Source: Porphyromonadaceae bacterium
GTDB lineage: Bacteria > Bacteroidota > Bacteroidia > Bacteroidales > Porphyromonadaceae
DNA length: 64,000 nucleotides
Direction of reading: 5' to 3'
Assembly (NCBI GenBank): GCA_030528555.1
Contig: JAUMYQ010000004.1
Span: 52,807-116,806, forward strand
A program made the translations under genes and the position numbers. Under the pieces are notes generated by a model. That model was given only the letters and a program-made list of their open reading frames with translations. It made no database searches and was not told where the DNA came from. Position 1 is the stretch's first letter. Each line of letters begins with the position of its first letter. Below, piece by piece: positions 1-64,000 of this stretch.

Positions 1-13
1 AAAGATGGGGTAT
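1..13. repeat. Right end of a probable eighth 22-bp-phased array element
   Basis: Bases 4-13 read GATGGGGTAT, identical to the terminal unit of the element at 18560-18569 and preceded by the same A-run. Only this edge is inside the window, so the rest of the copy is inferred. It lies 287 bp upstream of the malQ start, the same kind of location as the other seven copies. Confidence 0.5.
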
Positions 14-299
14 ATTCAGAGAGAGAACGTAATGCACTTAAATTGAATAGCTTGCTCTCTCTCGCTAGTTCAAGTCAAGCAATGAGCGGACCACAAGGCT
101 AGAAGCGAGGGGTAGCGCCTCTATTTTGAACCCAGCCTGGGCTCTATTCGGAGGACAATATCTCATGTTTACAGCCCTTAATGGGGCAAGCTCTTCAAGC
201 TCCTCTGGAGGGAGCTTTCACGCCCCGATAGCCTTTTCGCAAGCTGTACGCTTTTCATTATCTTTGAGCCTCATATCATGACAATAGATAGATCACAAC
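14..299. other. Intergenic region upstream of malQ
   Basis: No gene is visible. A dyad GGGGC (183-187)/GCCCC (222-226) encloses an inner AAGCTCC/GGAGCTT hairpin and could be the end of an upstream transcript. TATCTTTG at 259-266 matches the Bacteroidota -7 consensus TAnnTTTG and sits 34 bp before the malQ ATG. The -33 position has only a weak TTTTC. Confidence 0.45.
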
Positions 300-3014
300 A
301 TGGATATTACTTGCTCCATTACATACAGAGCCGAGCATGGCCACAGGCTATGTATCTGTGGCTCGGTACGTGAGCTAGGTGGATGGGACGAGGAGCACGC
401 CATAGACCTGAGCCAAGAGAGCGAAGATCGCTGGGTATGCACGGTTAGGGTCGATGGCAGGCGTAAGGAGTTTGCCTACTACTACCTCGTCAAAGACGCG
501 GAGGGCAAGGTACTACGCCGAGAGTGGAAGCGCATGCATCGCTTGAGTATCAAGGCTCCCTTTCGCTCCATCTACATGGACGACAGATGGATAGATAGAC
601 CCAAGAATGCGCCCTTCTACAGCTCTGCTTTCTATGACGTCATCTATAGGCAGACCGAGCACCTATTCGAGAGCATGGGCGTAGTGCGCAGCCTTGATCT
701 AGAGCGTGTAGTCCTACAGATCTATGCCCCGACCGTACCGAGTGGATCACGCCTTTACCTAAGTGGATCTACACCTAAGCTCGGGATGTGGGATGTGCAG
801 CGCGCTATCCCGATGGACTACCTCGGCAAAGGAGAGTGGACAACCTATATAGATATGGACAGAAGCCTCTTCGAGGGGCTAAGGGTAGAATTTAAATTCC
901 TCATCTCGGACGAGAAGCGAGAGGCGATACGCTGGGAGGAAGGTCAGAATAGACACTTCATCCTCCCCCCCCAAGGAGCATACGATGCCATTTACGTGGC
1001 AGGTATGAGCTTCTCAGATGAGCACTACCGTCCACGCTTCGCAGGCATGGTAGCCCCACTCTTTTCCTTAAGGAGTGAGGAGGACTGTGGCATCGGAGAC
1101 TTTGGGGTACTCAAAAAGGCAGTGGATTGGGCCGCAAGCTCTGGACTACGTGCCCTCCAGCTTCTACCCATCAACGATACCACATACTACCGAGATTGGC
1201 GAGATAGCTATCCCTACAATGCCATCTCGGTCGATGCCCTAAGCCCCATATTCGCAGACCTTAAGGCTTTGCCTCCACTCAAAGCTCCCGAGGGAGCGAA
1301 GCTCCTACAACGTGCCGAAGCTCTGCGCCTTAGCCCCACCGTCCTCTATCCCGAGGTGCAGCAGCTCAAAGAAGACTACCTATGGCTGCACTACTTGGAG
1401 CATGGAGGTGCGACGATGAAGAAGCGTCCTTACAAGCAATTTGCACTCTACGAGGCAGAGTGGCTAATGCCCTATACGGCTTTTTGTCTACTTAGAGACA
1501 AGCACCCAGGGCTAGGGCTGGAGGCTTGGGGCGAGTACGCAAGTTACGACCCTCAGCAAGTGACCCGACTGCTAGAACATCCCGACAATAGAGATAGAGC
1601 GAACTATTATAAATATGTACAGTTCGTCTTGCATGAGCAGCTCCTCTCAGTGCGCACCTATGCCGAGGAACGAGGTATTCTACTCAAGGGGGACATCCCT
1701 ATTGGAGTATCTCCCCAGAGCGTTGAGGTGTGGGTGCATCCCGAACTATTTCATCTCAATCTCTCGGCTGGAGCACCACCTGACGACTTTGCCATAGATG
1801 GACAAAACTGGGGCTTCCCAACCTACAACTGGCAAGTCATGCAGAGAGATGGTATGCTATGGTGGCGCAGGCGTTTCGAGCGCATGTCTAACTATTTCAA
1901 GGCTTTCCGTATAGACCATATCCTTGGCTTCTTCCGTATTTGGGAGATCCCTCGGCATCAATACTCTGGGCTATTGGGGCACTTCTCCCCTGCCTTACCC
2001 TATTCGCTCAACGAATGGCGACAGCAGCTTGGGCTGACCGAGGGAGACATGCTGGAGCACCTGATCTATCCCTGCCTACACGAGAACGATCTCGAGGGTG
2101 AGGCCGCTTCTCTCTGGCAACGATGCCGTGAGGCTGGTCTGCTCCTTCGCATCGCTGATACGCCTTACTACCGCCTCAGTACCACAAGCCAGAGAGAGGC
2201 AGAGCATATGGCGCGAGAGTTGCTAGGGCAAGCTGCCGACATTAGCCCCATCATCGCGCTTTGCCACGATGTAGCCCTCATAGAGGACAATCACACGCCT
2301 GGGCTATACCACCCACGCATCGCCCTACAGACTACCCAGCTGTACAGTCGTTGGACTAGAGAACAGCAAGCTCGCTGGGATCGAATAAATGAAGATTACT
2401 TCTATCACCGCCACAACGACTACTGGCGACAGACGGCTATGAAGAGGTTATTGCCCCTACTCGAGAGCACAGATATGCTCGTCTGTGCCGAGGACCTCGG
2501 GATGATACCTGCTGTAGTTCCCGAGGTCCTCGGTGGGTTGCAGATACTTACGCTCGACCTGGAACGCATGCCCAAGGAGACGACCCCCACAGGCTGGACA
2601 CCTATGAGTAGCATCCCCTACACCTCGGTCTGCACCACCTCCACGCACGACATGCCTCCCTTGCGCCTCTGGTGGCAATCTTTGGGAGAGGTAGAGCAGC
2701 AGCGTTATCTTGCGACCCAACTCCGAGGCAAGGCTTTGCCACCCCATCCATCAGACGAGGAGGTTTGCCGAGCTATAGTAGGCGCACACCTCAGCTCCGA
2801 GGCTCTACTCAGCATTATTCCGCTTGCAGACCTAATGTCTATGGACAAACGACTACATTTGCAGCGCGCTGAGGATGAGCAAATCAATCACCCCGAAGAC
2901 CCATACCAGCGTTGGGAATGGCGTATGCCCCTTAGCTTAGAACGCTTACAGAGCGACTACCCCGACTGGAGCGAGAACCTTAGGACTATGCTCCAAGCAT
3001 ACGGACGAGACTAA
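300..3014 (+). CDS. malQ: 4-alpha-glucanotransferase (amylomaltase) with N-terminal starch-binding domains
   Basis: GH77 enzyme that transfers alpha-1,4-glucan segments between maltodextrins in cytoplasmic glycogen/maltose metabolism. The first 240 or so residues look like two CBM20 domains (GSVRELGGWD near residue 22, GSTPKLGMWD near 155). The catalytic part starts near residue 245. RIDHILGF near 536 holds the expected Asp nucleophile, AEDLG near 729 the acid/base Glu, and THDMP near 783 the third acidic residue. At 904 aa it has the long Bacteroidales architecture rather than the roughly 500-aa Thermus type. It may work with glgB at 40.0 kb in glycogen turnover. The ATG lies 34 bp after a TATCTTTG -7 box. 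Confidence 0.95.
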   Translation: MDITCSITYRAEHGHRLCICGSVRELGGWDEEHAIDLSQESEDRWVCTVRVDGRRKEFAYYYLVKDAEGKVLRREWKRMHRLSIKAPFRSIYMDDRWIDRPKNAPFYSSAFYDVIYRQTEHLFESMGVVRSLDLERVVLQIYAPTVPSGSRLYLSGSTPKLGMWDVQRAIPMDYLGKGEWTTYIDMDRSLFEGLRVEFKFLISDEKREAIRWEEGQNRHFILPPQGAYDAIYVAGMSFSDEHYRPRFAGMVAPLFSLRSEEDCGIGDFGVLKKAVDWAASSGLRALQLLPINDTTYYRDWRDSYPYNAISVDALSPIFADLKALPPLKAPEGAKLLQRAEALRLSPTVLYPEVQQLKEDYLWLHYLEHGGATMKKRPYKQFALYEAEWLMPYTAFCLLRDKHPGLGLEAWGEYASYDPQQVTRLLEHPDNRDRANYYKYVQFVLHEQLLSVRTYAEERGILLKGDIPIGVSPQSVEVWVHPELFHLNLSAGAPPDDFAIDGQNWGFPTYNWQVMQRDGMLWWRRRFERMSNYFKAFRIDHILGFFRIWEIPRHQYSGLLGHFSPALPYSLNEWRQQLGLTEGDMLEHLIYPCLHENDLEGEAASLWQRCREAGLLLRIADTPYYRLSTTSQREAEHMARELLGQAADISPIIALCHDVALIEDNHTPGLYHPRIALQTTQLYSRWTREQQARWDRINEDYFYHRHNDYWRQTAMKRLLPLLESTDMLVCAEDLGMIPAVVPEVLGGLQILTLDLERMPKETTPTGWTPMSSIPYTSVCTTSTHDMPPLRLWWQSLGEVEQQRYLATQLRGKALPPHPSDEEVCRAIVGAHLSSEALLSIIPLADLMSMDKRLHLQRAEDEQINHPEDPYQRWEWRMPLSLERLQSDYPDWSENLRTMLQAYGRD

Positions 3015-3021
3015 GTCTACT

Positions 3022-3996
3022 ATGATAGAGAGAATATACGTAGTGACGGATGCCGATGTTCAACAACTCGTAGGCATCAATAAGATCAACTTAATAACCC
3101 TAGGGAACCTCTTCCCTCGCTGTCGCCTCGTGCTGCACGGCAATGTCATCAAAGTCCTGGCAGAGCAAGCCACTGCAGAGCATGTACTGGCAGCCTTGGA
3201 GCGGCTCGAGGCCCTGTGCGTGCAGTACAATCAGCTAACCGAAGCGCAAGTCATAGAGGTCGCTCGTGGCGAAAGCTACACCGAGCCCACCACACCGAGC
3301 CATACCATCATCTATGGGCTGCATGGCAAGCCCATAGTGGCGCGAGGCGAACGACAACAACAGATGGTACGTGAGAATGCAAGCTGCGATTTGACCTTCG
3401 CCATCGGCCCAGCAGGCTCGGGCAAGACCTTTATCGCCATTTGCCTTGCCGTCAAAGCGCTTAAGGCAAAACAAGTGCGACGCATCATTCTCTCACGCCC
3501 TGCGGTGGAGGCTGGCGAGAAGCTCGGCTTCCTCCCTGGTGAGATGAAGGATAAGCTCGACCCTTACCTTCAGCCACTCTACGATGCCCTCGGGGAGCTC
3601 ATCCCAGCCCCCAAGCTCAAAGATCTCATCGACACTGGGGTAATACAAATTGCCCCTCTGGCTTTCATGCGAGGGCGCACCCTCAGCGATGCCGTCGTGG
3701 TGCTGGACGAAGCACAAAACACCACGCCTCAGCAAATGAAGATGTTCCTTACCCGCCTTGGGATGAATGCTAAGATGATCGTCACAGGTGACATGACTCA
3801 GGTAGACCTACCCCGAGGTGTGCGCTCTGGTTTGAGAGATGCACTTGAGAAGCTCGATGGTGTGGAGGGTATCAACACAGTACGCTTCGGGCGGAGCGAC
3901 ATCGTTCGCCATCCTCTTGTTGAGCGTATCGTGGAGGTCTACGACAAGGCTGAGGCGACAGCCAAAGACAATGAAAACAACGAAGCTAATCAATAA
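3022..3996 (+). CDS. phoH: PhoH family ATPase
   Basis: PhoH-like P-loop ATPase; the family is linked to RNA metabolism and stress, but its exact substrate is not settled. Walker A is GPAGSGKT near residue 130 and Walker B VVLDEAQN near 224, followed by the family signature TGDMTQVDLP near 257. The 324-aa length is normal for the short PhoH form, with a KH-like N-terminal region before the ATPase. It begins 7 bp after malQ and ends 9 bp before purC, so it is probably co-transcribed with both. No functional link to the neighbours is implied. Confidence 0.93.
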   Translation: MIERIYVVTDADVQQLVGINKINLITLGNLFPRCRLVLHGNVIKVLAEQATAEHVLAALERLEALCVQYNQLTEAQVIEVARGESYTEPTTPSHTIIYGLHGKPIVARGERQQQMVRENASCDLTFAIGPAGSGKTFIAICLAVKALKAKQVRRIILSRPAVEAGEKLGFLPGEMKDKLDPYLQPLYDALGELIPAPKLKDLIDTGVIQIAPLAFMRGRTLSDAVVVLDEAQNTTPQQMKMFLTRLGMNAKMIVTGDMTQVDLPRGVRSGLRDALEKLDGVEGINTVRFGRSDIVRHPLVERIVEVYDKAEATAKDNENNEANQ

Positions 3997-4005
3997 GCAA
4001 AAGCA

Positions 4006-4947
4006 ATGAAAACTTTGACAAAAACGGAGCTACAGCTGCCCGGACAGATTGGGATATATCGTGGCAAAGTGCGTGATGTATACTTCCTAGAGGGCGATCT
4101 CGTGGCAATAGTTGCCAGCGACCGCATCTCCGCCTTTGACGTAGTGCTCCCTAAGGGGATCCCCTACAAGGGACAAGTGCTCAACCAAATCGCTACCTAC
4201 TTTCTCGAAGCTACCAAAGACATCGTTCCCAACTGGCTCATCTCTACCCCCGACCCCATGGTCTCTTTGGGGCATAAGTGCGAGCCATTTAAGGTGGAGA
4301 TGGTGATCCGTGGTTACCTGACAGGCAGTGCGTGGCGGTCATACAAAGCTGGCGAGCGCACCATCTGCGGTATTACGCTACCCGAGGGTATGAGAGAAGA
4401 TGAGGCATTCTCAGAGCCTATTATTACACCTACAACGAAGGCCGATGAGGGGCACGACGAAAATATCTCTCGAGAGGAGATCATAGCTCAAGGCTTGGTT
4501 TCGGAAGAGGACTACAAACAGCTCGAGGCCTATACGCGAGCCCTTTTTGCTCGTGGACAAGAGATGGCTCGAGAGCGTGGGCTAATCCTCGTAGATACCA
4601 AGTACGAATTCGGCAAGAAGGATGGCAAGATCTACCTCATCGATGAGATCCACACGCCAGACTCCTCTCGCTACTTCTATGCCGATGGCTACGCCGAGCG
4701 GTTTGAGCGTGGCGAGGCACAGAGGCAGCTATCCAAAGAGTTCGTTCGCCAGTGGCTTATCCAAAACGGATTTCAGGGAAGAGACGGTGAGCAGATTCCC
4801 GAAATAACGGAGGAGTATTGCCAGGGTGTCTCCGAGCGGTATATAGAGCTCTACGAACACGTGACTGGTAGCAAGTTCGTCAAGGCCGAGGGGGGAGCAG
4901 ACCTCCATGCTCGCATTCAAAAGAACCTCGAGGAGGCCCTCCGATAG
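4006..4947 (+). CDS. purC: Phosphoribosylaminoimidazole-succinocarboxamide synthase
   Basis: SAICAR synthetase, joining CAIR and aspartate with ATP in de novo purine synthesis. It is the longer (313 aa) bacterial/yeast-like form. Visible motifs are GKVRDVY near residue 21, [12 protein letters not shown] near 38, and [12 protein letters not shown] near 210, the nucleotide and substrate sites of the family. The stop codon is immediately followed by the menG/ubiE ATG with no intervening base, which implies translational coupling. Another purine gene, guaA, lies at 38.3 kb and is not linked to it. Confidence 0.96.
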
Positions 4948-5670
4948 ATGGTTACTCCCTACAACAATAACGAGCCGAAGGTAAGCCAGGTGCAACGGAT
5001 GTTTAACCGTATTGCCCCGACTTATGATCGGCTCAATCGAATGATTTCCCTCGGGCTAGATCAGTCTTGGCGAGCTAAAGCTATTGAGCTCCTGCGCCCC
5101 TATGAGCCACGGGAGGTACTGGATGTCGCCACTGGGACGGGCGATCTAGCCATCGAGCTGATCCGCTCAATACCAAGTATAGAACAGATCCTCGGAGTAG
5201 ACATCTCCGAAGAGATGATGCGTATCGGAGAGAACAAGGTTCATAGCCTTGGCCTTGACAGTAAGATCAGCTTTGCTCAAGAGGACTGCACGGCTCTAAG
5301 CCTTGGGTCGGAGAGCTTCGATGCTGCGACAGTAGCCTTCGGTATTCGCAACTTCCCCGACATCCCTGCCGCTGCACGGGAGCTTCACCGAGTGCTTCGT
5401 GACGGCAAGCCCCTCATTATCCTCGAGCTAAGCGAACCGAAAAATCTCATCATGCGCCTAGGCTATAAAGCCTATGCAGGGGTAATTATTCCTCTACTTG
5501 GACGTATCTACTCGGGCGACGCCGAAGCCTACAAATACCTGCCTCGCTCCATCGAAGCGATGCCCCAGCACGAGTCCATGGTACAGATACTATTGGAGAC
5601 TGGCTTCCGCGAGGCTTACTACCGCAGCATTGCCCCTGGGACTTGCACGATTTACGTAGCCATTAAGTAG
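4948..5670 (+). CDS. menG: Demethylmenaquinone methyltransferase
   Basis: Class I SAM methyltransferase of the UbiE/MenG family, carrying out the last step of menaquinone synthesis. Motif I is LDVATGTGDLA near residue 50, and AFGIRNFPD near 130 is the UbiE signature. The 240-aa length is typical. Bacteroidales make menaquinone rather than ubiquinone, so MenG is the expected role. It directly abuts purC and is 14 bp before aroE, so it lies in the malQ-phoH-purC-menG-aroE run. Its chorismate-derived product makes the aroE neighbour reasonable. Confidence 0.94.
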   Translation: MVTPYNNNEPKVSQVQRMFNRIAPTYDRLNRMISLGLDQSWRAKAIELLRPYEPREVLDVATGTGDLAIELIRSIPSIEQILGVDISEEMMRIGENKVHSLGLDSKISFAQEDCTALSLGSESFDAATVAFGIRNFPDIPAAARELHRVLRDGKPLIILELSEPKNLIMRLGYKAYAGVIIPLLGRIYSGDAEAYKYLPRSIEAMPQHESMVQILLETGFREAYYRSIAPGTCTIYVAIK

Positions 5671-5684
5671 ATCTTCCCCCAGCG

Positions 5685-6416
5685 ATGAAGCAATATGGTC
5701 TTATAGGAAATCCGCTGAAACACTCGTTCTCGGCGGATTTTTTCAATAACCTCTTCGTCCGTGAGGGAATAGATGCCTATTACGCGCCTTACGAACTAGG
5801 ACATATCAAGGAGCTAGAGGAGCTACTTACCCGAGTACCTCTCCAGGGGCTGAACGTCACTGCGCCTTACAAACAAGAGGTACTGCGCTATGCTACTGAG
5901 CTGTCGCCCGAGGTCGAGGCCATAGGGGCAGCGAACGTACTACGTATAGACCGAAACACGAGTGGGAAGATCGTGCACATCAAGGCCTTCAATACTGATG
6001 TTGTGGGCTTCTCCGAGACTGTACATTCACTTGTAAGGCAAAATGATCTCGCCCTCGTGCTTGGCACTGGTGGGGCAGCTCTGGCTGTGCGCTATGCTCT
6101 GATGCAGCTAGGCTTGTGCGTATTACTAGTGAGCCGTGGCGCGCGCGCAGAGGGCGTTGTCCCCTACAAAGATCTTCGCAACCTGTTACCACTGGCGCGC
6201 CTCCTCGTCAACGCCACGCCTATTGGGTTGCATGAGGGCCAGAGGCTAAAGCTGCCCTACGACTTAATCGAGGCGAGACATCTGTGCTACGACCTCATTT
6301 ATAACCCCACCGAGACACCATTTCTCCTTGAGGCTCGACTAAGGGGAGCACAAACAATGAATGGGCTGGCCATGCTGCACGGGCAAGCTCTCGCTGCCTG
6401 GGATATTTGGCATTAA
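5685..6416 (+). CDS. aroE: Shikimate dehydrogenase
   Basis: NADPH-dependent reduction of 3-dehydroshikimate in the chorismate pathway. GNPLKHSFS near residue 7 is the shikimate-binding loop, and NVTAPYK near 58 carries the catalytic Lys. GTGGAALA near 127 is the dinucleotide loop, and NATPIGL near 178 is the NADP-region motif. At 243 aa it is slightly short of E. coli AroE (272) but has all motifs. It is the last gene of the plus-strand run and is followed by a 13-bp perfect hairpin shared with the convergent barrel gene. Confidence 0.94.
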   Translation: MKQYGLIGNPLKHSFSADFFNNLFVREGIDAYYAPYELGHIKELEELLTRVPLQGLNVTAPYKQEVLRYATELSPEVEAIGAANVLRIDRNTSGKIVHIKAFNTDVVGFSETVHSLVRQNDLALVLGTGGAALAVRYALMQLGLCVLLVSRGARAEGVVPYKDLRNLLPLARLLVNATPIGLHEGQRLKLPYDLIEARHLCYDLIYNPTETPFLLEARLRGAQTMNGLAMLHGQALAAWDIWH

Positions 6417-6487
6417 ATAATCCCTTGTGTGGGTCTACCTCTCTGAGCTCGCGCCTTGGCTTGAGCCACCAAATCTCTCCAAACGAA

Positions 6488-6518
6488 GCGAGCGCAGTGC
6501 CTATTGCACTGCGCTCGC
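6488..6518. terminator. Bidirectional hairpin between aroE and barrel gene
   Basis: A 13-bp perfect stem (6488-6500 with 6506-6518) with a 5-nt CTATT loop lies between two converging genes, so it could end both transcripts. The stem is very G/C rich; there is no long U tract on either side. Confidence 0.6.
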
Positions 6519-6545
6519 GATGGAATTGCAAGGGAAGCTAATTAC

Positions 6546-7115
6546 CTAAAACCTCATCCCTAAAGTGAAATAAGCCGTTCTATCCGTCAGCCCCTTGCCT
6601 CCTGGGAGCGTAATATCCTTGCTTCCACCAGCGATCTCAGTGCCAAGCATTGCGCTGAACGCACCAATGTTTACACCGAGATTGGAGTGTCCACCAAATA
6701 AGAGGCGCCTCGTTTCAAAGTTCGATTTGCGAGCAAATACAAACGAAGCGTTCGGACCAGCCTCCAAGAATACACCAATCTTGTTCGTAATGTTCAGACG
6801 AAGTCCGATACCTACGGGCACGATAAGCTTATGACGTGTAGTCATTGTATTGTATCCAGACCCAACTTCAAACCTCTCGTAGCTGTAGGCTAGCGAAGAT
6901 GCCATATAGAGGTCTAGACGAGCATTGGGATTCACGAAGTACTCCCTTCCAAGATCTAGGCGGAAGCCTCCTTTCGCCTTAACATCCACACCGCTAGCTG
7001 TGGGGACATTGGCGTTCATACCAATGTTTACACGCATCGCATGTGTACGCTCGTTCTGTGCCGAAATAGCCGATACTGCGAAAAACAACAGCACGGCAAT
7101 CATTAGATTTCTCAT
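6546..7115 (-). CDS. Outer-membrane beta-barrel protein (PorT/OmpW-like)
   Basis: 189-aa secreted protein of unknown specific role. The N-terminus has a clear signal peptide (MRNLMIAVLLFFAVSAISAQ), and the rest alternates polar and hydrophobic residues as in small porin-like barrels. It ends in an aromatic residue (TLGMRF), as expected of proteins handed to the BAM complex. Its promoter is unusual: a (TA)9 tract fills the spacer between TTTG and a near-consensus -7 box (see 7159-7189), which suggests expression could vary. The 222-aa barrel at 52.4 kb has the same general layout, including a C-terminal GFRF. Confidence 0.75.
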   Translation of the reverse strand: MRNLMIAVLLFFAVSAISAQNERTHAMRVNIGMNANVPTASGVDVKAKGGFRLDLGREYFVNPNARLDLYMASSLAYSYERFEVGSGYNTMTTRHKLIVPVGIGLRLNITNKIGVFLEAGPNASFVFARKSNFETRRLLFGGHSNLGVNIGAFSAMLGTEIAGGSKDITLPGGKGLTDRTAYFTLGMRF

Positions 7116-7158
7116 TTTTTCTTTGTCTTTTAATCCTTACTTTCTTGCAATTCTCGCG

Positions 7159-7189
7159 CGAATATATATATATATATATAACTTCCAAA
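7159..7189 (-). promoter_or_regulatory. Promoter of the barrel gene with (TA)9 spacer
   Basis: Read on the minus strand, TTTG (7189-7186) is followed by exactly 19 nt and then TATATTCG (7166-7159), one mismatch from TAnnTTTG. Most of the spacer is a (TA)9 dinucleotide tract (7163-7180). The start codon is 44 bp further on. Gain or loss of TA units would change promoter spacing two bases at a time. Confidence 0.6.
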
Positions 7190-7488
7190 TTTTCAGGCTA
7201 TTTATTGCTCCAAATGTGCCATAAATCTCGGACTAAGCAGCTCGTTGCTCGCCTCTCTCCAAGGCTTCAAATGACATAAACGGCATATTCCCTCTATGCG
7301 TGACAAAGAGGGTTCTTGACCTATTAGTCGACCAGCGCATATGCTCTTTACGAAGCTCTCGGCATTGCATAAATATTCCTAGATCAAAATACCAACAAAT
7401 AGGGATGCCAAGGCCCAAGAAGAACTTATACCTTTGCTTCGTTTACAATCAATTAGAGTTAGTATAACACAATAAATCTCTCAAACTA
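7190..7488. other. Intergenic region between divergent barrel gene and flavodoxin
   Basis: No convincing gene is present. TACCTTTG at 7429-7436 fits the -7 consensus and lies 53 bp before the flavodoxin ATG. No good -33 TTTG was found at the right distance. Nothing else recognisable was seen. Confidence 0.4.
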
Positions 7489-7992
7489 ATGAAGAAAATT
7501 GGAGTATTCTATGGATCGTCTACTGGCACGACCTCCGAGCTTGCTCAGCGTGTAGCCAAGGCTGTAGGCGCAGAGGCACATTGCTTTGACGTAGCTAGCG
7601 CATCGGCCAGCGATGTTGCCCCTTACGAAGTGTTACTATTGGGCTGCTCTACCTGGGGCATCGGTGAGCTACAGGACGATTGGGCTGGCTTCCTGCCCGA
7701 CCTAGCCAAGGAAAATCTCTCAGGCAAGAGTGTTGGCCTCTTTGGCTGCGGAGATGCCGACAGCTACCCCGACTCTTTCTGCGAAGCCCTTGCCGAGATC
7801 AAGGATGCTTTGGCTGGTACTGGATGTAAATTCATCGGAGCTTATGCGCCCGATGGCTATACCTACGATGCTACACGTAGCGAAGAGGACGGCAAGCTCA
7901 TTGGTCTCTGCGTAGATGAGGTAAACCAAGCAGATGAGACGGAGACACGCATACAGACGTGGCTCTCGGCTATGCAGCCCGACCTAGCGTAG
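7489..7992 (+). CDS. fldA: Flavodoxin
   Basis: FMN-binding electron carrier of 167 aa, the usual size of long-chain flavodoxins. The FMN phosphate loop is YGSSTGTTSE at residues 9-18, and LGCSTWGIGELQDDW near 51 is the 60s isoalloxazine loop with the stacking Trp. GCGDADSYPDSF near 86 is the second flavin-contact loop. It can replace ferredoxin as partner of enzymes such as the KorAB oxidoreductase at 57.4 kb, though which partner is used here is not visible. It is monocistronic and ends at a 17-bp hairpin. Confidence 0.95.
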   Translation: MKKIGVFYGSSTGTTSELAQRVAKAVGAEAHCFDVASASASDVAPYEVLLLGCSTWGIGELQDDWAGFLPDLAKENLSGKSVGLFGCGDADSYPDSFCEALAEIKDALAGTGCKFIGAYAPDGYTYDATRSEEDGKLIGLCVDEVNQADETETRIQTWLSAMQPDLA

Positions 7993-8019
7993 CGTGCATC
8001 AAGGCTACCCAAAATACTA

Positions 8020-8057
8020 GAGGGGCCTCATCGGAAATTGTTCCGATGAGGCCCCTC
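8020..8057 (+). terminator. Terminator hairpin of flavodoxin
   Basis: A perfect 17-bp stem, 8020-8036 with 8041-8057, and a 4-nt ATTG loop. It starts 28 bp after the fldA stop and is followed by TTATATAT. Confidence 0.8.
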
Positions 8058-8197
8058 TTATATATGTCATATACGCCCAGCGTGCCGAATATCCTCACAA
8101 GGCCGCCACTTGACTAAACCGTACGGGCCAGACGAAGCAGCCGACTATTTAGCTGTAAAGCCAGAAAAGAGCCGAGAGCCATTTCGTGAGCAGCATG

Positions 8198-8488
8198 CTA
8201 TGTCAGATTGATGGAGTGAAACTCCGTTGGCGTACCCAAATGTTCCATCAAGAAACAAACCTGTGCAGGCGAGAGGGTGCGAGCATAAGGTCTGAAGCCG
8301 CGCTCACACAATCCATTGTAAAGCAAACTATCACCACGAATAAGCTTACGAAAGCTGCGACAAGCGGTCTCGACCTTAACCTTGGGATAGTAAACCACTG
8401 CGACCTCTTTAACCGAATAGACCCGAAATTCCTTAAGGATACCGACCCGTAGATCGGCGAACTGATTGTACTTGTCTTTGTGCGTCAT
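8198..8488 (-). CDS. Hypothetical protein (96 aa)
   Basis: I do not recognise this protein. It is a soluble-looking 96-aa chain with no signal peptide or membrane segment. It has a central KEVAVVYYPK beta-strand-like stretch and a paired Arg/Lys region. The phrase VAVVYYPKVK loosely resembles the start of RadC/JAB-type proteins seen on Bacteroidales mobile DNA, but no metal-binding JAMM motif exists here. The ATG at 8488 is the only good start. It stands alone between fldA (convergent) and the Cys-rich gene. It may be a real small gene or a fragment. Confidence 0.45.
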   Translation of the reverse strand: MTHKDKYNQFADLRVGILKEFRVYSVKEVAVVYYPKVKVETACRSFRKLIRGDSLLYNGLCERGFRPYARTLSPAQVCFLMEHLGTPTEFHSINLT

Positions 8489-8782
8489 AGAAATAATAAA
8501 TAATAGTAATACAAATGAGCCTAAACCCTCTTCATCTGTGGTCTAAGCTGACGGCAGGTCAACATATCCACCGTCCTTGCAAGCAAAATTACATACAAGT
8601 ATGTAATGAATGAGGGGGTAAGGCTAAATAAATTTTTGCGACTAACTGGGTCTCTTTCCTCTTGCCTAATTAGGGTCTAAACACAGCAGGAGGGAAGCTA
8701 CTTCTGTAGCTTCCCTCCTGACCTTTATACCACGATGAGGACTGGGACGGATATCTCAACGCCTCGTCCTCCAGTAGCTAAA
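8489..8782. other. Intergenic region with hairpin downstream of the Cys-rich gene
   Basis: No gene is seen. The region holds a 15-bp perfect stem-loop, 8687-8701 with 8706-8720 (loop TTCT). It is likely the 3' end of the minus-strand Cys-rich gene. The remainder is A/T-rich leader of the 96-aa gene. Confidence 0.4.
8687..8720 (-). terminator. Terminator hairpin of the Cys-rich gene
   Basis: A perfect 15-bp stem (8687-8701 and 8706-8720) with a 4-nt loop lies 63 bp past the stop of the Cys/Lys-repeat gene on the minus strand. No strong U tract follows. Confidence 0.55.
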
Positions 8783-9136
8783 TTATTTCTTGCTGCAAGA
8801 CTTCTTGCTCTTGTCGCAGGCCTTAGCTTCTTTTCTCTCGCACTTCTTGCTCTTGTCGCAAGCCTTGGCTTCTTTTCTCTCACACTTCTTGCTCTTGTCG
8901 CAGGACTTAGCCTCCTTCTTGTCACAAACCTTCATCTCCGCAGCGCAAGCAGAGCCACATTTGCAAACCTCACCTTTGAGCTTGCAGTCATTGGTACAGC
9001 TATCCGAGCAAGCAACCTTCTGTCCCTTACAACACTCTTTCTTGTCTTTTCCACAAGCTTGGCTATCAGTCTGAGCAGACACACTCGTCCCTACGAGGGC
9101 GAGAGCCAGTGCTAATGCACCCAAAATCTTCTTCAT
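8783..9136 (-). CDS. Secreted Cys/Lys-rich repeat protein
   Basis: 117-aa protein of unknown function. The N-terminus is a signal peptide ending near SVSAQ, so the mature part of about 95 residues is in the envelope. The mature region is unusually rich in Lys and Cys, with CC, CxC and KKEC patterns. Its C-terminal third is a 14-residue repeat (core KEAKACDKSKKCER) present two full times plus a partial third. At DNA level this is three 42-bp units starting at 8801, 8843 and 8885. Metal binding or disulphide cross-linking is plausible by composition only. The repeat number is likely to vary between strains. Confidence 0.7.
   Translation of the reverse strand: MKKILGALALALALVGTSVSAQTDSQACGKDKKECCKGQKVACSDSCTNDCKLKGEVCKCGSACAAEMKVCDKKEAKSCDKSKKCERKEAKACDKSKKCERKEAKACDKSKKSCSKK
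8801..8926 (-). repeat. 42-bp tandem repeat inside the Cys-rich gene
   Basis: Three consecutive 42-bp units begin at 8801, 8843 and 8885, each starting CTTCTTGCTCTTGTCGCA on the plus strand. They encode the 14-aa Lys/Cys repeat. The length is a multiple of three, so copy-number change keeps the frame. Confidence 0.85.
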
Positions 9137-9356
9137 TGTTTTCTTTGGTTTTAATTTAGTTTATACTTCGTCTCAGTGCCAGGTGCGAACACTGCCGCCA
9201 CACCCAAGCGGACAAATATAAAGATAAATAGATATACACTACCACGCATCTTCATCCGACGAGATCACTTGCCTCGAAGTTCGACTCAAATTCTCCCACA
9301 CTATTGCACCTCTGAAAGAGAAATCTTAATATGCTTATTAATAACAAGTTATACAA

Positions 9357-9476
9357 CCTCCCGATTTACTCAAAAAATGTTCCCGAACTTTTGAAAAAAA
9401 CTTCCCGATCTTTTTGGAAAAAGTTCGGGAACTCCGAGAAAAAAGTTCGGGAACATTTTTTCGGGTATTCCCGAGC
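9357..9476. repeat. 22-bp-phased GTTCssGAAC array, copy A
   Basis: Six 10-bp units start at 9357, 9379, 9401, 9423, 9445 and 9467, exactly 22 bp apart. Three are perfect (GTTCCCGAAC at 9379, GTTCGGGAAC at 9423 and 9445). The linkers are runs of A or T. Units 9379 and 9445, with flanks, form a 20-bp perfect inverted repeat (9373-9392/9441-9460) around an inner 14-bp stem (9402-9415/9418-9431, one mismatch). It lies between the divergent Cys-rich gene and mdh. Confidence 0.9.
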
Positions 9477-9554
9477 ATTTTTTTCGGGCAAGAAAAGGGA
9501 TGTTTTGAGGTGCCTCGAAAGAGTTCAATAGGGTGGAGATTGTGGATAAATAGT

Positions 9555-9562
9555 TACATTTG
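9555..9562 (+). promoter_or_regulatory. -7 box upstream of mdh
   Basis: TACATTTG matches TAnnTTTG and is 80 bp before the mdh ATG. A good -33 TTTG is not visible at 19-21 nt; the array copy A ends 78 bp upstream. Confidence 0.45.
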
Positions 9563-9641
9563 TCTGGGTGCTTACATCGAGGGATGTAAGTGTTGGATAT
9601 AGAACTTAGTATTATCAACAATTATCAAACTGACAAAGGCT

Positions 9642-10643
9642 ATGAGTTTTCTATCTCAAGACAAGCTGACCATCATCGGGGCTGGTGGTATGATTGGCTC
9701 GAATATGGCACAGACGGCTGCCATGATGCGCCTAACTCCAAACATCTGTCTCTACGACCCCTTCTTACAAGGGCTCGAGGGCGTGGCAGAAGAAATCCGT
9801 CACTGTGGCTTTGAAGGCCTGCGCTTGACCTTTACCGACAGCATCAAGGAGGCTCTCACTGGAGCGAAGTATATCGTCTCTTCGGGAGGAGCTCCACGCA
9901 AAGAGGGCATGACGCGCGAAGACCTGCTCAAAGGCAACTGCGAGATTGCCGCTCAGCTTGGTAAGGATATCAAGACGTACTGCCCTGATGTCAAGCATGT
10001 AGTCATTATCTTTAACCCTGCAGATATTACAGGGCTTGTAACTCTTATCCACTCTGGCCTGAAGCCAAGCCAGCTCACCACGCTTGCTGCCCTCGACTCT
10101 ACGCGCTTGCAGAGCGAGCTGGCCAAGCATTTTGGCTTACAGCAGAGCGAGGTAGTAGGAGCTCGTACCTATGGAGGGCACGGTGAAGCCATGGCTGTCT
10201 TTGCCAGCACGGCTCAGATCGCTGGTAAGCCTTTAACCCAGCTTATTGGTTCGGATAAGCTAACCACTCAAGACTGGGAGGCACTCAAAAAGCGTGTAAC
10301 GCAGGGAGGTGCAAACATCATCAAGCTACGTGGTCGCTCTTCGTTCCAGAGCCCTGCCTATGTATCTATCGAGATGATAGCTGCTGCCATGGGAACTAAA
10401 CCTTTTGTTTGGCCTGCAGGCTGCTATGTAGATCTTCCTGGGCTAGACAAAGTGGTCATGGGTATGGAGACAGTCATCGACAAAGATGGTGTGCGCTACA
10501 GCAACGAAATTAAGGGGACAGACGATGAGCGTGAAGCACTCAAGGTAAGCTATCAGCATTTGGTGAAGATGCGTGACGAAGTGATCGGCATGGGTGTTAT
10601 CCCAGCCGTGGAAGACTGGAAGATGGTCAATCCCAACCTCTAG
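9642..10643 (+). CDS. mdh: Malate dehydrogenase
   Basis: NAD-dependent interconversion of malate and oxaloacetate, central to the reductive branch leading to fumarate and succinate in Bacteroidales. The Rossmann loop is GAGGMIGSN near residue 12, NPADITG near 126 is the NAD/substrate loop, and GGHGEAM near 178 holds the catalytic His. At 333 aa it is the form typical of the order. It is followed 85 bp later by an unrelated nuclease gene. Its own promoter is the TACATTTG at 9555. Confidence 0.92.
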   Translation: MSFLSQDKLTIIGAGGMIGSNMAQTAAMMRLTPNICLYDPFLQGLEGVAEEIRHCGFEGLRLTFTDSIKEALTGAKYIVSSGGAPRKEGMTREDLLKGNCEIAAQLGKDIKTYCPDVKHVVIIFNPADITGLVTLIHSGLKPSQLTTLAALDSTRLQSELAKHFGLQQSEVVGARTYGGHGEAMAVFASTAQIAGKPLTQLIGSDKLTTQDWEALKKRVTQGGANIIKLRGRSSFQSPAYVSIEMIAAAMGTKPFVWPAGCYVDLPGLDKVVMGMETVIDKDGVRYSNEIKGTDDEREALKVSYQHLVKMRDEVIGMGVIPAVEDWKMVNPNL

Positions 10644-10728
10644 CCTTCAACCACCATCATTGCCCAGCGATAGAGCTTACCGCCCTTTGGTATGCTCTGT
10701 TGCTGGGCTTGTTATTATCCACAGAGAG

Positions 10729-11808
10729 ATGAGAGCTATCGGTATCGTACTGATCTTTCTCGGAGCAATCTACAGAACCATGGCTACGGACAATCCTAAG
10801 AGACAGGAGCTAAGTGTACTGTGCTACAATGTGGAGAACCTATTCGATACGATAGATGACCCACGCACAGACGACAACGCCTTTTTACCTAGAGGGGCGT
10901 ATCACTGGACGCCACGTCGCTATTGGCGTAAACTCGGGCGCATTGCTGAGGTGATCTCACGCTCGGGGCTCTATCGCTTTCCTGCACTTGTGGGCCTAGT
11001 GGAGGTAGAAAATGAGGCTGTCATTAAGGATTTAGTTACCCATACACCTCTGAGTAAGGCAGGCTACCGCTATGTGGTGACGAGTGGTCGCGACCCTCGT
11101 GGGATAGATGTAGCTCTACTGTATCGCCCAGATGCATTCTCTCTGGAGAGCTGGCGAGAGTATAATGTACGTTTGGAGCGAGAGCCCGAGAGACATGTCC
11201 GTCATCTACTGCTCGCCACGGGGCGTGTAGGGAGTGAGGCTCTACATATATTGCTCTGCCACCTGCCCTCTAGGCGAGAGGGGGCTAGGCGCACCGAGCC
11301 ATACAGGCGCGCTGTAGCTAGACGGATGCGACAGATTTGCGATAGCCTCTATACGGCAGACCCATTGGCACATATTCTAGTGATGGGCGACTTCAACGGC
11401 CTGCCACATGACGCGGCCACGGCTCTAGACCTCGCTGCCGCCCTTGAGCTACCCAATGACCTCTCGGACCTCTCGGCTAGAGAACTCCGGCTCTACAACC
11501 TCTCGGCCACATCGCCCGAAGGGACACCCCCAGGGAGCTACTACTATCGCGGACGGTGGGAGCAAATCGATCAGTTCATCGTCTCGGAGAGCTTGATTTT
11601 AGGGCCAGGCAAACTGCGCTATGTCTTAGGCTCGGCACGCAACTATGCTCCGCCCTACCTAGGGCACCGCCCGAAGTGTGCAGGCTACCTCGCTCCGTGG
11701 TCTACCTACCGAGGCACGCACTACACAGGAGGGTATAGCGACCACTATCCCATTATCCTGAACCTCCAGCAGAGTACCTCAGAGCTCTCCGAGGAAGAGC
11801 GAGAGTAA
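10729..11808 (+). CDS. Endonuclease/exonuclease/phosphatase family protein
   Basis: 359-aa member of the Mg-dependent EEP fold (DNase I/exonuclease III type). CYNVENLFDT near residue 30 is the first metal-site motif, GDFNGLP near 220 the second, and SDHYPI near 338 the catalytic Asp-His. A hydrophobic N-terminus (IGIVLIFLGAIYRTMA) suggests export or membrane anchoring. Substrate is not predictable; homologues are annotated as secreted nucleases or phosphatases. The open frame extends upstream into mdh, but the ATG at 10729 is preferred because it starts at the hydrophobic leader. Confidence 0.8.
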   Translation: MRAIGIVLIFLGAIYRTMATDNPKRQELSVLCYNVENLFDTIDDPRTDDNAFLPRGAYHWTPRRYWRKLGRIAEVISRSGLYRFPALVGLVEVENEAVIKDLVTHTPLSKAGYRYVVTSGRDPRGIDVALLYRPDAFSLESWREYNVRLEREPERHVRHLLLATGRVGSEALHILLCHLPSRREGARRTEPYRRAVARRMRQICDSLYTADPLAHILVMGDFNGLPHDAATALDLAAALELPNDLSDLSARELRLYNLSATSPEGTPPGSYYYRGRWEQIDQFIVSESLILGPGKLRYVLGSARNYAPPYLGHRPKCAGYLAPWSTYRGTHYTGGYSDHYPIILNLQQSTSELSEEERE

Positions 11809-12183
11809 GCCCTCAGAAGCGTTTAACCAAGAATTCCCGAGCTTCTTTGAGAAACCCCATTAGATCTTTTCTTGAAAACCAGAGTTTTTGAAGAAGAGAC
11901 AGCTCTCTCCAGATAACAGATGATGGCTCTTCGCTAAGGAGTAGCGAGGCGAGGAGTTGCCTTAAAGAGCAGAAAGATTGGAGGAGAATGAATAATTGCT
12001 ATCTTTGCTACGGAGACCTATCCTGATTAGGAGGGGATTCATAAGTCTGAAAAGGTGTGTTCCGAAGTATTCGAATTGGCCTACATATCGGTCTTGATAT
12101 GGTCAGTTTGGTGTTTCGGACACTTCTTTTTTTCGGATCTGTGTGACAGGTTAATTTGTTTAATAACAAGAAATATCGTAATC
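11809..12183. promoter_or_regulatory. Intergenic region with greA promoter
   Basis: No gene is seen. TTG at 11978-11980, 19 nt, then TATCTTTG at 12000-12007 is a good Bacteroidota promoter, giving a leader of about 170 nt for greA. ATTCCCGAGC at 11833-11842 equals one unit of the dispersed array family, but no second in-phase unit is present. It may be a relic. Confidence 0.55.
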
Positions 12184-12657
12184 ATGGGCTATAACTATAT
12201 GACCCAATCGGGCTACGACAAGCTCGTAGCGGAGATCAACCATCTAGAGTCGGTGGAGCGACCAGAGATATCTCGGCAAATAGCTGAGGCACGAGACAAG
12301 GGAGACCTCTCGGAAAATGCCGAGTACGATGCCGCCAAAGAGGCGCAAGGGCTGCTCGAGGCCAAGATCTCCAAGCTCAAGGAGCTGCTCTCAACAGCTC
12401 GTATCCTCGATGAAAGCAAGATATCAGCCGATGAGGTGCAAATCCTCACCACGGTACGTCTGATGAATCACACGAGTGGCAAAGAAGTAACCTATACACT
12501 CGTACCCAATGCCGAGGCCAACCTCAAGGAAAAAAAGATCTCCGTAGAGACACCTATCGCCCAAGGTCTACTCGGGCACAAGGTAGGTGAGGTCGTGGAG
12601 GTACAGACCCCTGGAGGGCTCTTAAGCCTCGAGATACTTGACATCTCTCTAGGTTAA
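12184..12657 (+). CDS. greA: Transcription elongation factor GreA
   Basis: Binds RNA polymerase in the secondary channel and stimulates cleavage of backtracked RNA. The N-terminal coiled coil carries the signature RDKGDLSENAEYDAAKEAQG near residues 40-59, with the acidic tip (DLSENAEY). The C-terminal FKBP-like part runs from about 80. The start at 12184 gives 157 aa, the family norm; an upstream in-frame start would add 43 residues with no family match. It is 5 bp before the HIT gene, so the two are probably co-transcribed. Confidence 0.96.
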   Translation: MGYNYMTQSGYDKLVAEINHLESVERPEISRQIAEARDKGDLSENAEYDAAKEAQGLLEAKISKLKELLSTARILDESKISADEVQILTTVRLMNHTSGKEVTYTLVPNAEANLKEKKISVETPIAQGLLGHKVGEVVEVQTPGGLLSLEILDISLG

Positions 12658-12662
12658 GCCGT

Positions 12663-13067
12663 ATGTCAACACTATTTAGCCGGATAGTGCAGGGCGAAAT
12701 ATCTTCACACCGTATTGCGGAGAACGAGGAGTTTTACGCCTTTCTGGATATTAATCCCACTCAGATGGGACATACGCTCGTTATTCCTAAGAGAGAGGAA
12801 GACTATTTTTTTGATCTCTCCGCCGACGAACTAGGCAGATTGATGGCTTTCGCCAAGGCCGTAGCAGGGGCTATTCGTCAGGCTATGGGGTGCCAAAGAG
12901 TTGGTCTCTCTGTCATGGGGTTGGAAGTGCCTCATGCTCATCTACACCTCATCCCTATCAATGGTATGAGAGATATGTACCCTGAGAACAAGACTTCGCC
13001 CTCGGCCGATGAGTTGGCCAAGGTGGCGGAGCGCATTCGAGCTTTCGTGCCCAAAGAGCTTCAATAA
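12663..13067 (+). CDS. HIT family protein
   Basis: 134-aa histidine-triad nucleotide-binding protein. The triad VPHAHLHLIPI near residue 95 has His-x-His-x-His, the active site for hydrolysis of adenosine phosphoramidates or dinucleotides. DINPTQMGHTLVIPK near 30 is the second family motif. It lies between greA and ugd, 14 bp before ugd. The precise substrate cannot be told from the sequence. Confidence 0.9.
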   Translation: MSTLFSRIVQGEISSHRIAENEEFYAFLDINPTQMGHTLVIPKREEDYFFDLSADELGRLMAFAKAVAGAIRQAMGCQRVGLSVMGLEVPHAHLHLIPINGMRDMYPENKTSPSADELAKVAERIRAFVPKELQ

Positions 13068-13081
13068 AATCAAACTGAACC

Positions 13082-14392
13082 ATGAAGATAGCTGTCGTAG
13101 GAGTAGGCTATGTGGGTTTAGTCAGTGCGGCTTGCTTCGCCGAGCTGGGCGCGGAAGTCTATTGTATAGATGTAGATGTCACCAAGATTGAGAGCCTGAG
13201 ACTTGGACAGATTCCTATCTATGAGCCAGGATTAGAACCCATCGTACGACGTGGCAGTCAGGCAGGCCGTCTGCATTTCTCCACCTCTATAGCCGAGGTT
13301 CTCCCCCATGTAGAGATTGTCTTCATCGCTGTAGGTACTCCATCGGACGAAGACGGATCGGCAGATCTACGTTACGTCCTCGCTGTAGCTCGCGAGATTG
13401 GGCGTCATCTCACGGGCTATTGCCTCGTTGTAACAAAGAGTACCGTACCAGTAGGTACAGCCTCCCTTGTGCGAGCTTGCCTCCAAGAAGAGCTAGACAT
13501 CAGGGGACTTAGTTTAGCCTTTGACGTAGCCTCCAATCCTGAGTTCCTTAAGGAGGGTAGCGCTATCGAGGACTTCATGAAGCCCGACCGAGTAGTTGTA
13601 GGTGTGGATAGCGATCGTGCTCAAGAGTTGATGACACGGCTCTACCGCCCTATCCTACTGAATAACTTTCGGGTCCTATTTATGGATATTCCCTCGGCCG
13701 AGATGACCAAGTATGCGGCCAACGCCATGTTGGCTACTCGAATCAGTTTCATGAATGAAATTGCTAATCTCTGCGAGCGTGTGGGGGCTGATGTGCAGAT
13801 GGTGCGGCGTGGTATCGGTAGCGACAGCCGTATTGGCAGCAAATTTCTCTACTCAGGTTGTGGCTTCGGAGGCTCATGCTTCCCCAAAGACGTTAAGGCT
13901 CTTATCCACACTGCCGAGCAGAATGGTATGCCGATGCAGATACTTAGAGCTGTGGAGCACGTCAATGAGGCGCAGAAGCGTGTCCTTTTCGATAAGTTTA
14001 GCCACTTTTATTCGGGACAGACTGCTGGTAAACGTGTGGCCGTATGGGGGTTGGCATTTAAACCTGGGACGGATGATATGCGCGAGGCCCCATCTCTCGT
14101 CCTCATCTCTCAGCTCCTCTCCGCAGGCTGTCAGGTCTCTGTCTATGACCCTGTGGCTATGGATGAGGCGTGCCGCAGGTTGGGCAATAGTGTACGCTAT
14201 GCTAAAGATATTTATGACTGTGTACTTGATGCCGATGCTGTCTTTCATGTGACGGAGTGGAAGGAGTTTCGAATGCCTGCTTGGGAAGTTATTAGACGCA
14301 CCATGCGAACGCCTCTGCTCATTGATGGGCGTAATGTCTTCGACCCTTCTGTGGCGGATGTTGGTATCATCCGCTTGGGGATTGGCTATTAG
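13082..14392 (+). CDS. ugd: UDP-glucose 6-dehydrogenase
   Basis: Twice oxidises UDP-glucose to UDP-glucuronate, a precursor for capsule or LPS sugars. GVGYVGLVSA near residue 6 is the NAD loop, NPEFLKEGSA near 153 is family-specific, and GFGGSCFPKD near 260 contains the catalytic Cys. At 436 aa it has the usual length. Further surface-sugar genes occur at 25-29 kb and 60.3 kb but are not linked to it. The stop codon is followed 4 bp later by the amidotransferase ATG. An enzyme acting on UDP-ManNAc is possible but less likely. Confidence 0.88.
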   Translation: MKIAVVGVGYVGLVSAACFAELGAEVYCIDVDVTKIESLRLGQIPIYEPGLEPIVRRGSQAGRLHFSTSIAEVLPHVEIVFIAVGTPSDEDGSADLRYVLAVAREIGRHLTGYCLVVTKSTVPVGTASLVRACLQEELDIRGLSLAFDVASNPEFLKEGSAIEDFMKPDRVVVGVDSDRAQELMTRLYRPILLNNFRVLFMDIPSAEMTKYAANAMLATRISFMNEIANLCERVGADVQMVRRGIGSDSRIGSKFLYSGCGFGGSCFPKDVKALIHTAEQNGMPMQILRAVEHVNEAQKRVLFDKFSHFYSGQTAGKRVAVWGLAFKPGTDDMREAPSLVLISQLLSAGCQVSVYDPVAMDEACRRLGNSVRYAKDIYDCVLDADAVFHVTEWKEFRMPAWEVIRRTMRTPLLIDGRNVFDPSVADVGIIRLGIGY

Positions 14393-14396
14393 GTCT

Positions 14397-15002
14397 ATGG
14401 TGCAAATATTAGTCATCGACTGCTTCGACTCATTTGTCTACAATTTGGTGCAGATCCTCGACGAATCGGGGCTCTGCACTTATGATATTGTCCCAGCCGA
14501 TGCCATCGAACTCTCCGATCTATCTACTTATGATGCCCTATTACTCTCGCCAGGACCTGGCGTACCTACGGAACTACCACTACTCATGCAGGTACTTCAG
14601 CTCTGTGAGCGGACGCACCACATCCTGGGCATCTGCCTCGGTCATCAGGCCATTGGGCTACACTTTGGAGCACAGCTGAGGCAGCTTGTGCGTCCGCTAC
14701 ATGGACATACAGATATACTCAGGCACGGGGGAGAAGGGCTCTTGCGAGGGCTCAACTCTCTGACCTCGATAGGTCGCTATCACAGCTGGGTTATAGATGA
14801 ACATACCCTCCCATCTTGCCTACAAGTGTTGGGAGTGTCCGACCTCTCGCCAACGGAGATCATGGCCATTCGTCATAGAGAGTTGCCCATCTATGGCCTA
14901 CAGTTTCATCCTGAGAGTCTGATGACTGAGGCTGGCAACCGATATCTGCTGAGCTTCCTTAGCGAGGTCACAGCTGCTCGCAGGGCAAGTCGCGTAACCT
15001 AG
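14397..15002 (+). CDS. Glutamine amidotransferase of PabA/TrpG type
   Basis: 201-aa class I glutaminase that delivers ammonia to chorismate-using synthases (anthranilate or aminodeoxychorismate). It begins with VIDCFDSFVYNLVQ near residue 5. The nucleophile Cys is in LGICLGHQAIG near 80, and the His-Glu pair is in LQFHPES near 171. No TrpE/PabB partner is in the window, so pabA and trpG cannot be separated. The start at 14397 is chosen over an upstream in-frame start inside ugd because the conserved N-terminus begins there. Confidence 0.88.
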   Translation: MVQILVIDCFDSFVYNLVQILDESGLCTYDIVPADAIELSDLSTYDALLLSPGPGVPTELPLLMQVLQLCERTHHILGICLGHQAIGLHFGAQLRQLVRPLHGHTDILRHGGEGLLRGLNSLTSIGRYHSWVIDEHTLPSCLQVLGVSDLSPTEIMAIRHRELPIYGLQFHPESLMTEAGNRYLLSFLSEVTAARRASRVT

Positions 15003-15027
15003 CCCTACCGATATTTTAATAAATCCG

Positions 15028-15933
15028 ATGAACGACCATCCCTCCTCCATCGCTCAGTACTATGCTTATGGACAAAGGCTCCTCTGCCCCACTTATTCAC
15101 TTGATGAAGTACGCCTGATACTACGACAGCTCCTCGCTGAGGCTCTCGACCTTTGTGACACCGAGGTACTTCTACTCGACGGGGAGAGGAGGCTGATACC
15201 CGAGCATCGAACGCAGCTTATGCAGTGGCTGGAGCGACTGGCCTTGGGCGAGCCGCTCCAGTATGTGCTGGGCTATACGCATTTCTATGGTGAGCCTATA
15301 TGTGTTGTCCCTGGAGTACTCATTCCTCGCCCCGAGACTGAAGAGCTTGTGGAGATGATAGTAGCAAGCATACCTACTACGTCTTCTGCCACAGTGCAGG
15401 TATTGGATGTAGGGACGGGTAGTGGCTGCATACCCTGCTCCCTAGCTGTAGCATGGGGTGAGCGACTTAGGGCCGAAGCTTGGGACATATCTGAGGAAGC
15501 TCTGGGCGTAGCCAAAGATAACTTTGCCACGTTTGCCCAGCGAACTGGTGCGAAGCTAGAAGCTCAGCTGATGGACCTTTTCGCAGCTCCCTCCCCATGG
15601 AGATATGAGCCCTTCGATATCATTGTGAGCAATCCACCGTACATTCATCCGAGTGAGGCGACAGAGATGGCCCCGAATGTGCTGGAGTATGAGCCACACC
15701 TTGCACTCTTTGCCCCAGAGACCGATCCTATCGCTTACTATGATGCCCTTGCATCTCTTATCACAAAGGGCTATCTCGCCCCCAATGGGCAGATGTATGT
15801 GGAGATTAACCCCCTCTATGCTCTTGAGACGTTAGAGCGGATGAGCCACATCGTGGGAGAGGAGCTAGGGTCGGCACGGATCGTCACTGACCTGAGTGGG
15901 AAGGAGAGATTCATTCACCTGAAGACCACCTAA
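15028..15933 (+). CDS. prmC: Peptide chain release factor N5-glutamine methyltransferase
   Basis: Methylates the Gln of the GGQ motif in RF1/RF2 using SAM. The N-terminal helical domain holds the typical GEPLQYVLGYTHFYG near residue 73. VLDVGTGSGCIPCSLA near 126 is SAM motif I, and the catalytic NPPY is in IVSNPPYIHPSE near 199. The length, 301 aa, fits. It ends 2 bp before recX, so the pair is translated from one message. Confidence 0.95.
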   Translation: MNDHPSSIAQYYAYGQRLLCPTYSLDEVRLILRQLLAEALDLCDTEVLLLDGERRLIPEHRTQLMQWLERLALGEPLQYVLGYTHFYGEPICVVPGVLIPRPETEELVEMIVASIPTTSSATVQVLDVGTGSGCIPCSLAVAWGERLRAEAWDISEEALGVAKDNFATFAQRTGAKLEAQLMDLFAAPSPWRYEPFDIIVSNPPYIHPSEATEMAPNVLEYEPHLALFAPETDPIAYYDALASLITKGYLAPNGQMYVEINPLYALETLERMSHIVGEELGSARIVTDLSGKERFIHLKTT

Positions 15934-15935
15934 AC

Positions 15936-16418
15936 ATGAATCAGATAACTAAAGAAAAAGCTCTGGCCAAGGCGACCACCTATTGTGCTCGTTCGGAGCA
16001 TTGCTTGTATGAGGTACGCCAAAAACTTTGGCAATGGAAGCTGGCAGAAGAGCATCATGACGAGGTACTCCGCTATCTGACGGACAATGACTATATAGAT
16101 GAGAGACGATATGCCGAGGCCTTTGCGCGAGACAAGCACCGCTTCTCGGCCTGGGGGCTACATCGCATTGCGGACGAGTTGCGAGCCAGGCGCATACCCT
16201 CAGAGGATATTCAAATGGCTCTTACCGCTCTGGAGGAGGAGTATCCAATGGCAGATCAGCTCACTAAGCTTTTGGAGCGTAAACTCTCTAGTCTACCAGA
16301 GGGATTAGAGGCACGTAAGCGACACGAGCGACTGATGCGCTACGCGCTCTACAAAGGGTACGCCTATGATGATGTCCGCAGTATCATTGAGCAACTTGTC
16401 ACAGATCTTGACGACTGA
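15936..16418 (+). CDS. recX: Regulatory protein RecX
   Basis: RecX-family modulator of RecA filaments. It is made of repeated three-helix modules; the pattern YCARSEHCLYEVRQKL near residue 16 and DNDYIDERRYAEAFARDK near 50 is characteristic. At 160 aa it is typical of Bacteroidales. recA is not in the window. It is the last gene of the greA-to-recX plus-strand run and is followed by a strong hairpin at 16440. Confidence 0.9.
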   Translation: MNQITKEKALAKATTYCARSEHCLYEVRQKLWQWKLAEEHHDEVLRYLTDNDYIDERRYAEAFARDKHRFSAWGLHRIADELRARRIPSEDIQMALTALEEEYPMADQLTKLLERKLSSLPEGLEARKRHERLMRYALYKGYAYDDVRSIIEQLVTDLDD

Positions 16419-16439
16419 GGCTTAAAATCTATCCACATG

Positions 16440-16487
16440 CCCGAGGGGGGCTACGCAATGCTTGAGCATTACGTAGCCCCCCTCGGG
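16440..16487. terminator. Long hairpin between recX and the PEPCK-like gene
   Basis: A 16-bp stem (16440-16455/16472-16487) is extended after one C/A mismatch by AATGCT/AGCATT. It lies between converging genes and may terminate both. Confidence 0.75.
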
Positions 16488-16506
16488 ATTATTATAGATA
16501 GGCAGT

Positions 16507-18240
16507 CTACTGCTCGTTGATGCGACTGAACAGCTCCTCGGCTGCAGCCCTAGGACCATCCTTGGTACGCCCCTCGATAGCAAGCGAGGTATGCATCTGC
16601 CCAACCCTAACACCCTCGTCAAAGAGGGCAGCAAAGTACTTACGCACAAGCCCCTCTGCTCGCTCTCGCTCCTGCACGGGGCCGAATGGATTGGCGAAGT
16701 ATGAAGTCACAAGCCCCTGCTCTGTCGTTGTCCCTTTGGCTCGTCTTGCGCCAGCCTCAAAGACAGTGATAGCTTCATCCAGAGCGGAGAAGAGTTGGAT
16801 CTTCTGCTCTGCCTCGTCATAATTATTGGCGTAGAGGAAGTAGTCTACGCTATAGCCTTTGGAGATTACTTCGTAAGTCGATACAGGGATGGTTACTCGG
16901 GCATTCACCTTGTCGGGGTTGGTATAGAACCCCTTGTCAAGCTGAGCAAAGGCGTATGTAGGGTCGAGATCATCTGTGCGAACAAAAGCTCCGATCTCGG
17001 TACCATAAGCCTTGATTTTACCCTCTTGATCTAGCTCCAAATAACCCATATCGTCGAAGATGATACGCATATGGCGGATATACTTCTCATTGAGTGTACG
17101 GAAGGCCTCGAGGCTCTCCGACTTACCTGCCCCACTGTCGCCCATGATAACGATGTTGGCCTCACGCCCATTCTTTAGCACAATATTGACCATTGCTCCG
17201 TGTATAGGTAGGTTGCCACGCTCCATCTGTTTGATATTGTGCAGTGTTAGGAGCATCTTTTTCATGTAGCCAAAGTAGTCTATCTCATCACTGTAGTTGG
17301 CATAGCCAATCATGATGTCGTTCTTGGTGTCTTTGTAGTAGAACGTCCGCTTCTCTTCGTGCCCATCCTCATAGCCGAAGACATAAATCATGTCAGGTTT
17401 CTTGCCTACATATTCGTTCGTCTTGGCTAACTCAAAGAGGTTCGCCAAAGCAAGCCCGTGAGACATAAAGTCTTTATGGAAGTATACAAAGGCCATCAGA
17501 TTGCCTACCTTGGCTGGATAGAGAAACCAGTCGTCTTCGCTCAGGACAATATGTGATAGGGGGTTGTTTTTGTGTTCGCTAAAGAGCCCATCGCGCGTAT
17601 TCTTTTTCGTGTAAGAGATGTAGGGGGGATTGACGATGACCGTACTGATGAAGGGGATAGATGCCAAGCCTCGATACTCGATGGGACAGTTCCAGGGAAC
17701 ATCATTGAGGATAAGTCCAGCATTGGCCCCTGCCTTAGTTTGGAGATAGACGTTGGTATTGAAGCCGTTGATAACGCGCTTAGTACGCCTGTAGATGGAG
17801 AGTAACAGCTCGTTGAATAGCTCATAGGCCTGGATGAAGCGTACATTCTGTACGCCCTCACTTGGGCGGTTGTTGTGCACGATGGCTACACGCTCTAGCC
17901 TGCGCCAGTAGTCGTACAAGAGCTCGATAAGCTCAATGAGTAGCCCTCGGTCTTTGAAGAGAGGGGCGTACTTATTGTTTACCTCCAGAAGCTCCTCGAC
18001 CTCACAGACGCTCAAGAAGCGAATGACCTCCATTAGAGCATTGCACAGATTGTCGTCCGTGTGGAAGTCTGCGATAAAGGCATCATAGATAACAGGGTTG
18101 TCCTTTTTGAGACGTAGGATGAAAGACTCTACAACGCGAGCAAAAGCATAGCTGCTGAGGATTTTACGCCTATTGTCGCAGTACTTGGAGGTGAAGTTGA
18201 TGATGGCTCTACCTCGATTTAGGGTGAACTCTTGTAGCAT
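16507..18240 (-). CDS. PEPCK/HPr-kinase-superfamily P-loop protein, function unknown
   Basis: 577-aa cytoplasmic protein. The recognisable part is a nucleotide-binding loop MGDSGAGKSE near residue 364 followed by IIFDDMG near 393, the arrangement seen in HPr kinase and PEP carboxykinase. The first 300 residues are helical and not recognised. Homologues are sometimes named phosphoenolpyruvate carboxykinase, but the usual oxaloacetate-site motifs are not evident, so a kinase-like role is equally possible. It stands alone, converging with recX, with array copy B 210 bp upstream of its start. Confidence 0.7.
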   Translation of the reverse strand: MLQEFTLNRGRAIINFTSKYCDNRRKILSSYAFARVVESFILRLKKDNPVIYDAFIADFHTDDNLCNALMEVIRFLSVCEVEELLEVNNKYAPLFKDRGLLIELIELLYDYWRRLERVAIVHNNRPSEGVQNVRFIQAYELFNELLLSIYRRTKRVINGFNTNVYLQTKAGANAGLILNDVPWNCPIEYRGLASIPFISTVIVNPPYISYTKKNTRDGLFSEHKNNPLSHIVLSEDDWFLYPAKVGNLMAFVYFHKDFMSHGLALANLFELAKTNEYVGKKPDMIYVFGYEDGHEEKRTFYYKDTKNDIMIGYANYSDEIDYFGYMKKMLLTLHNIKQMERGNLPIHGAMVNIVLKNGREANIVIMGDSGAGKSESLEAFRTLNEKYIRHMRIIFDDMGYLELDQEGKIKAYGTEIGAFVRTDDLDPTYAFAQLDKGFYTNPDKVNARVTIPVSTYEVISKGYSVDYFLYANNYDEAEQKIQLFSALDEAITVFEAGARRAKGTTTEQGLVTSYFANPFGPVQERERAEGLVRKYFAALFDEGVRVGQMHTSLAIEGRTKDGPRAAAEELFSRINEQ

Positions 18241-18449
18241 AATATTATCGTTTTGAGTGAATAAGTTGGTTAGGTTCTGGTAAATGACGGCAGCTTACTC
18301 CGCTGAGATAGCACCTCAGGCCCACTCTGAGCACTGCACAAATATAATTAATTCTGTGCAAATAGAGATTTTTTTCTATTATTTATCCCGAACTTTCAGA
18401 TGACTTCATAAGATGCTCAGAAATAGAGCACTCCAATCTCTCATAAGAC
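18241..18449. other. Leader region of the PEPCK-like gene
   Basis: About 210 bp of A/T-rich DNA between the gene start and array copy B. No gene or clear -7/-33 pair was seen. Confidence 0.3.
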
Positions 18450-18569
18450 TATCGGGAATATCCCGAAAAACCTTCGGGAACTTTTGAAAAAAACTTCCCG
18501 AACTTTTTGGAAAAAGTTCGGGAACTCCGAAAAAAAAGTTCGGGAACATTTTTCGAAAAGATGGGGTAT
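18450..18569. repeat. 22-bp-phased GTTCssGAAC array, copy B
   Basis: Units start at 18450, 18472, 18494, 18516, 18538 and 18560, all 22 bp apart. Two are GTTCGGGAAC (18516 and 18538); the outer units are TATCGGGAAT and GATGGGGTAT. It has the same orientation as copies A and D. It is part of a 231-bp sequence repeated inverted at 24707-24937. Confidence 0.9.
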
Positions 18570-18680
18570 GTTTCTAACGATATAATAATAAGCGAGTTAG
18601 AAGACTTTCGAGACAGAGGAGGATTAACGTCATAGATGCTCCCAATTTTGATGAAGTTGCCTTGCCCCATGAGGGGACTG
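18450..18680 (+). repeat. 231-bp inverted repeat, left arm
   Basis: This arm comprises array copy B plus 111 bp of non-array sequence (18570-18680). It aligns without gaps to the reverse complement of 24707-24937. I count five differences in the 111-bp part; the array part is similar except for its outermost unit. The arm ends exactly at the stop codon of the LtaS-type gene (18681). Confidence 0.9.
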
Positions 18681-20639
18681 CTAATCTGAGACTACCAGGC
18701 GATTGTGGCGCATGCGCTCACTGTACTGCTGAAGGTAAGCCTTCAGGAAGCGAAGCATCTCGGTGATTTCGGGCAAGGGTTCGTTCTTAATATTCTTAGT
18801 AAGTCGTGGGTCGTCCTTAAGGTTGTAGACGGCCAGCACATTCGCCCCATCGTACTGCATCAGCAGGTCGCCCATAACCAGCTGATAGCCCGAGTTAATC
18901 GCACTTACTGCCCAATGCTTGCCTTCCGTCATAAACATGCTTTTGCCGAAAGCGACCATCGGACGCTCCAGCCCCATGAGATCGAGGAGGGTAGGCATGA
19001 GGTCGGCCTGCTGGACGGCCTCCAAGCTCCGCCCAACCAACTCCCCCTGGGGGTCGAAGAAAATCATCGGGATGCGGTAAATACCTCGAACATCGGCATA
19101 CTCGGGCAACGCCCCTGCCACAGCATGGTCGGCCGTGATGACGAAAAGGGTATTCATATACCAAGGTTGCGTGCGAGCATAGTCGAAGAACCTCTTGATG
19201 GCATAGTCCGTATAGCGGATGCACTTATGGATAGGCATTGGCCCTTCTAGAAAGACATCTCGATACTTGCTCGGAATATTGAAAGGGTGATGAGACGTAG
19301 TGGTAAATTCGGTAACAAAGAAGGGCTCTTTGAGGGTACTAATCGTTCGTCCGAAGAACTGCAAAAATGGTTCGTCCCAGATGCCCCAACGGCCATCGTG
19401 CTCCCGATCATCGCCAAACTCATTCTTTCCATAATAATGCTGAAAACCAAGCTGCTTGGCCATCGCATCGAAGCCCATCAAGCCATTGTCGGCGTTGTGA
19501 AAGTATGCCGAGGTATAGCCCTCCTCCTCGCTGAGGACGCGGACGATGGAGCCAAGCTCATTGCCCGAGTAGAGCGAGACGACGAAAGGTACCCCAGGCT
19601 TCGGAAGAGAGGCCAGCAGGTTGGGCATTGCGTCAATAGACTTGAGCCCCCCAGCATAGGCGTTCTCAAAGCAATAGCTGTGCTGTATCAAAGAATCGAT
19701 GAAGGGTGTATAGCCCTCGTAGCCCTCTATATCGCGGTTCAACGCCCCTACCCACTCGCGTGCCATGCTCTCCCAGATAATCAGCACTACGTTACGGCCT
19801 TGCAATGTGGCTGCATGTGGCGAGGGATGCTCTCCTGCTCGATAGATGGGGTCGAAGATCTGGCGCGCCTCATCGTTACTCATATAGCGATACTCGGGTA
19901 GAGGGGCTTTGCCGATGAAGCGGATGAGAACGAAAGGCGTATTGAGTACTAACTCTCTCTGCTGCACCTTATCCACAAAAGCCACGGCATTAGCAGCGGC
20001 AATAGGCCGAGTAGCAGCTGTAAATCCACCACGCATGGCAGCCACGGTTAGCCAAGCGATGAGAACCATCGAGAGGATAGAGGCAAGATAGTACCTCTTA
20101 GTCGCCTCAGTCCTTAGGAGAGATACGACCCTAATTCGCCGATAGAGCCACACCCATAGAGCAATACAAATTAATCCAAAGAGCGTTACTCCCCAGTAGC
20201 TCAAGAAGAAACTGAGGAAATTAAAGGGATTTTCATTGCTAAACTCCTCTAAGACATCGAGCGTCGTACGCCTACCCGTAAAGCGAACGTAGACTACATC
20301 CGCGAGGTTGAAGACGAACATCGGGACATTGCTCAGCCAATATACCCAGCCGATAGCACGCTGGTAACCCACACTATGGCGAGCCCTCATCGGCAAGATA
20401 TGCAGCAGGATGACCAAAGCATTGGTATAGGCAATGGCCGATGCATCAAAAAGGAGACCGCCACGCAGGGCATTAGCCAATTGCCCCCAGGTCTCCATCC
20501 CGAGGAGATCACGGTTATAAACGAAAAATGCACAGCGCACTAAGCTGTACATTAGGAACACGAGTAAAAGACGTAGGGCAAGGACAGCAATGAGCTTGCC
20601 ATTGCCTGAGCAACGCAATTGGGCAAAAAGATTGTTCAT
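18681..20639 (-). CDS. LtaS-type membrane sulfatase/phosphotransferase
   Basis: 652-aa membrane protein of the alkaline-phosphatase/sulfatase superfamily. Four or five hydrophobic segments fill the first 215 residues, followed by an extracytoplasmic domain. VLIIWESMAREW near 290 is the first metal-binding region, YAGGLKSIDAMPN near 330 holds the likely Ser/Thr nucleophile, and ITADHAV near 520 holds the Asp-His metal ligands. Relatives are lipoteichoic acid synthases and phosphoglycerol or phosphoethanolamine transferases. Here an envelope glycan or lipid is the likely acceptor. The ATG at 20639 overlaps the upstream GT2 stop as ATGA, favouring it over a start at 20702. Confidence 0.85.
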   Translation of the reverse strand: MNNLFAQLRCSGNGKLIAVLALRLLLVFLMYSLVRCAFFVYNRDLLGMETWGQLANALRGGLLFDASAIAYTNALVILLHILPMRARHSVGYQRAIGWVYWLSNVPMFVFNLADVVYVRFTGRRTTLDVLEEFSNENPFNFLSFFLSYWGVTLFGLICIALWVWLYRRIRVVSLLRTEATKRYYLASILSMVLIAWLTVAAMRGGFTAATRPIAAANAVAFVDKVQQRELVLNTPFVLIRFIGKAPLPEYRYMSNDEARQIFDPIYRAGEHPSPHAATLQGRNVVLIIWESMAREWVGALNRDIEGYEGYTPFIDSLIQHSYCFENAYAGGLKSIDAMPNLLASLPKPGVPFVVSLYSGNELGSIVRVLSEEEGYTSAYFHNADNGLMGFDAMAKQLGFQHYYGKNEFGDDREHDGRWGIWDEPFLQFFGRTISTLKEPFFVTEFTTTSHHPFNIPSKYRDVFLEGPMPIHKCIRYTDYAIKRFFDYARTQPWYMNTLFVITADHAVAGALPEYADVRGIYRIPMIFFDPQGELVGRSLEAVQQADLMPTLLDLMGLERPMVAFGKSMFMTEGKHWAVSAINSGYQLVMGDLLMQYDGANVLAVYNLKDDPRLTKNIKNEPLPEITEMLRFLKAYLQQYSERMRHNRLVVSD

Positions 20640-21595
20640 ACAGTGTATAGAGGTGAGGAAGGGAGGAGGGTTGCTCGAATGAAACCTAAGCCATAGCCCC
20701 ATAGCTGGACGAAGCTCGCAGGCACTGCCCTAAGGGCGACTGCCCAATCGAGACCGTTCTGTCGTAGAGCGTCTACAAAGATCAAAGCTGCGTAGAAGAT
20801 GAGCGGAGCACTGCCCACTACCGACAAGAAGCACAGGAGTGAGAAGAAAGTAAATGCCACTGGTAGCGTGTGTACCAGGCGCAAGCTGCCAGGATGTCTC
20901 CGCTGTAGCTCGATGCGCGCCTGGCCAGAGCGATAGACTTGCATGAAGAACTGACGCAAGTCTACCCGGCGCTTATGATAGACATAGGCATCGGCAAAGA
21001 GTAAGACCCTCGCTCCCGAGGCGACGAGCCTCAAGCTAAACTCTATATCCTCACCATAGCGCATATCCTCGCTAAAGCCACCAAGTGAAAGGAAGAGGTC
21101 ACGCCGACAGCCCATGTTGAACGTTCGGGGCTTAAACCGCTCCATTCCCGAGGCTCGCCCCCCACGGATACCACCAGTTGTCCAGAAAGAGGTCATGGCA
21201 TAACTGACAGCCTTTTGCATGGGACTAAAGTCTGGAGCAGCGGCATCGGGACCACCCCAAGCATCTGCCCCAGTACGCCTGAGGCTAGACTCCACGGTCA
21301 GGAGAAAGCCTCCTGGCAGTACTACATCCGAGTCGAGGATGAGAAGATAATCGCCAGTGGCTATCCTCGCGCCAGCATTGCGTGCCTTGCTCGGCCCTCC
21401 GTTGGAGATTGATATATATGTATAGCTAGGAAGTAAAGGAGCGTAGTGCTCTACTTCGGCACGACAGGGGAGGCTAGAGCCGTCCTCGACAATGATTAAC
21501 TCGTAGTCGTGCATCGCCTGGCGAGTAAGGCTCACAATCAACTCTCGTACCTCGTCGGGACGATTGTAAACAGGAACAATGATAGAGAGGAGCAT
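20636..21595 (-). CDS. Family 2 glycosyltransferase
   Basis: 319-aa GT-A fold enzyme. SIIVPVYNRPDEV near residue 4 and IIVEDGSS near 33 bind the nucleotide sugar. LLILDSDVVLPGG near 89 carries the DxD-like metal site. The C-terminus has one or two hydrophobic segments, suggesting membrane association. It is translationally coupled to the LtaS-type gene (ATGA overlap), so both probably act on the same envelope polymer. The sugar is not predictable. Confidence 0.85.
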   Translation of the reverse strand: MLLSIIVPVYNRPDEVRELIVSLTRQAMHDYELIIVEDGSSLPCRAEVEHYAPLLPSYTYISISNGGPSKARNAGARIATGDYLLILDSDVVLPGGFLLTVESSLRRTGADAWGGPDAAAPDFSPMQKAVSYAMTSFWTTGGIRGGRASGMERFKPRTFNMGCRRDLFLSLGGFSEDMRYGEDIEFSLRLVASGARVLLFADAYVYHKRRVDLRQFFMQVYRSGQARIELQRRHPGSLRLVHTLPVAFTFFSLLCFLSVVGSAPLIFYAALIFVDALRQNGLDWAVALRAVPASFVQLWGYGLGFIRATLLPSSPLYTV

Positions 21596-21653
21596 CGTAC
21601 AGTAATTATCTAATGCTTCAATACCGACAAAAGCAAAAGCGTGCAGGGCGATC

Positions 21654-23129
21654 CTACTTCAGCTGCCACTCTGCCCCATCCTTGGTGTCTTTGATGACGA
21701 AGCCTAGGGCTGTGAGTTCGTCACGAATGCGATCGCTCGTTGTCCAGTCCTTGTTTGCCTTGGCCGTGGCTCGTAGGCTCAGGAGCAAGTCTACCGCACC
21801 GCTAAATGCTTCGTGCGAGCTGTCTGTACCCTGGCGTTCGTCCCTCAGTCCGAGAAGGTCATAGAGGAAGAGGCGGAATGTCGTTCTCAGCTCCTCGAGG
21901 TCGGTAGCCGTGATCGTTGCAAGCCCCGAGTGGATGCTATTGATAGCTCGGCTAGCCTCGAAGAGCTCGGCAATTACCATCGGACTATTAAGGTCATCTG
22001 AGAGAGCTGCATGGCATCGCTCAGCTAGGCCTGCGACATTGGCAGTCGTAGTCTCGGCTGCTTTCAGCCCATCGAGCAGGGCGGCAGCGTCTAGAAGTCT
22101 GGTAAGCCCCTTCTCTGCTGCCTGAAGGGCGGCATTGCTGAAGTCGAGGGTGCTGCGATAATGCGCCCCGAGGATAAAAAAGCGTATTGTCATCGGGCTA
22201 AAAGCTTGCTCAAGTAGCGGATGCCCGCCCGTAAAAAACTCCTCCAGTGTGATGAAGTTACCGAGGCTCTTGCCCATCTTCTTACCCTCGATGGTGACCA
22301 TATTGTTGTGCATCCAGTAGCGCACCATGGATTGCCCTGCTTGCGAAGCCACAGCCTGAGCTATTTCGCACTCGTGATGAGGGAAGACAAGGTCCATCCC
22401 TCCACCGTGAATATCGAAGCTCTCGCCAAGGTATTTACGCCCCATGGCGGTACACTCACAGTGCCAGCCAGGGAAGCCTTCGCCCCAAGGGCTAGGCCAA
22501 CGCATGATGTGCTGAGGCTGAGCGTTCTTCCATAGAGCAAAATCTAGAGGAAAACGCTTCTCTCCCTGCCCATCCAGCTCGCGTGTAGTATGGAGCATGT
22601 CGTCAATATTACGCCCACTGAGCTTGCCGTAGCCATAGACTTCGTCATATTTACGCACATCGAAGTAGACCGATCCTCTACTTTCATAGGCAAAGCCTGC
22701 CTCAAGGATACGCTTGGTCAGATCAATCTGCTCGATGATATGCCCCGAAGCCATTGGCTCTATGCTTGGGGGTAGCACGCCTAGCTCATCCATCGCCCGG
22801 TGGTAGCGCAGTAGGTAGTGCTGCACCACTTCCATGGGTTCGAGCTGCTCTAGGCGAGCCTTCTTGGCCACCTTGTCTTCGCCCTCATCGGCATCATGCT
22901 CAAGATGCCCCACATCCGTTATGTTACGCACATAGCGCACCTTGTATCCGAGGTGAGAAAGGTAGCGAAATAGGAGGTCGAAAGTAATGGCTGGGCGCGC
23001 ATGCCCTAGATGACCATCGCCATAGACTGTTGGTCCACAAACGTACAGTCCAACGTGTGGTGCAGCCTTCGGCTCAAAAAGCTCTTTACCCCTAGTGAGC
23101 GTATTGTAGATATAGAATGGATGCTTCAT
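21654..23129 (-). CDS. cysS: Cysteinyl-tRNA synthetase
   Basis: Class I synthetase of 491 aa charging tRNA-Cys. The HIGH motif appears as GDGHLGHA near residue 36 and the KMSKS loop as KKMGKSLGN near 287. The Zn ligands are visible: CGPTVYG near 28, [11 protein letters not shown] near 205, and [10 protein letters not shown] near 233. An upstream in-frame start would add 41 residues without synthetase similarity; the ATG at 23129 begins the usual N-terminus. CAAAGGTA at 23157-23164 reads as a TACCTTTG -7 box on the minus strand. Confidence 0.96.
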
Positions 23130-23278
23130 ACAATAATCTGATTGGTTCCTAACCAACAAAGGTACAATGTTTTCGAAAAGTCTCTGGCCTACTCGGACAA
23201 ATGGAGTTACATGGTGCATCTCACACGGTCGATTTGCACGAAATAAGGACAATTCTTAGGCCGGCACGATGACCAAGA

Positions 23279-23330
23279 TCGCAAAGAACAGCGCAGACGG
23301 ATAAACATTCGTCTGCGCTGTTCTTTGCGA
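23279..23330 (-). terminator. Terminator hairpin of ychF
   Basis: A perfect 21-bp stem, 23279-23299 with 23310-23330, and a 10-nt loop, 85 bp past the ychF stop. It separates ychF from cysS on the same strand. Confidence 0.8.
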
Positions 23331-23414
23331 TTACATTAATCATCCCGCAACCGATAGGCTTATTCCACTATCCAGAGATAGATATGCCTCATGGCTTCTA
23401 GGGAAGGAGGGGGA

Positions 23415-24518
23415 CTAAACGTTGAAGCGGAAATGCATCACATCTCCATCCTGCACCACATAGTCTTTACCCTCTACCGCCATCTTGCCTGCTTCCTTGA
23501 CAGCCGTCTCACCGCCATAGTGGACGAAATCTTCAAACTTAATGACCTCGGCACGGATGAACCCCTTCTCAAAGTCCGTGTGAATGACACCTGCGGCCTG
23601 TGGCGCTTTGCTGCCACGCACAAAAGTCCAGGCACGCACTTCCTGCACTCCCGCTGTAAAGTAAGTTTGCAGCCCAAGGAGGCTATAGGCTGCCTTAATG
23701 AGGCGCGCCACACCACTCTGCTCCAGCCCGATCTCGGCGAGGAACATCTGACGCTCCTCGTAGGTCTCTAGCTCGGCGATCTCGCTCTCTATCTTGGCTG
23801 CCACGATCAGGAGCTCCGCTCCCTCGCTCTGTACGGCCTCACGCACGGCCTCAACATAGGCATTGCCCGTAGAGGCGCTCGCTTCATCTACATTACATAC
23901 GTAGAGCACTGGCTTACTCGTGAGTAGATACAGCTCACGGGCTATCTTCTGTTCGTCTTTGGTCTCGAAGCTCACCGTCCGAGCATTGCACCCCTGCTCG
24001 AGAGCCTCCCTATAGCGTAGAAGCACTTCGTAGGTTTGCTTGGCGACCTTATCGCCCCCAGTCTGAGCCTGCTTGGCAACCTTTTGGATGCGTGCCTCGA
24101 CAGTCTCGAGGTCCTTGAGCTGCAGTTCGGTATCTATAATCTCCTTATCTCGAATGGGATCTACCGTACCATCCACATGAGTAATGTTGTCATCATCGAA
24201 GCAGCGCAAGACATGTAGGATGGCATCGGTCTCCCTGATATTGGCCAGAAACTTATTACCCAGGCCCTCGCCCTGACTTGCCCCCTTGACCAGCCCTGCG
24301 ATGTCCACAATCTCCACCGTAGTGGGGACGATGCGCTGGGGATGGATGATCTCGGCTAGACGGTTGAGCCGCTCATCTGGCACAGTAATAACCCCCACAT
24401 TGGGCTCAATGGTACAAAAGGGGAAGTTGGCCGACTGCGCTTTGGCGTTGGACAGACAGTTGAATAGTGTAGACTTCCCCACATTGGGAAGCCCAACGAT
24501 ACCACATTGTAATGCCAT
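23415..24518 (-). CDS. ychF: Redox-regulated ATPase YchF (Obg-like)
   Basis: Universally conserved P-loop NTPase that prefers ATP and associates with ribosomes. G1 is GLPNVGKST at residues 8-16, switch region [12 protein letters not shown] near 31, G3 DIAGLVKGA near 70, and the C-terminal TGS domain ends [15 protein letters not shown] near 320. At 367 aa it is standard. On the minus strand CTTGG (about 24581-24579), 20 nt and TATCTTTG (24558-24551) form its promoter, and it is transcribed alone. Confidence 0.96.
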
Positions 24519-24550
24519 ATCTTATTTCTGAACAAATTTACTTTCGCGAG

Positions 24551-24581
24551 CAAAGATACTAAGATACCACGCCCCTGCCAA
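24551..24581 (-). promoter_or_regulatory. ychF promoter
   Basis: On the minus strand TTG (24581-24579), a 20-nt spacer and TATCTTTG (24558-24551), 33 bp before the ATG. It matches the Bacteroidota -33/-7 pattern. Confidence 0.65.
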
Positions 24582-24706
24582 GCCAGCCTCAGTTCGGATA
24601 CTTTCTGCCTCATTGAGTGAGCGTCTAATAGGCTTAAAGTAGATGGTTGGGCTCTTATCTTCGCAGGGGCTGACCTCGCCTGACCTGCTAGCTAGCCCTG
24701 TCGCAT

Positions 24707-24937
24707 CAGCCCCCTCATGGGGCAAGGCAACTTCATCAAAATCGGGAGCATCTATGACGTTAATCCTCCTCTGTCTCGAAACTCTTCTAACTCACTTATT
24801 CTTATATCGTTAGAAACATACCCCATCTTTTCGAAAAATGTTCCCCAAGTTTTTTTTCGGAGTTCCCGATCTTTTTGGAAAAAGTTCGGGAAGTTTTTTT
24901 CAAAAGTTCCCGAAGATTTTTTCGGCCAATCGGGAAT
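24707..24937 (-). repeat. 231-bp inverted repeat, right arm
   Basis: Reverse complement of 18450-18680 without gaps. It holds array copy C plus the same 111-bp non-array sequence (24707-24817). Together the arms flank 6,026 bp containing the LtaS-type gene, GT2, cysS and ychF. Confidence 0.9.
24818..24937. repeat. 22-bp-phased GTTCssGAAC array, copy C
   Basis: Units at 24818, 24840, 24862, 24884, 24906 and 24928, all 22 bp apart: ATACCCCATC, GTTCCCCAAG, GTTCCCGATC, GTTCGGGAAG, GTTCCCGAAG, AATCGGGAAT. It is in reverse orientation relative to copies A, B and D. It lies between divergent ychF and GT2. Confidence 0.9.
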
Positions 24938-25078
24938 AAATACAAATATCTAAAAAACAATCAGTTATAAAAAACCTAAGGTGGCAAGCTAAAAACCAGG
25001 TCAAGCAACCTAACTCGCGTACGAAAATTGCCTCGTGCCTCCCTTGGAGTCAGCAACTAGGGGTTGGAGAGGATTTAG

Positions 25079-25086
25079 TATATTTG
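25079..25086 (+). promoter_or_regulatory. -7 box of the fucosylation cassette
   Basis: TATATTTG fits TAnnTTTG, 57 bp upstream of the GT2 ATG. No correctly spaced TTTG was found at -33. Confidence 0.45.
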
Positions 25087-25142
25087 CTGAGTGTGATTTA
25101 TAGTTTGGCTTATAGCTAATTTTAGAATTAAAGTTTTGTGGT

Positions 25143-26117
25143 ATGCACCCCAATGAGCCGTTGATATCTGTCATCGTCCCAGTATATAATGTAGAGAAGT
25201 ATCTGCATAAGTGCCTGGATAGTTTGATCTATCAGACGTACAAGAATTTAGAGATTATCGTTGTCAATGACGGCAGCACCGACAACTCAGGGGCTATCTG
25301 TGACGAGTATGCAGCACGGGATCCTCGGGTGCGCGTATTTCATAAGGAAAATGGAGGGCTTTCTTCAGCTCGCAATCGAGGCCTAGAAGCGGTTAGGGGG
25401 GACTATATAGCTTATGTAGATAGCGATGATTGGGTGGATCTAGACCTCTACCGCAGAGTAGTAGAGAAATTTACAGATGATCCAAAGCTGGATGTTGTCT
25501 ATATGGATTACAGATTCGAGATGCCACAAGGATCTTATAACCAACACGTTACCCCCCCCCATTGTGAAAATTCGCAAAAAAACAATGCTCTCTTGGAGTC
25601 CTTCGCTAGAGACTATATCTCCCCTAGCGTTTGGAGCAAGGTGTATCGCTACGAATTGATTAAGGATATTAAATTTGTTGAGGGCCTGAACTATGAGGAT
25701 GTGGACTACACATTCTTTGCAACGTGCAGGGTGAGGCATTACGCCGTTCTAGACGAAGAGCATCAATATGTAGGATATTATTACAATCAAATGAATACCA
25801 CCTCTATCTCACACACCCTAAAGCTCGATGTAGAGGACGCTTTGATTAATGTTTGTCGCATATACGAAACATGCAAGAGTATGGATGAACGCTTAATTCC
25901 TTACTCAGGCACTAGGGCACAAAGGCAGCTGGACGGTATTCTTGGTCGCCAATATATAGCTCCCGAAGTGCTTAAGGTCATTATCCCTTACATTCGGCGG
26001 ATAGCATCGATGCGATCGTTACCCAATACAACCATGTCTAGTCTGCGCTACAAGTTTATGGCGCTCTGTCCCGCTCTCTCTGCTAGGCTTATTCGCCTTT
26101 GGGTAAAGTACAAGTAG
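25143..26117 (+). CDS. Family 2 glycosyltransferase with in-frame C9 tract
   Basis: 324-aa GT-A glycosyltransferase. It opens with SVIVPVYNVEKYLHKCLDSL, then IVVNDGSTDNS near residue 38 and DYIAYVDSDDWVD near 87, the metal-binding DxD. A run of nine C (25552-25560) encodes Thr-Pro-Pro near residue 139; at this length the frame is intact. Gain or loss of one C would cut the protein soon after its catalytic half. It is the first gene of a cassette with the fucosyltransferase, gmd and fcl. The sugar donor is unknown. Confidence 0.88.
   Translation: MHPNEPLISVIVPVYNVEKYLHKCLDSLIYQTYKNLEIIVVNDGSTDNSGAICDEYAARDPRVRVFHKENGGLSSARNRGLEAVRGDYIAYVDSDDWVDLDLYRRVVEKFTDDPKLDVVYMDYRFEMPQGSYNQHVTPPHCENSQKNNALLESFARDYISPSVWSKVYRYELIKDIKFVEGLNYEDVDYTFFATCRVRHYAVLDEEHQYVGYYYNQMNTTSISHTLKLDVEDALINVCRIYETCKSMDERLIPYSGTRAQRQLDGILGRQYIAPEVLKVIIPYIRRIASMRSLPNTTMSSLRYKFMALCPALSARLIRLWVKYK
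25552..25560 (+). repeat. C9 homopolymer inside the GT2 gene
   Basis: Nine consecutive C follow an A at 25551. It is a candidate slippage site. The gene is in frame at C9. Confidence 0.8.
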
Positions 26118-26125
26118 ATCCAGGT

Positions 26126-27131
26126 ATGCATATCGACCACATATTACAGCCCCTGAGGGACAAGCGAGATTTACTGCTCGACATCGGCAAAGAGTTTCGG
26201 CTTAGGAAAGTCTATACTGGAGGGCTCAAGTTTCACAACTGGCTAGAAGAGGCCCCAGAGAATAACTGGTTTTATCGCTTCTGTACGCACCGAGGCATTG
26301 AGGGGCCCCTCAAATTCTTCGCGGTCTTCGGTCATCCGATACTGGCTCACTTCATCTCGGGGCGCAAAGTCTTCTTCTCAGGAGAGAACCTGCATGGACT
26401 GTGGGGCAAGTACAATCACTTTCGCAGAAATGAGCATCTGTACGACTTGGTACTAGGCTTCGACCCTCTAGGCGACAGCCGTCATATGCGCTTCCCACTA
26501 TGGATACAATATCTTGTTGCTCCAGAGGACAGTCTAGAGGACATTCGGGCTAAGATCGCACGCATCAACGATATAGCCAACCGCACGAACCCCGAGCGGA
26601 CAAAGTTCGCCTGCATTATGGCTCGGCACGATGGCTCAGGCATCCGCTCCCAGCTTGGCGATCTTTTGGGGCAGGTTGCCCCGATTACCTACCCAGGTAA
26701 GTTCAGAAACAACACCGATGAGCTCAAGACCAAGTACAATGACAACAAGAAAAAGTACTTGCGCAACTTTCGATTCAACATCTGCCCCGAGAACTCCATC
26801 ACCCTCGGCTACATAACCGAGAAGCTCTTCGAGGCTATTATATCTGGCTGTATACCAATCTATTGGGGGGGGGGTATGGGATATATCTAAAACTCAAGGA
26901 TATACCCAAGAAATACTCAATGAGGCGGATATTATCGACGAGCGAGCATTCTTAAGATATGACGCGAGCAAGCCTCAAGCCCTCCTGGAGCAAGTGCGAG
27001 AGCTAGAGAACGATCGAGAGGCTTATGAGGCGTTTATCGCCACTCCGCCTTTCAAAGAGGGAGCAGCAGAGCGCATCTGGGCCTGCCTGCAAGAGCTAGA
27101 AAAACGACTAATCAACTTATCAAATAACTAA
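26126..27131 (+). CDS. GT10 alpha-1,3-fucosyltransferase, frameshifted at a G10 tract (phase OFF)
   Basis: Fucosyltransferase of family GT10. The donor-site signature [20 protein letters not shown] and the following SGCIPIYWG lie near residues 221-247. A G10 run at 26865-26874 interrupts the gene: in the present frame translation ends at 26890 after WGGGMGYI. With nine G the frame continues through [13 protein letters not shown] and ends LINLSNN at 27131, giving 334 aa and stopping 4 bp before gmd. The downstream half is fully open in that frame, which argues for a switchable gene rather than decay. The ATG at 26126 follows the GT2 stop; an upstream TTG at 26099 is the alternative. Confidence 0.88.
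26865..26874 (+). repeat. G10 homopolymer, candidate phase-variation switch
   Basis: Ten consecutive G in the fucosyltransferase gene. Nine or twelve G would place the 3' half in frame; ten does not. The run lies directly after the conserved PIYW of the catalytic core. Confidence 0.88.
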
Positions 27132-27135
27132 AGCA

Positions 27136-28290
27136 ATGAGCAAAAAAGTAGCACTCATCACAGGGGTAACGGGCCAGGATGGCGCGTATCTCTCGGAGTA
27201 TCTCCTTGGTCTAGGATACGAGGTCCACGGCATCAAGCGTCGTAGCTCGCTCTTCAATACGCAGCGTATCGACCACATCTATCAAGACCCACATGTAGAG
27301 AACCGAAACTTCTTCCTCCACTACGGAGATCTGTCGGACTCGATGAACATTACCCGCATCGTGCAGGAAGTACAGCCCGATGAGATCTACAATCTGGGGG
27401 CAATGAGCCACGTCAAGGTGAGCTTCGACAGCCCAGAGTACACGGCGGACGTAGACGCTATCGGCACGCTTCGTGTGCTGGAGGCCGTACGCCTCTTGGG
27501 ACTAACCGAGAAGACGCGCATCTATCAGGCCTCTACAAGTGAGCTCTATGGGCTGGTGCAGGAAGTGCCCCAGCGCGAAACAACGCCATTCTACCCTCGC
27601 AGCCCCTACGCTTGTGCCAAGCTCTACGGCTACTGGATCACGGTAAACTATCGTGAGGCCTACGGCATGCATGCCAACAACGGTATTCTCTTCAACCACG
27701 AGTCGCCCTTGCGTGGCGAGACCTTCGTGACGCGCAAGATTACTCGCAACGTAAGCCGCATCGCCCTTGGGCTATCAGACAGGCTCTACCTCGGCAACCT
27801 CTCGGCACAGCGTGACTGGGGGCATGCCAAGGACTATGTGCGCTCTATGCACCTCATCCTACAGCAACCTACGCCCAGCGACTACGTTGTGGCAACGGGC
27901 AAGACTACAGAGGTACGAGAGTTCGCTCGCCTCGCCTTTGCCGAGCTAGGGCTCAAGGTGGAGTTCCGAGGCACGGAGGAGCAGGAGGTCGGCATACTGG
28001 TCGGCATTGATGAAGAGCTATTCGCTAAGGCTGTGGGCGTGGAGTATCTACCCAAGATCAAGACACGCCTAGAGGATGTGGTGGTAGCAGTAGACCCTGC
28101 CTACTATCGCCCCACAGAAGTGGAGCTGCTACTCGGCGACCCCACGAAGGCCCAGACGCAGCTAGGCTGGAAGCCACAGTACGAGCTCGCAGACATCGTA
28201 GCCGATATGATGCGCAGCGATGTGATCGATGCCAAGCGTGACACCTACCTCAAGGAGGGAGGCTTCGTAGCTCCAAACTATTTTGAGTAG
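27136..28290 (+). CDS. gmd: GDP-mannose 4,6-dehydratase
   Basis: Converts GDP-D-mannose to GDP-4-keto-6-deoxymannose, the first step to GDP-L-fucose. [14 protein letters not shown] near residue 9 is the extended-SDR NADP loop. [15 protein letters not shown] near 154 contains the YxxxK pair, and [16 protein letters not shown] near 188 is a Gmd-specific segment. At 384 aa it is full length. The ATG is 4 bp past the fucosyltransferase stop and the 3' end abuts fcl, so all are one operon. Confidence 0.96.
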
Positions 28291-28291
28291 G

Positions 28292-29374
28292 ATGAGGCAC
28301 GAGGCTAAGATCTACGTTGCAGGGCATCGAGGGCTTGTCGGCTCGGCTATCTGGCGCACCCTCGAGCAGCAGGGCTATAGCAACCTCATCGGGCGCACCC
28401 ATGCCGAGCTCGACCTCATGGATGCCGCATCGGTACGTACGTTCTTCGAGGACGAACGCCCCGACTATGTGTTCCTCGCTGCTGCCTATGTAGGCGGTAT
28501 TATGGCGAACAATACCTATCGGGCGGACTTCATCTACAACAACCTGGCCATCCAGCAGAACGTCATCGGTGAGAGCTACCGCACAGGGGTCAAAAAGCTC
28601 CTCTTCCTCGGCAGCACCTGCATCTATCCTCGTCAGGCCCCTCAGCCTATGCGAGAGGATGCTCTGCTAACTTCCCCCCTGGAGTACACCAACGAGCCGT
28701 ACGCCATCGCCAAGATTGCAGGGCTTAAGCTGTGCGAGAGCTTCAACCTCCAGTACGGCACGAACTTCATTGCCGTGATGCCAACGAACCTCTACGGCCC
28801 TGGCGACAACTTCCACCTGGAGAACAGCCATGTCCTGCCCGCTATGCTACGCAAGTTTCACCTAGCCAAGGCGCTGTCAGGCGGAGACTTTGCCACCATT
28901 CGTAGAGATTTGGCTCACCGTCCCGTGAGCCAAATAGCCGATACTACCAAGGCCAGCGAGGCGGAGCTCACCTCTACTCTGGCCCACTACGGCATCTATG
29001 CCGATAGGCTCGAGCTCTGGGGTAGCGGTAAGCCTATGAGAGAGTTCCTCTGGAGCGAAGATATGGCTGCAGCCTGCATCCATGTGATGAACAAAGTGGA
29101 CTTCGATGACCTGCGCCCCAAGGAGGGAGAGGTGCGCAATACCCACCTAAACATCGGCACAGGGCTCGAAATCAGCATTGCAGACTTGGCCGAGGCCGCC
29201 GCTCGGACGATTGGTTTTGAGGGCAAAATAACCTTCGACCCCACGAAACCCGATGGAACGATGCGCAAGCTCACCGACCCCAGCCGTATCAACGCCCTGG
29301 GATGGCGACATACCATCGAGGTCCCCGAAGGGCTAAATCGGCTCTATGCTTGGTATCTTGAGGATATGATCTAG
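28292..29374 (+). CDS. fcl: GDP-L-fucose synthase
   Basis: Epimerase-reductase that finishes GDP-L-fucose from the Gmd product using NADPH. GHRGLVGSAIW near residue 10 is the NADP loop, and AAYVGGIMANN near 65 and GSTCIYPRQAPQP near 106 are family motifs. YAIAKIAG near 138 is the YxxxK pair. From the ATG at 28292 it is 360 aa; a TTG at 28283 overlapping gmd is less likely. It ends at a 17-bp hairpin. Confidence 0.95.
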   Translation: MRHEAKIYVAGHRGLVGSAIWRTLEQQGYSNLIGRTHAELDLMDAASVRTFFEDERPDYVFLAAAYVGGIMANNTYRADFIYNNLAIQQNVIGESYRTGVKKLLFLGSTCIYPRQAPQPMREDALLTSPLEYTNEPYAIAKIAGLKLCESFNLQYGTNFIAVMPTNLYGPGDNFHLENSHVLPAMLRKFHLAKALSGGDFATIRRDLAHRPVSQIADTTKASEAELTSTLAHYGIYADRLELWGSGKPMREFLWSEDMAAACIHVMNKVDFDDLRPKEGEVRNTHLNIGTGLEISIADLAEAAARTIGFEGKITFDPTKPDGTMRKLTDPSRINALGWRHTIEVPEGLNRLYAWYLEDMI

Positions 29375-29396
29375 CCTCCCAGCAGGATGTCCGATG

Positions 29397-29447
29397 AGGC
29401 CTTTCTTCCTGAGCACCCTCTCTTTGGGCACTCAGGAAGAAAGGCCT
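29397..29447 (+). terminator. Terminator of the fucose cassette
   Basis: A perfect 17-bp stem, 29397-29413 with 29431-29447, and a 17-nt loop, starting 22 bp after the fcl stop. Confidence 0.8.
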
Positions 29448-29521
29448 TGTATCACTTGAGACAACCTCAAGAGAGAGCGTGGAGACGAAGAAACCGATTG
29501 TCGAGAATTTCATCCCGAAGA

Positions 29522-29553
29522 TTTGGCCAATTCAATCCTTTACCTTACCTTTG
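29522..29553 (+). promoter_or_regulatory. Promoter of tRNA-Leu
   Basis: TTTG at 29522-29525, exactly 20 nt, then TACCTTTG at 29546-29553. It lies 37 bp upstream of the tRNA 5' end and is a full match to the Bacteroidota consensus. Confidence 0.8.
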
Positions 29554-29590
29554 CAGAGCAGATGAGGTAGTAGTCCAGATGCATGATCCT

Positions 29591-29672
29591 GCGGTTGTGG
29601 TGTAATTGGTAGCCACGTCAGACTTAGGATCTGATGCCGAGAGGCGTGGGGGTTCGAGTCCCTTCAACCGCA
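29591..29672 (+). tRNA. tRNA-Leu (anticodon UAG)
   Basis: 82-nt class II tRNA. The acceptor stem GCGGTTG (29591-29597) pairs with CAACCGC (29665-29671). The anticodon stem TCAGA/TCTGA encloses CTTAGGA with anticodon TAG, reading CUA. The long variable arm and TTCGAGTCC T-loop fit tRNA-Leu. CCA is not encoded. Confidence 0.95.
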
Positions 29673-29675
29673 CAG

Positions 29676-29712
29676 AACGAGAGGTTTCTTTTAGAGACCT
29701 CTCGTTTTCTTA
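29676..29712 (+). terminator. Terminator of tRNA-Leu
   Basis: AACGAGAGGT (29676-29685) pairs with ACCTCTCGTT (29697-29706) and is followed by a T-rich run (TTCTTATT). It lies 4 nt after the tRNA. Confidence 0.85.
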
Positions 29713-30104
29713 TTGGAAATAATCTTGATTTTCACCTTACCAGACGATAGAATGGCCCGTACATTTCGGCACACATAAGGGAACTTTAGCTTGGGTAGTT
29801 TTCGGAGCTCTAGGAGTGACTAGTATGATTCTAGAGACTTCCTAGCTAGAGCTTTGGGGCTTTTACCTTGAGAGCCACCAATGTCTGTCGTACAAAGAAG
29901 CGAAGCCCCCATTGATGGCTTCGCTTCGTCTCTCATCCAGATTGCCTCTCCCCTAATGGGCTGCCTCACGACATTACGATACACCTCTCAATACCAGAGA
30001 AGACCTGCCCAATGTATGCTCTTTCGCCCATGGCAACACCTATAATATTTCTAGCTCACGAAGGCAAACCACCTATCCTTAATGAGTAAAATGTATACCT
30101 CAAA
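29713..30104. other. Intergenic region downstream of the DegT gene
   Basis: No gene is seen. An 11-bp hairpin, GAAGCGAAGCC at 29897-29907 with its complement at 29917-29927 (9-nt loop), may end the minus-strand metG-degT transcript. The rest shows nothing recognisable. Confidence 0.4.
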
Positions 30105-31253
30105 CTACTCGAAGCGGAGAAGCTTACGGAGCCGTTGAGCCACATAGCCGACCTCATCATCCTGCATGAGAGGGAAGATCGGGAGCGACAGCATACGGCA
30201 GCTCACGTCTTCGCTGCGGTGCAGTTCACCTCTCACAACCGACCGAGTAGCATAGACTTCGTACTGATGTAAAGGTTTGGGGTAGTACAGCCCCGAGGCG
30301 ATGCCTGCCTCGATAAGCCCCGAGCGCACCGTCTCTCTGCTTTTCCCCTCGTCTAGCAGGAGCGTATATTGGTGGTAGGTGGGTAGGCGGCCGACACTCG
30401 TGGGAAGACCTAGCCCCTCCATATCCCTCAAAGCCTCGGTGTATCGCTGGGCAATACGCCTCGTTTGCTCTACAAACTCGGGCAGGTGATGCAGCTTGAT
30501 GCGCAAGATCTCCGCCTGCACAGCATCGAGCCTACTATTGCGCCCCACCATACGATAGTCGTACTTCTCACCCTGCCCATGGCGAGCTAGGCAGCGCGCC
30601 CGAGCTGCCCAGTCCAACCGCTCGGTAATGATGGCCCCACCATCACCAGCACAGCCGAGGGGCTTGGTCGGGAAGAAGCTCGTAGTGCTGATGTCTCCTA
30701 GGCGCCCCATGGGGATAAGTTCGCCAGCAATATGTGCATAACCTCCCATCCCCTGTGCATTATCCTCGATGAGGATGAGGTCGTGCGCCCTACAAAAGGC
30801 TCTGAGCCGTGGGGCATCGATGGGCATACCATATAGATTGACCGCCACGACGGCACGAGTTCGGGGGCTAAGCAGCGAAGGCAGGGCATCAACATCTAGG
30901 TTGTAGCATTGCTCTGCACCCTGCACGCCTGCGCAGTCCGCCCATACAGGCACAAGCCCAAGGCGCAGAGCAGCCTCGGCTGCGGCTACATAGTTGTGCG
31001 TAGGGACGATGACCTCATCGCCCGAGCCCAGCCCCACCGCCTCATAAGCCAGTTCGAGGGCATCTGTACCGTTGGCACAGCTAACGACCGAGGCGGGGCT
31101 CAACTCCAAAAACTCCGCTAGCTCCGCTTCGAATGCCTCTACCGCCTCGCCTCCAATATACTGGCCCGAGGCGAGTAAGCGACACACGGCAGCATCAAGC
31201 TCCCCCGAGAGGAGCTGATACTGCCGTGCAGGATCTGCCATAGGTATGCGCAT
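30105..31253 (-). CDS. DegT/DnrJ/EryC1/StrS-family aminotransferase
   Basis: 382-aa PLP enzyme that usually aminates keto-sugars of nucleotide-activated sugars for surface glycans. ANGTDALELAYEA near residue 60 binds the cofactor phosphate, and EDNAQGMGG near 162 contains the pyridine-N Asp. SFFPTKPLG near 190 has the Schiff-base Lys. It begins 5 bp after metG, so it is co-transcribed. The specific sugar is unknown. Confidence 0.88.
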   Translation of the reverse strand: MRIPMADPARQYQLLSGELDAAVCRLLASGQYIGGEAVEAFEAELAEFLELSPASVVSCANGTDALELAYEAVGLGSGDEVIVPTHNYVAAAEAALRLGLVPVWADCAGVQGAEQCYNLDVDALPSLLSPRTRAVVAVNLYGMPIDAPRLRAFCRAHDLILIEDNAQGMGGYAHIAGELIPMGRLGDISTTSFFPTKPLGCAGDGGAIITERLDWAARARCLARHGQGEKYDYRMVGRNSRLDAVQAEILRIKLHHLPEFVEQTRRIAQRYTEALRDMEGLGLPTSVGRLPTYHQYTLLLDEGKSRETVRSGLIEAGIASGLYYPKPLHQYEVYATRSVVRGELHRSEDVSCRMLSLPIFPLMQDDEVGYVAQRLRKLLRFE

Positions 31254-31258
31254 AGTAG

Positions 31259-33298
31259 CTACTTCACTTGGCTGCCGGGGGCGACTAGCTCGGCTGGCTG
31301 GATGATACGCAGGCGACCATCTTCATCTTCGGCCGAGAGGATCATCCCAGCGCTCTCGATGCCACGCAGCTTGCGTGGGGGGAGGTTAGCGATGAAGCAA
31401 ACCTGCTTGCCCACTAACTCCTCGGGAGCATAGTGCTGTGCAATGCCCGAGATGATGGTGCGTCCGCCCAACCCATCGTCGATGCGGAACTGGAGGAGCT
31501 TATCCGCCTTGGGGACTTTGCTGCATTCTAGCACCGTACCGACACGGATATCCAGCTTAAGGAAGTCTTCAAAGGCGATGTCCTCCGCGATAGGCGCAGC
31601 CTTGCGGTTAGCGGCCTCGTTGGCTGCCTTGCTATCTTGTAACTTCTTGATTTGTGCCTCGATAGCTTCGTCCTCGATCTTCTCAAAGAGCAGCTCCGCC
31701 TGCCCGATCTGATGTCCCGAGAGCAAGAGGTCGATAGAGCCAATCTGCTCCCAGCCGAAAGGCTTGCTCTCTAGCATCGTGAGGAGCTTTGCCGAGCTCA
31801 TTGGCAAGAATGGTTCGAAAACAATCGTAAGGTTGGCGGTGATTTGTAGGGCAATGTTGAGGATAGTCTCCACACGCTCTAGGTCGGTCTTAGCGAGCTT
31901 CCACGGCTCGGTATCGGCTAGATACTTATTACCGATGCGAGCCAGGTTCATCGCCTCCTTGAGTGCCTCACGGAAGTGGTAGTGCTCCAGCTCTTGCTCC
32001 AGCCTGCCTCGGATGGTAGCCAGCTCTGCAATGGTCGCTTCATCATACTCTGTGAGCGCACCACGAGCAGGCACCTTGCCATCGAAGTACTTCTGGGTCA
32101 GTACGAGGGCACGATTGACGAAGTTGCCATAGACCGCCACCAGCTCATTGTTGTTGCGTGCTTGGAAGTCGCGCCAAGTAAAGTCATTGTCCTTCGTTTC
32201 TGGAGCGTTGGCCGTGAGGACGTAGCGCAGGACATCCTGCTTGCCTGGGAAGTCCACAAGATATTCGTGCAGCCACACCGCCCAGTTGCGGCTCGTGGAG
32301 ATCTTATCACCCTCGAGGTTAAGAAACTCATTGGCAGGCACATTCTCGGGCAGGATATACGACCCCTCGGCACGAAGCATCGCGGGGAAGACGATACAGT
32401 GGAAGACAATATTATCCTTGCCAATGAAGTGCACAAGCTTAGTCTCCTCGTCCTTCCACCAAGTCTCCCAGCTGTCGGGCAGCAGCTCCTTGGTATTGGA
32501 TATATAACCGATGGGGGCATCAAACCAAACATACAGCACTTTGCCCTCTGCACCCTCTACGGGTACGGGGATGCCCCAGTCGAGGTCACGGCTTACGGCA
32601 CGAGGCTGCAAACCCATATCGAGCCAGCTCTTACACTGCCCATAGACGTTACTTTTCCACTCCTTGTGTCCCTCCAAGATCCATTCCTTGAGAGCCCCCT
32701 CGTGCTTGTCGAGGGGCAGGTACCAGTGCTTGGTCTCCTTGAGGATGGGTGCCGAGCCGCTGATGGCACTCTTGGGGTTCTTTAGGTCAGTAGCCGAGAG
32801 CGATGTACCACAGGCTTCACATTGATCGCCATAGGCCCCCTCACTCGAGCAATGAGGGCAAGTGCCAGTAATGTAGCGGTCAGCGAGGAATTGCCCTACC
32901 GCTTCGTCGTAATACTGCATGGATGTTTGCTCGACAAACTCACCCTTTTCGTAGAGCTTACGGAAGAAGTCGGAGGCCAGCTCTCGATGCGTTAAGCTGG
33001 TAGTACGACTGTAGATGTCGAAAGTAATACCAAGCTCCTCAAACGACTGTTTGATGATGCCATGATAACGGTCCACGATATCTTGGGGCGTAACTCCCTC
33101 CTTCTGTGCCTTGATGGCGATGGGCACACCATGCTCATCACTACCCCCAATCATGAGCACCTCCTGCCCCCTTAGGCGCAAGTAACGAGCGTAGATATCG
33201 GCTGGGATATATACGCCCGCCAAGTGACCAATATGCACGGGACCATTGGCATAGGGCAGGGCGGTGGTAATGAGCGTTCGCTTGAATGTCTTATTCAT
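31259..33298 (-). CDS. metG: Methionyl-tRNA synthetase
   Basis: Class I synthetase of 679 aa. The HIGH signature is [11 protein letters not shown] near residue 18. A zinc knuckle [17 protein letters not shown] lies near 145, and the KMSKS loop is KISTSRNWA near 333. A C-terminal EMAP II-type tRNA-binding domain runs from about 575 ([12 protein letters not shown]) to the end. This long form is usual in Bacteroidota. It lies 27 bp after the thioredoxin-fold gene and 5 bp before the DegT gene. Confidence 0.97.
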
Positions 33299-33325
33299 AT
33301 TTCGTCTTATTGTTTGCTTTTTCGC

Positions 33326-34471
33326 TTAGAGAGCCTCCTCAGGCTTAGCAATTCGCTTGAGCTCTCCATTCTTGATATAAAAGAATGTCGGTACCTCACT
33401 CACGTTATAGCTCTTAAGGCTAATACCATCGGGGTCGCTCACACAAATCCACGGCAGTGTACGCACGGCATTCTCCCAGTAATATCTGTCGGCATCGACC
33501 GATACCTCGTAGATCTGTAGCTGGGGGTTGCGCTCTTGGGCCGCTCGAAGCGATGCTACGAGGAGGGGGGACCACTGAGCCGAATAGGTCGTAAAGCTCA
33601 CGAGCACGGGGCCTCGCTGGGCAATCTCGGTCAGACTCTGCTCATCTCCAAACCTGTCCTTGAGCTTAATCTCGGGGAAGTCAAGCATACGAAGTGCCGT
33701 GCGTGCCGTGGTGTCGGCTAGAGCCTCCGACCGCTGTCTCTGTGCTCGCTCCAACGCAATAGCCTTTAGGGCCATTTCCTTAAGGAAAGGTGCGTAGGGT
33801 GCATCCTTATAATAGGTATCGTAGGCCGTGGCAACGGCAGCAAAAGCTCGAGCATCTTCGCTCTCCTGGGTCGAGAAATAGGACGCGTTGCCTTTACGCT
33901 GAAAGAGGGCAAAATAGGCCGATGGGCTCTTCGGATCTACATATATATAGCGATTGGTAAACTGTGCCTTGAGCGCATCCGCCCTACGCTCCACCTCCTG
34001 CTGTGCCTCCTCCAGCCCTAGAGTGCCACGAGTATAGAGGCCGAGTATACTATCTATCTGCCTATCTACCTGATGACGATAAAGACTAATCTCTCGAATT
34101 TGCCTATTATACTGATCCGCCTCGACCAACTCATAGCCGAAAAAGAAGCTGGAGGCATCGCTCTTAACCTGAATATAGGTCGCTGAATCCGCAGCAAAGG
34201 GAATACTACTATCCCCGAGACGCAGACGATAAAACATGGGGTAATGCCTACCAGGATATTCGAAGCGGAACGCACCACGCGCATCGAGGCGTACCGAGTC
34301 TAGGGCGAAGATGTCACCCGTACCGACCTCCTCAAGGTAGATGACCTGACCATCGGCACCTGAAATTATCCCTTCGGCCACGAACTTACTCTGGGTCTTA
34401 GCACAACTACCCCCAAGGAGTACCCCCAGTGCGAGAGTAAGCCCCCAAAGCTTCTTTATACTTGTCGTCAT
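33326..34471 (-). CDS. Thioredoxin-fold lipoprotein lacking the CxxC motif
   Basis: 381-aa envelope lipoprotein. The signal peptide ends in LLGGSC, a lipobox. An N-terminal DUF4369-like beta domain (residues about 30-130) is followed by a helical stretch and a C-terminal thioredoxin fold from about 265 (PVLVSFTTYSAQWSP). Where TlpA/ResA proteins have WCxxC, this one reads FTTYSAQWSP with no Cys, so it cannot act as a thiol-disulphide reductase in the usual way. The cis-Pro region (SEVPTFFYIKNGEL) is kept. TATATTTG on the minus strand (34509-34502) is the likely -7 box. Confidence 0.82.
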   Translation of the reverse strand: MTTSIKKLWGLTLALGVLLGGSCAKTQSKFVAEGIISGADGQVIYLEEVGTGDIFALDSVRLDARGAFRFEYPGRHYPMFYRLRLGDSSIPFAADSATYIQVKSDASSFFFGYELVEADQYNRQIREISLYRHQVDRQIDSILGLYTRGTLGLEEAQQEVERRADALKAQFTNRYIYVDPKSPSAYFALFQRKGNASYFSTQESEDARAFAAVATAYDTYYKDAPYAPFLKEMALKAIALERAQRQRSEALADTTARTALRMLDFPEIKLKDRFGDEQSLTEIAQRGPVLVSFTTYSAQWSPLLVASLRAAQERNPQLQIYEVSVDADRYYWENAVRTLPWICVSDPDGISLKSYNVSEVPTFFYIKNGELKRIAKPEEAL

Positions 34472-34640
34472 TGTTTCAGAAATCAGATTTGTCAAACAGA
34501 GCAAATATAGACATTCTCCGCCTACCCTGCCTCGGGGTCAGAAGCCAGATAACTGCACGGAAATCTAGCCCCAAGTCCACTACCCTCTGGCATTTCACAC
34601 ACACACTACACAACTATCTTGTTACTAACAAATTAAACCT

Positions 34641-34760
34641 ACCCCCTTTCTTTCCAAAAAATCTTCGGGAACTTTTGAAAAAAACTTCCCGATCTTTTTG
34701 GAAAAAGTTCGGGAACTCCGAGAAAAAAGTTCGGGAACATTTTTTTGAATGTTCCCGAAG
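34641..34760. repeat. 22-bp-phased GTTCssGAAC array, copy D
   Basis: Units at 34663 (CTTCGGGAAC), 34685 (CTTCCCGATC), 34707 and 34729 (both GTTCGGGAAC), and 34751 (GTTCCCGAAG), all 22 bp apart. A degenerate unit is in register at 34641. Same orientation as A and B, between the start of the thioredoxin-fold gene and the end of the META gene. Confidence 0.9.
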
Positions 34761-34826
34761 ACTTTTTAGACCATATAAAAGGCCTATTCAGATAAGGTAA
34801 TCCACCGATTTAAGTTTGTCCTATCC

Positions 34827-35648
34827 TTAGCAATCTGCAATCTGGATCGGCTCGCTACGGAGACGAAGTAACTCTGTGCCTCCCTCGTCCATTAAACGTA
34901 ACTCCTTACCCTCTATCTCATAGGTACGCACGCGAGATATCGCACTACGAAAAGCATCCGCTGTCTTCATGTCGGGACACATACGCAAGGTGGTAGCGAG
35001 CTCCAGTTGTAGTGCCTTGCCCGTCAACCTCGAGATCGAACCCGAGAAATGATTGCAGCTATCGTAACCACCAGCTTGTCGCTCCAGTAAATCAAACATT
35101 AAATAGGGGCGACCTCCCTCAATAGGTGTTCCGAGTATATGCGTTACTTCCCAGTAGCTATCGTCATTCGTTGCCAGACGAGCGTCAGGCTCCCCCTCAA
35201 GAACCACAGCCCTAACGAATGTAAGCAGAGCTGTACCCTCCTGGCTGACGAAATTTAGTCTCCCCTCCTCATCAAGAGAAAAGCGACGCACTTGCTCCAT
35301 GCGCTCCATAAAAGCTGGCTCGAACGAACCCTCTGGACAGCCCATTCGCGTAGAAGCGAGGGGTGCAAGCTCCAGCACACCACTATCAAGCCGAAATATC
35401 GAGCCGAAATATCGGTTACAGCCATTGTAACCCGAGATACGCTGCTCGGTAAGATCGACCTCCAACGTAGGAGCTTCTCCCTCCTTAACGTCAATCAATG
35501 AGCCATCAATACCGACAAGACACCAATTGTGGGCCAACACTTCAGGAGCAGGGTTAGCCTGCACCGAAACCTTCTTACCTCCTATGCAAGACGAGCTACT
35601 CACGAGCAAGAAGATACCCATAAGCAGGGCAATGATGTTGTACTTCAT
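34827..35648 (-). CDS. META-domain lipoprotein (two HslJ-like domains)
   Basis: 273-aa lipoprotein; the signal peptide ends SSSC at residue 21. The chain holds two similar modules, each with the HslJ/META pattern: GYNGCNRYFGS near residue 74 with LASTRMGCPEG near 97, and GYDSCNHFSGS near 196 with LATTLRMCPDMK near 216. The paired Cys may form disulphides. HslJ in E. coli relates to heat and novobiocin resistance; the role here is unknown. It follows the ABC ATPase gene by 47 bp and may share its transcript. Confidence 0.85.
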   Translation of the reverse strand: MKYNIIALLMGIFLLVSSSSCIGGKKVSVQANPAPEVLAHNWCLVGIDGSLIDVKEGEAPTLEVDLTEQRISGYNGCNRYFGSIFRLDSGVLELAPLASTRMGCPEGSFEPAFMERMEQVRRFSLDEEGRLNFVSQEGTALLTFVRAVVLEGEPDARLATNDDSYWEVTHILGTPIEGGRPYLMFDLLERQAGGYDSCNHFSGSISRLTGKALQLELATTLRMCPDMKTADAFRSAISRVRTYEIEGKELRLMDEGGTELLRLRSEPIQIADC

Positions 35649-35695
35649 AGTCTTTCGAGTTTAATTAAGTTATCTTCCTAATCTTTATCTCACTA

Positions 35696-36346
35696 TTACC
35701 ACTTTCCCAGGGAAAGCTTCTGCCACTGTCCCTCACTCTCTCGAGGGAGATCATGCGTCACCATCAAGATGGTCGTGTCAGCCTCGGTTAGGCTATACAA
35801 CAAGGTCTCAAAGCCCTCTTTGTAAACCCTATCGAGGAAGCTCATAGGCTCATCCAGTACCAGAAGACTGGGGCAGGAAACTAGAGCACGAGCCAGCAAC
35901 ACACGCTGCAATTGCCCCCCACTGAGCTGCCCAATAGGGACATGCACATAGTCTAGAAGTCCCACTTTGCCAAGGATAGCAAGAGAGCGTTCCTCTCGTT
36001 CGCCTCTAGTAAGGCTCAAACCATAGAGGCCCGAGGCGATAACCTCTACAACACGAATTGGAAAGGCCTTGTCGATGTGATTAATCTGAGGCAGATAGCC
36101 GATACTCGGAGGAAGAGAGGTAGGCTGTCCCCCCTCATCACAGTAGATAAGTAAGCCTCCACGTAGAGGTAGCAGCCCCAAGAGAGTACGCACCAGAGTG
36201 GTTTTGCCCGCTCCATTAGGGCCCACAATGGCCCAATGCTCCCCACGGCGCACTTCCCACTCTAGGCTTGAAACAACTATTTTATCCCGATAACCGAGAG
36301 CCACTCCCTCAAGGCGAAATAGAACCTCTCCTCTCCCTGCACTCAT
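35696..36346 (-). CDS. Metal ABC transporter ATP-binding protein (ZnuC/MntA-like)
   Basis: 216-aa ATPase subunit. Walker A is GPNGAGKTT near residue 39, the signature LSGGQLQRVLLARA near 140, Walker B LLVLDEP near 160, and the switch His in MVTHDL near 196. It is short but complete. The upstream gene encodes a ZnuA-type binding protein 12 bp away, so it serves the same zinc or manganese importer. No permease gene is adjacent or elsewhere in the window. Confidence 0.87.
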   Translation of the reverse strand: MSAGRGEVLFRLEGVALGYRDKIVVSSLEWEVRRGEHWAIVGPNGAGKTTLVRTLLGLLPLRGGLLIYCDEGGQPTSLPPSIGYLPQINHIDKAFPIRVVEVIASGLYGLSLTRGEREERSLAILGKVGLLDYVHVPIGQLSGGQLQRVLLARALVSCPSLLVLDEPMSFLDRVYKEGFETLLYSLTEADTTILMVTHDLPRESEGQWQKLSLGKW

Positions 36347-36358
36347 TGCATGCGCTCT

Positions 36359-37222
36359 TTAGATTAGAGCATCTACTATCTTGACCAATTCCCCTCGCCA
36401 ATCTTCACCCAAAGGATTGATGAGAACGACCTGAGCTCCCAGATCCTCGGCGATACTTCGAGCAAGTTTTTGGTCGAACTCCTGCTGAACGAAGACCGTC
36501 CGCACACCCAACTCCCTGGCACGCTCGACAAGAGCACGCAGCTGTATCGGGCCGGGGTCTTTTCCATCCTGCTCTATGGCGAGCTGTTCGAGAGCAAACT
36601 CATCGGCAAAGTCCGTGAGAGCAGGATGATAGATAACAAAACCACGTGTACCACTCTGTGAGATCTGTCGCTTAAGGTCGTGCTCGAGAGCAATAAGCTC
36701 GGCCTCGAGGGCTCGATAGCGCACAGTGTAGAGGCTGTCGGACTCGGGGAAGGTCTCCCGAAGAGCCTCATACGTATTGCGAGCCATGAGGCGAATACCC
36801 CGAATACTCGTCCAGTAGTGCGGATCATGTCGCACACCAACTTCATGTCGATGGGGCTCACCTGAAGAAGAGTAACAATCCTTCCCCAAGCGAACAAGCC
36901 TGAGATTGGGATAGAGCTGCTCGAGGCGCTCAAGCCATGTCAACTCAAAGCCCAGCTCCCCTACATATAGATATGCCCGAGCCTGAGCGAGAGCAACGAG
37001 CTCTTGTGATACGGGCTCATACAACTCTGGGGCACTGCCCCGAGGAAGTAAGGTAAGAACCTCAAGACTACCTGCCGAGAGCTCATTGACAAGACTAGCA
37101 GTTGGGGCTATGGTAACGGCGACAAGGGGCTTATCTGCCTCTTGCCTACTCTTGCATGCTCCCAGAAGTAATAAGAGCACACACAGCAGAACTCCATTAA
37201 ATACTTGGCGTACAGCTATCAT
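36359..37222 (-). CDS. Zinc/manganese ABC transporter substrate-binding lipoprotein
   Basis: 287-aa cluster A-I binding protein (ZnuA/TroA family). The signal peptide has lipobox LLGAC near residue 23. SAPELYEPVSQELVALAQA near 60 aligns to the first metal region, where the family His is replaced by Tyr. HRHEVGVRHDPHYW near 124 gives several His. FVIYHPALTDFADEF near 195 contributes another His, and the last acidic ligand may be E or D near 245. It is followed by its ATPase. Metal selectivity is not resolved. Confidence 0.85.
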   Translation of the reverse strand: MIAVRQVFNGVLLCVLLLLLGACKSRQEADKPLVAVTIAPTASLVNELSAGSLEVLTLLPRGSAPELYEPVSQELVALAQARAYLYVGELGFELTWLERLEQLYPNLRLVRLGKDCYSSSGEPHRHEVGVRHDPHYWTSIRGIRLMARNTYEALRETFPESDSLYTVRYRALEAELIALEHDLKRQISQSGTRGFVIYHPALTDFADEFALEQLAIEQDGKDPGPIQLRALVERARELGVRTVFVQQEFDQKLARSIAEDLGAQVVLINPLGEDWRGELVKIVDALI

Positions 37223-37227
37223 AACGA

Positions 37228-38046
37228 TTAATAAGACTCTTCTAAACTAGGGAACGACCGCTCCTTAACTGCCCCCACATAGCTCCCAATAGCCGAAATA
37301 ACTTCCCTGCCAAGACAAGCAAAACGACGCATAAACTTCGGGCTAAAGCTTTCGTCCAACCCCAACATATCCTGCAAGACCAGCACCTGTCCGTCTACAT
37401 TCATCCCAGCTCCAATACCAATGACCGGTATCGAAAGCGCTTGAGCTACCCGAGAGCCTAACTCCCTAGGTATCTTCTCCAAGACAAGAGCACAGCAGCC
37501 CAAAGCTTCAAGCTCTCGGGCCTCCTGAAGAAGCGTCTCAGCCTCAGCCTCAGCTTTAGCTTGTAAACCATAACCTCCGAGCTGATGCACCGACTGAGGC
37601 GTCAGACCTAAGTGACCTACCACGGGGATACCAGCCTGAACAATCAGCTCAATAGCCGCATAAACCGAGGCTCCACCCTCAAGTTTAACGGCATCGGCTC
37701 CTGTCTCTTTCATAATGCGGACAGCAGAACGTACGGCCTCCTCGCGACTTGTCTGATAGCTTCCAAAAGGCATATCTACAACGACCAGGGCACGGTTCGT
37801 AGCACGGACCACAGCGGCCCCATGATAAATCATTTGATCAAGGGTGATAGGTAACGTAGTAGCGTAGCCAGCCATAACATTGGCGGCTGAATCCCCTACA
37901 AGTATCATATCTACGCCAGCCGAATCTACGAGGCGTGCCATCGTGTAATCGTAGGCTGTGAGCATAGCTATTGGCTCACCTGCTACTTTCATAGCTCGCA
38001 GCTGCTTGGTCGTTACCTTCTTAATATCGGATTGATGCTTGGACAT
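37228..38046 (-). CDS. panB: 3-methyl-2-oxobutanoate hydroxymethyltransferase
   Basis: First committed step to pantothenate and CoA, using methylene-tetrahydrofolate. LTAYDYTMARLVDSAG near residue 29 and LVGDSAANVMAGY near 48 form the metal and substrate site. KLEGGASV near 118 and VVGHLGLTPQSVH near 138 follow, and GIGAGMNVDGQVLVLQD near 209 closes the active site. The length, 272 aa, is normal. It is 5 bp from the metal-binding lipoprotein gene downstream. Confidence 0.96.
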   Translation of the reverse strand: MSKHQSDIKKVTTKQLRAMKVAGEPIAMLTAYDYTMARLVDSAGVDMILVGDSAANVMAGYATTLPITLDQMIYHGAAVVRATNRALVVVDMPFGSYQTSREEAVRSAVRIMKETGADAVKLEGGASVYAAIELIVQAGIPVVGHLGLTPQSVHQLGGYGLQAKAEAEAETLLQEARELEALGCCALVLEKIPRELGSRVAQALSIPVIGIGAGMNVDGQVLVLQDMLGLDESFSPKFMRRFACLGREVISAIGSYVGAVKERSFPSLEESY

Positions 38047-38071
38047 AATGCTTAATTATGGATAAAACAAC

Positions 38072-38098
38072 CCCCGAACGCCTAGCATACGCTCGGGG
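38072..38098 (-). terminator. Hairpin in the guaA-panB gap
   Basis: CCCCGA (38072-38077) pairs with TCGGGG (38093-38098). On the minus strand it is followed by TTGTTTTAT, so it looks like a guaA terminator. It sits only 26 bp before the panB ATG, so it could instead act in a panB leader. Confidence 0.55.
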
Positions 38099-38269
38099 AC
38101 CTTGAGATGCTAAGCGCGATCGGCTTAGCTATATTATATGGGTCATAAGACTTTATCGATCGCTACAACCCAAAGACACAGAGGTCAATCGCACAAAGCC
38201 TGCTCTCTCGTGTAAGGCCACGCCCAAACACTAGGCACTAGAGCGACTAACCTTTCCGAACCCTCTCAA

Positions 38270-39790
38270 TTACTCCCACTCAATGGTGCTGGGTGGCTTG
38301 GACGAGATGTCATAGACCACTCGATTTACACCGCGCACCTTGTTGATAATTTCATTCGATACTTTGGCGAGGAAATCGTAAGGTAAGTGCGCCCAGTCGG
38401 CACTCATCGCATCGGTCGAGGTCACAGCCCTCAAGGCAATAGTGTACTCGTAAGTGCGCTCATCACCCATCACGCCCACGCTCTTGATGGGAAGAAGAAT
38501 TGCTCCAGCCTGCCAAACATCGTCATACAGATCCCACTCACGGAGCATAGACATATAGATGTCATCGGCATTCTGTAGGATCTCGATTTTGTCTTCAGTT
38601 AACTCGCCTATGATGCGGATACCTAACCCAGGCCCAGGGAATGGCTGACGCTTAATGAGGTGTGGCTGCATGCCCAGCTCTAGCCCCACACGACGCACTT
38701 CATCTTTGAATAGGAGGCGCAATGGCTCAACGAGCTTAAGGTTCATTCGCTCGGGCAGCCCACCCACATTGTGGTGGCTCTTAATGACCGTGCCCGTAAT
38801 GCTGAGAGACTCGATCACATCGGGATAAATAGTCCCCTGCCCAAGCCACTTAATATCTGTGAGCTTCTTAGCCTCTGCATCGAAAACATCAATGAATCCC
38901 TTGCCAATGATCTTACGCTTCTGCTCGGGATCGGTCACTCCTCTGAGTGCTGCGAGGAACTGATCCTTAGCATTCACCCCAATAACGTTGAGCCCAAGAT
39001 GCTCGTAATCTCTGAGAACATGCTCAAACTCATGCTTGCGTAGTAGACCATGGTCAACGAAGATACAAGTCAGATTCTTACCAATAGCTCGATGCAATAG
39101 AACAGCCGTGACGGACGAGTCTACCCCTCCCGAGAGAGCAAGAATAACCTTATCATCGCCAAGCTTTTTCTTCAGCTCTGCTACCGTACTTTCGATAAAG
39201 GAAGCGGGGGACCAATTACCCTTGATACCCGTTATGTCCAAGAAATTGCTTAGAACCTGCATCCCCTCCTCACTGTGAAACGCCTCAGGGTGGAACTGTA
39301 CCCCCCAAGTCTGTTCTCCATCTACTCGAAAAGCGGCTGCAGCTACATCCTCCGTACTTGCTATGATACGGAAACCTTCGGGCAAATCCGTAATCGTATC
39401 CCCATGAGACATCCACACAATGCCACCCTCCTTCACACCCTCAAGGAGCGCATCATGAGCATGGCGCAAATGAAGCTGTGCCCTGCCATACTCACGACTA
39501 TCGCAGGGCTCCACCTTACCTCCTGCTTGATGCACAAGGCTCTGCGCACCGTAGCAAATACCTAGTAGAGGAAGTCTGCCTCTTAGGCTCGAGAGCTCAG
39601 CACGAAAAGCATCGGGGTGATAAACAGAGTAAGGGCTACCTGAGAGGATAACCCCAGCAATGCCCTCGAGACTCTCTGGCACCTTATTGTATGGGACAAT
39701 CTCGCAATAGGTATTCAGTTCCCTCAAGCGACGACCTATAAGCTGCGTCGTCTGAGAACCAAAGTCTAGAATCAGTATTTTCTCTTGCAT
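38270..39790 (-). CDS. guaA: GMP synthase (glutamine-hydrolysing)
   Basis: Amidates XMP to GMP. The N-terminal class I glutaminase has the nucleophile Cys in GICYGAQS near residue 80 and VQFHPEAFH near 166. The ATP pyrophosphatase P-loop is LSGGVDSSV near 218. The C-terminal dimer domain ends KPPSTIEWE, the conserved GuaA tail. From the ATG at 39790 it is 506 aa; a TTG four codons upstream is less likely. A TATCTTTG -7 box is on the minus strand at 39867-39860. Confidence 0.97.
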
Positions 39791-39944
39791 GGGTTGTGTC
39801 AAGTCTTTTATTACTTCGCCAAGATTGATTGGGTACCTCAGACGAAGTTACCAGCCAAGCAAAGATACAAATAAATAGGATTTTGGGGGCGCAGGCCTAG
39901 AGCCTATAAGAGAGTATCCTCTTACTACGATACCAAAGACTAAA

Positions 39945-39990
39945 GACGAGGGGAAGGAGGGCTCCGACATAACACCTCCTTCCCCTCGTC
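39945..39990 (-). terminator. Terminator of glgB
   Basis: A perfect 16-bp stem, 39945-39960 with 39975-39990, with a 14-nt loop, 18 bp past the glgB stop. Confidence 0.8.
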
Positions 39991-40008
39991 CCTAGAGACA
40001 TGATGCGC

Positions 40009-42012
40009 TTAGTTTTTCTTAAGAACTATAGCAGAGCGTGCAGGCAAGTAGAGCCTGATACTACAATCCCCATTGGGCTGCTCACAAGCAGCACACTCCG
40101 TCTCGTGCTCAATGGTAGCATCGTTGTTGCCAAAGCCTCCAAACGCCTTTGCATCTGTATCCAGCACCATGCGATATGCCCCCTTGGGCAGCAGCAGGTC
40201 GTAGTCTACATGCGAATTCGTAGGAGAGAAATTGAAGACAAAGACTAGGCTACCACGGCTGAAGCATAGTACTTGATCCTCCTCGTGTATCCAATGCTGC
40301 ACAAGTGGCTGATCGGCAAGATTGGGCTGAGCTGAGAGGAGGCTGACCATAGCCTTGTCAAATTCGTTGAGATCATGGTAGAGCAGGTCCTTATTGTCCG
40401 CCAAACTCCACTGACGCCGAGCGTAGTGATAAGACCATCCGTTGCCTTCTCGAGGAAAATCAATCCACTCGGGATGGCCAAACTCATTGCCCATAAAATT
40501 GAGATAACCCCCATTAAGCGTTGCTGCCGTTGCCAGGCGCACCATTTTGTGCAGAGCTACGGCACGATCTACGCCTATATTACGGTAGTCCTTACCCATA
40601 TGACCATACATCTCGGCATCAGCTAGACGGAAGATGAATGTCTTATCACCTACCAAGGCTTGATCATGGCTCTCCACATAGCTGATAGTACGCTCATCGC
40701 TACGCCTATTGGTTAGCTGATACCAAATCTCACCAGGGCTCCATTGCTCGTCCGCCTGCTCCTTGGCAATACGGGTCCAGAAGTCAGGAATATTCATCGA
40801 AAGCCGATAATCGAAGCCAAAACCTCCATCTCGTATCGGATAGGCTAGTCCAGGCATGCCACTAACTTCTTCAGCGATAGTAATCGCCTCGGGACGCACT
40901 GCATGAATGAGCTCATTGGCAATAGCCAGATAGGCCATAGCATCGGCGTCTTGGTGGCCGTTGAAATAGTCGGCATAACAAGTAAAAACCTCTCCAAGCC
41001 CATGATTGTAGTACAGCATACTTGAGACCCCATCGAAGCGGAAGCCATCAAAGTTGTACTCTTCGAGCCAATACTTACAGTTGGAGAGCAAGAAATGCAC
41101 CACGTTGGGCCGACCATAGTCGAAGCAGAGAGAGTCCCAAGCTGGGTGCTCTCCCCTATGCCCTTCATGAAAGAAGAGTGTACGCGAACCATCATAGCAC
41201 GCAAGCCCCTCGACCTCATTCTTCACAGCGTGACTATGCACTAGGTCCATAATCACTCGTATACCGAGGCGATGTGCCTCATCAATGAGGCTCTTAAGCT
41301 CCTCGGGTGTACCGAAACGACTGCTTGGAGCAAAAAAGTTGGAGACATGATAACCGAACGAGCCATAGTACGGATGCTCCTGCACGGCCATAAGTTGAAT
41401 AGCATTGTAGCCGAGCGATGCGACACGAGGCAAGATGTTGTCCTTAAACTCGGTATAGGTGCTCACCTTGCCCTCCTCTCCGGCCATACCCACGTGGCAC
41501 TCATAGATCATCAAAGGTGAATCACTCTTCTCTGGACGTTTGTACTGCCATTTGTACGCCTCGGGAGCCCAGACTTGAGCACTAAAGATACCTGTCGAAG
41601 CATCTTGAACCACACGAGTGGCCCAGGCTGGGATACGCTCCCCCCTACCATAGCCCCAGACTACAAACAGGCGGTAGTGGTCTCCGTGCGTTAGGGCAGC
41701 ATCGGCCAGATGTATCTCCCAATTGCCGTAGTCATCGATGCGCTGCAGCTGATATACAGGCATCACCTGCCAATCGTTGAATGAGCCTATGAGGTAAACC
41801 TCCGTAGCCGCTGGTAGCAGCTCACGCAGCACCCAGCCACCCTTTTCCTTACGATGCAGGCCATAGTACAGATGCCCACTAGCAAACTCTACTAGACTAA
41901 TTTTTCCGCCCTCGGTAAGCGCACGCTTACGTGCCTGCGTGTATTCATTACGCTTCTCGATCCGAGTTTCATATGGCTTGAGCCATGGGTCGTTTTCTGC
42001 TAATCTGATCAT
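40009..42012 (-). CDS. glgB: 1,4-alpha-glucan branching enzyme
   Basis: GH13 enzyme introducing alpha-1,6 branches into glycogen. An N-terminal CBM48 domain (ATEVYLIGSFNDWQ near residue 70) precedes the barrel. Catalytic residues are in DGFRFDGVSSM near 325 (nucleophile Asp), TIAEEVSGMPG near 380 (Glu), and YVESHDQALVG near 452 (Asp). At 667 aa it resembles eukaryotic/Bacteroidota type branching enzymes. It lies 53 bp downstream of the antiporter gene. Together with malQ it points to glycogen use. Confidence 0.94.
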   Translation of the reverse strand: MIRLAENDPWLKPYETRIEKRNEYTQARKRALTEGGKISLVEFASGHLYYGLHRKEKGGWVLRELLPAATEVYLIGSFNDWQVMPVYQLQRIDDYGNWEIHLADAALTHGDHYRLFVVWGYGRGERIPAWATRVVQDASTGIFSAQVWAPEAYKWQYKRPEKSDSPLMIYECHVGMAGEEGKVSTYTEFKDNILPRVASLGYNAIQLMAVQEHPYYGSFGYHVSNFFAPSSRFGTPEELKSLIDEAHRLGIRVIMDLVHSHAVKNEVEGLACYDGSRTLFFHEGHRGEHPAWDSLCFDYGRPNVVHFLLSNCKYWLEEYNFDGFRFDGVSSMLYYNHGLGEVFTCYADYFNGHQDADAMAYLAIANELIHAVRPEAITIAEEVSGMPGLAYPIRDGGFGFDYRLSMNIPDFWTRIAKEQADEQWSPGEIWYQLTNRRSDERTISYVESHDQALVGDKTFIFRLADAEMYGHMGKDYRNIGVDRAVALHKMVRLATAATLNGGYLNFMGNEFGHPEWIDFPREGNGWSYHYARRQWSLADNKDLLYHDLNEFDKAMVSLLSAQPNLADQPLVQHWIHEEDQVLCFSRGSLVFVFNFSPTNSHVDYDLLLPKGAYRMVLDTDAKAFGGFGNNDATIEHETECAACEQPNGDCSIRLYLPARSAIVLKKN

Positions 42013-42065
42013 AAGCTAATAGAGATATATCATTTAGTTTGTAGTTTACGTTCGTCCATACCTTA

Positions 42066-44369
42066 TTAGTGCGCTGCCGTCTTGAGACTAAGAATAAGCG
42101 TAGAGGGCAGCATAGCGAGCCGATCGGGATCCCCATCGTAGTACTTCATCCATGCTTGATAGCTTAGGAGTAAGAGGTCATACCGCTCGCGGGGTGATAC
42201 CACAATAGGCTCATCTTTACCAAGCAAAGTAGTACGCTCGGCAGCAGCACCCAATTGTATCTGCGCTCCATCGACCCCCGAGGCATGGATGTATAGCTTA
42301 GCTCCGGAGCTATTCTCCATCAGCGTACGAGCATAAGAAACCAAGCGAAGGTCGCTCTCGTCACGCAGGTCAAGTAAGATCCTCTGTGGCCTATCGAAAT
42401 CACGCTCCAGAAAAATCCCTACCGAGCAGGGAGCATGGTGGACAAAGTAGTTCATCTTATCACGCACCAAATGTCCAATGGCCAAAAGGCGCTCGGTAGT
42501 GGCTACCGACAGACTACCGACCATACCGCTTAGACGTGCGCGAATGTGAGCTGCCTCTTGATCTTGCACTTCGGCAGAGTATTTGATACCAGCCCCTACA
42601 AGTAGCATATTGTACTGCTGACCTTTGAGTTTACCAATGATGGTCTGCTCAATATTGTCCGAGACCTGATAATCCATCTCTATAGCTTGGCCTAGCCGAT
42701 CGGCTTCCTGACTAATGGGCACAAAACTATCCTCAAAGTATTTGTCAGCATCGATGGGATTGATATCCTTGTCCGTGGTGATGTGCAAAGCCGTTACTCG
42801 AGGCACAGTCTCACCACGGCGTAGCAGCAGATCACCGAGGCGAAGCAGCTTCGCCCCCGATCGAGGACGGCCGAAGGGCAAAAGCACGCTATAGGTGCCA
42901 TTCTTGACAAGCTGCACCCCTGGGCTAGACAAGCGTTTGAGCCGCCTACGCTCTAGGGCTGCCGAGGCGACATTAATGAAATGAACCAGAGGCATGGTCA
43001 TAACCGTAGTAATAACCGTCATCAGTACCAGAACAGCATAGATTTTAGGTGGCAGAATGTGCATCTGATAACCGATTGCTAGCACCACAAGCTCCATTAG
43101 CCCTCGAGTATTCATAAAGGCACCCAGATAGAGACTATCCTTAGGTTTCTGCCCACACACACGTGCTGCAACATAGCTCCCCCCTACTTTTCCGACAACG
43201 GCTATGAAGACAAAGACAGCCAGCAAAGCCCAAGTATCTAACCCATCTACCAACCCGAGCTCAGTTTGCAAGCCACTAGAGACGAAGAAGAGGGGAAGGA
43301 AGAGCATCAAAGCCACATCCTCGACCTTGTCCGAAATGATTTTGCGGAAAGACAGGTCCTCAGGCATGACAAGCCCAAGCATAAATGCCCCGAAGAGAGC
43401 ATGCATGCTGAGTAGCTCTGTCACAAAAGAGGAGGAGAGCAACAAGACGAAAATAACGCCCACAAGCGTATGGCCGATCACTTCAGTCGTGTTGTAAACT
43501 TTACCAGCAATAGAAAAGAGCGGACGAATAATTCCGAAGATAATCCACAAATACGCTAACAAAAAGAACAGATTATAGACCGTACTCAAGAGGCTTCCGC
43601 TCTGACTGATGGCGATGATACCAGCGAGCATCAACCAAGCCGTGATATCGCCAGCTGCAGCCGTCGAAAGGCTCAACTTACCGAGCGAGGTTCGCATCAT
43701 ATTATTCTCTTGAATAATACGTGCGAGTACAGGAAAGGCTGTGATACTCATAGCAATGCCCACAAAAAGCGCAAAAGGCAAGAAAGGCGTATAGCTCCCC
43801 ACATAATCGGGGTAGATATAGAGGCTCAACGGCAGAGACAGGACAAAGGGGATAATGATGCCAGCGTGACTAATGACAAGGCTGGCACGTAACCGCCGTT
43901 TGATGTCGGAGAGACGAAGCTCCATCCCCACAACAAACATGAAGAGTACCAGTCCGAAGCTGCTTAATATCTCGATATTGCCAAGGCTCTCGGCTGGGAA
44001 AACACGAGCAAAGAGATCGGGAGCCACGCGTCCAAAGAGTGATGGGCCAAGCAAGATACCAGCCACTATCTCCCCGATAACGGCTGGCTGACGAATTTTA
44101 CGGAAGAGTGCGCCCATAAGACGCGCAGCCACAAGGATAATAAGTATTTGTAGGAGTAATAGACCAATAGGAGCACTCAGATGATGAACCACGCTCTGCG
44201 TAAACACATCGAAGGCATCACCCCACGACATTCCTCCGATAGCATCGCCCTCTCCCGACAAGGAAAACAGCTCACCCCCATGATAGAAGGTAACTCCAAT
44301 GGCCCCCACGAAGCTCAACAGAAGGATTATGTAAAATATCACAGAACGTAAACCTATTCGTTTGCTCAT
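42066..44369 (-). CDS. Cation/proton antiporter (CPA2, Kef/NapA type)
   Basis: 767-aa membrane protein. After a first hydrophobic segment it has about 12 transmembrane spans up to residue 470. These include IGEIVAGILLGPSLFG near 97 and the ion-binding region GDITAWLMLAG near 242 of the CPA2 family. The last 280 residues form a cytoplasmic domain with universal-stress-protein-like stretches. Sodium or potassium exchange for protons is the likely activity. Array copy E lies 231 bp upstream of its start. Confidence 0.88.
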   Translation of the reverse strand: MSKRIGLRSVIFYIILLLSFVGAIGVTFYHGGELFSLSGEGDAIGGMSWGDAFDVFTQSVVHHLSAPIGLLLLQILIILVAARLMGALFRKIRQPAVIGEIVAGILLGPSLFGRVAPDLFARVFPAESLGNIEILSSFGLVLFMFVVGMELRLSDIKRRLRASLVISHAGIIIPFVLSLPLSLYIYPDYVGSYTPFLPFALFVGIAMSITAFPVLARIIQENNMMRTSLGKLSLSTAAAGDITAWLMLAGIIAISQSGSLLSTVYNLFFLLAYLWIIFGIIRPLFSIAGKVYNTTEVIGHTLVGVIFVLLLSSSFVTELLSMHALFGAFMLGLVMPEDLSFRKIISDKVEDVALMLFLPLFFVSSGLQTELGLVDGLDTWALLAVFVFIAVVGKVGGSYVAARVCGQKPKDSLYLGAFMNTRGLMELVVLAIGYQMHILPPKIYAVLVLMTVITTVMTMPLVHFINVASAALERRRLKRLSSPGVQLVKNGTYSVLLPFGRPRSGAKLLRLGDLLLRRGETVPRVTALHITTDKDINPIDADKYFEDSFVPISQEADRLGQAIEMDYQVSDNIEQTIIGKLKGQQYNMLLVGAGIKYSAEVQDQEAAHIRARLSGMVGSLSVATTERLLAIGHLVRDKMNYFVHHAPCSVGIFLERDFDRPQRILLDLRDESDLRLVSYARTLMENSSGAKLYIHASGVDGAQIQLGAAAERTTLLGKDEPIVVSPRERYDLLLLSYQAWMKYYDGDPDRLAMLPSTLILSLKTAAH

Positions 44370-44599
44370 CTATATCTGATTAAAAGTACTATTAGGCTCT
44401 AAAGTTAATAAAAGCAACGAAACAGCACTGCCTTATTACTAAGATTTAGGACAGTAGTCACTAAATCTTCTTCATGGGCTCTCGCTACCTCTCGGCTCGA
44501 AACAGCCAAAACAAACACAAACAGCAATCAACTGTATTTCAGTTAGATAAATGAAATCCGGAGCAAATCTCACATATGCCCGAGATGTGCTCCAAAAAT
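44370..44599. other. Leader region of the antiporter gene
   Basis: About 230 bp between the gene start and array copy E. No gene and no convincing -33/-7 pair was found. Confidence 0.3.
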
Positions 44600-44719
44600 G
44601 CTCGGGAATACCCCAAAAAATGTTCCCGAACTTTTTTCTCGGAGTTCCCGAACTTTTTCTAAAAAGATCGGGAAGTTTTTTTCAAAAGTTCCCGAAGATT
44701 TTTTTGACTAATCAGGAAC
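44600..44719. repeat. 22-bp-phased GTTCssGAAC array, copy E
   Basis: Units at 44600 (GCTCGGGAAT), 44622 and 44644 (both GTTCCCGAAC), 44666 (GATCGGGAAG), 44688 (GTTCCCGAAG) and 44710 (AATCAGGAAC). All spacings are 22 bp. Reverse orientation, like C and F. Confidence 0.9.
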
Positions 44720-44791
44720 ATCTGTAATTGACTAAGAATAAACACATTGCAAAACCACCTCAAGAAGCTACCAATGGCTTAACCTGCGATT

Positions 44792-44827
44792 CCAAGCTTT
44801 TGGCCTGCTGAAAGGCCAAAAGCTTGG
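44792..44827. terminator. Hairpin between array E and typA
   Basis: A perfect 15-bp stem, 44792-44806 with 44813-44827 and a 6-nt loop. It is distal to the stronger typA terminator at 44878, so its role is unclear. Confidence 0.45.
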
Positions 44828-44877
44828 ACCAAAGCTGGCTATCTTAAGATATAATAGGAAACAAAAACAACCTAAAA

Positions 44878-44919
44878 CCTGAGGGGCCTACCAAAGAAAA
44901 CTTCGGTAGGCCCCTCAGG
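44878..44919 (-). terminator. Terminator of typA
   Basis: A perfect 15-bp stem, 44878-44892 with 44905-44919, 16 bp past the typA stop on the minus strand. Confidence 0.8.
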
Positions 44920-44935
44920 TATCAACATCCAGAGC

Positions 44936-46735
44936 TCAGCGACTCTGGCGCTTGCGCTCAGTTTCATCTAGGATAATCTTGCGCATACGCTGGCTCTCAG
45001 GTGTTATCTCTACATATTCGTCTGGCTTGATGTACTCAAGAGCGTCCTCTAAGCTAAAGACCACTGGAGGGGCCAAAGCGACCTTATCGTCACTACCCGA
45101 GGCGCGCATATTGGTAAGCTTCTTACTCTTGCAGACATTCACCACGAGGTCCCCCTCTTTGCTATGCTCTCCAATGACCTGCCCCGCGTAGACCTCATCC
45201 TGAGGCGAGATGAAGAAGCGCCCACGGCTCTGGAGGTTATTCAGCGCATAAGCAAAGGCCGTCCCCGTCTCGAGTGCAATAATAGATCCATTCGTTCGCC
45301 TATCTATCTCTCCCTTCCAAGGCTGATACTCTAAGAAGCGATGCGCCATCACCGCCTCTCCAGCCGAGGCCGTTAGCACGGAGTTGTTCAGCCCAATGAT
45401 ACCACGCGAGGGGATGTTGAACTCGAGGAAGGTCCTATCGCCCTTCGTTTCCATCATCGTCATCTCGCCCTTGCGCCTGGTCACAAGATCGATAATTTTG
45501 CTAGCGCACTCCTCGGGCAGATTGACCGTCAGATGCTCCACAGGCTCGTGCTTCACGCCATCAATCTCACGGATAATCACCTGTGGCTGCCCCACCTGTA
45601 GCTCGTAGCCCTCACGGCGCATCGTCTCGATAAGAACCGAGAGGTGCAGCACGCCACGCCCATAGACGAGCCAACTATCCGCCGTCTCGGCAGGCTCTAC
45701 ACGGAGAGCGAGATTCCTATCCAGCTCACGCATCAGACGCTCGTGGATGTGGCGGCTCGTGACGAACTTGCCCTCCTTGCCATAGAAAGGGGAGTTGTTG
45801 ATCGTAAAGAGCATACTCATCGTAGGCTCATCGACGGCAATTGTGTCAAGCGCCTCGGGGCAAGACACATCAGCGATGGTCTCACCAATCTCAAAGCCCT
45901 CAATACCGACAAGGGCGCAGATGTCGCCCGAAGACACTGAGGGAACTTTCGTTCGTCCCAGCCCCTCGAAGATATTTACCTCCTTGATGCGCATCTTAGC
46001 CATTGTGCCGTCACGCTTGCAGAGCATCACGTCCTGCCCCTCGATGAGCGTACCACGATGTACACGCCCCACAGCGATACGCCCTACATAGCTCGAGTAG
46101 TCGAGCGAGGTAATAAGCATCTGCCCAGGGCCCTCGATCTGCTCAGGGGCGGGGATTTGCTCGAGGATAGTGTCCAAGAGGATGGTAATATCCTCCGTAG
46201 GCTCGTTGTAGTCCTTACTCATCCATCCCTGCTTGGCAGAGCCGTAGATGGTCTCAAAGTCCAGCTGATCTTCGCTAGCCCCGAGGCTAAACATCAGGTC
46301 GAAGACCATATCTTGCACCTCACTGGGGCGGCAGTTCGGCTTATCAACCTTATTAATAACCACAATGGGCTTTAGCCCCATCTCGATCGCCTTTTGAAGA
46401 ACGAAGCGTGTCTGTGGCATCGGCCCTTCGAAAGCATCCACCAGCAACAGGCAGCCATCGGCAAGATTGAGCACACGCTCCACCTCGCCCCCAAAGTCGG
46501 CATGCCCTGGGGTGTCGATGATATTGATCTTGACATCCTTGTAGCGGATACTTACATTCTTGGATAGGATGGTGATACCGCGCTCTCGCTCTAGATCATT
46601 GTTATCTAGATAGGTGTCTACCTCGGCGACCTTGTCATCACGAAATAGCTTACCAGCCAAAAGTAACTTATCCACAAGCGTAGTCTTACCATGGTCTACG
46701 TGAGCAATGATCGCTATATTTCTTATATTCTGCAT
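44936..46735 (-). CDS. typA: Ribosome-associated GTPase TypA/BipA
   Basis: Translational GTPase with roles in ribosome assembly at low temperature and stress. G1 is HVDHGKTTL at residues 12-20, switch I contains ERERGITI near 49, G3 [10 protein letters not shown] near 75, and G4 NKVDKP near 129. The typical BipA C-terminal domain ends near residue 599. The ATG at 46735 matches the family start; the frame extends 15 codons upstream. A TACTTTTG -7 box lies on the minus strand at 46766-46759. Confidence 0.97.
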
Positions 46736-46808
46736 CGAGTAATTGTATTTGTCGGGCGCAAAAGTACGCAAATTGCCCATTTTATTGGGGAATTTCGAGA
46801 CCGAGACA

Positions 46809-49772
46809 TCAGTGTGCCTCTAGCCAACTTGCCCCAATACCTACTGCTACCTCCAAGGGAATGGATAGGGCCGCAAGGGCATCCTGCATCGTCTGTCTAA
46901 TAAGGGGGACGACTACCTCAACTTCGTCTTTAGGAACATTAAAATTCAGCTCGTCATGCACCTGAAGTATCATACGACTGCGAAGTTTGCGTCGCCGTAT
47001 CTCTCGATAGATGTGTATCATCGCTATCTTAATGATGTCCGCTGCCGTACCTTGCAGGGGAGCATTGATGGCGTTACGCTCAGCATAGCCTCGCACAATG
47101 GCATTGCCACTACTGATGTCTGGCAGATATCGCCTGCGTCCAAGTATGGTACTTACATAGCCCTCCTCTCTGGCTTGTAGAACAATCTGTTCCATATACC
47201 GCTGCACCCCTGGATAGGTGGCGAAGTAACCCTCAATGAGCTTCTTGGCCTCCGTGCGACTAATGCCAAGCCTATCGGCCAGTCCAAAGGCGCTAATGCC
47301 GTAGATGATGCCGAAGTTCGCCGTCTTCGCCTCTCGTCGCTGCAGGCTCGTCACCTCACTGATGTTGATGCCGTGGATCTTGGCTGCCGTCGCCTCGTGG
47401 ATGTCCTGCCCCGATCGGAACGCCTCTATTAGCCCCTCGTCCCCACTGATGTGCGCCATCAGCCGCAGCTCTATCTGCGAATAGTCCGCACTGACGAAGA
47501 CATCGCCCTCTGAGTGCGGCACAAAGGCCGCACGGATGGCACGCCCCTCATCGGTACGGATGGGGATGTTCTGTATATTGGGGTTGGTGCTGGAGAGCCG
47601 CCCTGTGGCTGCCACGGTTTGATTGAAGCTCGTGTGCAGGCGACCATCGGGATAGAGCAGCTCGGGGAGCGCATCCACGTAGGTCGAGAGTAGCTTCTTG
47701 AGGCCTCGATAGTCTAGGATCTTGCCCACAATGGGGTGCTTGCCACGCAGCTTCTCCAGCACCTCTTCACTCGTGGTATAGCCACCCGACTTCGTCTTCT
47801 TGGGCTTATCGACAATCTTTAGTTCATCGTAGAGCAACTCGCCCACTTGCTTGCTACTATTGACGTTGAAGGGATGCCCAGAGAGCGTAAATATCTCCTC
47901 CTCTACGCTAAGGAGCTTGGCGTTGAGGTCTCTCGAGATCCTACTCAGCACCTCGGTATCTAGGCGTACGCCCTCCTGCTCCATCGATGCCAGTACAGGG
48001 ATGAGCGGCATCTCGATCTCACGGAAGAGGGAGGTCTGCCCACGCTCCTCGAGAATTGGAGCGAAGAGCTTATAGAGGCGAAAGGTGAGAGCAGCGTCTT
48101 CGGCAGCGTAGTAGCGTAGCCGCTCGTGGGGTACGGCACGGAGGTTGGGCTGCTTGGTGCTTTGTGGCGCAATCATTTGCTCAAAGCTCATGGGGATGAT
48201 GCCGAGATGCCTTTCGCTCAGCTCGTCCAGCCCATGCCTCATATCGGGGTAGAGCAAGTAGTGCGCCACCATAGTATCAAAGAGCGGTAGCCCCACGGTC
48301 ACGCCATAGCGTGCCAGCACCATAAGGTCGTACTTAATGTTTTGCCCCACTTTAAGGATCTCGTGCGAGGCGAAGACATCTTTGAGGGGAGCGAGCAACT
48401 CCAGCGTCCGAACCCTATCCTCGGGGAGGAGCAGGAAGTAGGTGTCGTCCTTGCCGAGGGCAAAGCTCATAGCCACAAGGTTTGCTACAAGAGGGTCTAC
48501 GCCTGTGGTCTCGGTGTCGAAGGCAACAATGCCACAGGAGCGAATCTTCTCTGCCAAAGCCTGAACATCCGCTACGCTATGTAGCTCGGTAATGTTTAGG
48601 TCGAGCGGTTCGCTTGTAGGGGCAGCCACCACCTCGCCATCGGGCGTGTAGCTCTGGTCGAAGAGATCGCCCAAAGCTGCACCTACCTCGGTCGTTTCAC
48701 CCTGTGCCTCACCTCCCTGCGCCTGCGCTGCGCTTGTCTCATCGCCACGTTCGGCAACGCCTTTTCTAGCTGCTCCTGCGCCTCGTGTCGTAGCCCTCTC
48801 GCCACCACATACTGCGCCTTGCAGCCCTGCGACTGTGCCCTTGTCGCTCGTGGAGGTACTTGCTGCTCCCTCGGCTGCCGTCCGCCCAGTGCGTGTGGCT
48901 ATGCGCCCCATCAGCGTCCGAAACTCCAGCTCCGTGTACAGCACTTTCAGTGCCTCGACATCGAGATCTTGACGAACGTAGAGCTCGGGCGAAAACTCGA
49001 TTGGCACGCTCGTACAGATAGTCGCCAGCTCTCGAGTCATCTCGGTTGAGGCACGCCCAGCCTCAAGATATTCCTTCGCCTTGCCCTTAATCTCGGCAAG
49101 GTGAGCGTAGATCCCCTCAATACTACCATATTGCCCGAGGAGCTTTTGGGCGGTCTTGTCACCGATACGTGGGCAGCCAGGCAAATTGTCTGCAGAGTCG
49201 CCCACGAGGGCGAGGTAGTCGAGTACTTGCCCCGTGTGGCTTAGCCCAAACTTGGCACAGATCTCTGCCTCCCCCCAGGTCTCGTAGCCTCCCCCCTGCA
49301 TGGGGCGATACATACGCACGCGAGGACTAACGAGCTGTCCATAGTCCTTGTCGGGCGTGACCATCAGCACCTCGAGGTCTTGTCCCGAGGCTTCGGCACG
49401 TCTGGCGAGCGTGCCGATCACATCGTCCGCCTCATAGCCCGCGACCTCTAGGATGGGAATGCGGTACGCCTCCAGTAGCCTCTTTATGTACGGCACAGCA
49501 AAGCGTATCGCCTCGGGCGTTTCGTCCCTGTGCGCCTTGTAGTCGGGGTAAGCTTCATGCCGAAACGTCCCCCCAGGAGGGTCGAACGCCACGGCGATCA
49601 TGTCGGGCGTTTCACTGTCGAGTATCTCATCGAGCATCAGGGCAAAGCCAAAGATGGCACTAGTATTTTCGCCACGACTATTGATGCGTGGCGAGCGAAT
49701 GAAAGCATAGTAAGCCCGAAAGATCAAGGCATAAGCGTCTAGTAAGAACAGACGTTGGGGAGACTTTATCAT
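46809..49772 (-). CDS. polA: DNA polymerase I
   Basis: 987-aa enzyme with 5'-3' exonuclease (residues 1-270), proofreading exonuclease (VAFDTETTGVDP near 414, DxE intact) and polymerase domains (DYSQIELRL near 735, QVHDEL near 940). Between the exonucleases, residues about 297-375 form a low-complexity Ala/Gly/Thr/Glu-rich linker that most PolA proteins lack or keep short. The start is 4 bp after the mutarotase stop, so it is read from the AGE-mutarotase transcript at least in part. Confidence 0.96.
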   Translation of the reverse strand: MIKSPQRLFLLDAYALIFRAYYAFIRSPRINSRGENTSAIFGFALMLDEILDSETPDMIAVAFDPPGGTFRHEAYPDYKAHRDETPEAIRFAVPYIKRLLEAYRIPILEVAGYEADDVIGTLARRAEASGQDLEVLMVTPDKDYGQLVSPRVRMYRPMQGGGYETWGEAEICAKFGLSHTGQVLDYLALVGDSADNLPGCPRIGDKTAQKLLGQYGSIEGIYAHLAEIKGKAKEYLEAGRASTEMTRELATICTSVPIEFSPELYVRQDLDVEALKVLYTELEFRTLMGRIATRTGRTAAEGAASTSTSDKGTVAGLQGAVCGGERATTRGAGAARKGVAERGDETSAAQAQGGEAQGETTEVGAALGDLFDQSYTPDGEVVAAPTSEPLDLNITELHSVADVQALAEKIRSCGIVAFDTETTGVDPLVANLVAMSFALGKDDTYFLLLPEDRVRTLELLAPLKDVFASHEILKVGQNIKYDLMVLARYGVTVGLPLFDTMVAHYLLYPDMRHGLDELSERHLGIIPMSFEQMIAPQSTKQPNLRAVPHERLRYYAAEDAALTFRLYKLFAPILEERGQTSLFREIEMPLIPVLASMEQEGVRLDTEVLSRISRDLNAKLLSVEEEIFTLSGHPFNVNSSKQVGELLYDELKIVDKPKKTKSGGYTTSEEVLEKLRGKHPIVGKILDYRGLKKLLSTYVDALPELLYPDGRLHTSFNQTVAATGRLSSTNPNIQNIPIRTDEGRAIRAAFVPHSEGDVFVSADYSQIELRLMAHISGDEGLIEAFRSGQDIHEATAAKIHGINISEVTSLQRREAKTANFGIIYGISAFGLADRLGISRTEAKKLIEGYFATYPGVQRYMEQIVLQAREEGYVSTILGRRRYLPDISSGNAIVRGYAERNAINAPLQGTAADIIKIAMIHIYREIRRRKLRSRMILQVHDELNFNVPKDEVEVVVPLIRQTMQDALAALSIPLEVAVGIGASWLEAH

Positions 49773-49775
49773 AGT

Positions 49776-51053
49776 TTATTCTTCACTTTCTAAATCTATG
49801 AGATGAGGCAGGAGGTAAAGCTGGCTGGAGCGTATGCCTGGCTTGCGCTCACCGCCAATAAGTAAGTGCATATTGGGCGCGTACTCCGCGAGGACAGCAT
49901 CGGCTCTCGGGGGGAGGCCCATCGGGAGCTTCGTCCACCGTCCCTCGGGTACGGCTAGGTCTTCCTGCCACAGCCAAGCGTGGGGGGAGAACTTGTACCA
50001 CGCCTCGGGGTGCAGGAGGTACTCACGGCTTTCACGCTTTAGTCGCTCCACCTCGGCAGTATCGCCCTGCCACGAAGCCAGGCGCAGTCGCTGCCCTCGC
50101 TGGATGGCAGGAAGGAACTTGTCCAGATGTACGCCCCCTGCGAAAAGGACGCTGCGCTCGTTCACCTGACACAGTGCACCACCGCCCAGCGTCACGCCCA
50201 GGTCACGCATCTCTTTGGGGAAGCCGCCAGTGTCTTGCCACTCGTCTTTGTCGGCATCGTAGCGCATGAGGCTAAGCATAGCCTCGGCTGGTATCGCCTC
50301 CTGCTCCGAATGGGCAATGCTGCCGAGCATATAGATGTAGCTCGGTGTAGCCCAAGCAAGCGTCTTGAGGAGCGTAGGACTGGGGTAGGCGTGCACCGCC
50401 TCCCAGCTCTTCGCCCCCTCGCCCTCCATAGGGCTGCGGTAGACCTCTGCCGTCAGTCCCTTGGCGCTACTACCCCCGATGAGGTAATACGCCCCCCGAT
50501 GAGCCACAAGACTTGCACCACTGCGTCCCTCGGGCAGGCAGCTATGCAGGCGCACCACCACGCTATCCGGGCTAATGACTTCCAGCATATAGACCTCCGA
50601 GCGCGTGCCGGCCCCATCTTGCCCCCCAGCAATGAGCGCACCAGTGGGCGTAGTGAGCGTAGCAGAATAAGCTAAGGCGTGGGGAAGCCGCCCCACGAGC
50701 CTCCAGCGGATGCTATCCTCCACGAGCTGCCCAGTATAGATGTCGCTATAAAAACGCTTCTTGCCCCCATCGGCAGCGGACACCTCGGGGAAGTTACAGC
50801 CGCCCATCATCCAGATGATGGGGCTTGCCTCCCTCTCTAAGCGCACCACGCCAGCGCTATGCCCCGAGACGCCTTGAGCGTATTGATCATCGAGGGCTGG
50901 GGTTGGGAGGGCGAGCGGGTCGCCCTCGCCCAGCTGGGCTTGCTCATACTGCCCCCCTGACTTGAGGGAAGAAGCTAAATGAGGCTTCGCCCCACAGGCT
51001 ACGCTGAAGAGCATAGCCAGCAGGGCGAAGCACGAGGTCGCTGTCTGTATCAC
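49776..51053 (-). CDS. Cyclically permuted mutarotase / kelch-repeat protein
   Basis: 425-aa kelch beta-propeller, related to NanM-type sialic acid mutarotase (cyclically permuted form). Repeats with Gly-Gly turns are seen at IWMMGGCNFP, ALIAGGQDG, YYLIGGSS, SVLFAGGVH and HLLIGGERK. The N-terminus is a signal peptide with a possible lipobox (SVAC). The GTG start at 51053 overlaps the epimerase stop by one base (TAGTG), so the two are translationally coupled. Together they suggest handling of N-acetylneuraminate or ManNAc, but no lyase gene is in the window. Confidence 0.8.
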   Translation of the reverse strand: MIQTATSCFALLAMLFSVACGAKPHLASSLKSGGQYEQAQLGEGDPLALPTPALDDQYAQGVSGHSAGVVRLEREASPIIWMMGGCNFPEVSAADGGKKRFYSDIYTGQLVEDSIRWRLVGRLPHALAYSATLTTPTGALIAGGQDGAGTRSEVYMLEVISPDSVVVRLHSCLPEGRSGASLVAHRGAYYLIGGSSAKGLTAEVYRSPMEGEGAKSWEAVHAYPSPTLLKTLAWATPSYIYMLGSIAHSEQEAIPAEAMLSLMRYDADKDEWQDTGGFPKEMRDLGVTLGGGALCQVNERSVLFAGGVHLDKFLPAIQRGQRLRLASWQGDTAEVERLKRESREYLLHPEAWYKFSPHAWLWQEDLAVPEGRWTKLPMGLPPRADAVLAEYAPNMHLLIGGERKPGIRSSQLYLLPHLIDLESEE

Positions 51054-52237
51054 TAGAGGGTAGCTAGGATTTCCTCACAGAGCTGGTAGCTCTTGATCAT
51101 CATGCGAGGGATATGAAACGGACCTTTGAAGATGTTCCCCTTGGCAGGCTGCGCCACAGAGCCGTCACGATGAAGGTAGCCGTACCACTCGCCATACTTG
51201 TGGTCGGGGAAGTGGGCGTAGGTCCAGTCGCTAATCTCGCGGTGCATCTTGAGGTACTTCTCGTCGCCTGTGAGGCTGTAGGCGTGGAGCGTGGCGATGA
51301 CCGACTCGGTCTGTGGCCACCAAAACTTCATATCCTGCGAGTAGTCCTGCGCTGGGAAGCCCTTGCAGTCGCGGAAGTTGATGATGCCTCCATACTCCTC
51401 ATCCCAACCCCAGTCCCAAGACCAGTCAAGGATAGTCAGAGCCATCTCCTGCAATTCCTTATCTCCCCCACGATACTTCACCTCGTCAAGGAGAAACCAA
51501 GCTGTCTCGATGCAATGCCCTGGATTAATTAGCCGTCCGTTGATGGTATCAACGAACTCGCCATTTTCGCCCACGCCCTCGAGGAGCGCCTTGTACTCGG
51601 GCTTCATGAAGTAGGTTTTTAGTTCGTAGATGGAGTCTGCGATTTGCTTGTCGAGCCTAGGGTCTGCGATGGCTGCACGAAGGCGTGCCGCTACGTTGAG
51701 CATAATCATCACGATCGAGTGCGAACGCCCCCGTACATGCGCCTCGTACTTACTGGGCAATGCTCCGGGCGTGGTGAGCCAGCCCTGTACCTTGCAGAAT
51801 AGCTCCAAGGCACGCTCGGCATAGCTCCTCTCGCCCGAGGCGATGCTATACTCCGCCATCGCGATGATAGCAAAGGTTTCGGAGAAGACGTAGCGTCGTA
51901 GGCGCAGAGGAGTGCCATCGCCCATCACCTCAAAGTACATACGTCCGTCCTCACGGAAGCAGTGTTTCGTGAGGAAGTCGATGCAGCTCTTCGAGGCTTC
52001 GAGGTACTGGCTCTTGGGGCTAATGCTGTTGTAAGCACTGGCGAAGATGTAGCCAGCACGCCCCTGAAACCACACGCTCTTGGTCGTATCCATCAGTCGC
52101 CCCTCACGATCGAGGCAGGTATATATGCCACCGTGCTGGCGATCTAGTCCATGCTTGAGCCAAAAGGGAAGGATGTTGTTCTCAAGGTCGCTCTTGTACC
52201 GCTCAGCCCAATAGGCGAGATATGTCTTTGTATTCAT
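51053..52237 (-). CDS. N-acylglucosamine 2-epimerase (AGE) family protein
   Basis: 394-aa (alpha/alpha)6 barrel. HGLDRQHGGIYTCLDREG near residue 30, VWFQGRAGYIFA near 56, and the late motif DMKFWWPQTESVIATL near 305 are characteristic. The family interconverts ManNAc and GlcNAc, though some members act on cellobiose or mannose. Coupling to the mutarotase gene favours the sialic acid role. It has a full consensus promoter at 52273-52304, so the AGE-mutarotase-polA run starts here. Confidence 0.85.
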   Translation of the reverse strand: MNTKTYLAYWAERYKSDLENNILPFWLKHGLDRQHGGIYTCLDREGRLMDTTKSVWFQGRAGYIFASAYNSISPKSQYLEASKSCIDFLTKHCFREDGRMYFEVMGDGTPLRLRRYVFSETFAIIAMAEYSIASGERSYAERALELFCKVQGWLTTPGALPSKYEAHVRGRSHSIVMIMLNVAARLRAAIADPRLDKQIADSIYELKTYFMKPEYKALLEGVGENGEFVDTINGRLINPGHCIETAWFLLDEVKYRGGDKELQEMALTILDWSWDWGWDEEYGGIINFRDCKGFPAQDYSQDMKFWWPQTESVIATLHAYSLTGDEKYLKMHREISDWTYAHFPDHKYGEWYGYLHRDGSVAQPAKGNIFKGPFHIPRMMIKSYQLCEEILATL

Positions 52238-52272
52238 TGCTTTACTCTACATTATTACCTTGTTGTAGTAGA

Positions 52273-52304
52273 CAAAAGTACGCCATCTCCCCTCCTCCTC
52301 CAAA
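52273..52304 (-). promoter_or_regulatory. Promoter of the AGE-mutarotase-polA operon
   Basis: On the minus strand TTTG (52304-52301), exactly 20 nt, then TACTTTTG (52280-52273), 35 bp before the epimerase ATG. A perfect fit to the TTTG/TAnnTTTG pattern. Confidence 0.8.
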
Positions 52305-52427
52305 ACCCATATATTGCCTTAACTTCTGATGGGTGCCATGAGCCCGTCTACTCAAGTAAAAGAAATGGGGGCTACATTATGCCCCCAGTCCCTTATGCTT
52401 CATTGTTCTTTACCTAATTCACCTAAA

Positions 52428-53096
52428 CTAGAAGCGGAAGCCAAGCGTAGTATAGAAATTCTTGTTCTTACCATCGCTGGCTTGATCCTTACCAAACTGG
52501 TTTACGAAACCGAACTCAGTACCGAGGCGGAGATAGAACTTATTGTACTCAATAGCAGCAGAAATACCGAGACCTGCATCGAAACGCTTAGCGTCCTTAT
52601 TCAAATCATAGAGGTTCTGCTCCCCGAGCTTAGCCGCAAGGGCATAGCTGAAGTATGGACCAACCTCTACAGAAGCTGCAAAAGCACTAGCAAATGCCGC
52701 ACGCATGCCGAAGTTTACAGGCACGCTAATGTTGTGCGTTGTAACCTGACCCGAGGCAAGCCCCTTGATAGCATCAATGACCTCTACACCAGGAAAACCG
52801 CCGAAAGCAGAAGCCAGATCTCCAAGAGCATTGCTTACAGCCTGAGAAGTAGTCTTATAGCCTCCCATTTTGTAGGTAACACCTGGAGCAAGGTACACGC
52901 TCACCGCGCCAGGGGCTGTGAGACCAACCTCTACGGCCGCACCAGCACGCAGACCAGTCTTAGTACTCGCACTCTGCTTCTCAAAAGACATGTTACTAAA
53001 AGCAGCACCAACTTCTACACGAGGTGTCACAGACTGAGCACTTACACCAAGCACACCTGCTGCCAATACTAGGGCAGTTACAATCATTTTCTTCAT
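52428..53096 (-). CDS. Outer-membrane beta-barrel protein
   Basis: 222-aa protein with a signal peptide (MKKMIVTALVLAAGVLGVSAQ) and alternating hydrophobic strands of a small barrel. It ends TTLGFRF, the C-terminal aromatic signal for outer-membrane insertion. Function is unknown; such proteins are often abundant porin-like or adhesin proteins in the order. TATCTTTG on the minus strand (53149-53142) is the likely -7 box. Array copy F lies 190 bp upstream of the start. Confidence 0.8.
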   Translation of the reverse strand: MKKMIVTALVLAAGVLGVSAQSVTPRVEVGAAFSNMSFEKQSASTKTGLRAGAAVEVGLTAPGAVSVYLAPGVTYKMGGYKTTSQAVSNALGDLASAFGGFPGVEVIDAIKGLASGQVTTHNISVPVNFGMRAAFASAFAASVEVGPYFSYALAAKLGEQNLYDLNKDAKRFDAGLGISAAIEYNKFYLRLGTEFGFVNQFGKDQASDGKNKNFYTTLGFRF

Positions 53097-53285
53097 ATTT
53101 TTTCTATTTAGCAGATAAACCTATAATTAGTTTAACAGAAGCAAAGATATTCTTTTTTAAGAAACAACCTAAAACTCTCCCTAGACACATTGGGCAAACG
53201 TATCAAAATCGAGCTCATCTTTCGGTAAAATCTATCTCCACCTCAAAAATCAGATAATCACCTTATCCTGAAATAATTAGACATA

Positions 53286-53405
53286 CCCCCCCATTTTTGC
53301 GCAAAATGTTCCCGAACTTTTTTCTCAGAGTTCCCGAACTTTTTGGAAAAAGATCGGGAAGTTTTTTCCAAAAGTTCCCGAAGATTTTTTGGATAAATCG
53401 GGATA
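53286..53405. repeat. 22-bp-phased GTTCssGAAC array, copy F
   Basis: Units at 53308 and 53330 (both GTTCCCGAAC), 53352 (GATCGGGAAG), 53374 (GTTCCCGAAG) and 53396 (AATCGGGATA), with a C7-bearing degenerate unit in register at 53286. All spacings are 22 bp. Reverse orientation. Confidence 0.9.
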
Positions 53406-53500
53406 CATTATAACTACCTCATAACCAATAAATTTTAAAAGAAGACAGTCTAAACAAAAGAGAGATATAGTCGGCCCAAACCCTAATAGGGTATCTTACT

Positions 53501-53547
53501 TCAAAAGCCGAGGGGCGAGCCCAATTGGCTCGCCCCTCGGCTTTTGA
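53501..53547 (-). terminator. Terminator of rpmE2
   Basis: A perfect 21-bp stem, 53501-53521 with 53527-53547, and a 5-nt loop, 18 bp past the rpmE2 stop. Confidence 0.85.
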
Positions 53548-53565
53548 AGATACCACAAGTAACGC

Positions 53566-53817
53566 TTACTTCTTACGGTTACCGTAGCGACTCATAAACT
53601 TGTCTACACGTCCAGCGGTGTCCACCAGCTTAGCCTTACCCGTGAAGAATGGATGAGATGTACTAGAGATCTCGACCTTAATCAGCGGATAAGTCACACC
53701 ATCAACCTCAATGGTCTCCTTAGCAGGCATCGTAGAGCGAGTAATGAAGATGTCCTCGTTGGACATGTCCTTGAATACTACTGGACGATAGTTCTCAGGG
53801 TGAATACCTTTTTTCAT
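53566..53817 (-). CDS. rpmE2: 50S ribosomal protein L31, type B
   Basis: 83-aa ribosomal protein. It has no CxxC zinc motif, so it is the C-minus type B form. [17 protein letters not shown] at the N-terminus and [13 protein letters not shown] near residue 52 are signatures. In bacteria with two forms the C-minus protein is used when zinc is scarce; whether a second L31 exists cannot be seen. It has its own consensus promoter and terminator and is monocistronic. Confidence 0.96.
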
Positions 53818-53897
53818 TATGATTGTCTTTGAGTTTAATATCTATATACTACTAAATACTGCTTGGTAACCGTAACAAAACGAGCTATAATGGACTG

Positions 53898-53929
53898 CAA
53901 ATTTAGAGATAATTATTTAACATTCCAAA
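53898..53929 (-). promoter_or_regulatory. Promoter of rpmE2
   Basis: On the minus strand TTTG (53929-53926), exactly 20 nt, then TAAATTTG (53905-53898), 80 bp before the rpmE2 ATG. Confidence 0.75.
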
Positions 53930-53974
53930 TGTTTACCATCCTCACTTAGGTCTAAGCTCAGGGAATCATCAAGC

Positions 53975-54011
53975 AAATGTCCCCTATGAGCTAAACTCAT
54001 AGGGGACATTT
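53975..54011 (-). terminator. Terminator of the lptE-secG operon
   Basis: A perfect 16-bp stem, 53975-53990 with 53996-54011, and a 5-nt loop, 38 bp past the secG stop. Confidence 0.8.
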
Positions 54012-54049
54012 CTCATTTATCTCAGTAGCCTTCGCGCAAAAGCTAAAAG

Positions 54050-54439
54050 CTACTCTGCTTGTACAGGTGCATCTGTAGCAGATGGGGCTTCTGCACTAGG
54101 GCTTGCTGGCAACGTGTTCTCATTAGCGCCAAAACCTGTGATCCCCTGTGGTACGATCTGTCTAGCGGCCTGCTCTTCGATACCCTGCTGTACCATATCG
54201 CTATCGCTCTTCTCACCTTGAGAGACAAGAGCTGTAGAGGCTATACACAATACCATAAGTGTACCCATAAGGTACCAAGTGGCTTTCTCAAGCACATCGG
54301 TAGTCTTACGCACGCCCATAATGCTGTTACTAGAAGAGAAACTAGCTGCCAAACCACCCCCCTTGGACTTTTGGATGATGACCACAAAAACCAAGGCAAG
54401 GGATGCCAGCACAATGAGCACAGTAATGAATGTATACAT
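54050..54439 (-). CDS. secG: Protein translocase subunit SecG
   Basis: 129-aa membrane protein of the SecYEG channel. Two hydrophobic segments (residues 1-20 and about 53-72) flank the conserved cytoplasmic loop VVIIQKSKGGGLAASF near residue 20. The C-terminal 50 residues are a low-complexity Gln/Ala/Pro tail, longer than in E. coli SecG (110 aa). It is the last gene of the sigma54 regulator-lptE-hypothetical-secG operon. Confidence 0.93.
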   Translation of the reverse strand: MYTFITVLIVLASLALVFVVIIQKSKGGGLAASFSSSNSIMGVRKTTDVLEKATWYLMGTLMVLCIASTALVSQGEKSDSDMVQQGIEEQAARQIVPQGITGFGANENTLPASPSAEAPSATDAPVQAE

Positions 54440-54463
54440 CTCTTAGTTCGATTATATTTTACG

Positions 54464-55135
54464 TTACTTATTAATAATCAGTCGCTCCAAGAAGCGAATT
54501 TGCTGTACAAAGAAACGATTTTTTTTTGGATAATTCAAACTTATTGAATGAATCATGCGCAAGGCTTTGTCGTACCGTCCCTGTTTAATATAGATACCTG
54601 CAAGCGTTTCTGTAAAGAGAGCCTCATCGAGATCAGCAGCCTCTTCGGCCATCAGTGGTGTCCCTCCCCTCTCGGCTGGCAACTCATCTCCCTTGAGCCG
54701 GAGAGTAGAGGAAAGACCTCCCTCAAATATCGCCCCCTCTGCTCTCTCACCAGCAAAATAATCGTCTCTATCCACACCTACGCCCCAAAGGAGCTCTTGG
54801 GGGAGATCTATCCCCTGGGCCTTGGCATCAGAGAGGAAGCTATCGATGAGCGAAAACGGATCCTCCTCTCTCGGATTCAAACTCTGTGGGATACTCTTAC
54901 CAGCAGTTACCTCTACCTCCCTATACAGCCTCTGCCTATCGGGAAGGAAGATGGCCAGGCGACGTAGCTCTTGGCTATAGCGCAAATCCTTGATAAGAGC
55001 CAGGTTATACAGATACAGATATATAAATGTAGCGCAGTAGGGATAGGCCTCTGTGAGCGAACGCAGCTCAGGCAAGGTAACTTCGCTCAGAGTGTCTGGG
55101 CTTTGGATATAGCGATATAGTTCGTCACGCGTCAT
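54464..55135 (-). CDS. Conserved hypothetical protein between lptE and secG
   Basis: 223-aa protein, no signal peptide or membrane span, probably cytoplasmic. The N-terminal half is helical (LPELRSLTEAYPYCATFIYL near residue 20) and the C-terminus resembles one TPR-like pair (LAGIYIKQGRYDKALRMIHS near 180). The ATG at 55135 is 2 bp past the lptE stop; a TTG three codons upstream overlaps lptE. I recognise it only as a neighbour of lptE and secG in Bacteroidales. A scaffolding role is only a guess. Confidence 0.75.
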   Translation of the reverse strand: MTRDELYRYIQSPDTLSEVTLPELRSLTEAYPYCATFIYLYLYNLALIKDLRYSQELRRLAIFLPDRQRLYREVEVTAGKSIPQSLNPREEDPFSLIDSFLSDAKAQGIDLPQELLWGVGVDRDDYFAGERAEGAIFEGGLSSTLRLKGDELPAERGGTPLMAEEAADLDEALFTETLAGIYIKQGRYDKALRMIHSISLNYPKKNRFFVQQIRFLERLIINK

Positions 55136-55137
55136 AT

Positions 55138-55659
55138 CTACCAATTTTCTACCGTAGCATTGTATATTTGTTTGATGAGATCCTCCTTAATCTCCTCCAA
55201 GAGTTGGTCCTGAACATTGACAAAAGGAGTATCGCGGTCAAAGTCTCGGAAGGCCTTAAAGCTACGATCAAAACTCTCCTTCTCATCTACATTATTCACA
55301 TACTTGACCTGTAGCGTCACGGTCAGCACCGTACGACTAGCATAGTTGTCCTCACGCACGGCCATGGGAGCAAGGTCATAACCCGTAAACGTACACTCCA
55401 GCTCTAAATCTCCCGAGCGAGGTATCTGCTCGAGCCGAGTACGACGCGTATAGAATGTCTTGAGCTCCTCCGTAAAGTCTGGTGCAAGCGTTGGATAAAT
55501 AATGGGAGCACGATTTTGCACATCGGCAATAGAAATAGACTTGATACGCGTATAGTCTAGAGAGCCTCCATTAAATTTATAGCTGATGCTACAACCCGAG
55601 ACGATCCCAAGGACACATAGCAATAGCCCCAAAACGAATTTCTTAGCTTTCCAAACCAT
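55138..55659 (-). CDS. lptE: LPS assembly lipoprotein LptE
   Basis: 173-aa outer-membrane lipoprotein that plugs LptD and helps insert lipopolysaccharide. The signal peptide ends GIVSGC, a lipobox, and [18 protein letters not shown] near residue 27 is the typical Bacteroidota LptE start. The ATG lies inside the last codons of the sigma-54 regulator (17-bp overlap). lptD is not in the window. Confidence 0.88.
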
Positions 55660-56920
55660 ATTCTTTGATTTTTCTATACAGCGTTCGCTCCGAGATACCT
55701 AGCTCTTGAGCGGCCTGCTTACGCCTACCGCCATAGCGCACAAGGGCAGCAGCAATCATATCGCGCTCTACATCCTCGAGAGAGCGAGATGTATCGGCAG
55801 TATGTACTGGTGCATCAACGAACTGTACCTCTACCGCCTGAGTGACATCGGCAGAGCCAGTATAGCTGGGATAGGGAAGCTTGTCAGACGAACCCATCTG
55901 TGGCAGGCCAACGCCCCCAGGCAAACTCATGACCTCCCTAGCTCCTGGCGCAAGTGTTTCGGCATATGTCCCCATAGGCATACGCCCCTGTAGGAGATTG
56001 TGTATGATCGCCTTTAGCTCATTAACCTCCTCTCTCAATCCCTTGACCGAGGCAAGTAACGCTTCGTAGTGCGATGCACCATAATCTTCGCTCCCTACCA
56101 CAGAACGAAGAGCTGGACGATAATCTATCTGCCCTCCCGAAGGCAGGTAAGTACGCAGGATATCTGCAGAGATAAGTCGCTCCTCCTCCAACACACTAAT
56201 ACGCTCAGAGAGATTACGCAACTCTCGGATATTGCCTGGCCAATAGTATTGTTGTAAGAGATGTGCTGCCTCTGGCTCTAAGCGCAGAGAGGGCATATGA
56301 TATTTATCCGCTGCTTGGGAGGCGAAAAAACGAAAGAGGAGCGGAATATCCTCTGTGCGCCTCCTAAGAGGCGGTATCTCGATAGGGACTGTGTTGAGGC
56401 GAAAGAGAAGATCTTCCCGGAAGCGACCACGCTCCACAGCCTCCCTAAGCTGTACGTTCGTAGCAGCCACGATACGGACATCGGTCTTCATCGGCTGGCT
56501 TGCCCCAACTGGTATAAACTCTCCTACCTCAAGTACACGCAAGAGACGCGCTTGGGTAGAGAGGGGCAACTCACCTACTTCATCAAGGAAGATCGTCCCC
56601 CCATCGGCCTCTTGAAAATAGCCCTTACGATCGCTTACCGCACCAGTAAATGAGCCTTTGAGATGCCCAAACAGCTCCGAATCTATCGTCCCCTCGGGAA
56701 TCGCCCCACAGTTTACAGCTATATATGGGGCGTGCCTACGGCGACTATTCTGGTGGATAATACGCGGAAAGTTCTCTTTACCCACACCGCTCTCCCCCAT
56801 AATGAGGACGGACATATCGGTCGGCGCTACCTGCACAGCGACCTCTATGGCACGCATCAAGAGAGGGCTAGACCCGATGATGCCAAAGCGTTGTTTGATC
56901 TGCTGTATATCGATACTCAT
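55643..56920 (-). CDS. Sigma-54-dependent transcriptional activator without receiver domain
   Basis: 425-aa AAA+ enhancer-binding protein. Walker A is GESGVGKEN near residue 42, and the RpoN-contacting loop reads GSFTGA near 93 rather than GAFTGA. Walker B is [12 protein letters not shown] near 110, and the arginine-finger region [10 protein letters not shown] near 165 is present. The C-terminus has a Fis-type helix-turn-helix ([20 protein letters not shown]). It has no N-terminal sensor, so activity must be set by expression or partners. It leads the lptE-secG operon. TATCTTTG on the minus strand (56978-56971) is the -7 box. Confidence 0.92.
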
Positions 56921-57392
56921 CTTTGTGTTACTCTGTACATATCCAACAATGGATTGCTGACATTTTGTCACAAAGATACATAATTATCCGTCCCAAAGCC
57001 CGTGGCTCAGATACCAATAACCATGAGTCAGTTTCGCCTCCCTCTCTCGCTCTTCCCCATAAATACATCACGATAGGGACCTGTCTCTCCTTTTCATCTC
57101 TGGAAATAGTTCAGCGTGCATTCTCGTGTTTTCAGAAACTCTCCAGGGGCAGATTGCTGAATATTTGAGTATAGTATCCATAGCCACGGATGATTTTGTA
57201 AAAAACTAGAACCTCCTATTGATGATACACCCTTAAATACATAGCTTTGTGGAGCTACTACTCGATAGATATGTAAACTTCTCCTCCACGGATTACGTAA
57301 ATACGACATTGATTGGGCAGACAGATTACAAACTACGAGAACGATGGGCAAGACTTAGACCAGTCTACAGGTCTGTTTTATAAACTAACGTT
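56921..57392. other. Divergent regulatory region between the sigma-54 activator and korA
   Basis: No gene is convincing. It holds the activator's -7 box at 56971-56978 (minus) and the kor promoter at 57219-57249. After the latter there is a 143-nt leader with no clear riboswitch-like structure. No GG-N10-GC sigma-54 site was recognised by eye. Confidence 0.45.
57219..57249 (+). promoter_or_regulatory. Promoter of korAB
   Basis: TTG at 57219-57221, exactly 20 nt, then TAGCTTTG at 57242-57249. Confidence 0.7.
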
Positions 57393-59249
57393 ATGGACGA
57401 ACGAACTACTGTCAAGACTTTGCAAGACGTTGTCATCCGCTTCTCTGGAGACTCGGGCGATGGGATGCAGCTGACTGGGACGATCTTCTCCGACCTCTCT
57501 GCCATGCTCGGTAACACCATCTCCACCTTTCCTGACTTCCCCGCTGAAATCCGTGCCCCACAGGGTACACTCAGCGGTGTATCGGGCTACCAAGTACACA
57601 TCGGATCAGAGAGCGTACGCGCCCCTGGTGACTATGCCGATGTGCTCGTAGCGATGAATGCCGCTGCCCTAAAGGCCAACCAACGGCATCTGCGTCGTGA
57701 CTCGGTCATCATCATCGACAGCGACTCCTTCGGAACCTCTGACCTCAAGAAAGCAGAGTACGAGACGGACAATCCATTTGAGGAACTCGGGTTCACGACC
57801 CAGCAAGTCCTCTCCGCTCCTATCACGACCATGGTTAAGGATAGGCTCACTGAGTTTGGGTTAGACAACAAAAGTGCCGTTCGCTGTAAAAACATGTTCG
57901 CCTTGGGGCTCATCTGCTGGCTCTTCGACCGCCCACTCCAGCACGCTGAGGCATTTCTAGACCGAAAATTTGGCAAGAAGCCAGCCATCCGTGATGCCAA
58001 TGTCAAGGCTCTAAATGACGGCTTCAACTTTGGAGCGAATACCCATGCTTCGACAACCGTCTACCGCATCGAGACTCAGACACCCAAGCCTGGCAAATAT
58101 CTCGACATCAACGGCAACAAGGCCACAGCATACGGTCTGATCGCTGCGGCTGAGCAGGCAGGACTAGACCTATTCCTTGGCAGCTATCCCATCACACCAG
58201 CCACGGACATCCTCCACGAGCTAGCCAAGCACAAAGCTCTCGGGGTGAAGACCGTGCAGGCCGAAGACGAAATAGCTGGTATCTGTACGGCTATTGGGGC
58301 GGCCTTCGCTGGCGACCTCGCTGTGACAACGACCTCTGGCCCTGGCCTCGCCCTAAAGAGTGAAGCTATGGGGCTCACCGTCATCGCTGAGCTACCCCTC
58401 GTAATTGTGGATGTGCAGCGCGCTGGCCCCTCGACTGGCATGCCCACCAAGAGCGAGCAGACCGACCTCCTACAGGCTCTCTACGGACGTAATGGCGAGA
58501 GCCCCATGCCAGTCTTGGCAGCGACCACGCCAGCTGACTGCTTCGACATGGCCTATTGGGCGGCTAAGATTGCGCTAGAGCACCTAACACCTGTCATCCT
58601 ACTGACCGACTCCTTCATCGCCAATGGCTCATCCGTCTGGCGGATCCCCGAAGACACCGAGCTACTTCCTATTAAGCCCCACACCATCGACCTGCGCCCA
58701 GAGCAAGACCGCGCGTGGAAAGCCTATGAGCGTGATGAGACTTCGCTAGCTCGCTACTGGGCTATCCCTGGCACAGAAGGCTATGCCCATAGGCTTGGTG
58801 GGCTGGAGAAGGATTACCACACCAGCGTCATCAGCACAGACCCCGATAACCACGAGCTCATGGTACGAGTACGTGCCGAGAAAATTGCCAAGATTGCCAA
58901 CAAACTCCCCCCACTAGAGATCGAAGGAGACTCTGATCCAGAGCTCCTCATCGTTGGCTGGGGTGGCACCTATGGCCATCTGTATGAAACGATGGAGGCC
59001 ATGCGTGCTCGGGGTCTACGTGTAGCCTTGGCTCAATTCAGGTTCATCAATCCCCTACCCCACAACACCGAGGAGGTGCTCCGTCGGCACAAAAAGGTCA
59101 TAGTGGCTGAGCAAAACAGCGGACAATTCGCGAGCTACCTTCGGGGGCTCTTCCCGGGCTTTAGCCCACTCCAGTACAACAGAGTCACTGGTCAGCCCTT
59201 CGTAGTCGAAGAGCTAACGAAGGCATTCAGCCAAATCATAGAAAAGTAA
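57393..59249 (+). CDS. korA: 2-oxoacid:ferredoxin oxidoreductase subunit alpha (gamma-alpha fusion)
   Basis: 618-aa subunit that oxidatively decarboxylates 2-oxoacids (2-oxoglutarate most likely) to acyl-CoA with reduced ferredoxin. The N-terminal gamma part starts VIRFSGDSGDGMQLTG near residue 10. The alpha part begins near 205 with SYPITPATDILHELAKH near 248. GPSTGMPTKSEQTDL near 343 is the family signature. It is followed 4 bp later by korB. Such an anaerobe-type oxidoreductase fits an incomplete, reductive TCA path together with mdh. Confidence 0.93.
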   Translation: MDERTTVKTLQDVVIRFSGDSGDGMQLTGTIFSDLSAMLGNTISTFPDFPAEIRAPQGTLSGVSGYQVHIGSESVRAPGDYADVLVAMNAAALKANQRHLRRDSVIIIDSDSFGTSDLKKAEYETDNPFEELGFTTQQVLSAPITTMVKDRLTEFGLDNKSAVRCKNMFALGLICWLFDRPLQHAEAFLDRKFGKKPAIRDANVKALNDGFNFGANTHASTTVYRIETQTPKPGKYLDINGNKATAYGLIAAAEQAGLDLFLGSYPITPATDILHELAKHKALGVKTVQAEDEIAGICTAIGAAFAGDLAVTTTSGPGLALKSEAMGLTVIAELPLVIVDVQRAGPSTGMPTKSEQTDLLQALYGRNGESPMPVLAATTPADCFDMAYWAAKIALEHLTPVILLTDSFIANGSSVWRIPEDTELLPIKPHTIDLRPEQDRAWKAYERDETSLARYWAIPGTEGYAHRLGGLEKDYHTSVISTDPDNHELMVRVRAEKIAKIANKLPPLEIEGDSDPELLIVGWGGTYGHLYETMEAMRARGLRVALAQFRFINPLPHNTEEVLRRHKKVIVAEQNSGQFASYLRGLFPGFSPLQYNRVTGQPFVVEELTKAFSQIIEK

Positions 59250-59253
59250 AGCG

Positions 59254-60276
59254 ATGGATACAAATAACTGCCCCAAGGCCTACGAGGCCAAGGACTTCAA
59301 AAGTGAACAATATGTGCGTTGGTGCCCTGGCTGTGGCGACCACGCTGTCCTAGCCGTCCTACACAAAGCCATGGCCGAGGTAGGTATCGAGCCCCACCGC
59401 ACAGCCGTGGTCTCAGGTATTGGCTGCTCTTCGCGCCTGCCCTACTATATGAATACCTACGGATTTCACACCATTCATGGGCGAGCAGCAGCTATCGCTA
59501 CTGGGGTCAAGACGGCCAACCCTGGATTGAGCGTCTGGATGATATCTGGCGATGGCGACAGCCTAGCTATCGGGGGTAACCACTTCATCCACGCTATCAG
59601 ACGAAATGTCGACATCAACATTATCCTTTTTAACAATAGAATTTACGGCCTGACCAAGGGGCAATACTCCCCCACCAGCGACCGAGGTTTCGTATCCAAA
59701 AGCTCACCTTATGGCACAGTCGAGGACCCTTTCATCCCTGCCGAGCTATGCCTGGGGGCACGAGGTCGGTTCTTCGCCCGCGCCATTGATGTTGATATGA
59801 AGACCCTACAAGACTGTATGGTACAGAGCTCCAAGCATCAGGGAGCGTCCGTCCTAGAGGTGCTGGTCAACTGTGTCATCTTCAATGATGGTATCCACAA
59901 GAGCTACGCCATGAGGGATGTGCGGGACGACCGCACTATCACCTTACGGCATGGCGAAAAAATGATATTTGGTAAGGAAAAGAACCGAGGTATCGTCCTC
60001 GAGGGTCTCAAGCTACGAGCCGTAACCATCGGTGAGGATGGCTACACCCTAGACGACATCCTCACCCACGATGCCCATGAGGAGGACCCAACACTACACA
60101 ATATGCTCGCGATGATGAGAAACGAGTTGCCCATCGCCCTAGGGGTTATCCGCGATGTTCCTTCCGTGGCATACGATTGGGCGGTTCATCACCAAATAGC
60201 CGAGGTGCGAAAACAGAAGCCTCAGCGAACGTTCAAGGATTTGCTCCTATCAGACGCTTACTGGGAGGTCAAATAA
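59254..60276 (+). CDS. korB: 2-oxoacid:ferredoxin oxidoreductase subunit beta
   Basis: 340-aa thiamine diphosphate subunit. WCPGCGDHAVLAVLHKA near residue 24 begins the cofactor region. SGIGCSSRLPYYMNTYGFHT near 54 and SGDGDSLAIGGNHFIHA near 92 with FNNRIYGLTKGQYSPT near 120 make the TPP/Mg site. No [4Fe-4S] Cys set beyond the few conserved Cys is seen, as in KorB. The GT4 gene follows after 10 bp. 2-oxoglutarate is more likely than pyruvate because the two-subunit form is used. Confidence 0.93.
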   Translation: MDTNNCPKAYEAKDFKSEQYVRWCPGCGDHAVLAVLHKAMAEVGIEPHRTAVVSGIGCSSRLPYYMNTYGFHTIHGRAAAIATGVKTANPGLSVWMISGDGDSLAIGGNHFIHAIRRNVDINIILFNNRIYGLTKGQYSPTSDRGFVSKSSPYGTVEDPFIPAELCLGARGRFFARAIDVDMKTLQDCMVQSSKHQGASVLEVLVNCVIFNDGIHKSYAMRDVRDDRTITLRHGEKMIFGKEKNRGIVLEGLKLRAVTIGEDGYTLDDILTHDAHEEDPTLHNMLAMMRNELPIALGVIRDVPSVAYDWAVHHQIAEVRKQKPQRTFKDLLLSDAYWEVK

Positions 60277-60286
60277 GTCGCTTGGC

Positions 60287-61516
60287 ATGGTCGTCTATAT
60301 CATCTGTGACCTCTATCCTCCAGCATGGGCACCTCGGGTGGCGTATCTGACGCAGCACCTAAAGGCATACGGCTGGCAGGCAATAGTTTTCTGCGAGGAG
60401 GTGAGAAGTCATCAATTATTTGACGACTTCTCACCTCCTTGTCCCGTCTATAGCATAAACCTCAAGCCTAGATGGATGCCCTCCGCCCTGATGACCACCC
60501 TAGAACTGCTCGCCGAGTGGAAGGACCGAAGGATAGCCAAGGCAATTGAGCATATCATCGAGAAGGAAAACCTCTCACCGCCAGATGTGATACTCGCCCT
60601 ATCGTACCGTAAGTTTCCCTTCCGAGCAGGGGCTCATCTGGCTAGCAAATGGGGCGTATCGTGGATAGCGGACTGCCGTGACATCGTTGAGCAATACAGC
60701 CGTGGAGACTTTCTCCCTCGTCCCCTCAAACTTTTTGGCATGAGGTTCTCCAAGGTTGAGCGATGGATCGGGGCAAGATTTATCCGACAGCGCAATCTAG
60801 CCATAGCCTCGGCCCATACTGTTTGCACTGTATCTCAATGGCACCAAGAGACCCTCAAGACTATTCATCCCAATGTGCAGACTATTTATAATGGCTATGA
60901 TGCTAGCCTGTTCCAACCACGGAACCCTCAGCCCACATCTCGGTTTCGTATCGTCTACACGGGAAGGCTACTAAGCCTTGAGATGCGCAATCCACGCCTA
61001 CTTCTGGAGGTGCTTAAGAGCGAGCGACTACAACACTTACCCATCGACCTTATCTTTTACACAGACGATTACTCGGCCAGCCTAATACGCTCTCTTTGGA
61101 CGGATGGCGAGGGTTACCCACAGCTAAAAACTCTCCCCATGGTCTCCTCACGACATGTGCCCGATCTCCTAGCCAAGGCCAGCCTAATACTTCTCTTGGG
61201 CAATGAAGAGAGAGCAGATGGCCCTCATGGCATGATCTCCACCAAGCTCTTCGAAGCGATGGCGATGCACCGCCCCCTTGTCCTACTACCCGATGCCACT
61301 AGTGAAGCAGCGCAGCTCGTCCGCCAGAGCGGTCTCGGCATAGCTACCAATTCCCCCTCTGAGCTGGAAGACTACCTACTCAATCTCTTCTCCCAATGGC
61401 TAGAGGGAGGTACAACCCATGCTCCTAGACCCAACGCACAACTTATAAAGCTATACACACGAGAACGGCAAGTGGGAGAATTCGCTGTCCTACTCTCTGA
61501 GCTACTTCATCCTTAA
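60287..61516 (+). CDS. Glycosyltransferase, GT4-like (GT-B fold)
   Basis: 409-aa protein. The N-terminal domain starts VVYIICDLYPPAWAPRVAYL, the acceptor side of GT-B enzymes. RFRIVYTGRLLS near residue 220 begins the donor domain, and STKLFEAMAMHRPLVLL near 325 holds the E-x7-E type donor-sugar region. Probably acts on a surface polysaccharide or lipid. It is 10 bp behind korB, so it may be read through from it. The functional link is unclear. Confidence 0.82.
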   Translation: MVVYIICDLYPPAWAPRVAYLTQHLKAYGWQAIVFCEEVRSHQLFDDFSPPCPVYSINLKPRWMPSALMTTLELLAEWKDRRIAKAIEHIIEKENLSPPDVILALSYRKFPFRAGAHLASKWGVSWIADCRDIVEQYSRGDFLPRPLKLFGMRFSKVERWIGARFIRQRNLAIASAHTVCTVSQWHQETLKTIHPNVQTIYNGYDASLFQPRNPQPTSRFRIVYTGRLLSLEMRNPRLLLEVLKSERLQHLPIDLIFYTDDYSASLIRSLWTDGEGYPQLKTLPMVSSRHVPDLLAKASLILLLGNEERADGPHGMISTKLFEAMAMHRPLVLLPDATSEAAQLVRQSGLGIATNSPSELEDYLLNLFSQWLEGGTTHAPRPNAQLIKLYTRERQVGEFAVLLSELLHP

Positions 61517-61611
61517 CTTTACAGGTACGAGAAGAGGACAAGTAGCCTCTCGCCTCCCTTTGATATAGTCAGGAGCCCCTGTAGTACAAGAACTAAAATG
61601 ATAAAATCAAG

Positions 61612-61646
61612 TTGGCAGCGTTAGACTTAATATCCAACGCTGCCAA
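61612..61646. terminator. Hairpin between converging genes
   Basis: An 11-bp perfect stem, 61612-61622 with 61636-61646, with a 13-nt loop in the gap between the GT4 gene and the 535-aa gene. It may end both. Confidence 0.6.
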
Positions 61647-61708
61647 ATACTCCTTACTCACCTCTCGCTAGACAAAGGCTAAACGAAAAGCAAAGGTCCT
61701 TTAAATGC

Positions 61709-63316
61709 TTACTTCACTGGGGTAGGCTTGCTGAGTGAAATAGGAGAGAATGCAGGCTTGGCGCTGCCTGAGTGGGGACGATTGATCCAGTAGGTCTGAT
61801 AGCTCTCATCCAATGGTGTACGCTCTTTGAGCCATGTTGGGTAGTAGATCTGCAGCTCACCCATAGATGTCTCATAAGCTCCTCGATCGGCCGTTCTCAG
61901 GCCAAGAGTGTGCATAGCCCAACCACTAGAAGCCTGCCAATCGTCCGCCCAGTCCGTCGCACTATAGCGATGGTTGCGGTAAGGAGGAATGAAGGGGAAG
62001 TTCACCCCATCAGAACGGCGTAGACTGTACGTTGCCCCGAGGCTACGCAACTTGGCCTGATGCTCGGCAAAGGTGCTCGCCATGGCGAGGTGCTCCGAAC
62101 CAATAAGAGCAGTAGCATCAATAACCTGCCACTTGCTACCATACCTACGCAGTAGGGCCCAACCATCAGTAGCCGATATTTGAAGCACGTGAGAGGAGGT
62201 ATACGCCACACCGCGCAGGGCATCGGCCTGGCCAAAGCGTTGGGTAGGACCCGAGGTCAGACGTGCCAAACGATCTCTCAGCAGCAACCACCAGGCAGGT
62301 TTAGATGCCTCGCCCACCGTTAACATTAACTCTCGGTAGCTATCCGAAGCCAAGATACAGGTCTGCTCGGGGAGGAGGGGCTTCTCTTCCTCCTGGCTCG
62401 CTGCCCATAGGTCGGTGTACCACTTCTGACCATTGAATGTGCCACGATTGACCGTATAGCTACGCACACTCGTAGGCTGCCCGATGAAGACCTGGTCACG
62501 TACGATGCTCTTGAGCTCGAGTAGGCCTCCCCCAGCGATACAGCCCTCAAGGCTCTCACTCGTTGAACCATCAGAGAGACGATAGGCATATTTACTACCA
62601 GAGGGAGTTAGACGTACCAGAGCATATTGGTTGAGGTCTAGAGGCCTGGTCGTAGGGTTATAGAGCTCCACAAGAGCATAGTTGCGACCGTCCTCCGAAT
62701 GGTAGAGTTGCTCTGTAAGCATAAGATCTGTAGAGAGTAGGCTGCGGATGTGGTGTGTACGCCCCAGACGTGCGCCATCGAAGGTTTGGTTCGTCTGGTG
62801 CAACACGAGCATCGGCTGCACGCCAGAGGACTTCTCCTCCACGAACTGAGATTGTAGTCTGCCATAGTAGCGTGCACTGTCATCCGAATAGCGTACAAAG
62901 GCTGGTCGGTAAGCTATCATCTTGGACCGGATAAGCTCCTCTAACTCCGCTGTTGGTTCACCCTGCTGTTCCTTAATATAACGCTGGTGCTCAAGGGCAC
63001 GCAGCTCCTTGCGATAGTCATTGAGCTTGCTCACTACGGCACTACCGATCTTGGCACGAGGGTCAAAGCCCTCTAGCTGCGAATACGTGGCAGGATATAT
63101 CCCCACCCAGAGGTAGGTAAAGGGCTTAGTTGGAGCCTGCTTGCGTGGCATCGTCCAGAAGACAAGAGACCGACGACCCATATAACCACGCCCCGTGAGC
63201 CAAAAACGCCATTGGCCAGCATCGGAGTGCGACCCTCGATCGAGCCGCTGTGCCGTAGCACTTGATCCAGCCATGAGGCTAAGGCACAAGGCCACAACAA
63301 TGGTTCGTAATCTCAT
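61709..63316 (-). CDS. Secreted 535-aa protein with possible lamin-tail-like domain
   Basis: Signal peptide MRLRTIVVALCLSLMAG and AQ at about residue 23. No catalytic motif is recognised. NYALVELYNPTTRPLDLNQY near residue 204 resembles the start of lamin-tail (LTD) domains, which adopt an Ig-like fold in bacterial secreted proteins. A helical Glu/Arg-rich stretch lies near 95-130. The C-terminus is not a typical type IX secretion CTD as far as I can see. It stands alone; array copy G lies 417 bp upstream of its start. Confidence 0.65.
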   Translation of the reverse strand: MRLRTIVVALCLSLMAGSSATAQRLDRGSHSDAGQWRFWLTGRGYMGRRSLVFWTMPRKQAPTKPFTYLWVGIYPATYSQLEGFDPRAKIGSAVVSKLNDYRKELRALEHQRYIKEQQGEPTAELEELIRSKMIAYRPAFVRYSDDSARYYGRLQSQFVEEKSSGVQPMLVLHQTNQTFDGARLGRTHHIRSLLSTDLMLTEQLYHSEDGRNYALVELYNPTTRPLDLNQYALVRLTPSGSKYAYRLSDGSTSESLEGCIAGGGLLELKSIVRDQVFIGQPTSVRSYTVNRGTFNGQKWYTDLWAASQEEEKPLLPEQTCILASDSYRELMLTVGEASKPAWWLLLRDRLARLTSGPTQRFGQADALRGVAYTSSHVLQISATDGWALLRRYGSKWQVIDATALIGSEHLAMASTFAEHQAKLRSLGATYSLRRSDGVNFPFIPPYRNHRYSATDWADDWQASSGWAMHTLGLRTADRGAYETSMGELQIYYPTWLKERTPLDESYQTYWINRPHSGSAKPAFSPISLSKPTPVK

Positions 63317-63732
63317 TTTGTACTTATTTATATAGTTAATCGTATCCTTGGCCCTCTCAGCTTGTTACCGTCATCGGCTCGGGAACTTACACTTGAGGCG
63401 GTAGATAGCCTAGTCTAAGTACATTCCGATTATGAAAGGCGAGATGCGAGGTTAGCTAGAATTCCCATAAAACAGGGAATTTTTTAAAATTTTACAGATT
63501 GATCCCCATTTATTTTATTATGTAAACAAGAAAATCTTCGCTCAGTTGAGGATTTTTGCCCCTAGAATGACCCAATTCTTATGCTTCAAAGCCTAGATGA
63601 TCTAGCATTTAATCTGACCATGAAGCCTAGTCGGATCTATCTCTTTATCTTTAAAAATATGTGCTAAGATCGCCCCCTCTCCAAAGGCTCATGTGCAGTC
63701 TCTAAATCCTCCCTCAAGAACCTCGAAAAAAT
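63317..63732. other. Long leader region of the 535-aa gene
   Basis: About 415 bp, very A/T rich in the middle (63478-63545). No gene, RNA or consensus promoter was found by eye. Confidence 0.3.
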
Positions 63733-63830
63733 GCTCCCGATCTTTTGAAAAAAACTTCGGGAACATTTTAGAAAAAGTTCGGGAAGATTTTTTTGAAAGT
63801 TCCCGAACTTTTTTCTCAAAAATGGGGTAC
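63733..63830. repeat. 22-bp-phased GTTCssGAAC array, copy G (variant order)
   Basis: Units at 63733 (GCTCCCGATC), 63755 (CTTCGGGAAC), 63777 (GTTCGGGAAG), 63799 (GTTCCCGAAC) and 63821 (AATGGGGTAC), all 22 bp apart. The order of GG- and CC-centred units differs from the other copies, while the period is unchanged. Confidence 0.88.
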
Positions 63831-63922
63831 CCTTATAATCTACTCGACATAAGCAACTTAGGGACACTCGGTCATGGGCCACAAACCAGACGATTATGCC
63901 ACACATGTCCCTATAGCTTCGT

Positions 63923-63963
63923 GGGGGGGGGGGGGACAACAGTTTTTTTACCCCCCCCCCCCC
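63923..63963. repeat. G13 and C13 homopolymer pair
   Basis: Thirteen G (63923-63935), a 15-nt spacer with T7, and thirteen C (63951-63963). The two could pair as a 13-bp G/C stem. It lies within 80 bp of the window edge with no gene visible after it, so its target is unknown. Miscalled lengths are possible. Confidence 0.7.
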
Positions 63964-64000
63964 GAAATAACAATTAATATTCTGGGGAGAGGGGTGTAAG

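What the first reader, a model, noticed from the sequence alone, without database searches (positions are those of the whole stretch)
9357..63830. Dispersed family of DNA elements built from GTTCssGAAC dyads at an exact 22-bp period
Seven intergenic elements contain five or six copies of a 10-bp dyad (arms GTTC and GAAC around GG or CC). Every one of the roughly 30 recognisable unit-to-unit steps is exactly 22 bp, even where the unit sequence or its GG/CC polarity differs. The linkers are 12-bp A/T tracts. A period of about two helical turns with A-tracts puts all dyads on nearly the same DNA face, as for an array bound cooperatively by a dimeric protein. I know of no described Bacteroidota element with this structure; Porphyromonas MITE/BrickBuilt repeats are described differently.
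Basis: partly seen in the sequence, partly recalled or inferred. Interest (0 to 1): 0.9.

Follow-up and report, generated by a model that had tools for sequence, protein, structure and literature searches.

The report
Evenly spaced 22-bp-phased DNA site arrays
Porphyromonas-type bacteria carry short non-coding DNA arrays, built from repeated motifs 22 base pairs apart and mostly set several thousand to about twenty thousand base pairs from one another; the motif differs between lineages while the 22-bp spacing recurs, which looks like an undescribed way of organising a bacterial chromosome, though its function is untested.

Summary
All seven window elements exist; at up to 2 mismatches I find 31 units and 24 neighbour steps, all 22 bp. 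A profile finds over 100 copies in the 1.78-Mb draft genome. What recurs is the geometry, not the sequence: sampled contigs of seven same-genus genomes and one of another genus of the family carry lag-22 arrays built from different, often palindromic units. A ninth (G031) was unclear. Four genomes of other families gave none in 60 kb each.

Arrays are non-coding (104 of 105) and under-dispersed: in seven genomes, 0 of 118 gaps are below 4 kb against 18.7 expected. In two genomes, unrelated families also avoid each other (modest statistics). I found no published or new terminal repeat in the flanks, no target duplication and no gene-strand relation.

Best reading: phased arrays bound cooperatively by lineage-specific proteins, spaced as chromosome-organising or supercoil-insulating sites. 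Binder and function are unproven. Main rival: a selfish repeat that excludes neighbours. Eight paper searches on the topic found no description.

The parts
1..37 (.). right end of an eighth element, cut by the window edge (orientation unclear, both strands score alike)
   Evidence: C29:52672-52818 by profile, 52690-52843 by lag 22
9328..9484 (+). element E1; units at 9379, 9401, 9423, 9445, 9467, weak unit at 9357; upstream of a lactate/malate dehydrogenase-like gene (9642-10643)
18441..18575 (+). element E2; units at 18472, 18494, 18516, 18538, weak units at 18450 and 18560
24812..24966 (-). element E3; units at 24840, 24862, 24884, 24906, weak units at 24818 and 24928; between divergent genes (YchF-like GTPase and a glycosyltransferase)
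34615..34769 (+). element E4; units at 34663, 34685, 34707, 34729, 34751
44593..44746 (-). element E5; units at 44600, 44622, 44644, 44666, 44688, weak unit at 44710; between a Na/H exchanger gene and a BipA/TypA gene
53283..53434 (-). element E6; units at 53308, 53330, 53352, 53374, weak unit at 53396
63714..63858 (-). element E7 (most diverged); units at 63733, 63755, 63777, 63799, weak unit at 63821

Best explanation
Each element is an array of binding sites for a sequence-specific, probably dimeric, protein that binds neighbouring sites cooperatively. The sites lie 22 bp (2.1 helical turns) apart, on nearly one face of the DNA. In the three genomes counted (G000, G017, G020) about 100 or more such arrays stand at quasi-regular intervals in non-coding gaps; over seven genomes the smallest gaps are 4-15 kb and the means 9-23 kb. 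I propose that they act as chromosome-organising sites, most simply as topological insulators that divide the chromosome into supercoil domains of roughly 10-15 kb. The site sequence (and so the binder's specificity) differs between lineages, while the 22-bp geometry and the under-dispersed spacing recur. Shown: period, different units, palindromes in many arrays, non-coding place, spacing; family-independent exclusion with modest statistics. Inferred: a protein binder, cooperativity, concerted change of sites and binder, insulation.
For: 1) Period: in nine contig stretches of G000, G016, G012 and G027, threshold 40, lag 22 gives 105 arrays; control lags 14-35 give 0-0.33 per stretch on average, at most 4 (lag 23 in G016). 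G022 (4) and G025 (3) agree. G020 and G017 also have lag-22 arrays (6 and 8), but lag 21 is as frequent or more so (6 and 13), from 21-bp units inside the elements and a heptamer. 2) Of nine dyads counted, six have pair distances almost only at 22 and 44; TAAACRYGTTTA also has 21 (8 of 27), and the two G025 dyads have three pairs at 22 each. 3) Unit sequences differ: profile R1 hits 2 of 26 genomes of the genus, R2 hits 5 of 26. 4) At an orthologous site G020 has CCACGTGG dyads while G002 has CTCC-GGAG-type dyads. 5) 104 of 105 arrays are non-coding. 6) Spacing: 0 of 118 gaps below 4 kb against 18.7 expected; Fisher p 5e-8 on gap CV in seven genomes. Whole chromosomes: G017 2 gaps below 4 kb vs 16.6, G020 2 vs 17.2; G000 0 of 87 vs 22.6. 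7) Exclusion between families: G012 p 0.0065, G027 p 0.0036 on the minimum distance; one of eight long gaps examined holds an array of another family near its middle. 8) No relation to gene strand in G000: 19 same, 14 opposite. Precedent: LacI bound to operators forms a topological barrier (PMC4725879, abstract and introduction seen).
Against: No binder is known and no binding is shown. Copies within G000 share linkers and flanks, so they spread by copying, as a repeat would, and the core is itself an inverted repeat. A more sensitive dyad scan finds four G012 arrays within 6 kb (gaps 1.6-2.9 kb), and G017 has gaps of 749 and 3,180 bp, both between inverted copies. Some gaps are long (60-108 kb in the capped whole-genome lists; 61 kb in G016 and 39 kb in G000). 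Seven of the eight long gaps examined gave no array of another family (one of these seven held a degenerate array of the same family). Symmetry is weak in G016, G027 and G017. Three array positions differ between relatives whose shared blocks are 83-93% identical. G002 holds at least one full-scoring CCACGTGG-type copy beside the two altered ones that I read (167.2 bits), so turnover there is not complete. Cross-family tests are modest and the G027 non-F set was picked by hand. G031 shows one array in 100 kb, no better than two control lags.
Confidence: 0.42

Rival explanations
1. Selfish dispersed repeats (MITE-like or another small mobile element) whose spread is limited by target immunity: the copying enzyme, or a protein bound to the array, blocks insertion near an existing copy, so copies pack with a minimum distance. 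The phased sites are the enzyme's or immunity protein's binding array, as with the repeated sites at Tn7 and Mu ends (recalled).
For: Copies share sequence beyond the dyads, and the core is a quasi-palindrome. There is presence/absence between relatives; at one site about 0.35 kb with the array is extra in G017 while the flanks align up to heptamer repeats on both sides. The gap distribution looks like packing with an exclusion zone. One G025 array (240628) lies inside a repeat of about 670 bp with inverted ends.
Against: In 37 copies there is no inverted repeat between the flanks (best 8-mer identity 0.40, background 0.25) and no target duplication: at 5-9 bp no offset has four copies, at 4 bp the best of thousands of offsets has 4 of 37. 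At two other polymorphic sites the rest of the gap differs too. Exclusion also appears between families with no sequence in common. The 22-bp period recurs in unrelated sequences.
Confidence: 0.29
2. Binding sites of a nucleoid-occlusion or segregation factor (works like Noc/NBS or SlmA/SBS): many dispersed palindromic sites that mark the nucleoid.
For: Similar count (NBS about 70, SBS 24-52; PMC4726725, passages seen) and palindromic sites.
Against: NBS and SBS are under-represented near the terminus, whereas here no large stretch is empty (G020 7-13 per 200 kb, G017 5-11 in full bins and 3 in the partial last bin; capped lists, terminus not located). The passages do not describe 22-bp-phased arrays.
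Confidence: 0.12
3. Neutral repeats kept in step by gene conversion, with close pairs removed because recombination between them deletes or inverts genes.
For: Order breaks between G020 and G017 fall mostly at array-bearing gaps (read by eye). In G017 the two closest pairs are inverted (749 and 3,180 bp) while the closest direct pair is 5,478 bp apart, as expected if close direct pairs are lost.
Against: Over all pairs direct and inverted gaps do not differ significantly (G017 p 0.11, G000 p 0.52), and in G000 the floor is the same (4,942 and 4,966 bp). The floor appears between non-homologous families too. It gives no reason for a 22-bp period in unrelated sequences.
Confidence: 0.11
4. Transcriptional or RNA elements (terminators, promoters, attenuators).
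For: Arrays are enriched in divergent gaps over nine genomes pooled (37 of 124 vs 55 of 353, Fisher p 0.0009); hairpins can be drawn.
Against: The enrichment reverses in G027 (7 convergent, 1 divergent of 14). No strand relation to genes. Only 2 of 29 predicted pairs have any compensatory change, covariation term 0.02. No Rfam match to the elements.
Confidence: 0.06

Closest known systems
BrickBuilt MITE of P. gingivalis (PMC4596501; abstract, section 5 and part 1 of section 7 read)
   Same: Dispersed, intergenic, tandem units of similar length, same genus
   Different: 23-nt contiguous direct repeats in variable number (1 to 22.8), with leader, tail and IS5-like inverted repeats in some copies, 19 copies in ATCC 33277; here fixed 4-6 unit order, 22-bp period, no such ends near the window copies, over 100 copies, under-dispersed. 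In G025 a 23-bp array (probably BrickBuilt, my inference) and three 22-bp arrays occur in the same 100 kb.
Noc (NBS) and SlmA (SBS) binding sites (PMC4726725, passages)
   Same: Tens of palindromic sites over the chromosome
   Different: No empty terminus stretch seen here; phased arrays; site sequence differs between species of one genus
Operator arrays as topological barriers (LacI; PMC4725879, abstract and introduction)
   Same: Proposed way of working: bound operators that block supercoil diffusion
   Different: Those are the lac operators and engineered tandem copies; no natural genome-wide set is described in what I read
REP/BIME and ERIC repeats (recalled; REP and ERIC are mentioned in passages of PMC10969869)
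   Same: Short palindromic intergenic repeats
   Different: No fixed 22-bp phase and no even spacing known to me
Iteron and Tn7/Mu end arrays (recalled)
   Same: Sites about 22 bp or two helical turns apart
   Different: Single loci or transposon ends, not about 100 dispersed sites

Membership tests
BrickBuilt MITE | 23-nt tandem repeat without spacers | tested here: not met
   period 22, 24 of 24 steps; no lag-23 array in the five G000 contigs at threshold 46
BrickBuilt MITE | IS5-like terminal inverted repeats (GAGACC...) | tested here: not met
   none of three Porphyromonas TIR types within 500 bp of the seven elements at up to 2 mismatches
MITE in general | terminal inverted repeats | tested here: inconclusive
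   none between the 200-bp flanks of 37 copies, but the core itself is a quasi-palindrome (71%)
MITE in general | target site duplication | tested here: not met
   no 4-9-bp duplication at a fixed offset in 37 copies; variable ends could hide one
MITE in general | clean empty sites in relatives | tested here: inconclusive
   three polymorphic sites, G020 vs G017: one bounded by heptamer repeats, two where the rest of the gap differs too
Nucleoid-occlusion sites (Noc/SlmA type) | depletion near the terminus | tested here: not met
   no empty stretch in G020 or G017; terminus not located and lists capped
Nucleoid-occlusion sites (Noc/SlmA type) | bound by a ParB- or TetR-type factor acting on division | not testable with these tools
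   no binder known
Topological insulator / chromosome organiser | array occupied in vivo and blocking supercoil or contact spread | not testable with these tools
   needs ChIP, psoralen mapping or Hi-C
Structured RNA element | compensatory base changes | tested here: not met
   2 of 29 pairs, covariation term 0.02

The most novel reading that the evidence does not exclude
Porphyromonadaceae chromosomes are ruled by a family-wide system of about 100 or more phased nucleoprotein arrays at roughly 10-15-kb intervals. Its DNA code is replaced between lineages, by co-evolution of sites and binder, while its geometry (22-bp phase, spacing between arrays) is conserved: a new kind of bacterial chromosome architecture.
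Probability: 0.33. Interest if true: 0.96.

Novelty: categorically new. Interest (0 to 1): 0.88.

Why it matters
Supercoil domains of about 10 kb have long been inferred in bacteria, but their borders are not known to be encoded (recalled). A natural, under-dispersed set of phased sites would make that directly testable. Different site sequences at one geometry would also be a striking case of co-evolution between a DNA-binding protein and about 100 sites. Even under the selfish-repeat reading, exclusion between unrelated families would be unusual. The arrays also lie at contig ends and at order breaks between relatives, so they matter for assembling and comparing these genomes.

Tried and rejected
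RNA element: rejected for lack of covariation and no Rfam hit to the elements. Phage origin: one element (window 34600-34800) has no match in 50,697 phage records. Naming the organism by a 32-base pattern in genome contigs: 0 matches (the tool may leave out the window's own genome). Orthologous positions between G000, G016, G012 and G027: shared proteins have median identity of 44-52%, and 0 of 43 conserved adjacent gene pairs carry an array, so uninformative. Naive gene calls placed spurious ORFs in arrays, so a codon-usage caller replaced them. Deletion of close direct repeats as the cause of the floor: not supported in G000, partly compatible with G017. Terminus depletion: not seen. De novo terminal repeats in the flanks: none. 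Binder identification was not achieved. Paper searches on the topic found no description of 22-bp-phased arrays in Porphyromonas; two more searches were for precedents. Subscription papers are mostly not held, and reference 13 of the BrickBuilt paper (cited there for 22-, 23- and 41-nt tandem repeats in strain W83) was not read. On checking this report against the calls I lowered the best explanation from 0.45 to 0.42 and the novel case from 0.35 to 0.33, because G002 keeps a CCACGTGG-type copy, one polymorphic site is bounded by repeats, and the two closest G017 pairs are inverted.
Full report
What is in the window. Exact GTTCSSGAAC occurs 12 times, against 0.12 expected. With at most 2 mismatches, seven clusters hold 31 units and all 24 steps between neighbours are 22 bp. 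Tandem Repeats Finder independently reports period 22 or 44 at the same seven places. Six of the seven elements, and most other copies, align as one asymmetric element in either orientation; E7 is more diverged. In an alignment of 37 copies (window E1-E6 among them) the core of about 110 bp is nearly invariant, and a left flank with a degenerate TAAT...CTTATAATTAGATGATTA...CCCGATT motif is partly conserved. Positions shared by the copies include linkers, so the copies descend from one another. The core is also a quasi-palindrome (71% symmetric). The period is not perfectly rigid: copy L004 has a 21-bp step, and 182 of 190 dyad pairs 19-24 bp apart in five contigs are at exactly 22.

The whole genome. 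The window lies in G000, a 1.78-Mb draft of 42 contigs. The dyad pair GTTCSSGAAC-12-GTTCSSGAAC occurs 43 times, against 0 for the reversed control pattern. Profile R1, built from 37 copies, lists 154 matches on both strands, from 150 scored of 566 candidates, and the list was cut off. Merged by hand this is 108 places on the 22 contigs with two or more, with more on other contigs. Many contigs begin or end inside an element, as expected if near-identical copies break the assembly.

Other species share the period, not the sequence. R1 hits 7 of 61 genomes searched; only G000 and G016 have many hits (47 and 45), the other five have one or two. I then ran a sequence-free test, counting matches at each lag in 66-base windows. 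In nine stretches of G000, G016, G012 and G027, threshold 40, lag 22 gives 105 arrays. Control lags 14-35 give 0 to 0.33 per stretch on average and at most 4, namely lag 23 in one G016 contig. G022 has 4 arrays at lag 22 and one at lag 37; G025 has 3 at lag 22 and one at lag 23. G020 has 6 at lag 22 but also 6 at lag 21 and 3 at lag 14; G017 has 8 at lag 22, 13 at lag 21 and 7 at lag 14. Their elements contain 21-bp TTCNTCCGAAG units between the CCACGTGG dyads, and a heptamer flanks many of them. G031 has one lag-22 array, no better than lags 15 and 18. Four genomes of other Bacteroidales families gave no lag-22 array in 60 kb each. That is a small control: at the densities (one per 10-33 kb, G031 aside) two to six would be expected per stretch. 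G012, G020, G022, G025 and G031 were chosen because they have one contig, not because of hits. The G016 and G027 stretches were chosen around hits, and G017 for synteny. By its recalled length G025 is P. gingivalis ATCC 33277, and G020 P. asaccharolytica DSM 20707; no tool named them.

The units. G000 GTTCSSGAAC; G016 CTCTCGGAAC; G020 and G017 CCACGTGG; G012 TGAGGGATATCCCTCA and AAGTTATATAACTT; G027 TAAACRYGTTTA, TTTTCGTACGTACGAAAA, CGTGCGCACG, GTACCTAATC, GCACTAAAGG and GGATTAGTAATTACC; G025 TTTCCACNNGTGGAAA, ATAGTATATACTAT and AACGTCTAGACGTT. Of nine dyads counted, six have pair distances up to 60 bp almost only at 22 and 44. TAAACRYGTTTA also gives 21 and 43 (8 each), and the two G025 dyads have only three pairs at 22 each. 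In G012 the dyad columns are more conserved than the linkers (identity 0.67 against 0.41 and 0.71 against 0.40), though unit order is still shared between arrays. A symmetry test against column shuffles is positive for 60 of 126 arrays: G000 33 of 55, G012 13 of 19, G020 4 of 6, G025 3 of 3, but G016 2 of 16, G027 2 of 14, G017 2 of 8, G022 1 of 4, G031 0 of 1. Palindromy is common, not universal.

Place. With a codon-usage gene caller, 104 of 105 arrays have less than 30% coding sequence; the exception (C16:2619) was dropped from later counts. Arrays are enriched in divergent gaps when nine genomes are pooled (37 of 124 array gaps against 55 of 353 other gaps of 200 bp or more, p 0.0009), but G027 shows the opposite (7 convergent, 1 divergent of 14). 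Element strand is unrelated to gene strand in G000 (19 same, 14 opposite).

Spacing. In seven genomes (lag-22 arrays at threshold 40, plus profile-only copies in G000 and dyad-defined copies in G020 and G017 added by hand), 0 of 118 gaps are below 4 kb. The expectation is 18.7 when the same number of arrays is placed at random in real intergenic gaps. The coefficient of variation is below the null mean in all seven (individual p 0.0008 to 0.05 in six, 0.30 in G022; Fisher p 5e-8). At threshold 38 it is 1 of 122 against 20.0. The G020 stretch is the most regular: eight arrays with gaps of 12.6 to 18.2 kb; one of them is degenerate and was first found by looking in the long gap, later by the profile as well. 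Whole-chromosome profile lists, each capped at 150 scored candidates, give 2 gaps below 4 kb against 16.6 in G017 (107 places) and 2 against 17.2 in G020 (102 places), under a uniform null. The G000 list gives 0 of 87 against 22.6 under an exponential; it includes one hand-added array of another family. Against this: a more sensitive dyad scan of G012 finds four arrays with gaps of 1.6-2.9 kb, G017 has neighbours 749 and 3,180 bp apart, and long gaps exist.

Exclusion across families. In G012, 17 arrays of one dyad and 7 of another are never within 4 kb (4.76 pairs expected under rotation; p 0.014 on the count, 0.0065 on the minimum). In G027, 10 arrays of one family and 6 of others (picked by hand) are never within 4 kb (2.39 expected; p 0.037 and 0.0036). 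Of eight long gaps examined, one (27 kb in G000:C12) holds three CACCCTATAATGGGTG-type dyads at 22 bp near its middle, one (G020) holds a degenerate array of its own family, and six gave nothing convincing. A shared spacing rule predicts such exclusion and family-specific target immunity does not, but the numbers are modest.

Turnover and mobility. Over 140 kb, G020 and G017 (shared blocks 83-93% identical) clearly share one array position, and three arrays are clearly in one of them only; the rest lie at order breaks or unaligned gaps. At one polymorphic site about 0.35 kb with the array is extra in G017 and the flanks align up to heptamer repeats on both sides; at the two others the rest of the gap differs too. 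In G000, 37 copies show no target duplication and no inverted repeat in the flanks. Order breaks between G020 and G017 fall mostly at array-bearing gaps, which I read by eye from the block list. At the site of G020 220254 the relative G002 has an array whose dyads are CTCC-GGAG-type and not CCACGTGG; a second G002 array is alike. The 22-bp steps there were counted by eye, since the automatic palindrome scan found only three strong sites in one and two in the other. G002 also has at least one full-scoring CCACGTGG-type copy (C68:19564, 167.2 bits), so both types coexist. R2, built from G017 and G020, gives 98-103 matches (both strands, capped at 101 scored candidates) in each of five of 26 genus members and none in the other 21. 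So families are clade-specific; that all copies change in concert is an inference from their uniformity within a genome.

Mechanism. A 22-bp step shared by unrelated sequences points to protein-protein contact between neighbours on one DNA face. Independence of gene strand, under-dispersed spacing and exclusion between families point to a chromosome-scale role. Bound operators can block supercoil diffusion (LacI; PMC4725879). I therefore favour chromosome-organising or insulating arrays, at 0.42. The next rival is a selfish repeat with exclusion (0.29). Nucleoid occlusion is less likely because the known sites avoid the terminus (PMC4726725) and no large empty stretch is seen here (terminus not located).

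Known things. BrickBuilt (PMC4596501) differs in period, ends, copy number and unit number. The long-read P. gingivalis paper (PMC5771137, passages) states that short repeats of 3-31 bp were not annotated. The passages I saw of the MITE review (PMC10969869) describe nothing like this. The searches on the topic found no description, in an open-access library only.

Verdict. Function remains to be tested.

Noticed in passing
window 8800-8911: A 42-bp tandem repeat (2.7 copies, 91% matches) lies inside ORF 8735-9115.
   Followed up: no
window 63923-63963: A run of 13 G (63923-63935) is followed 15 bases later by a run of 13 C (63951-63963), near the end of the window; possible slippage or phase-variable tract.
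   Followed up: no
window 18560-18690 and 24690-24840: Elements E2 and E3 share a longer right flank of about 100 bp in inverted orientation, replacing the usual fifth unit.
   Followed up: partly
G017 whole chromosome: Element orientation is clustered: 26 plus and 10 minus between 76 and 802 kb, 17 plus and 54 minus elsewhere (permutation p 0.002); possibly replichore polarity.
   Followed up: partly
G025:C1:240496-241168: A dispersed repeat of about 670 bp with inverted ends carries four TTTCCACNNGTGGAAA-type dyads at 22 bp; part of it (query 740-963) matches many genomes of the genus, mostly at 70-79%.
   Followed up: partly
G020 and G017 intergenic gaps (e.g. L155): Runs of a heptamer such as CTCTAAT/CTCTAAC lie beside arrays; they probably give part of the lag-14 and lag-21 signals.
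   Followed up: no
G027:C5:122910-123368: About 20 similar 22-bp units (GGATTAGTAATTACCGTTTCAT) in one place: an ordinary-looking minisatellite with the same period.
   Followed up: no
G000 contig ends (C3, C4, C10, C11, C14, C19, C20, C21, C23, C25, C26, C33, C40, C41): Many contigs start or stop inside an element, so the draft assembly is broken at these repeats.
   Followed up: no
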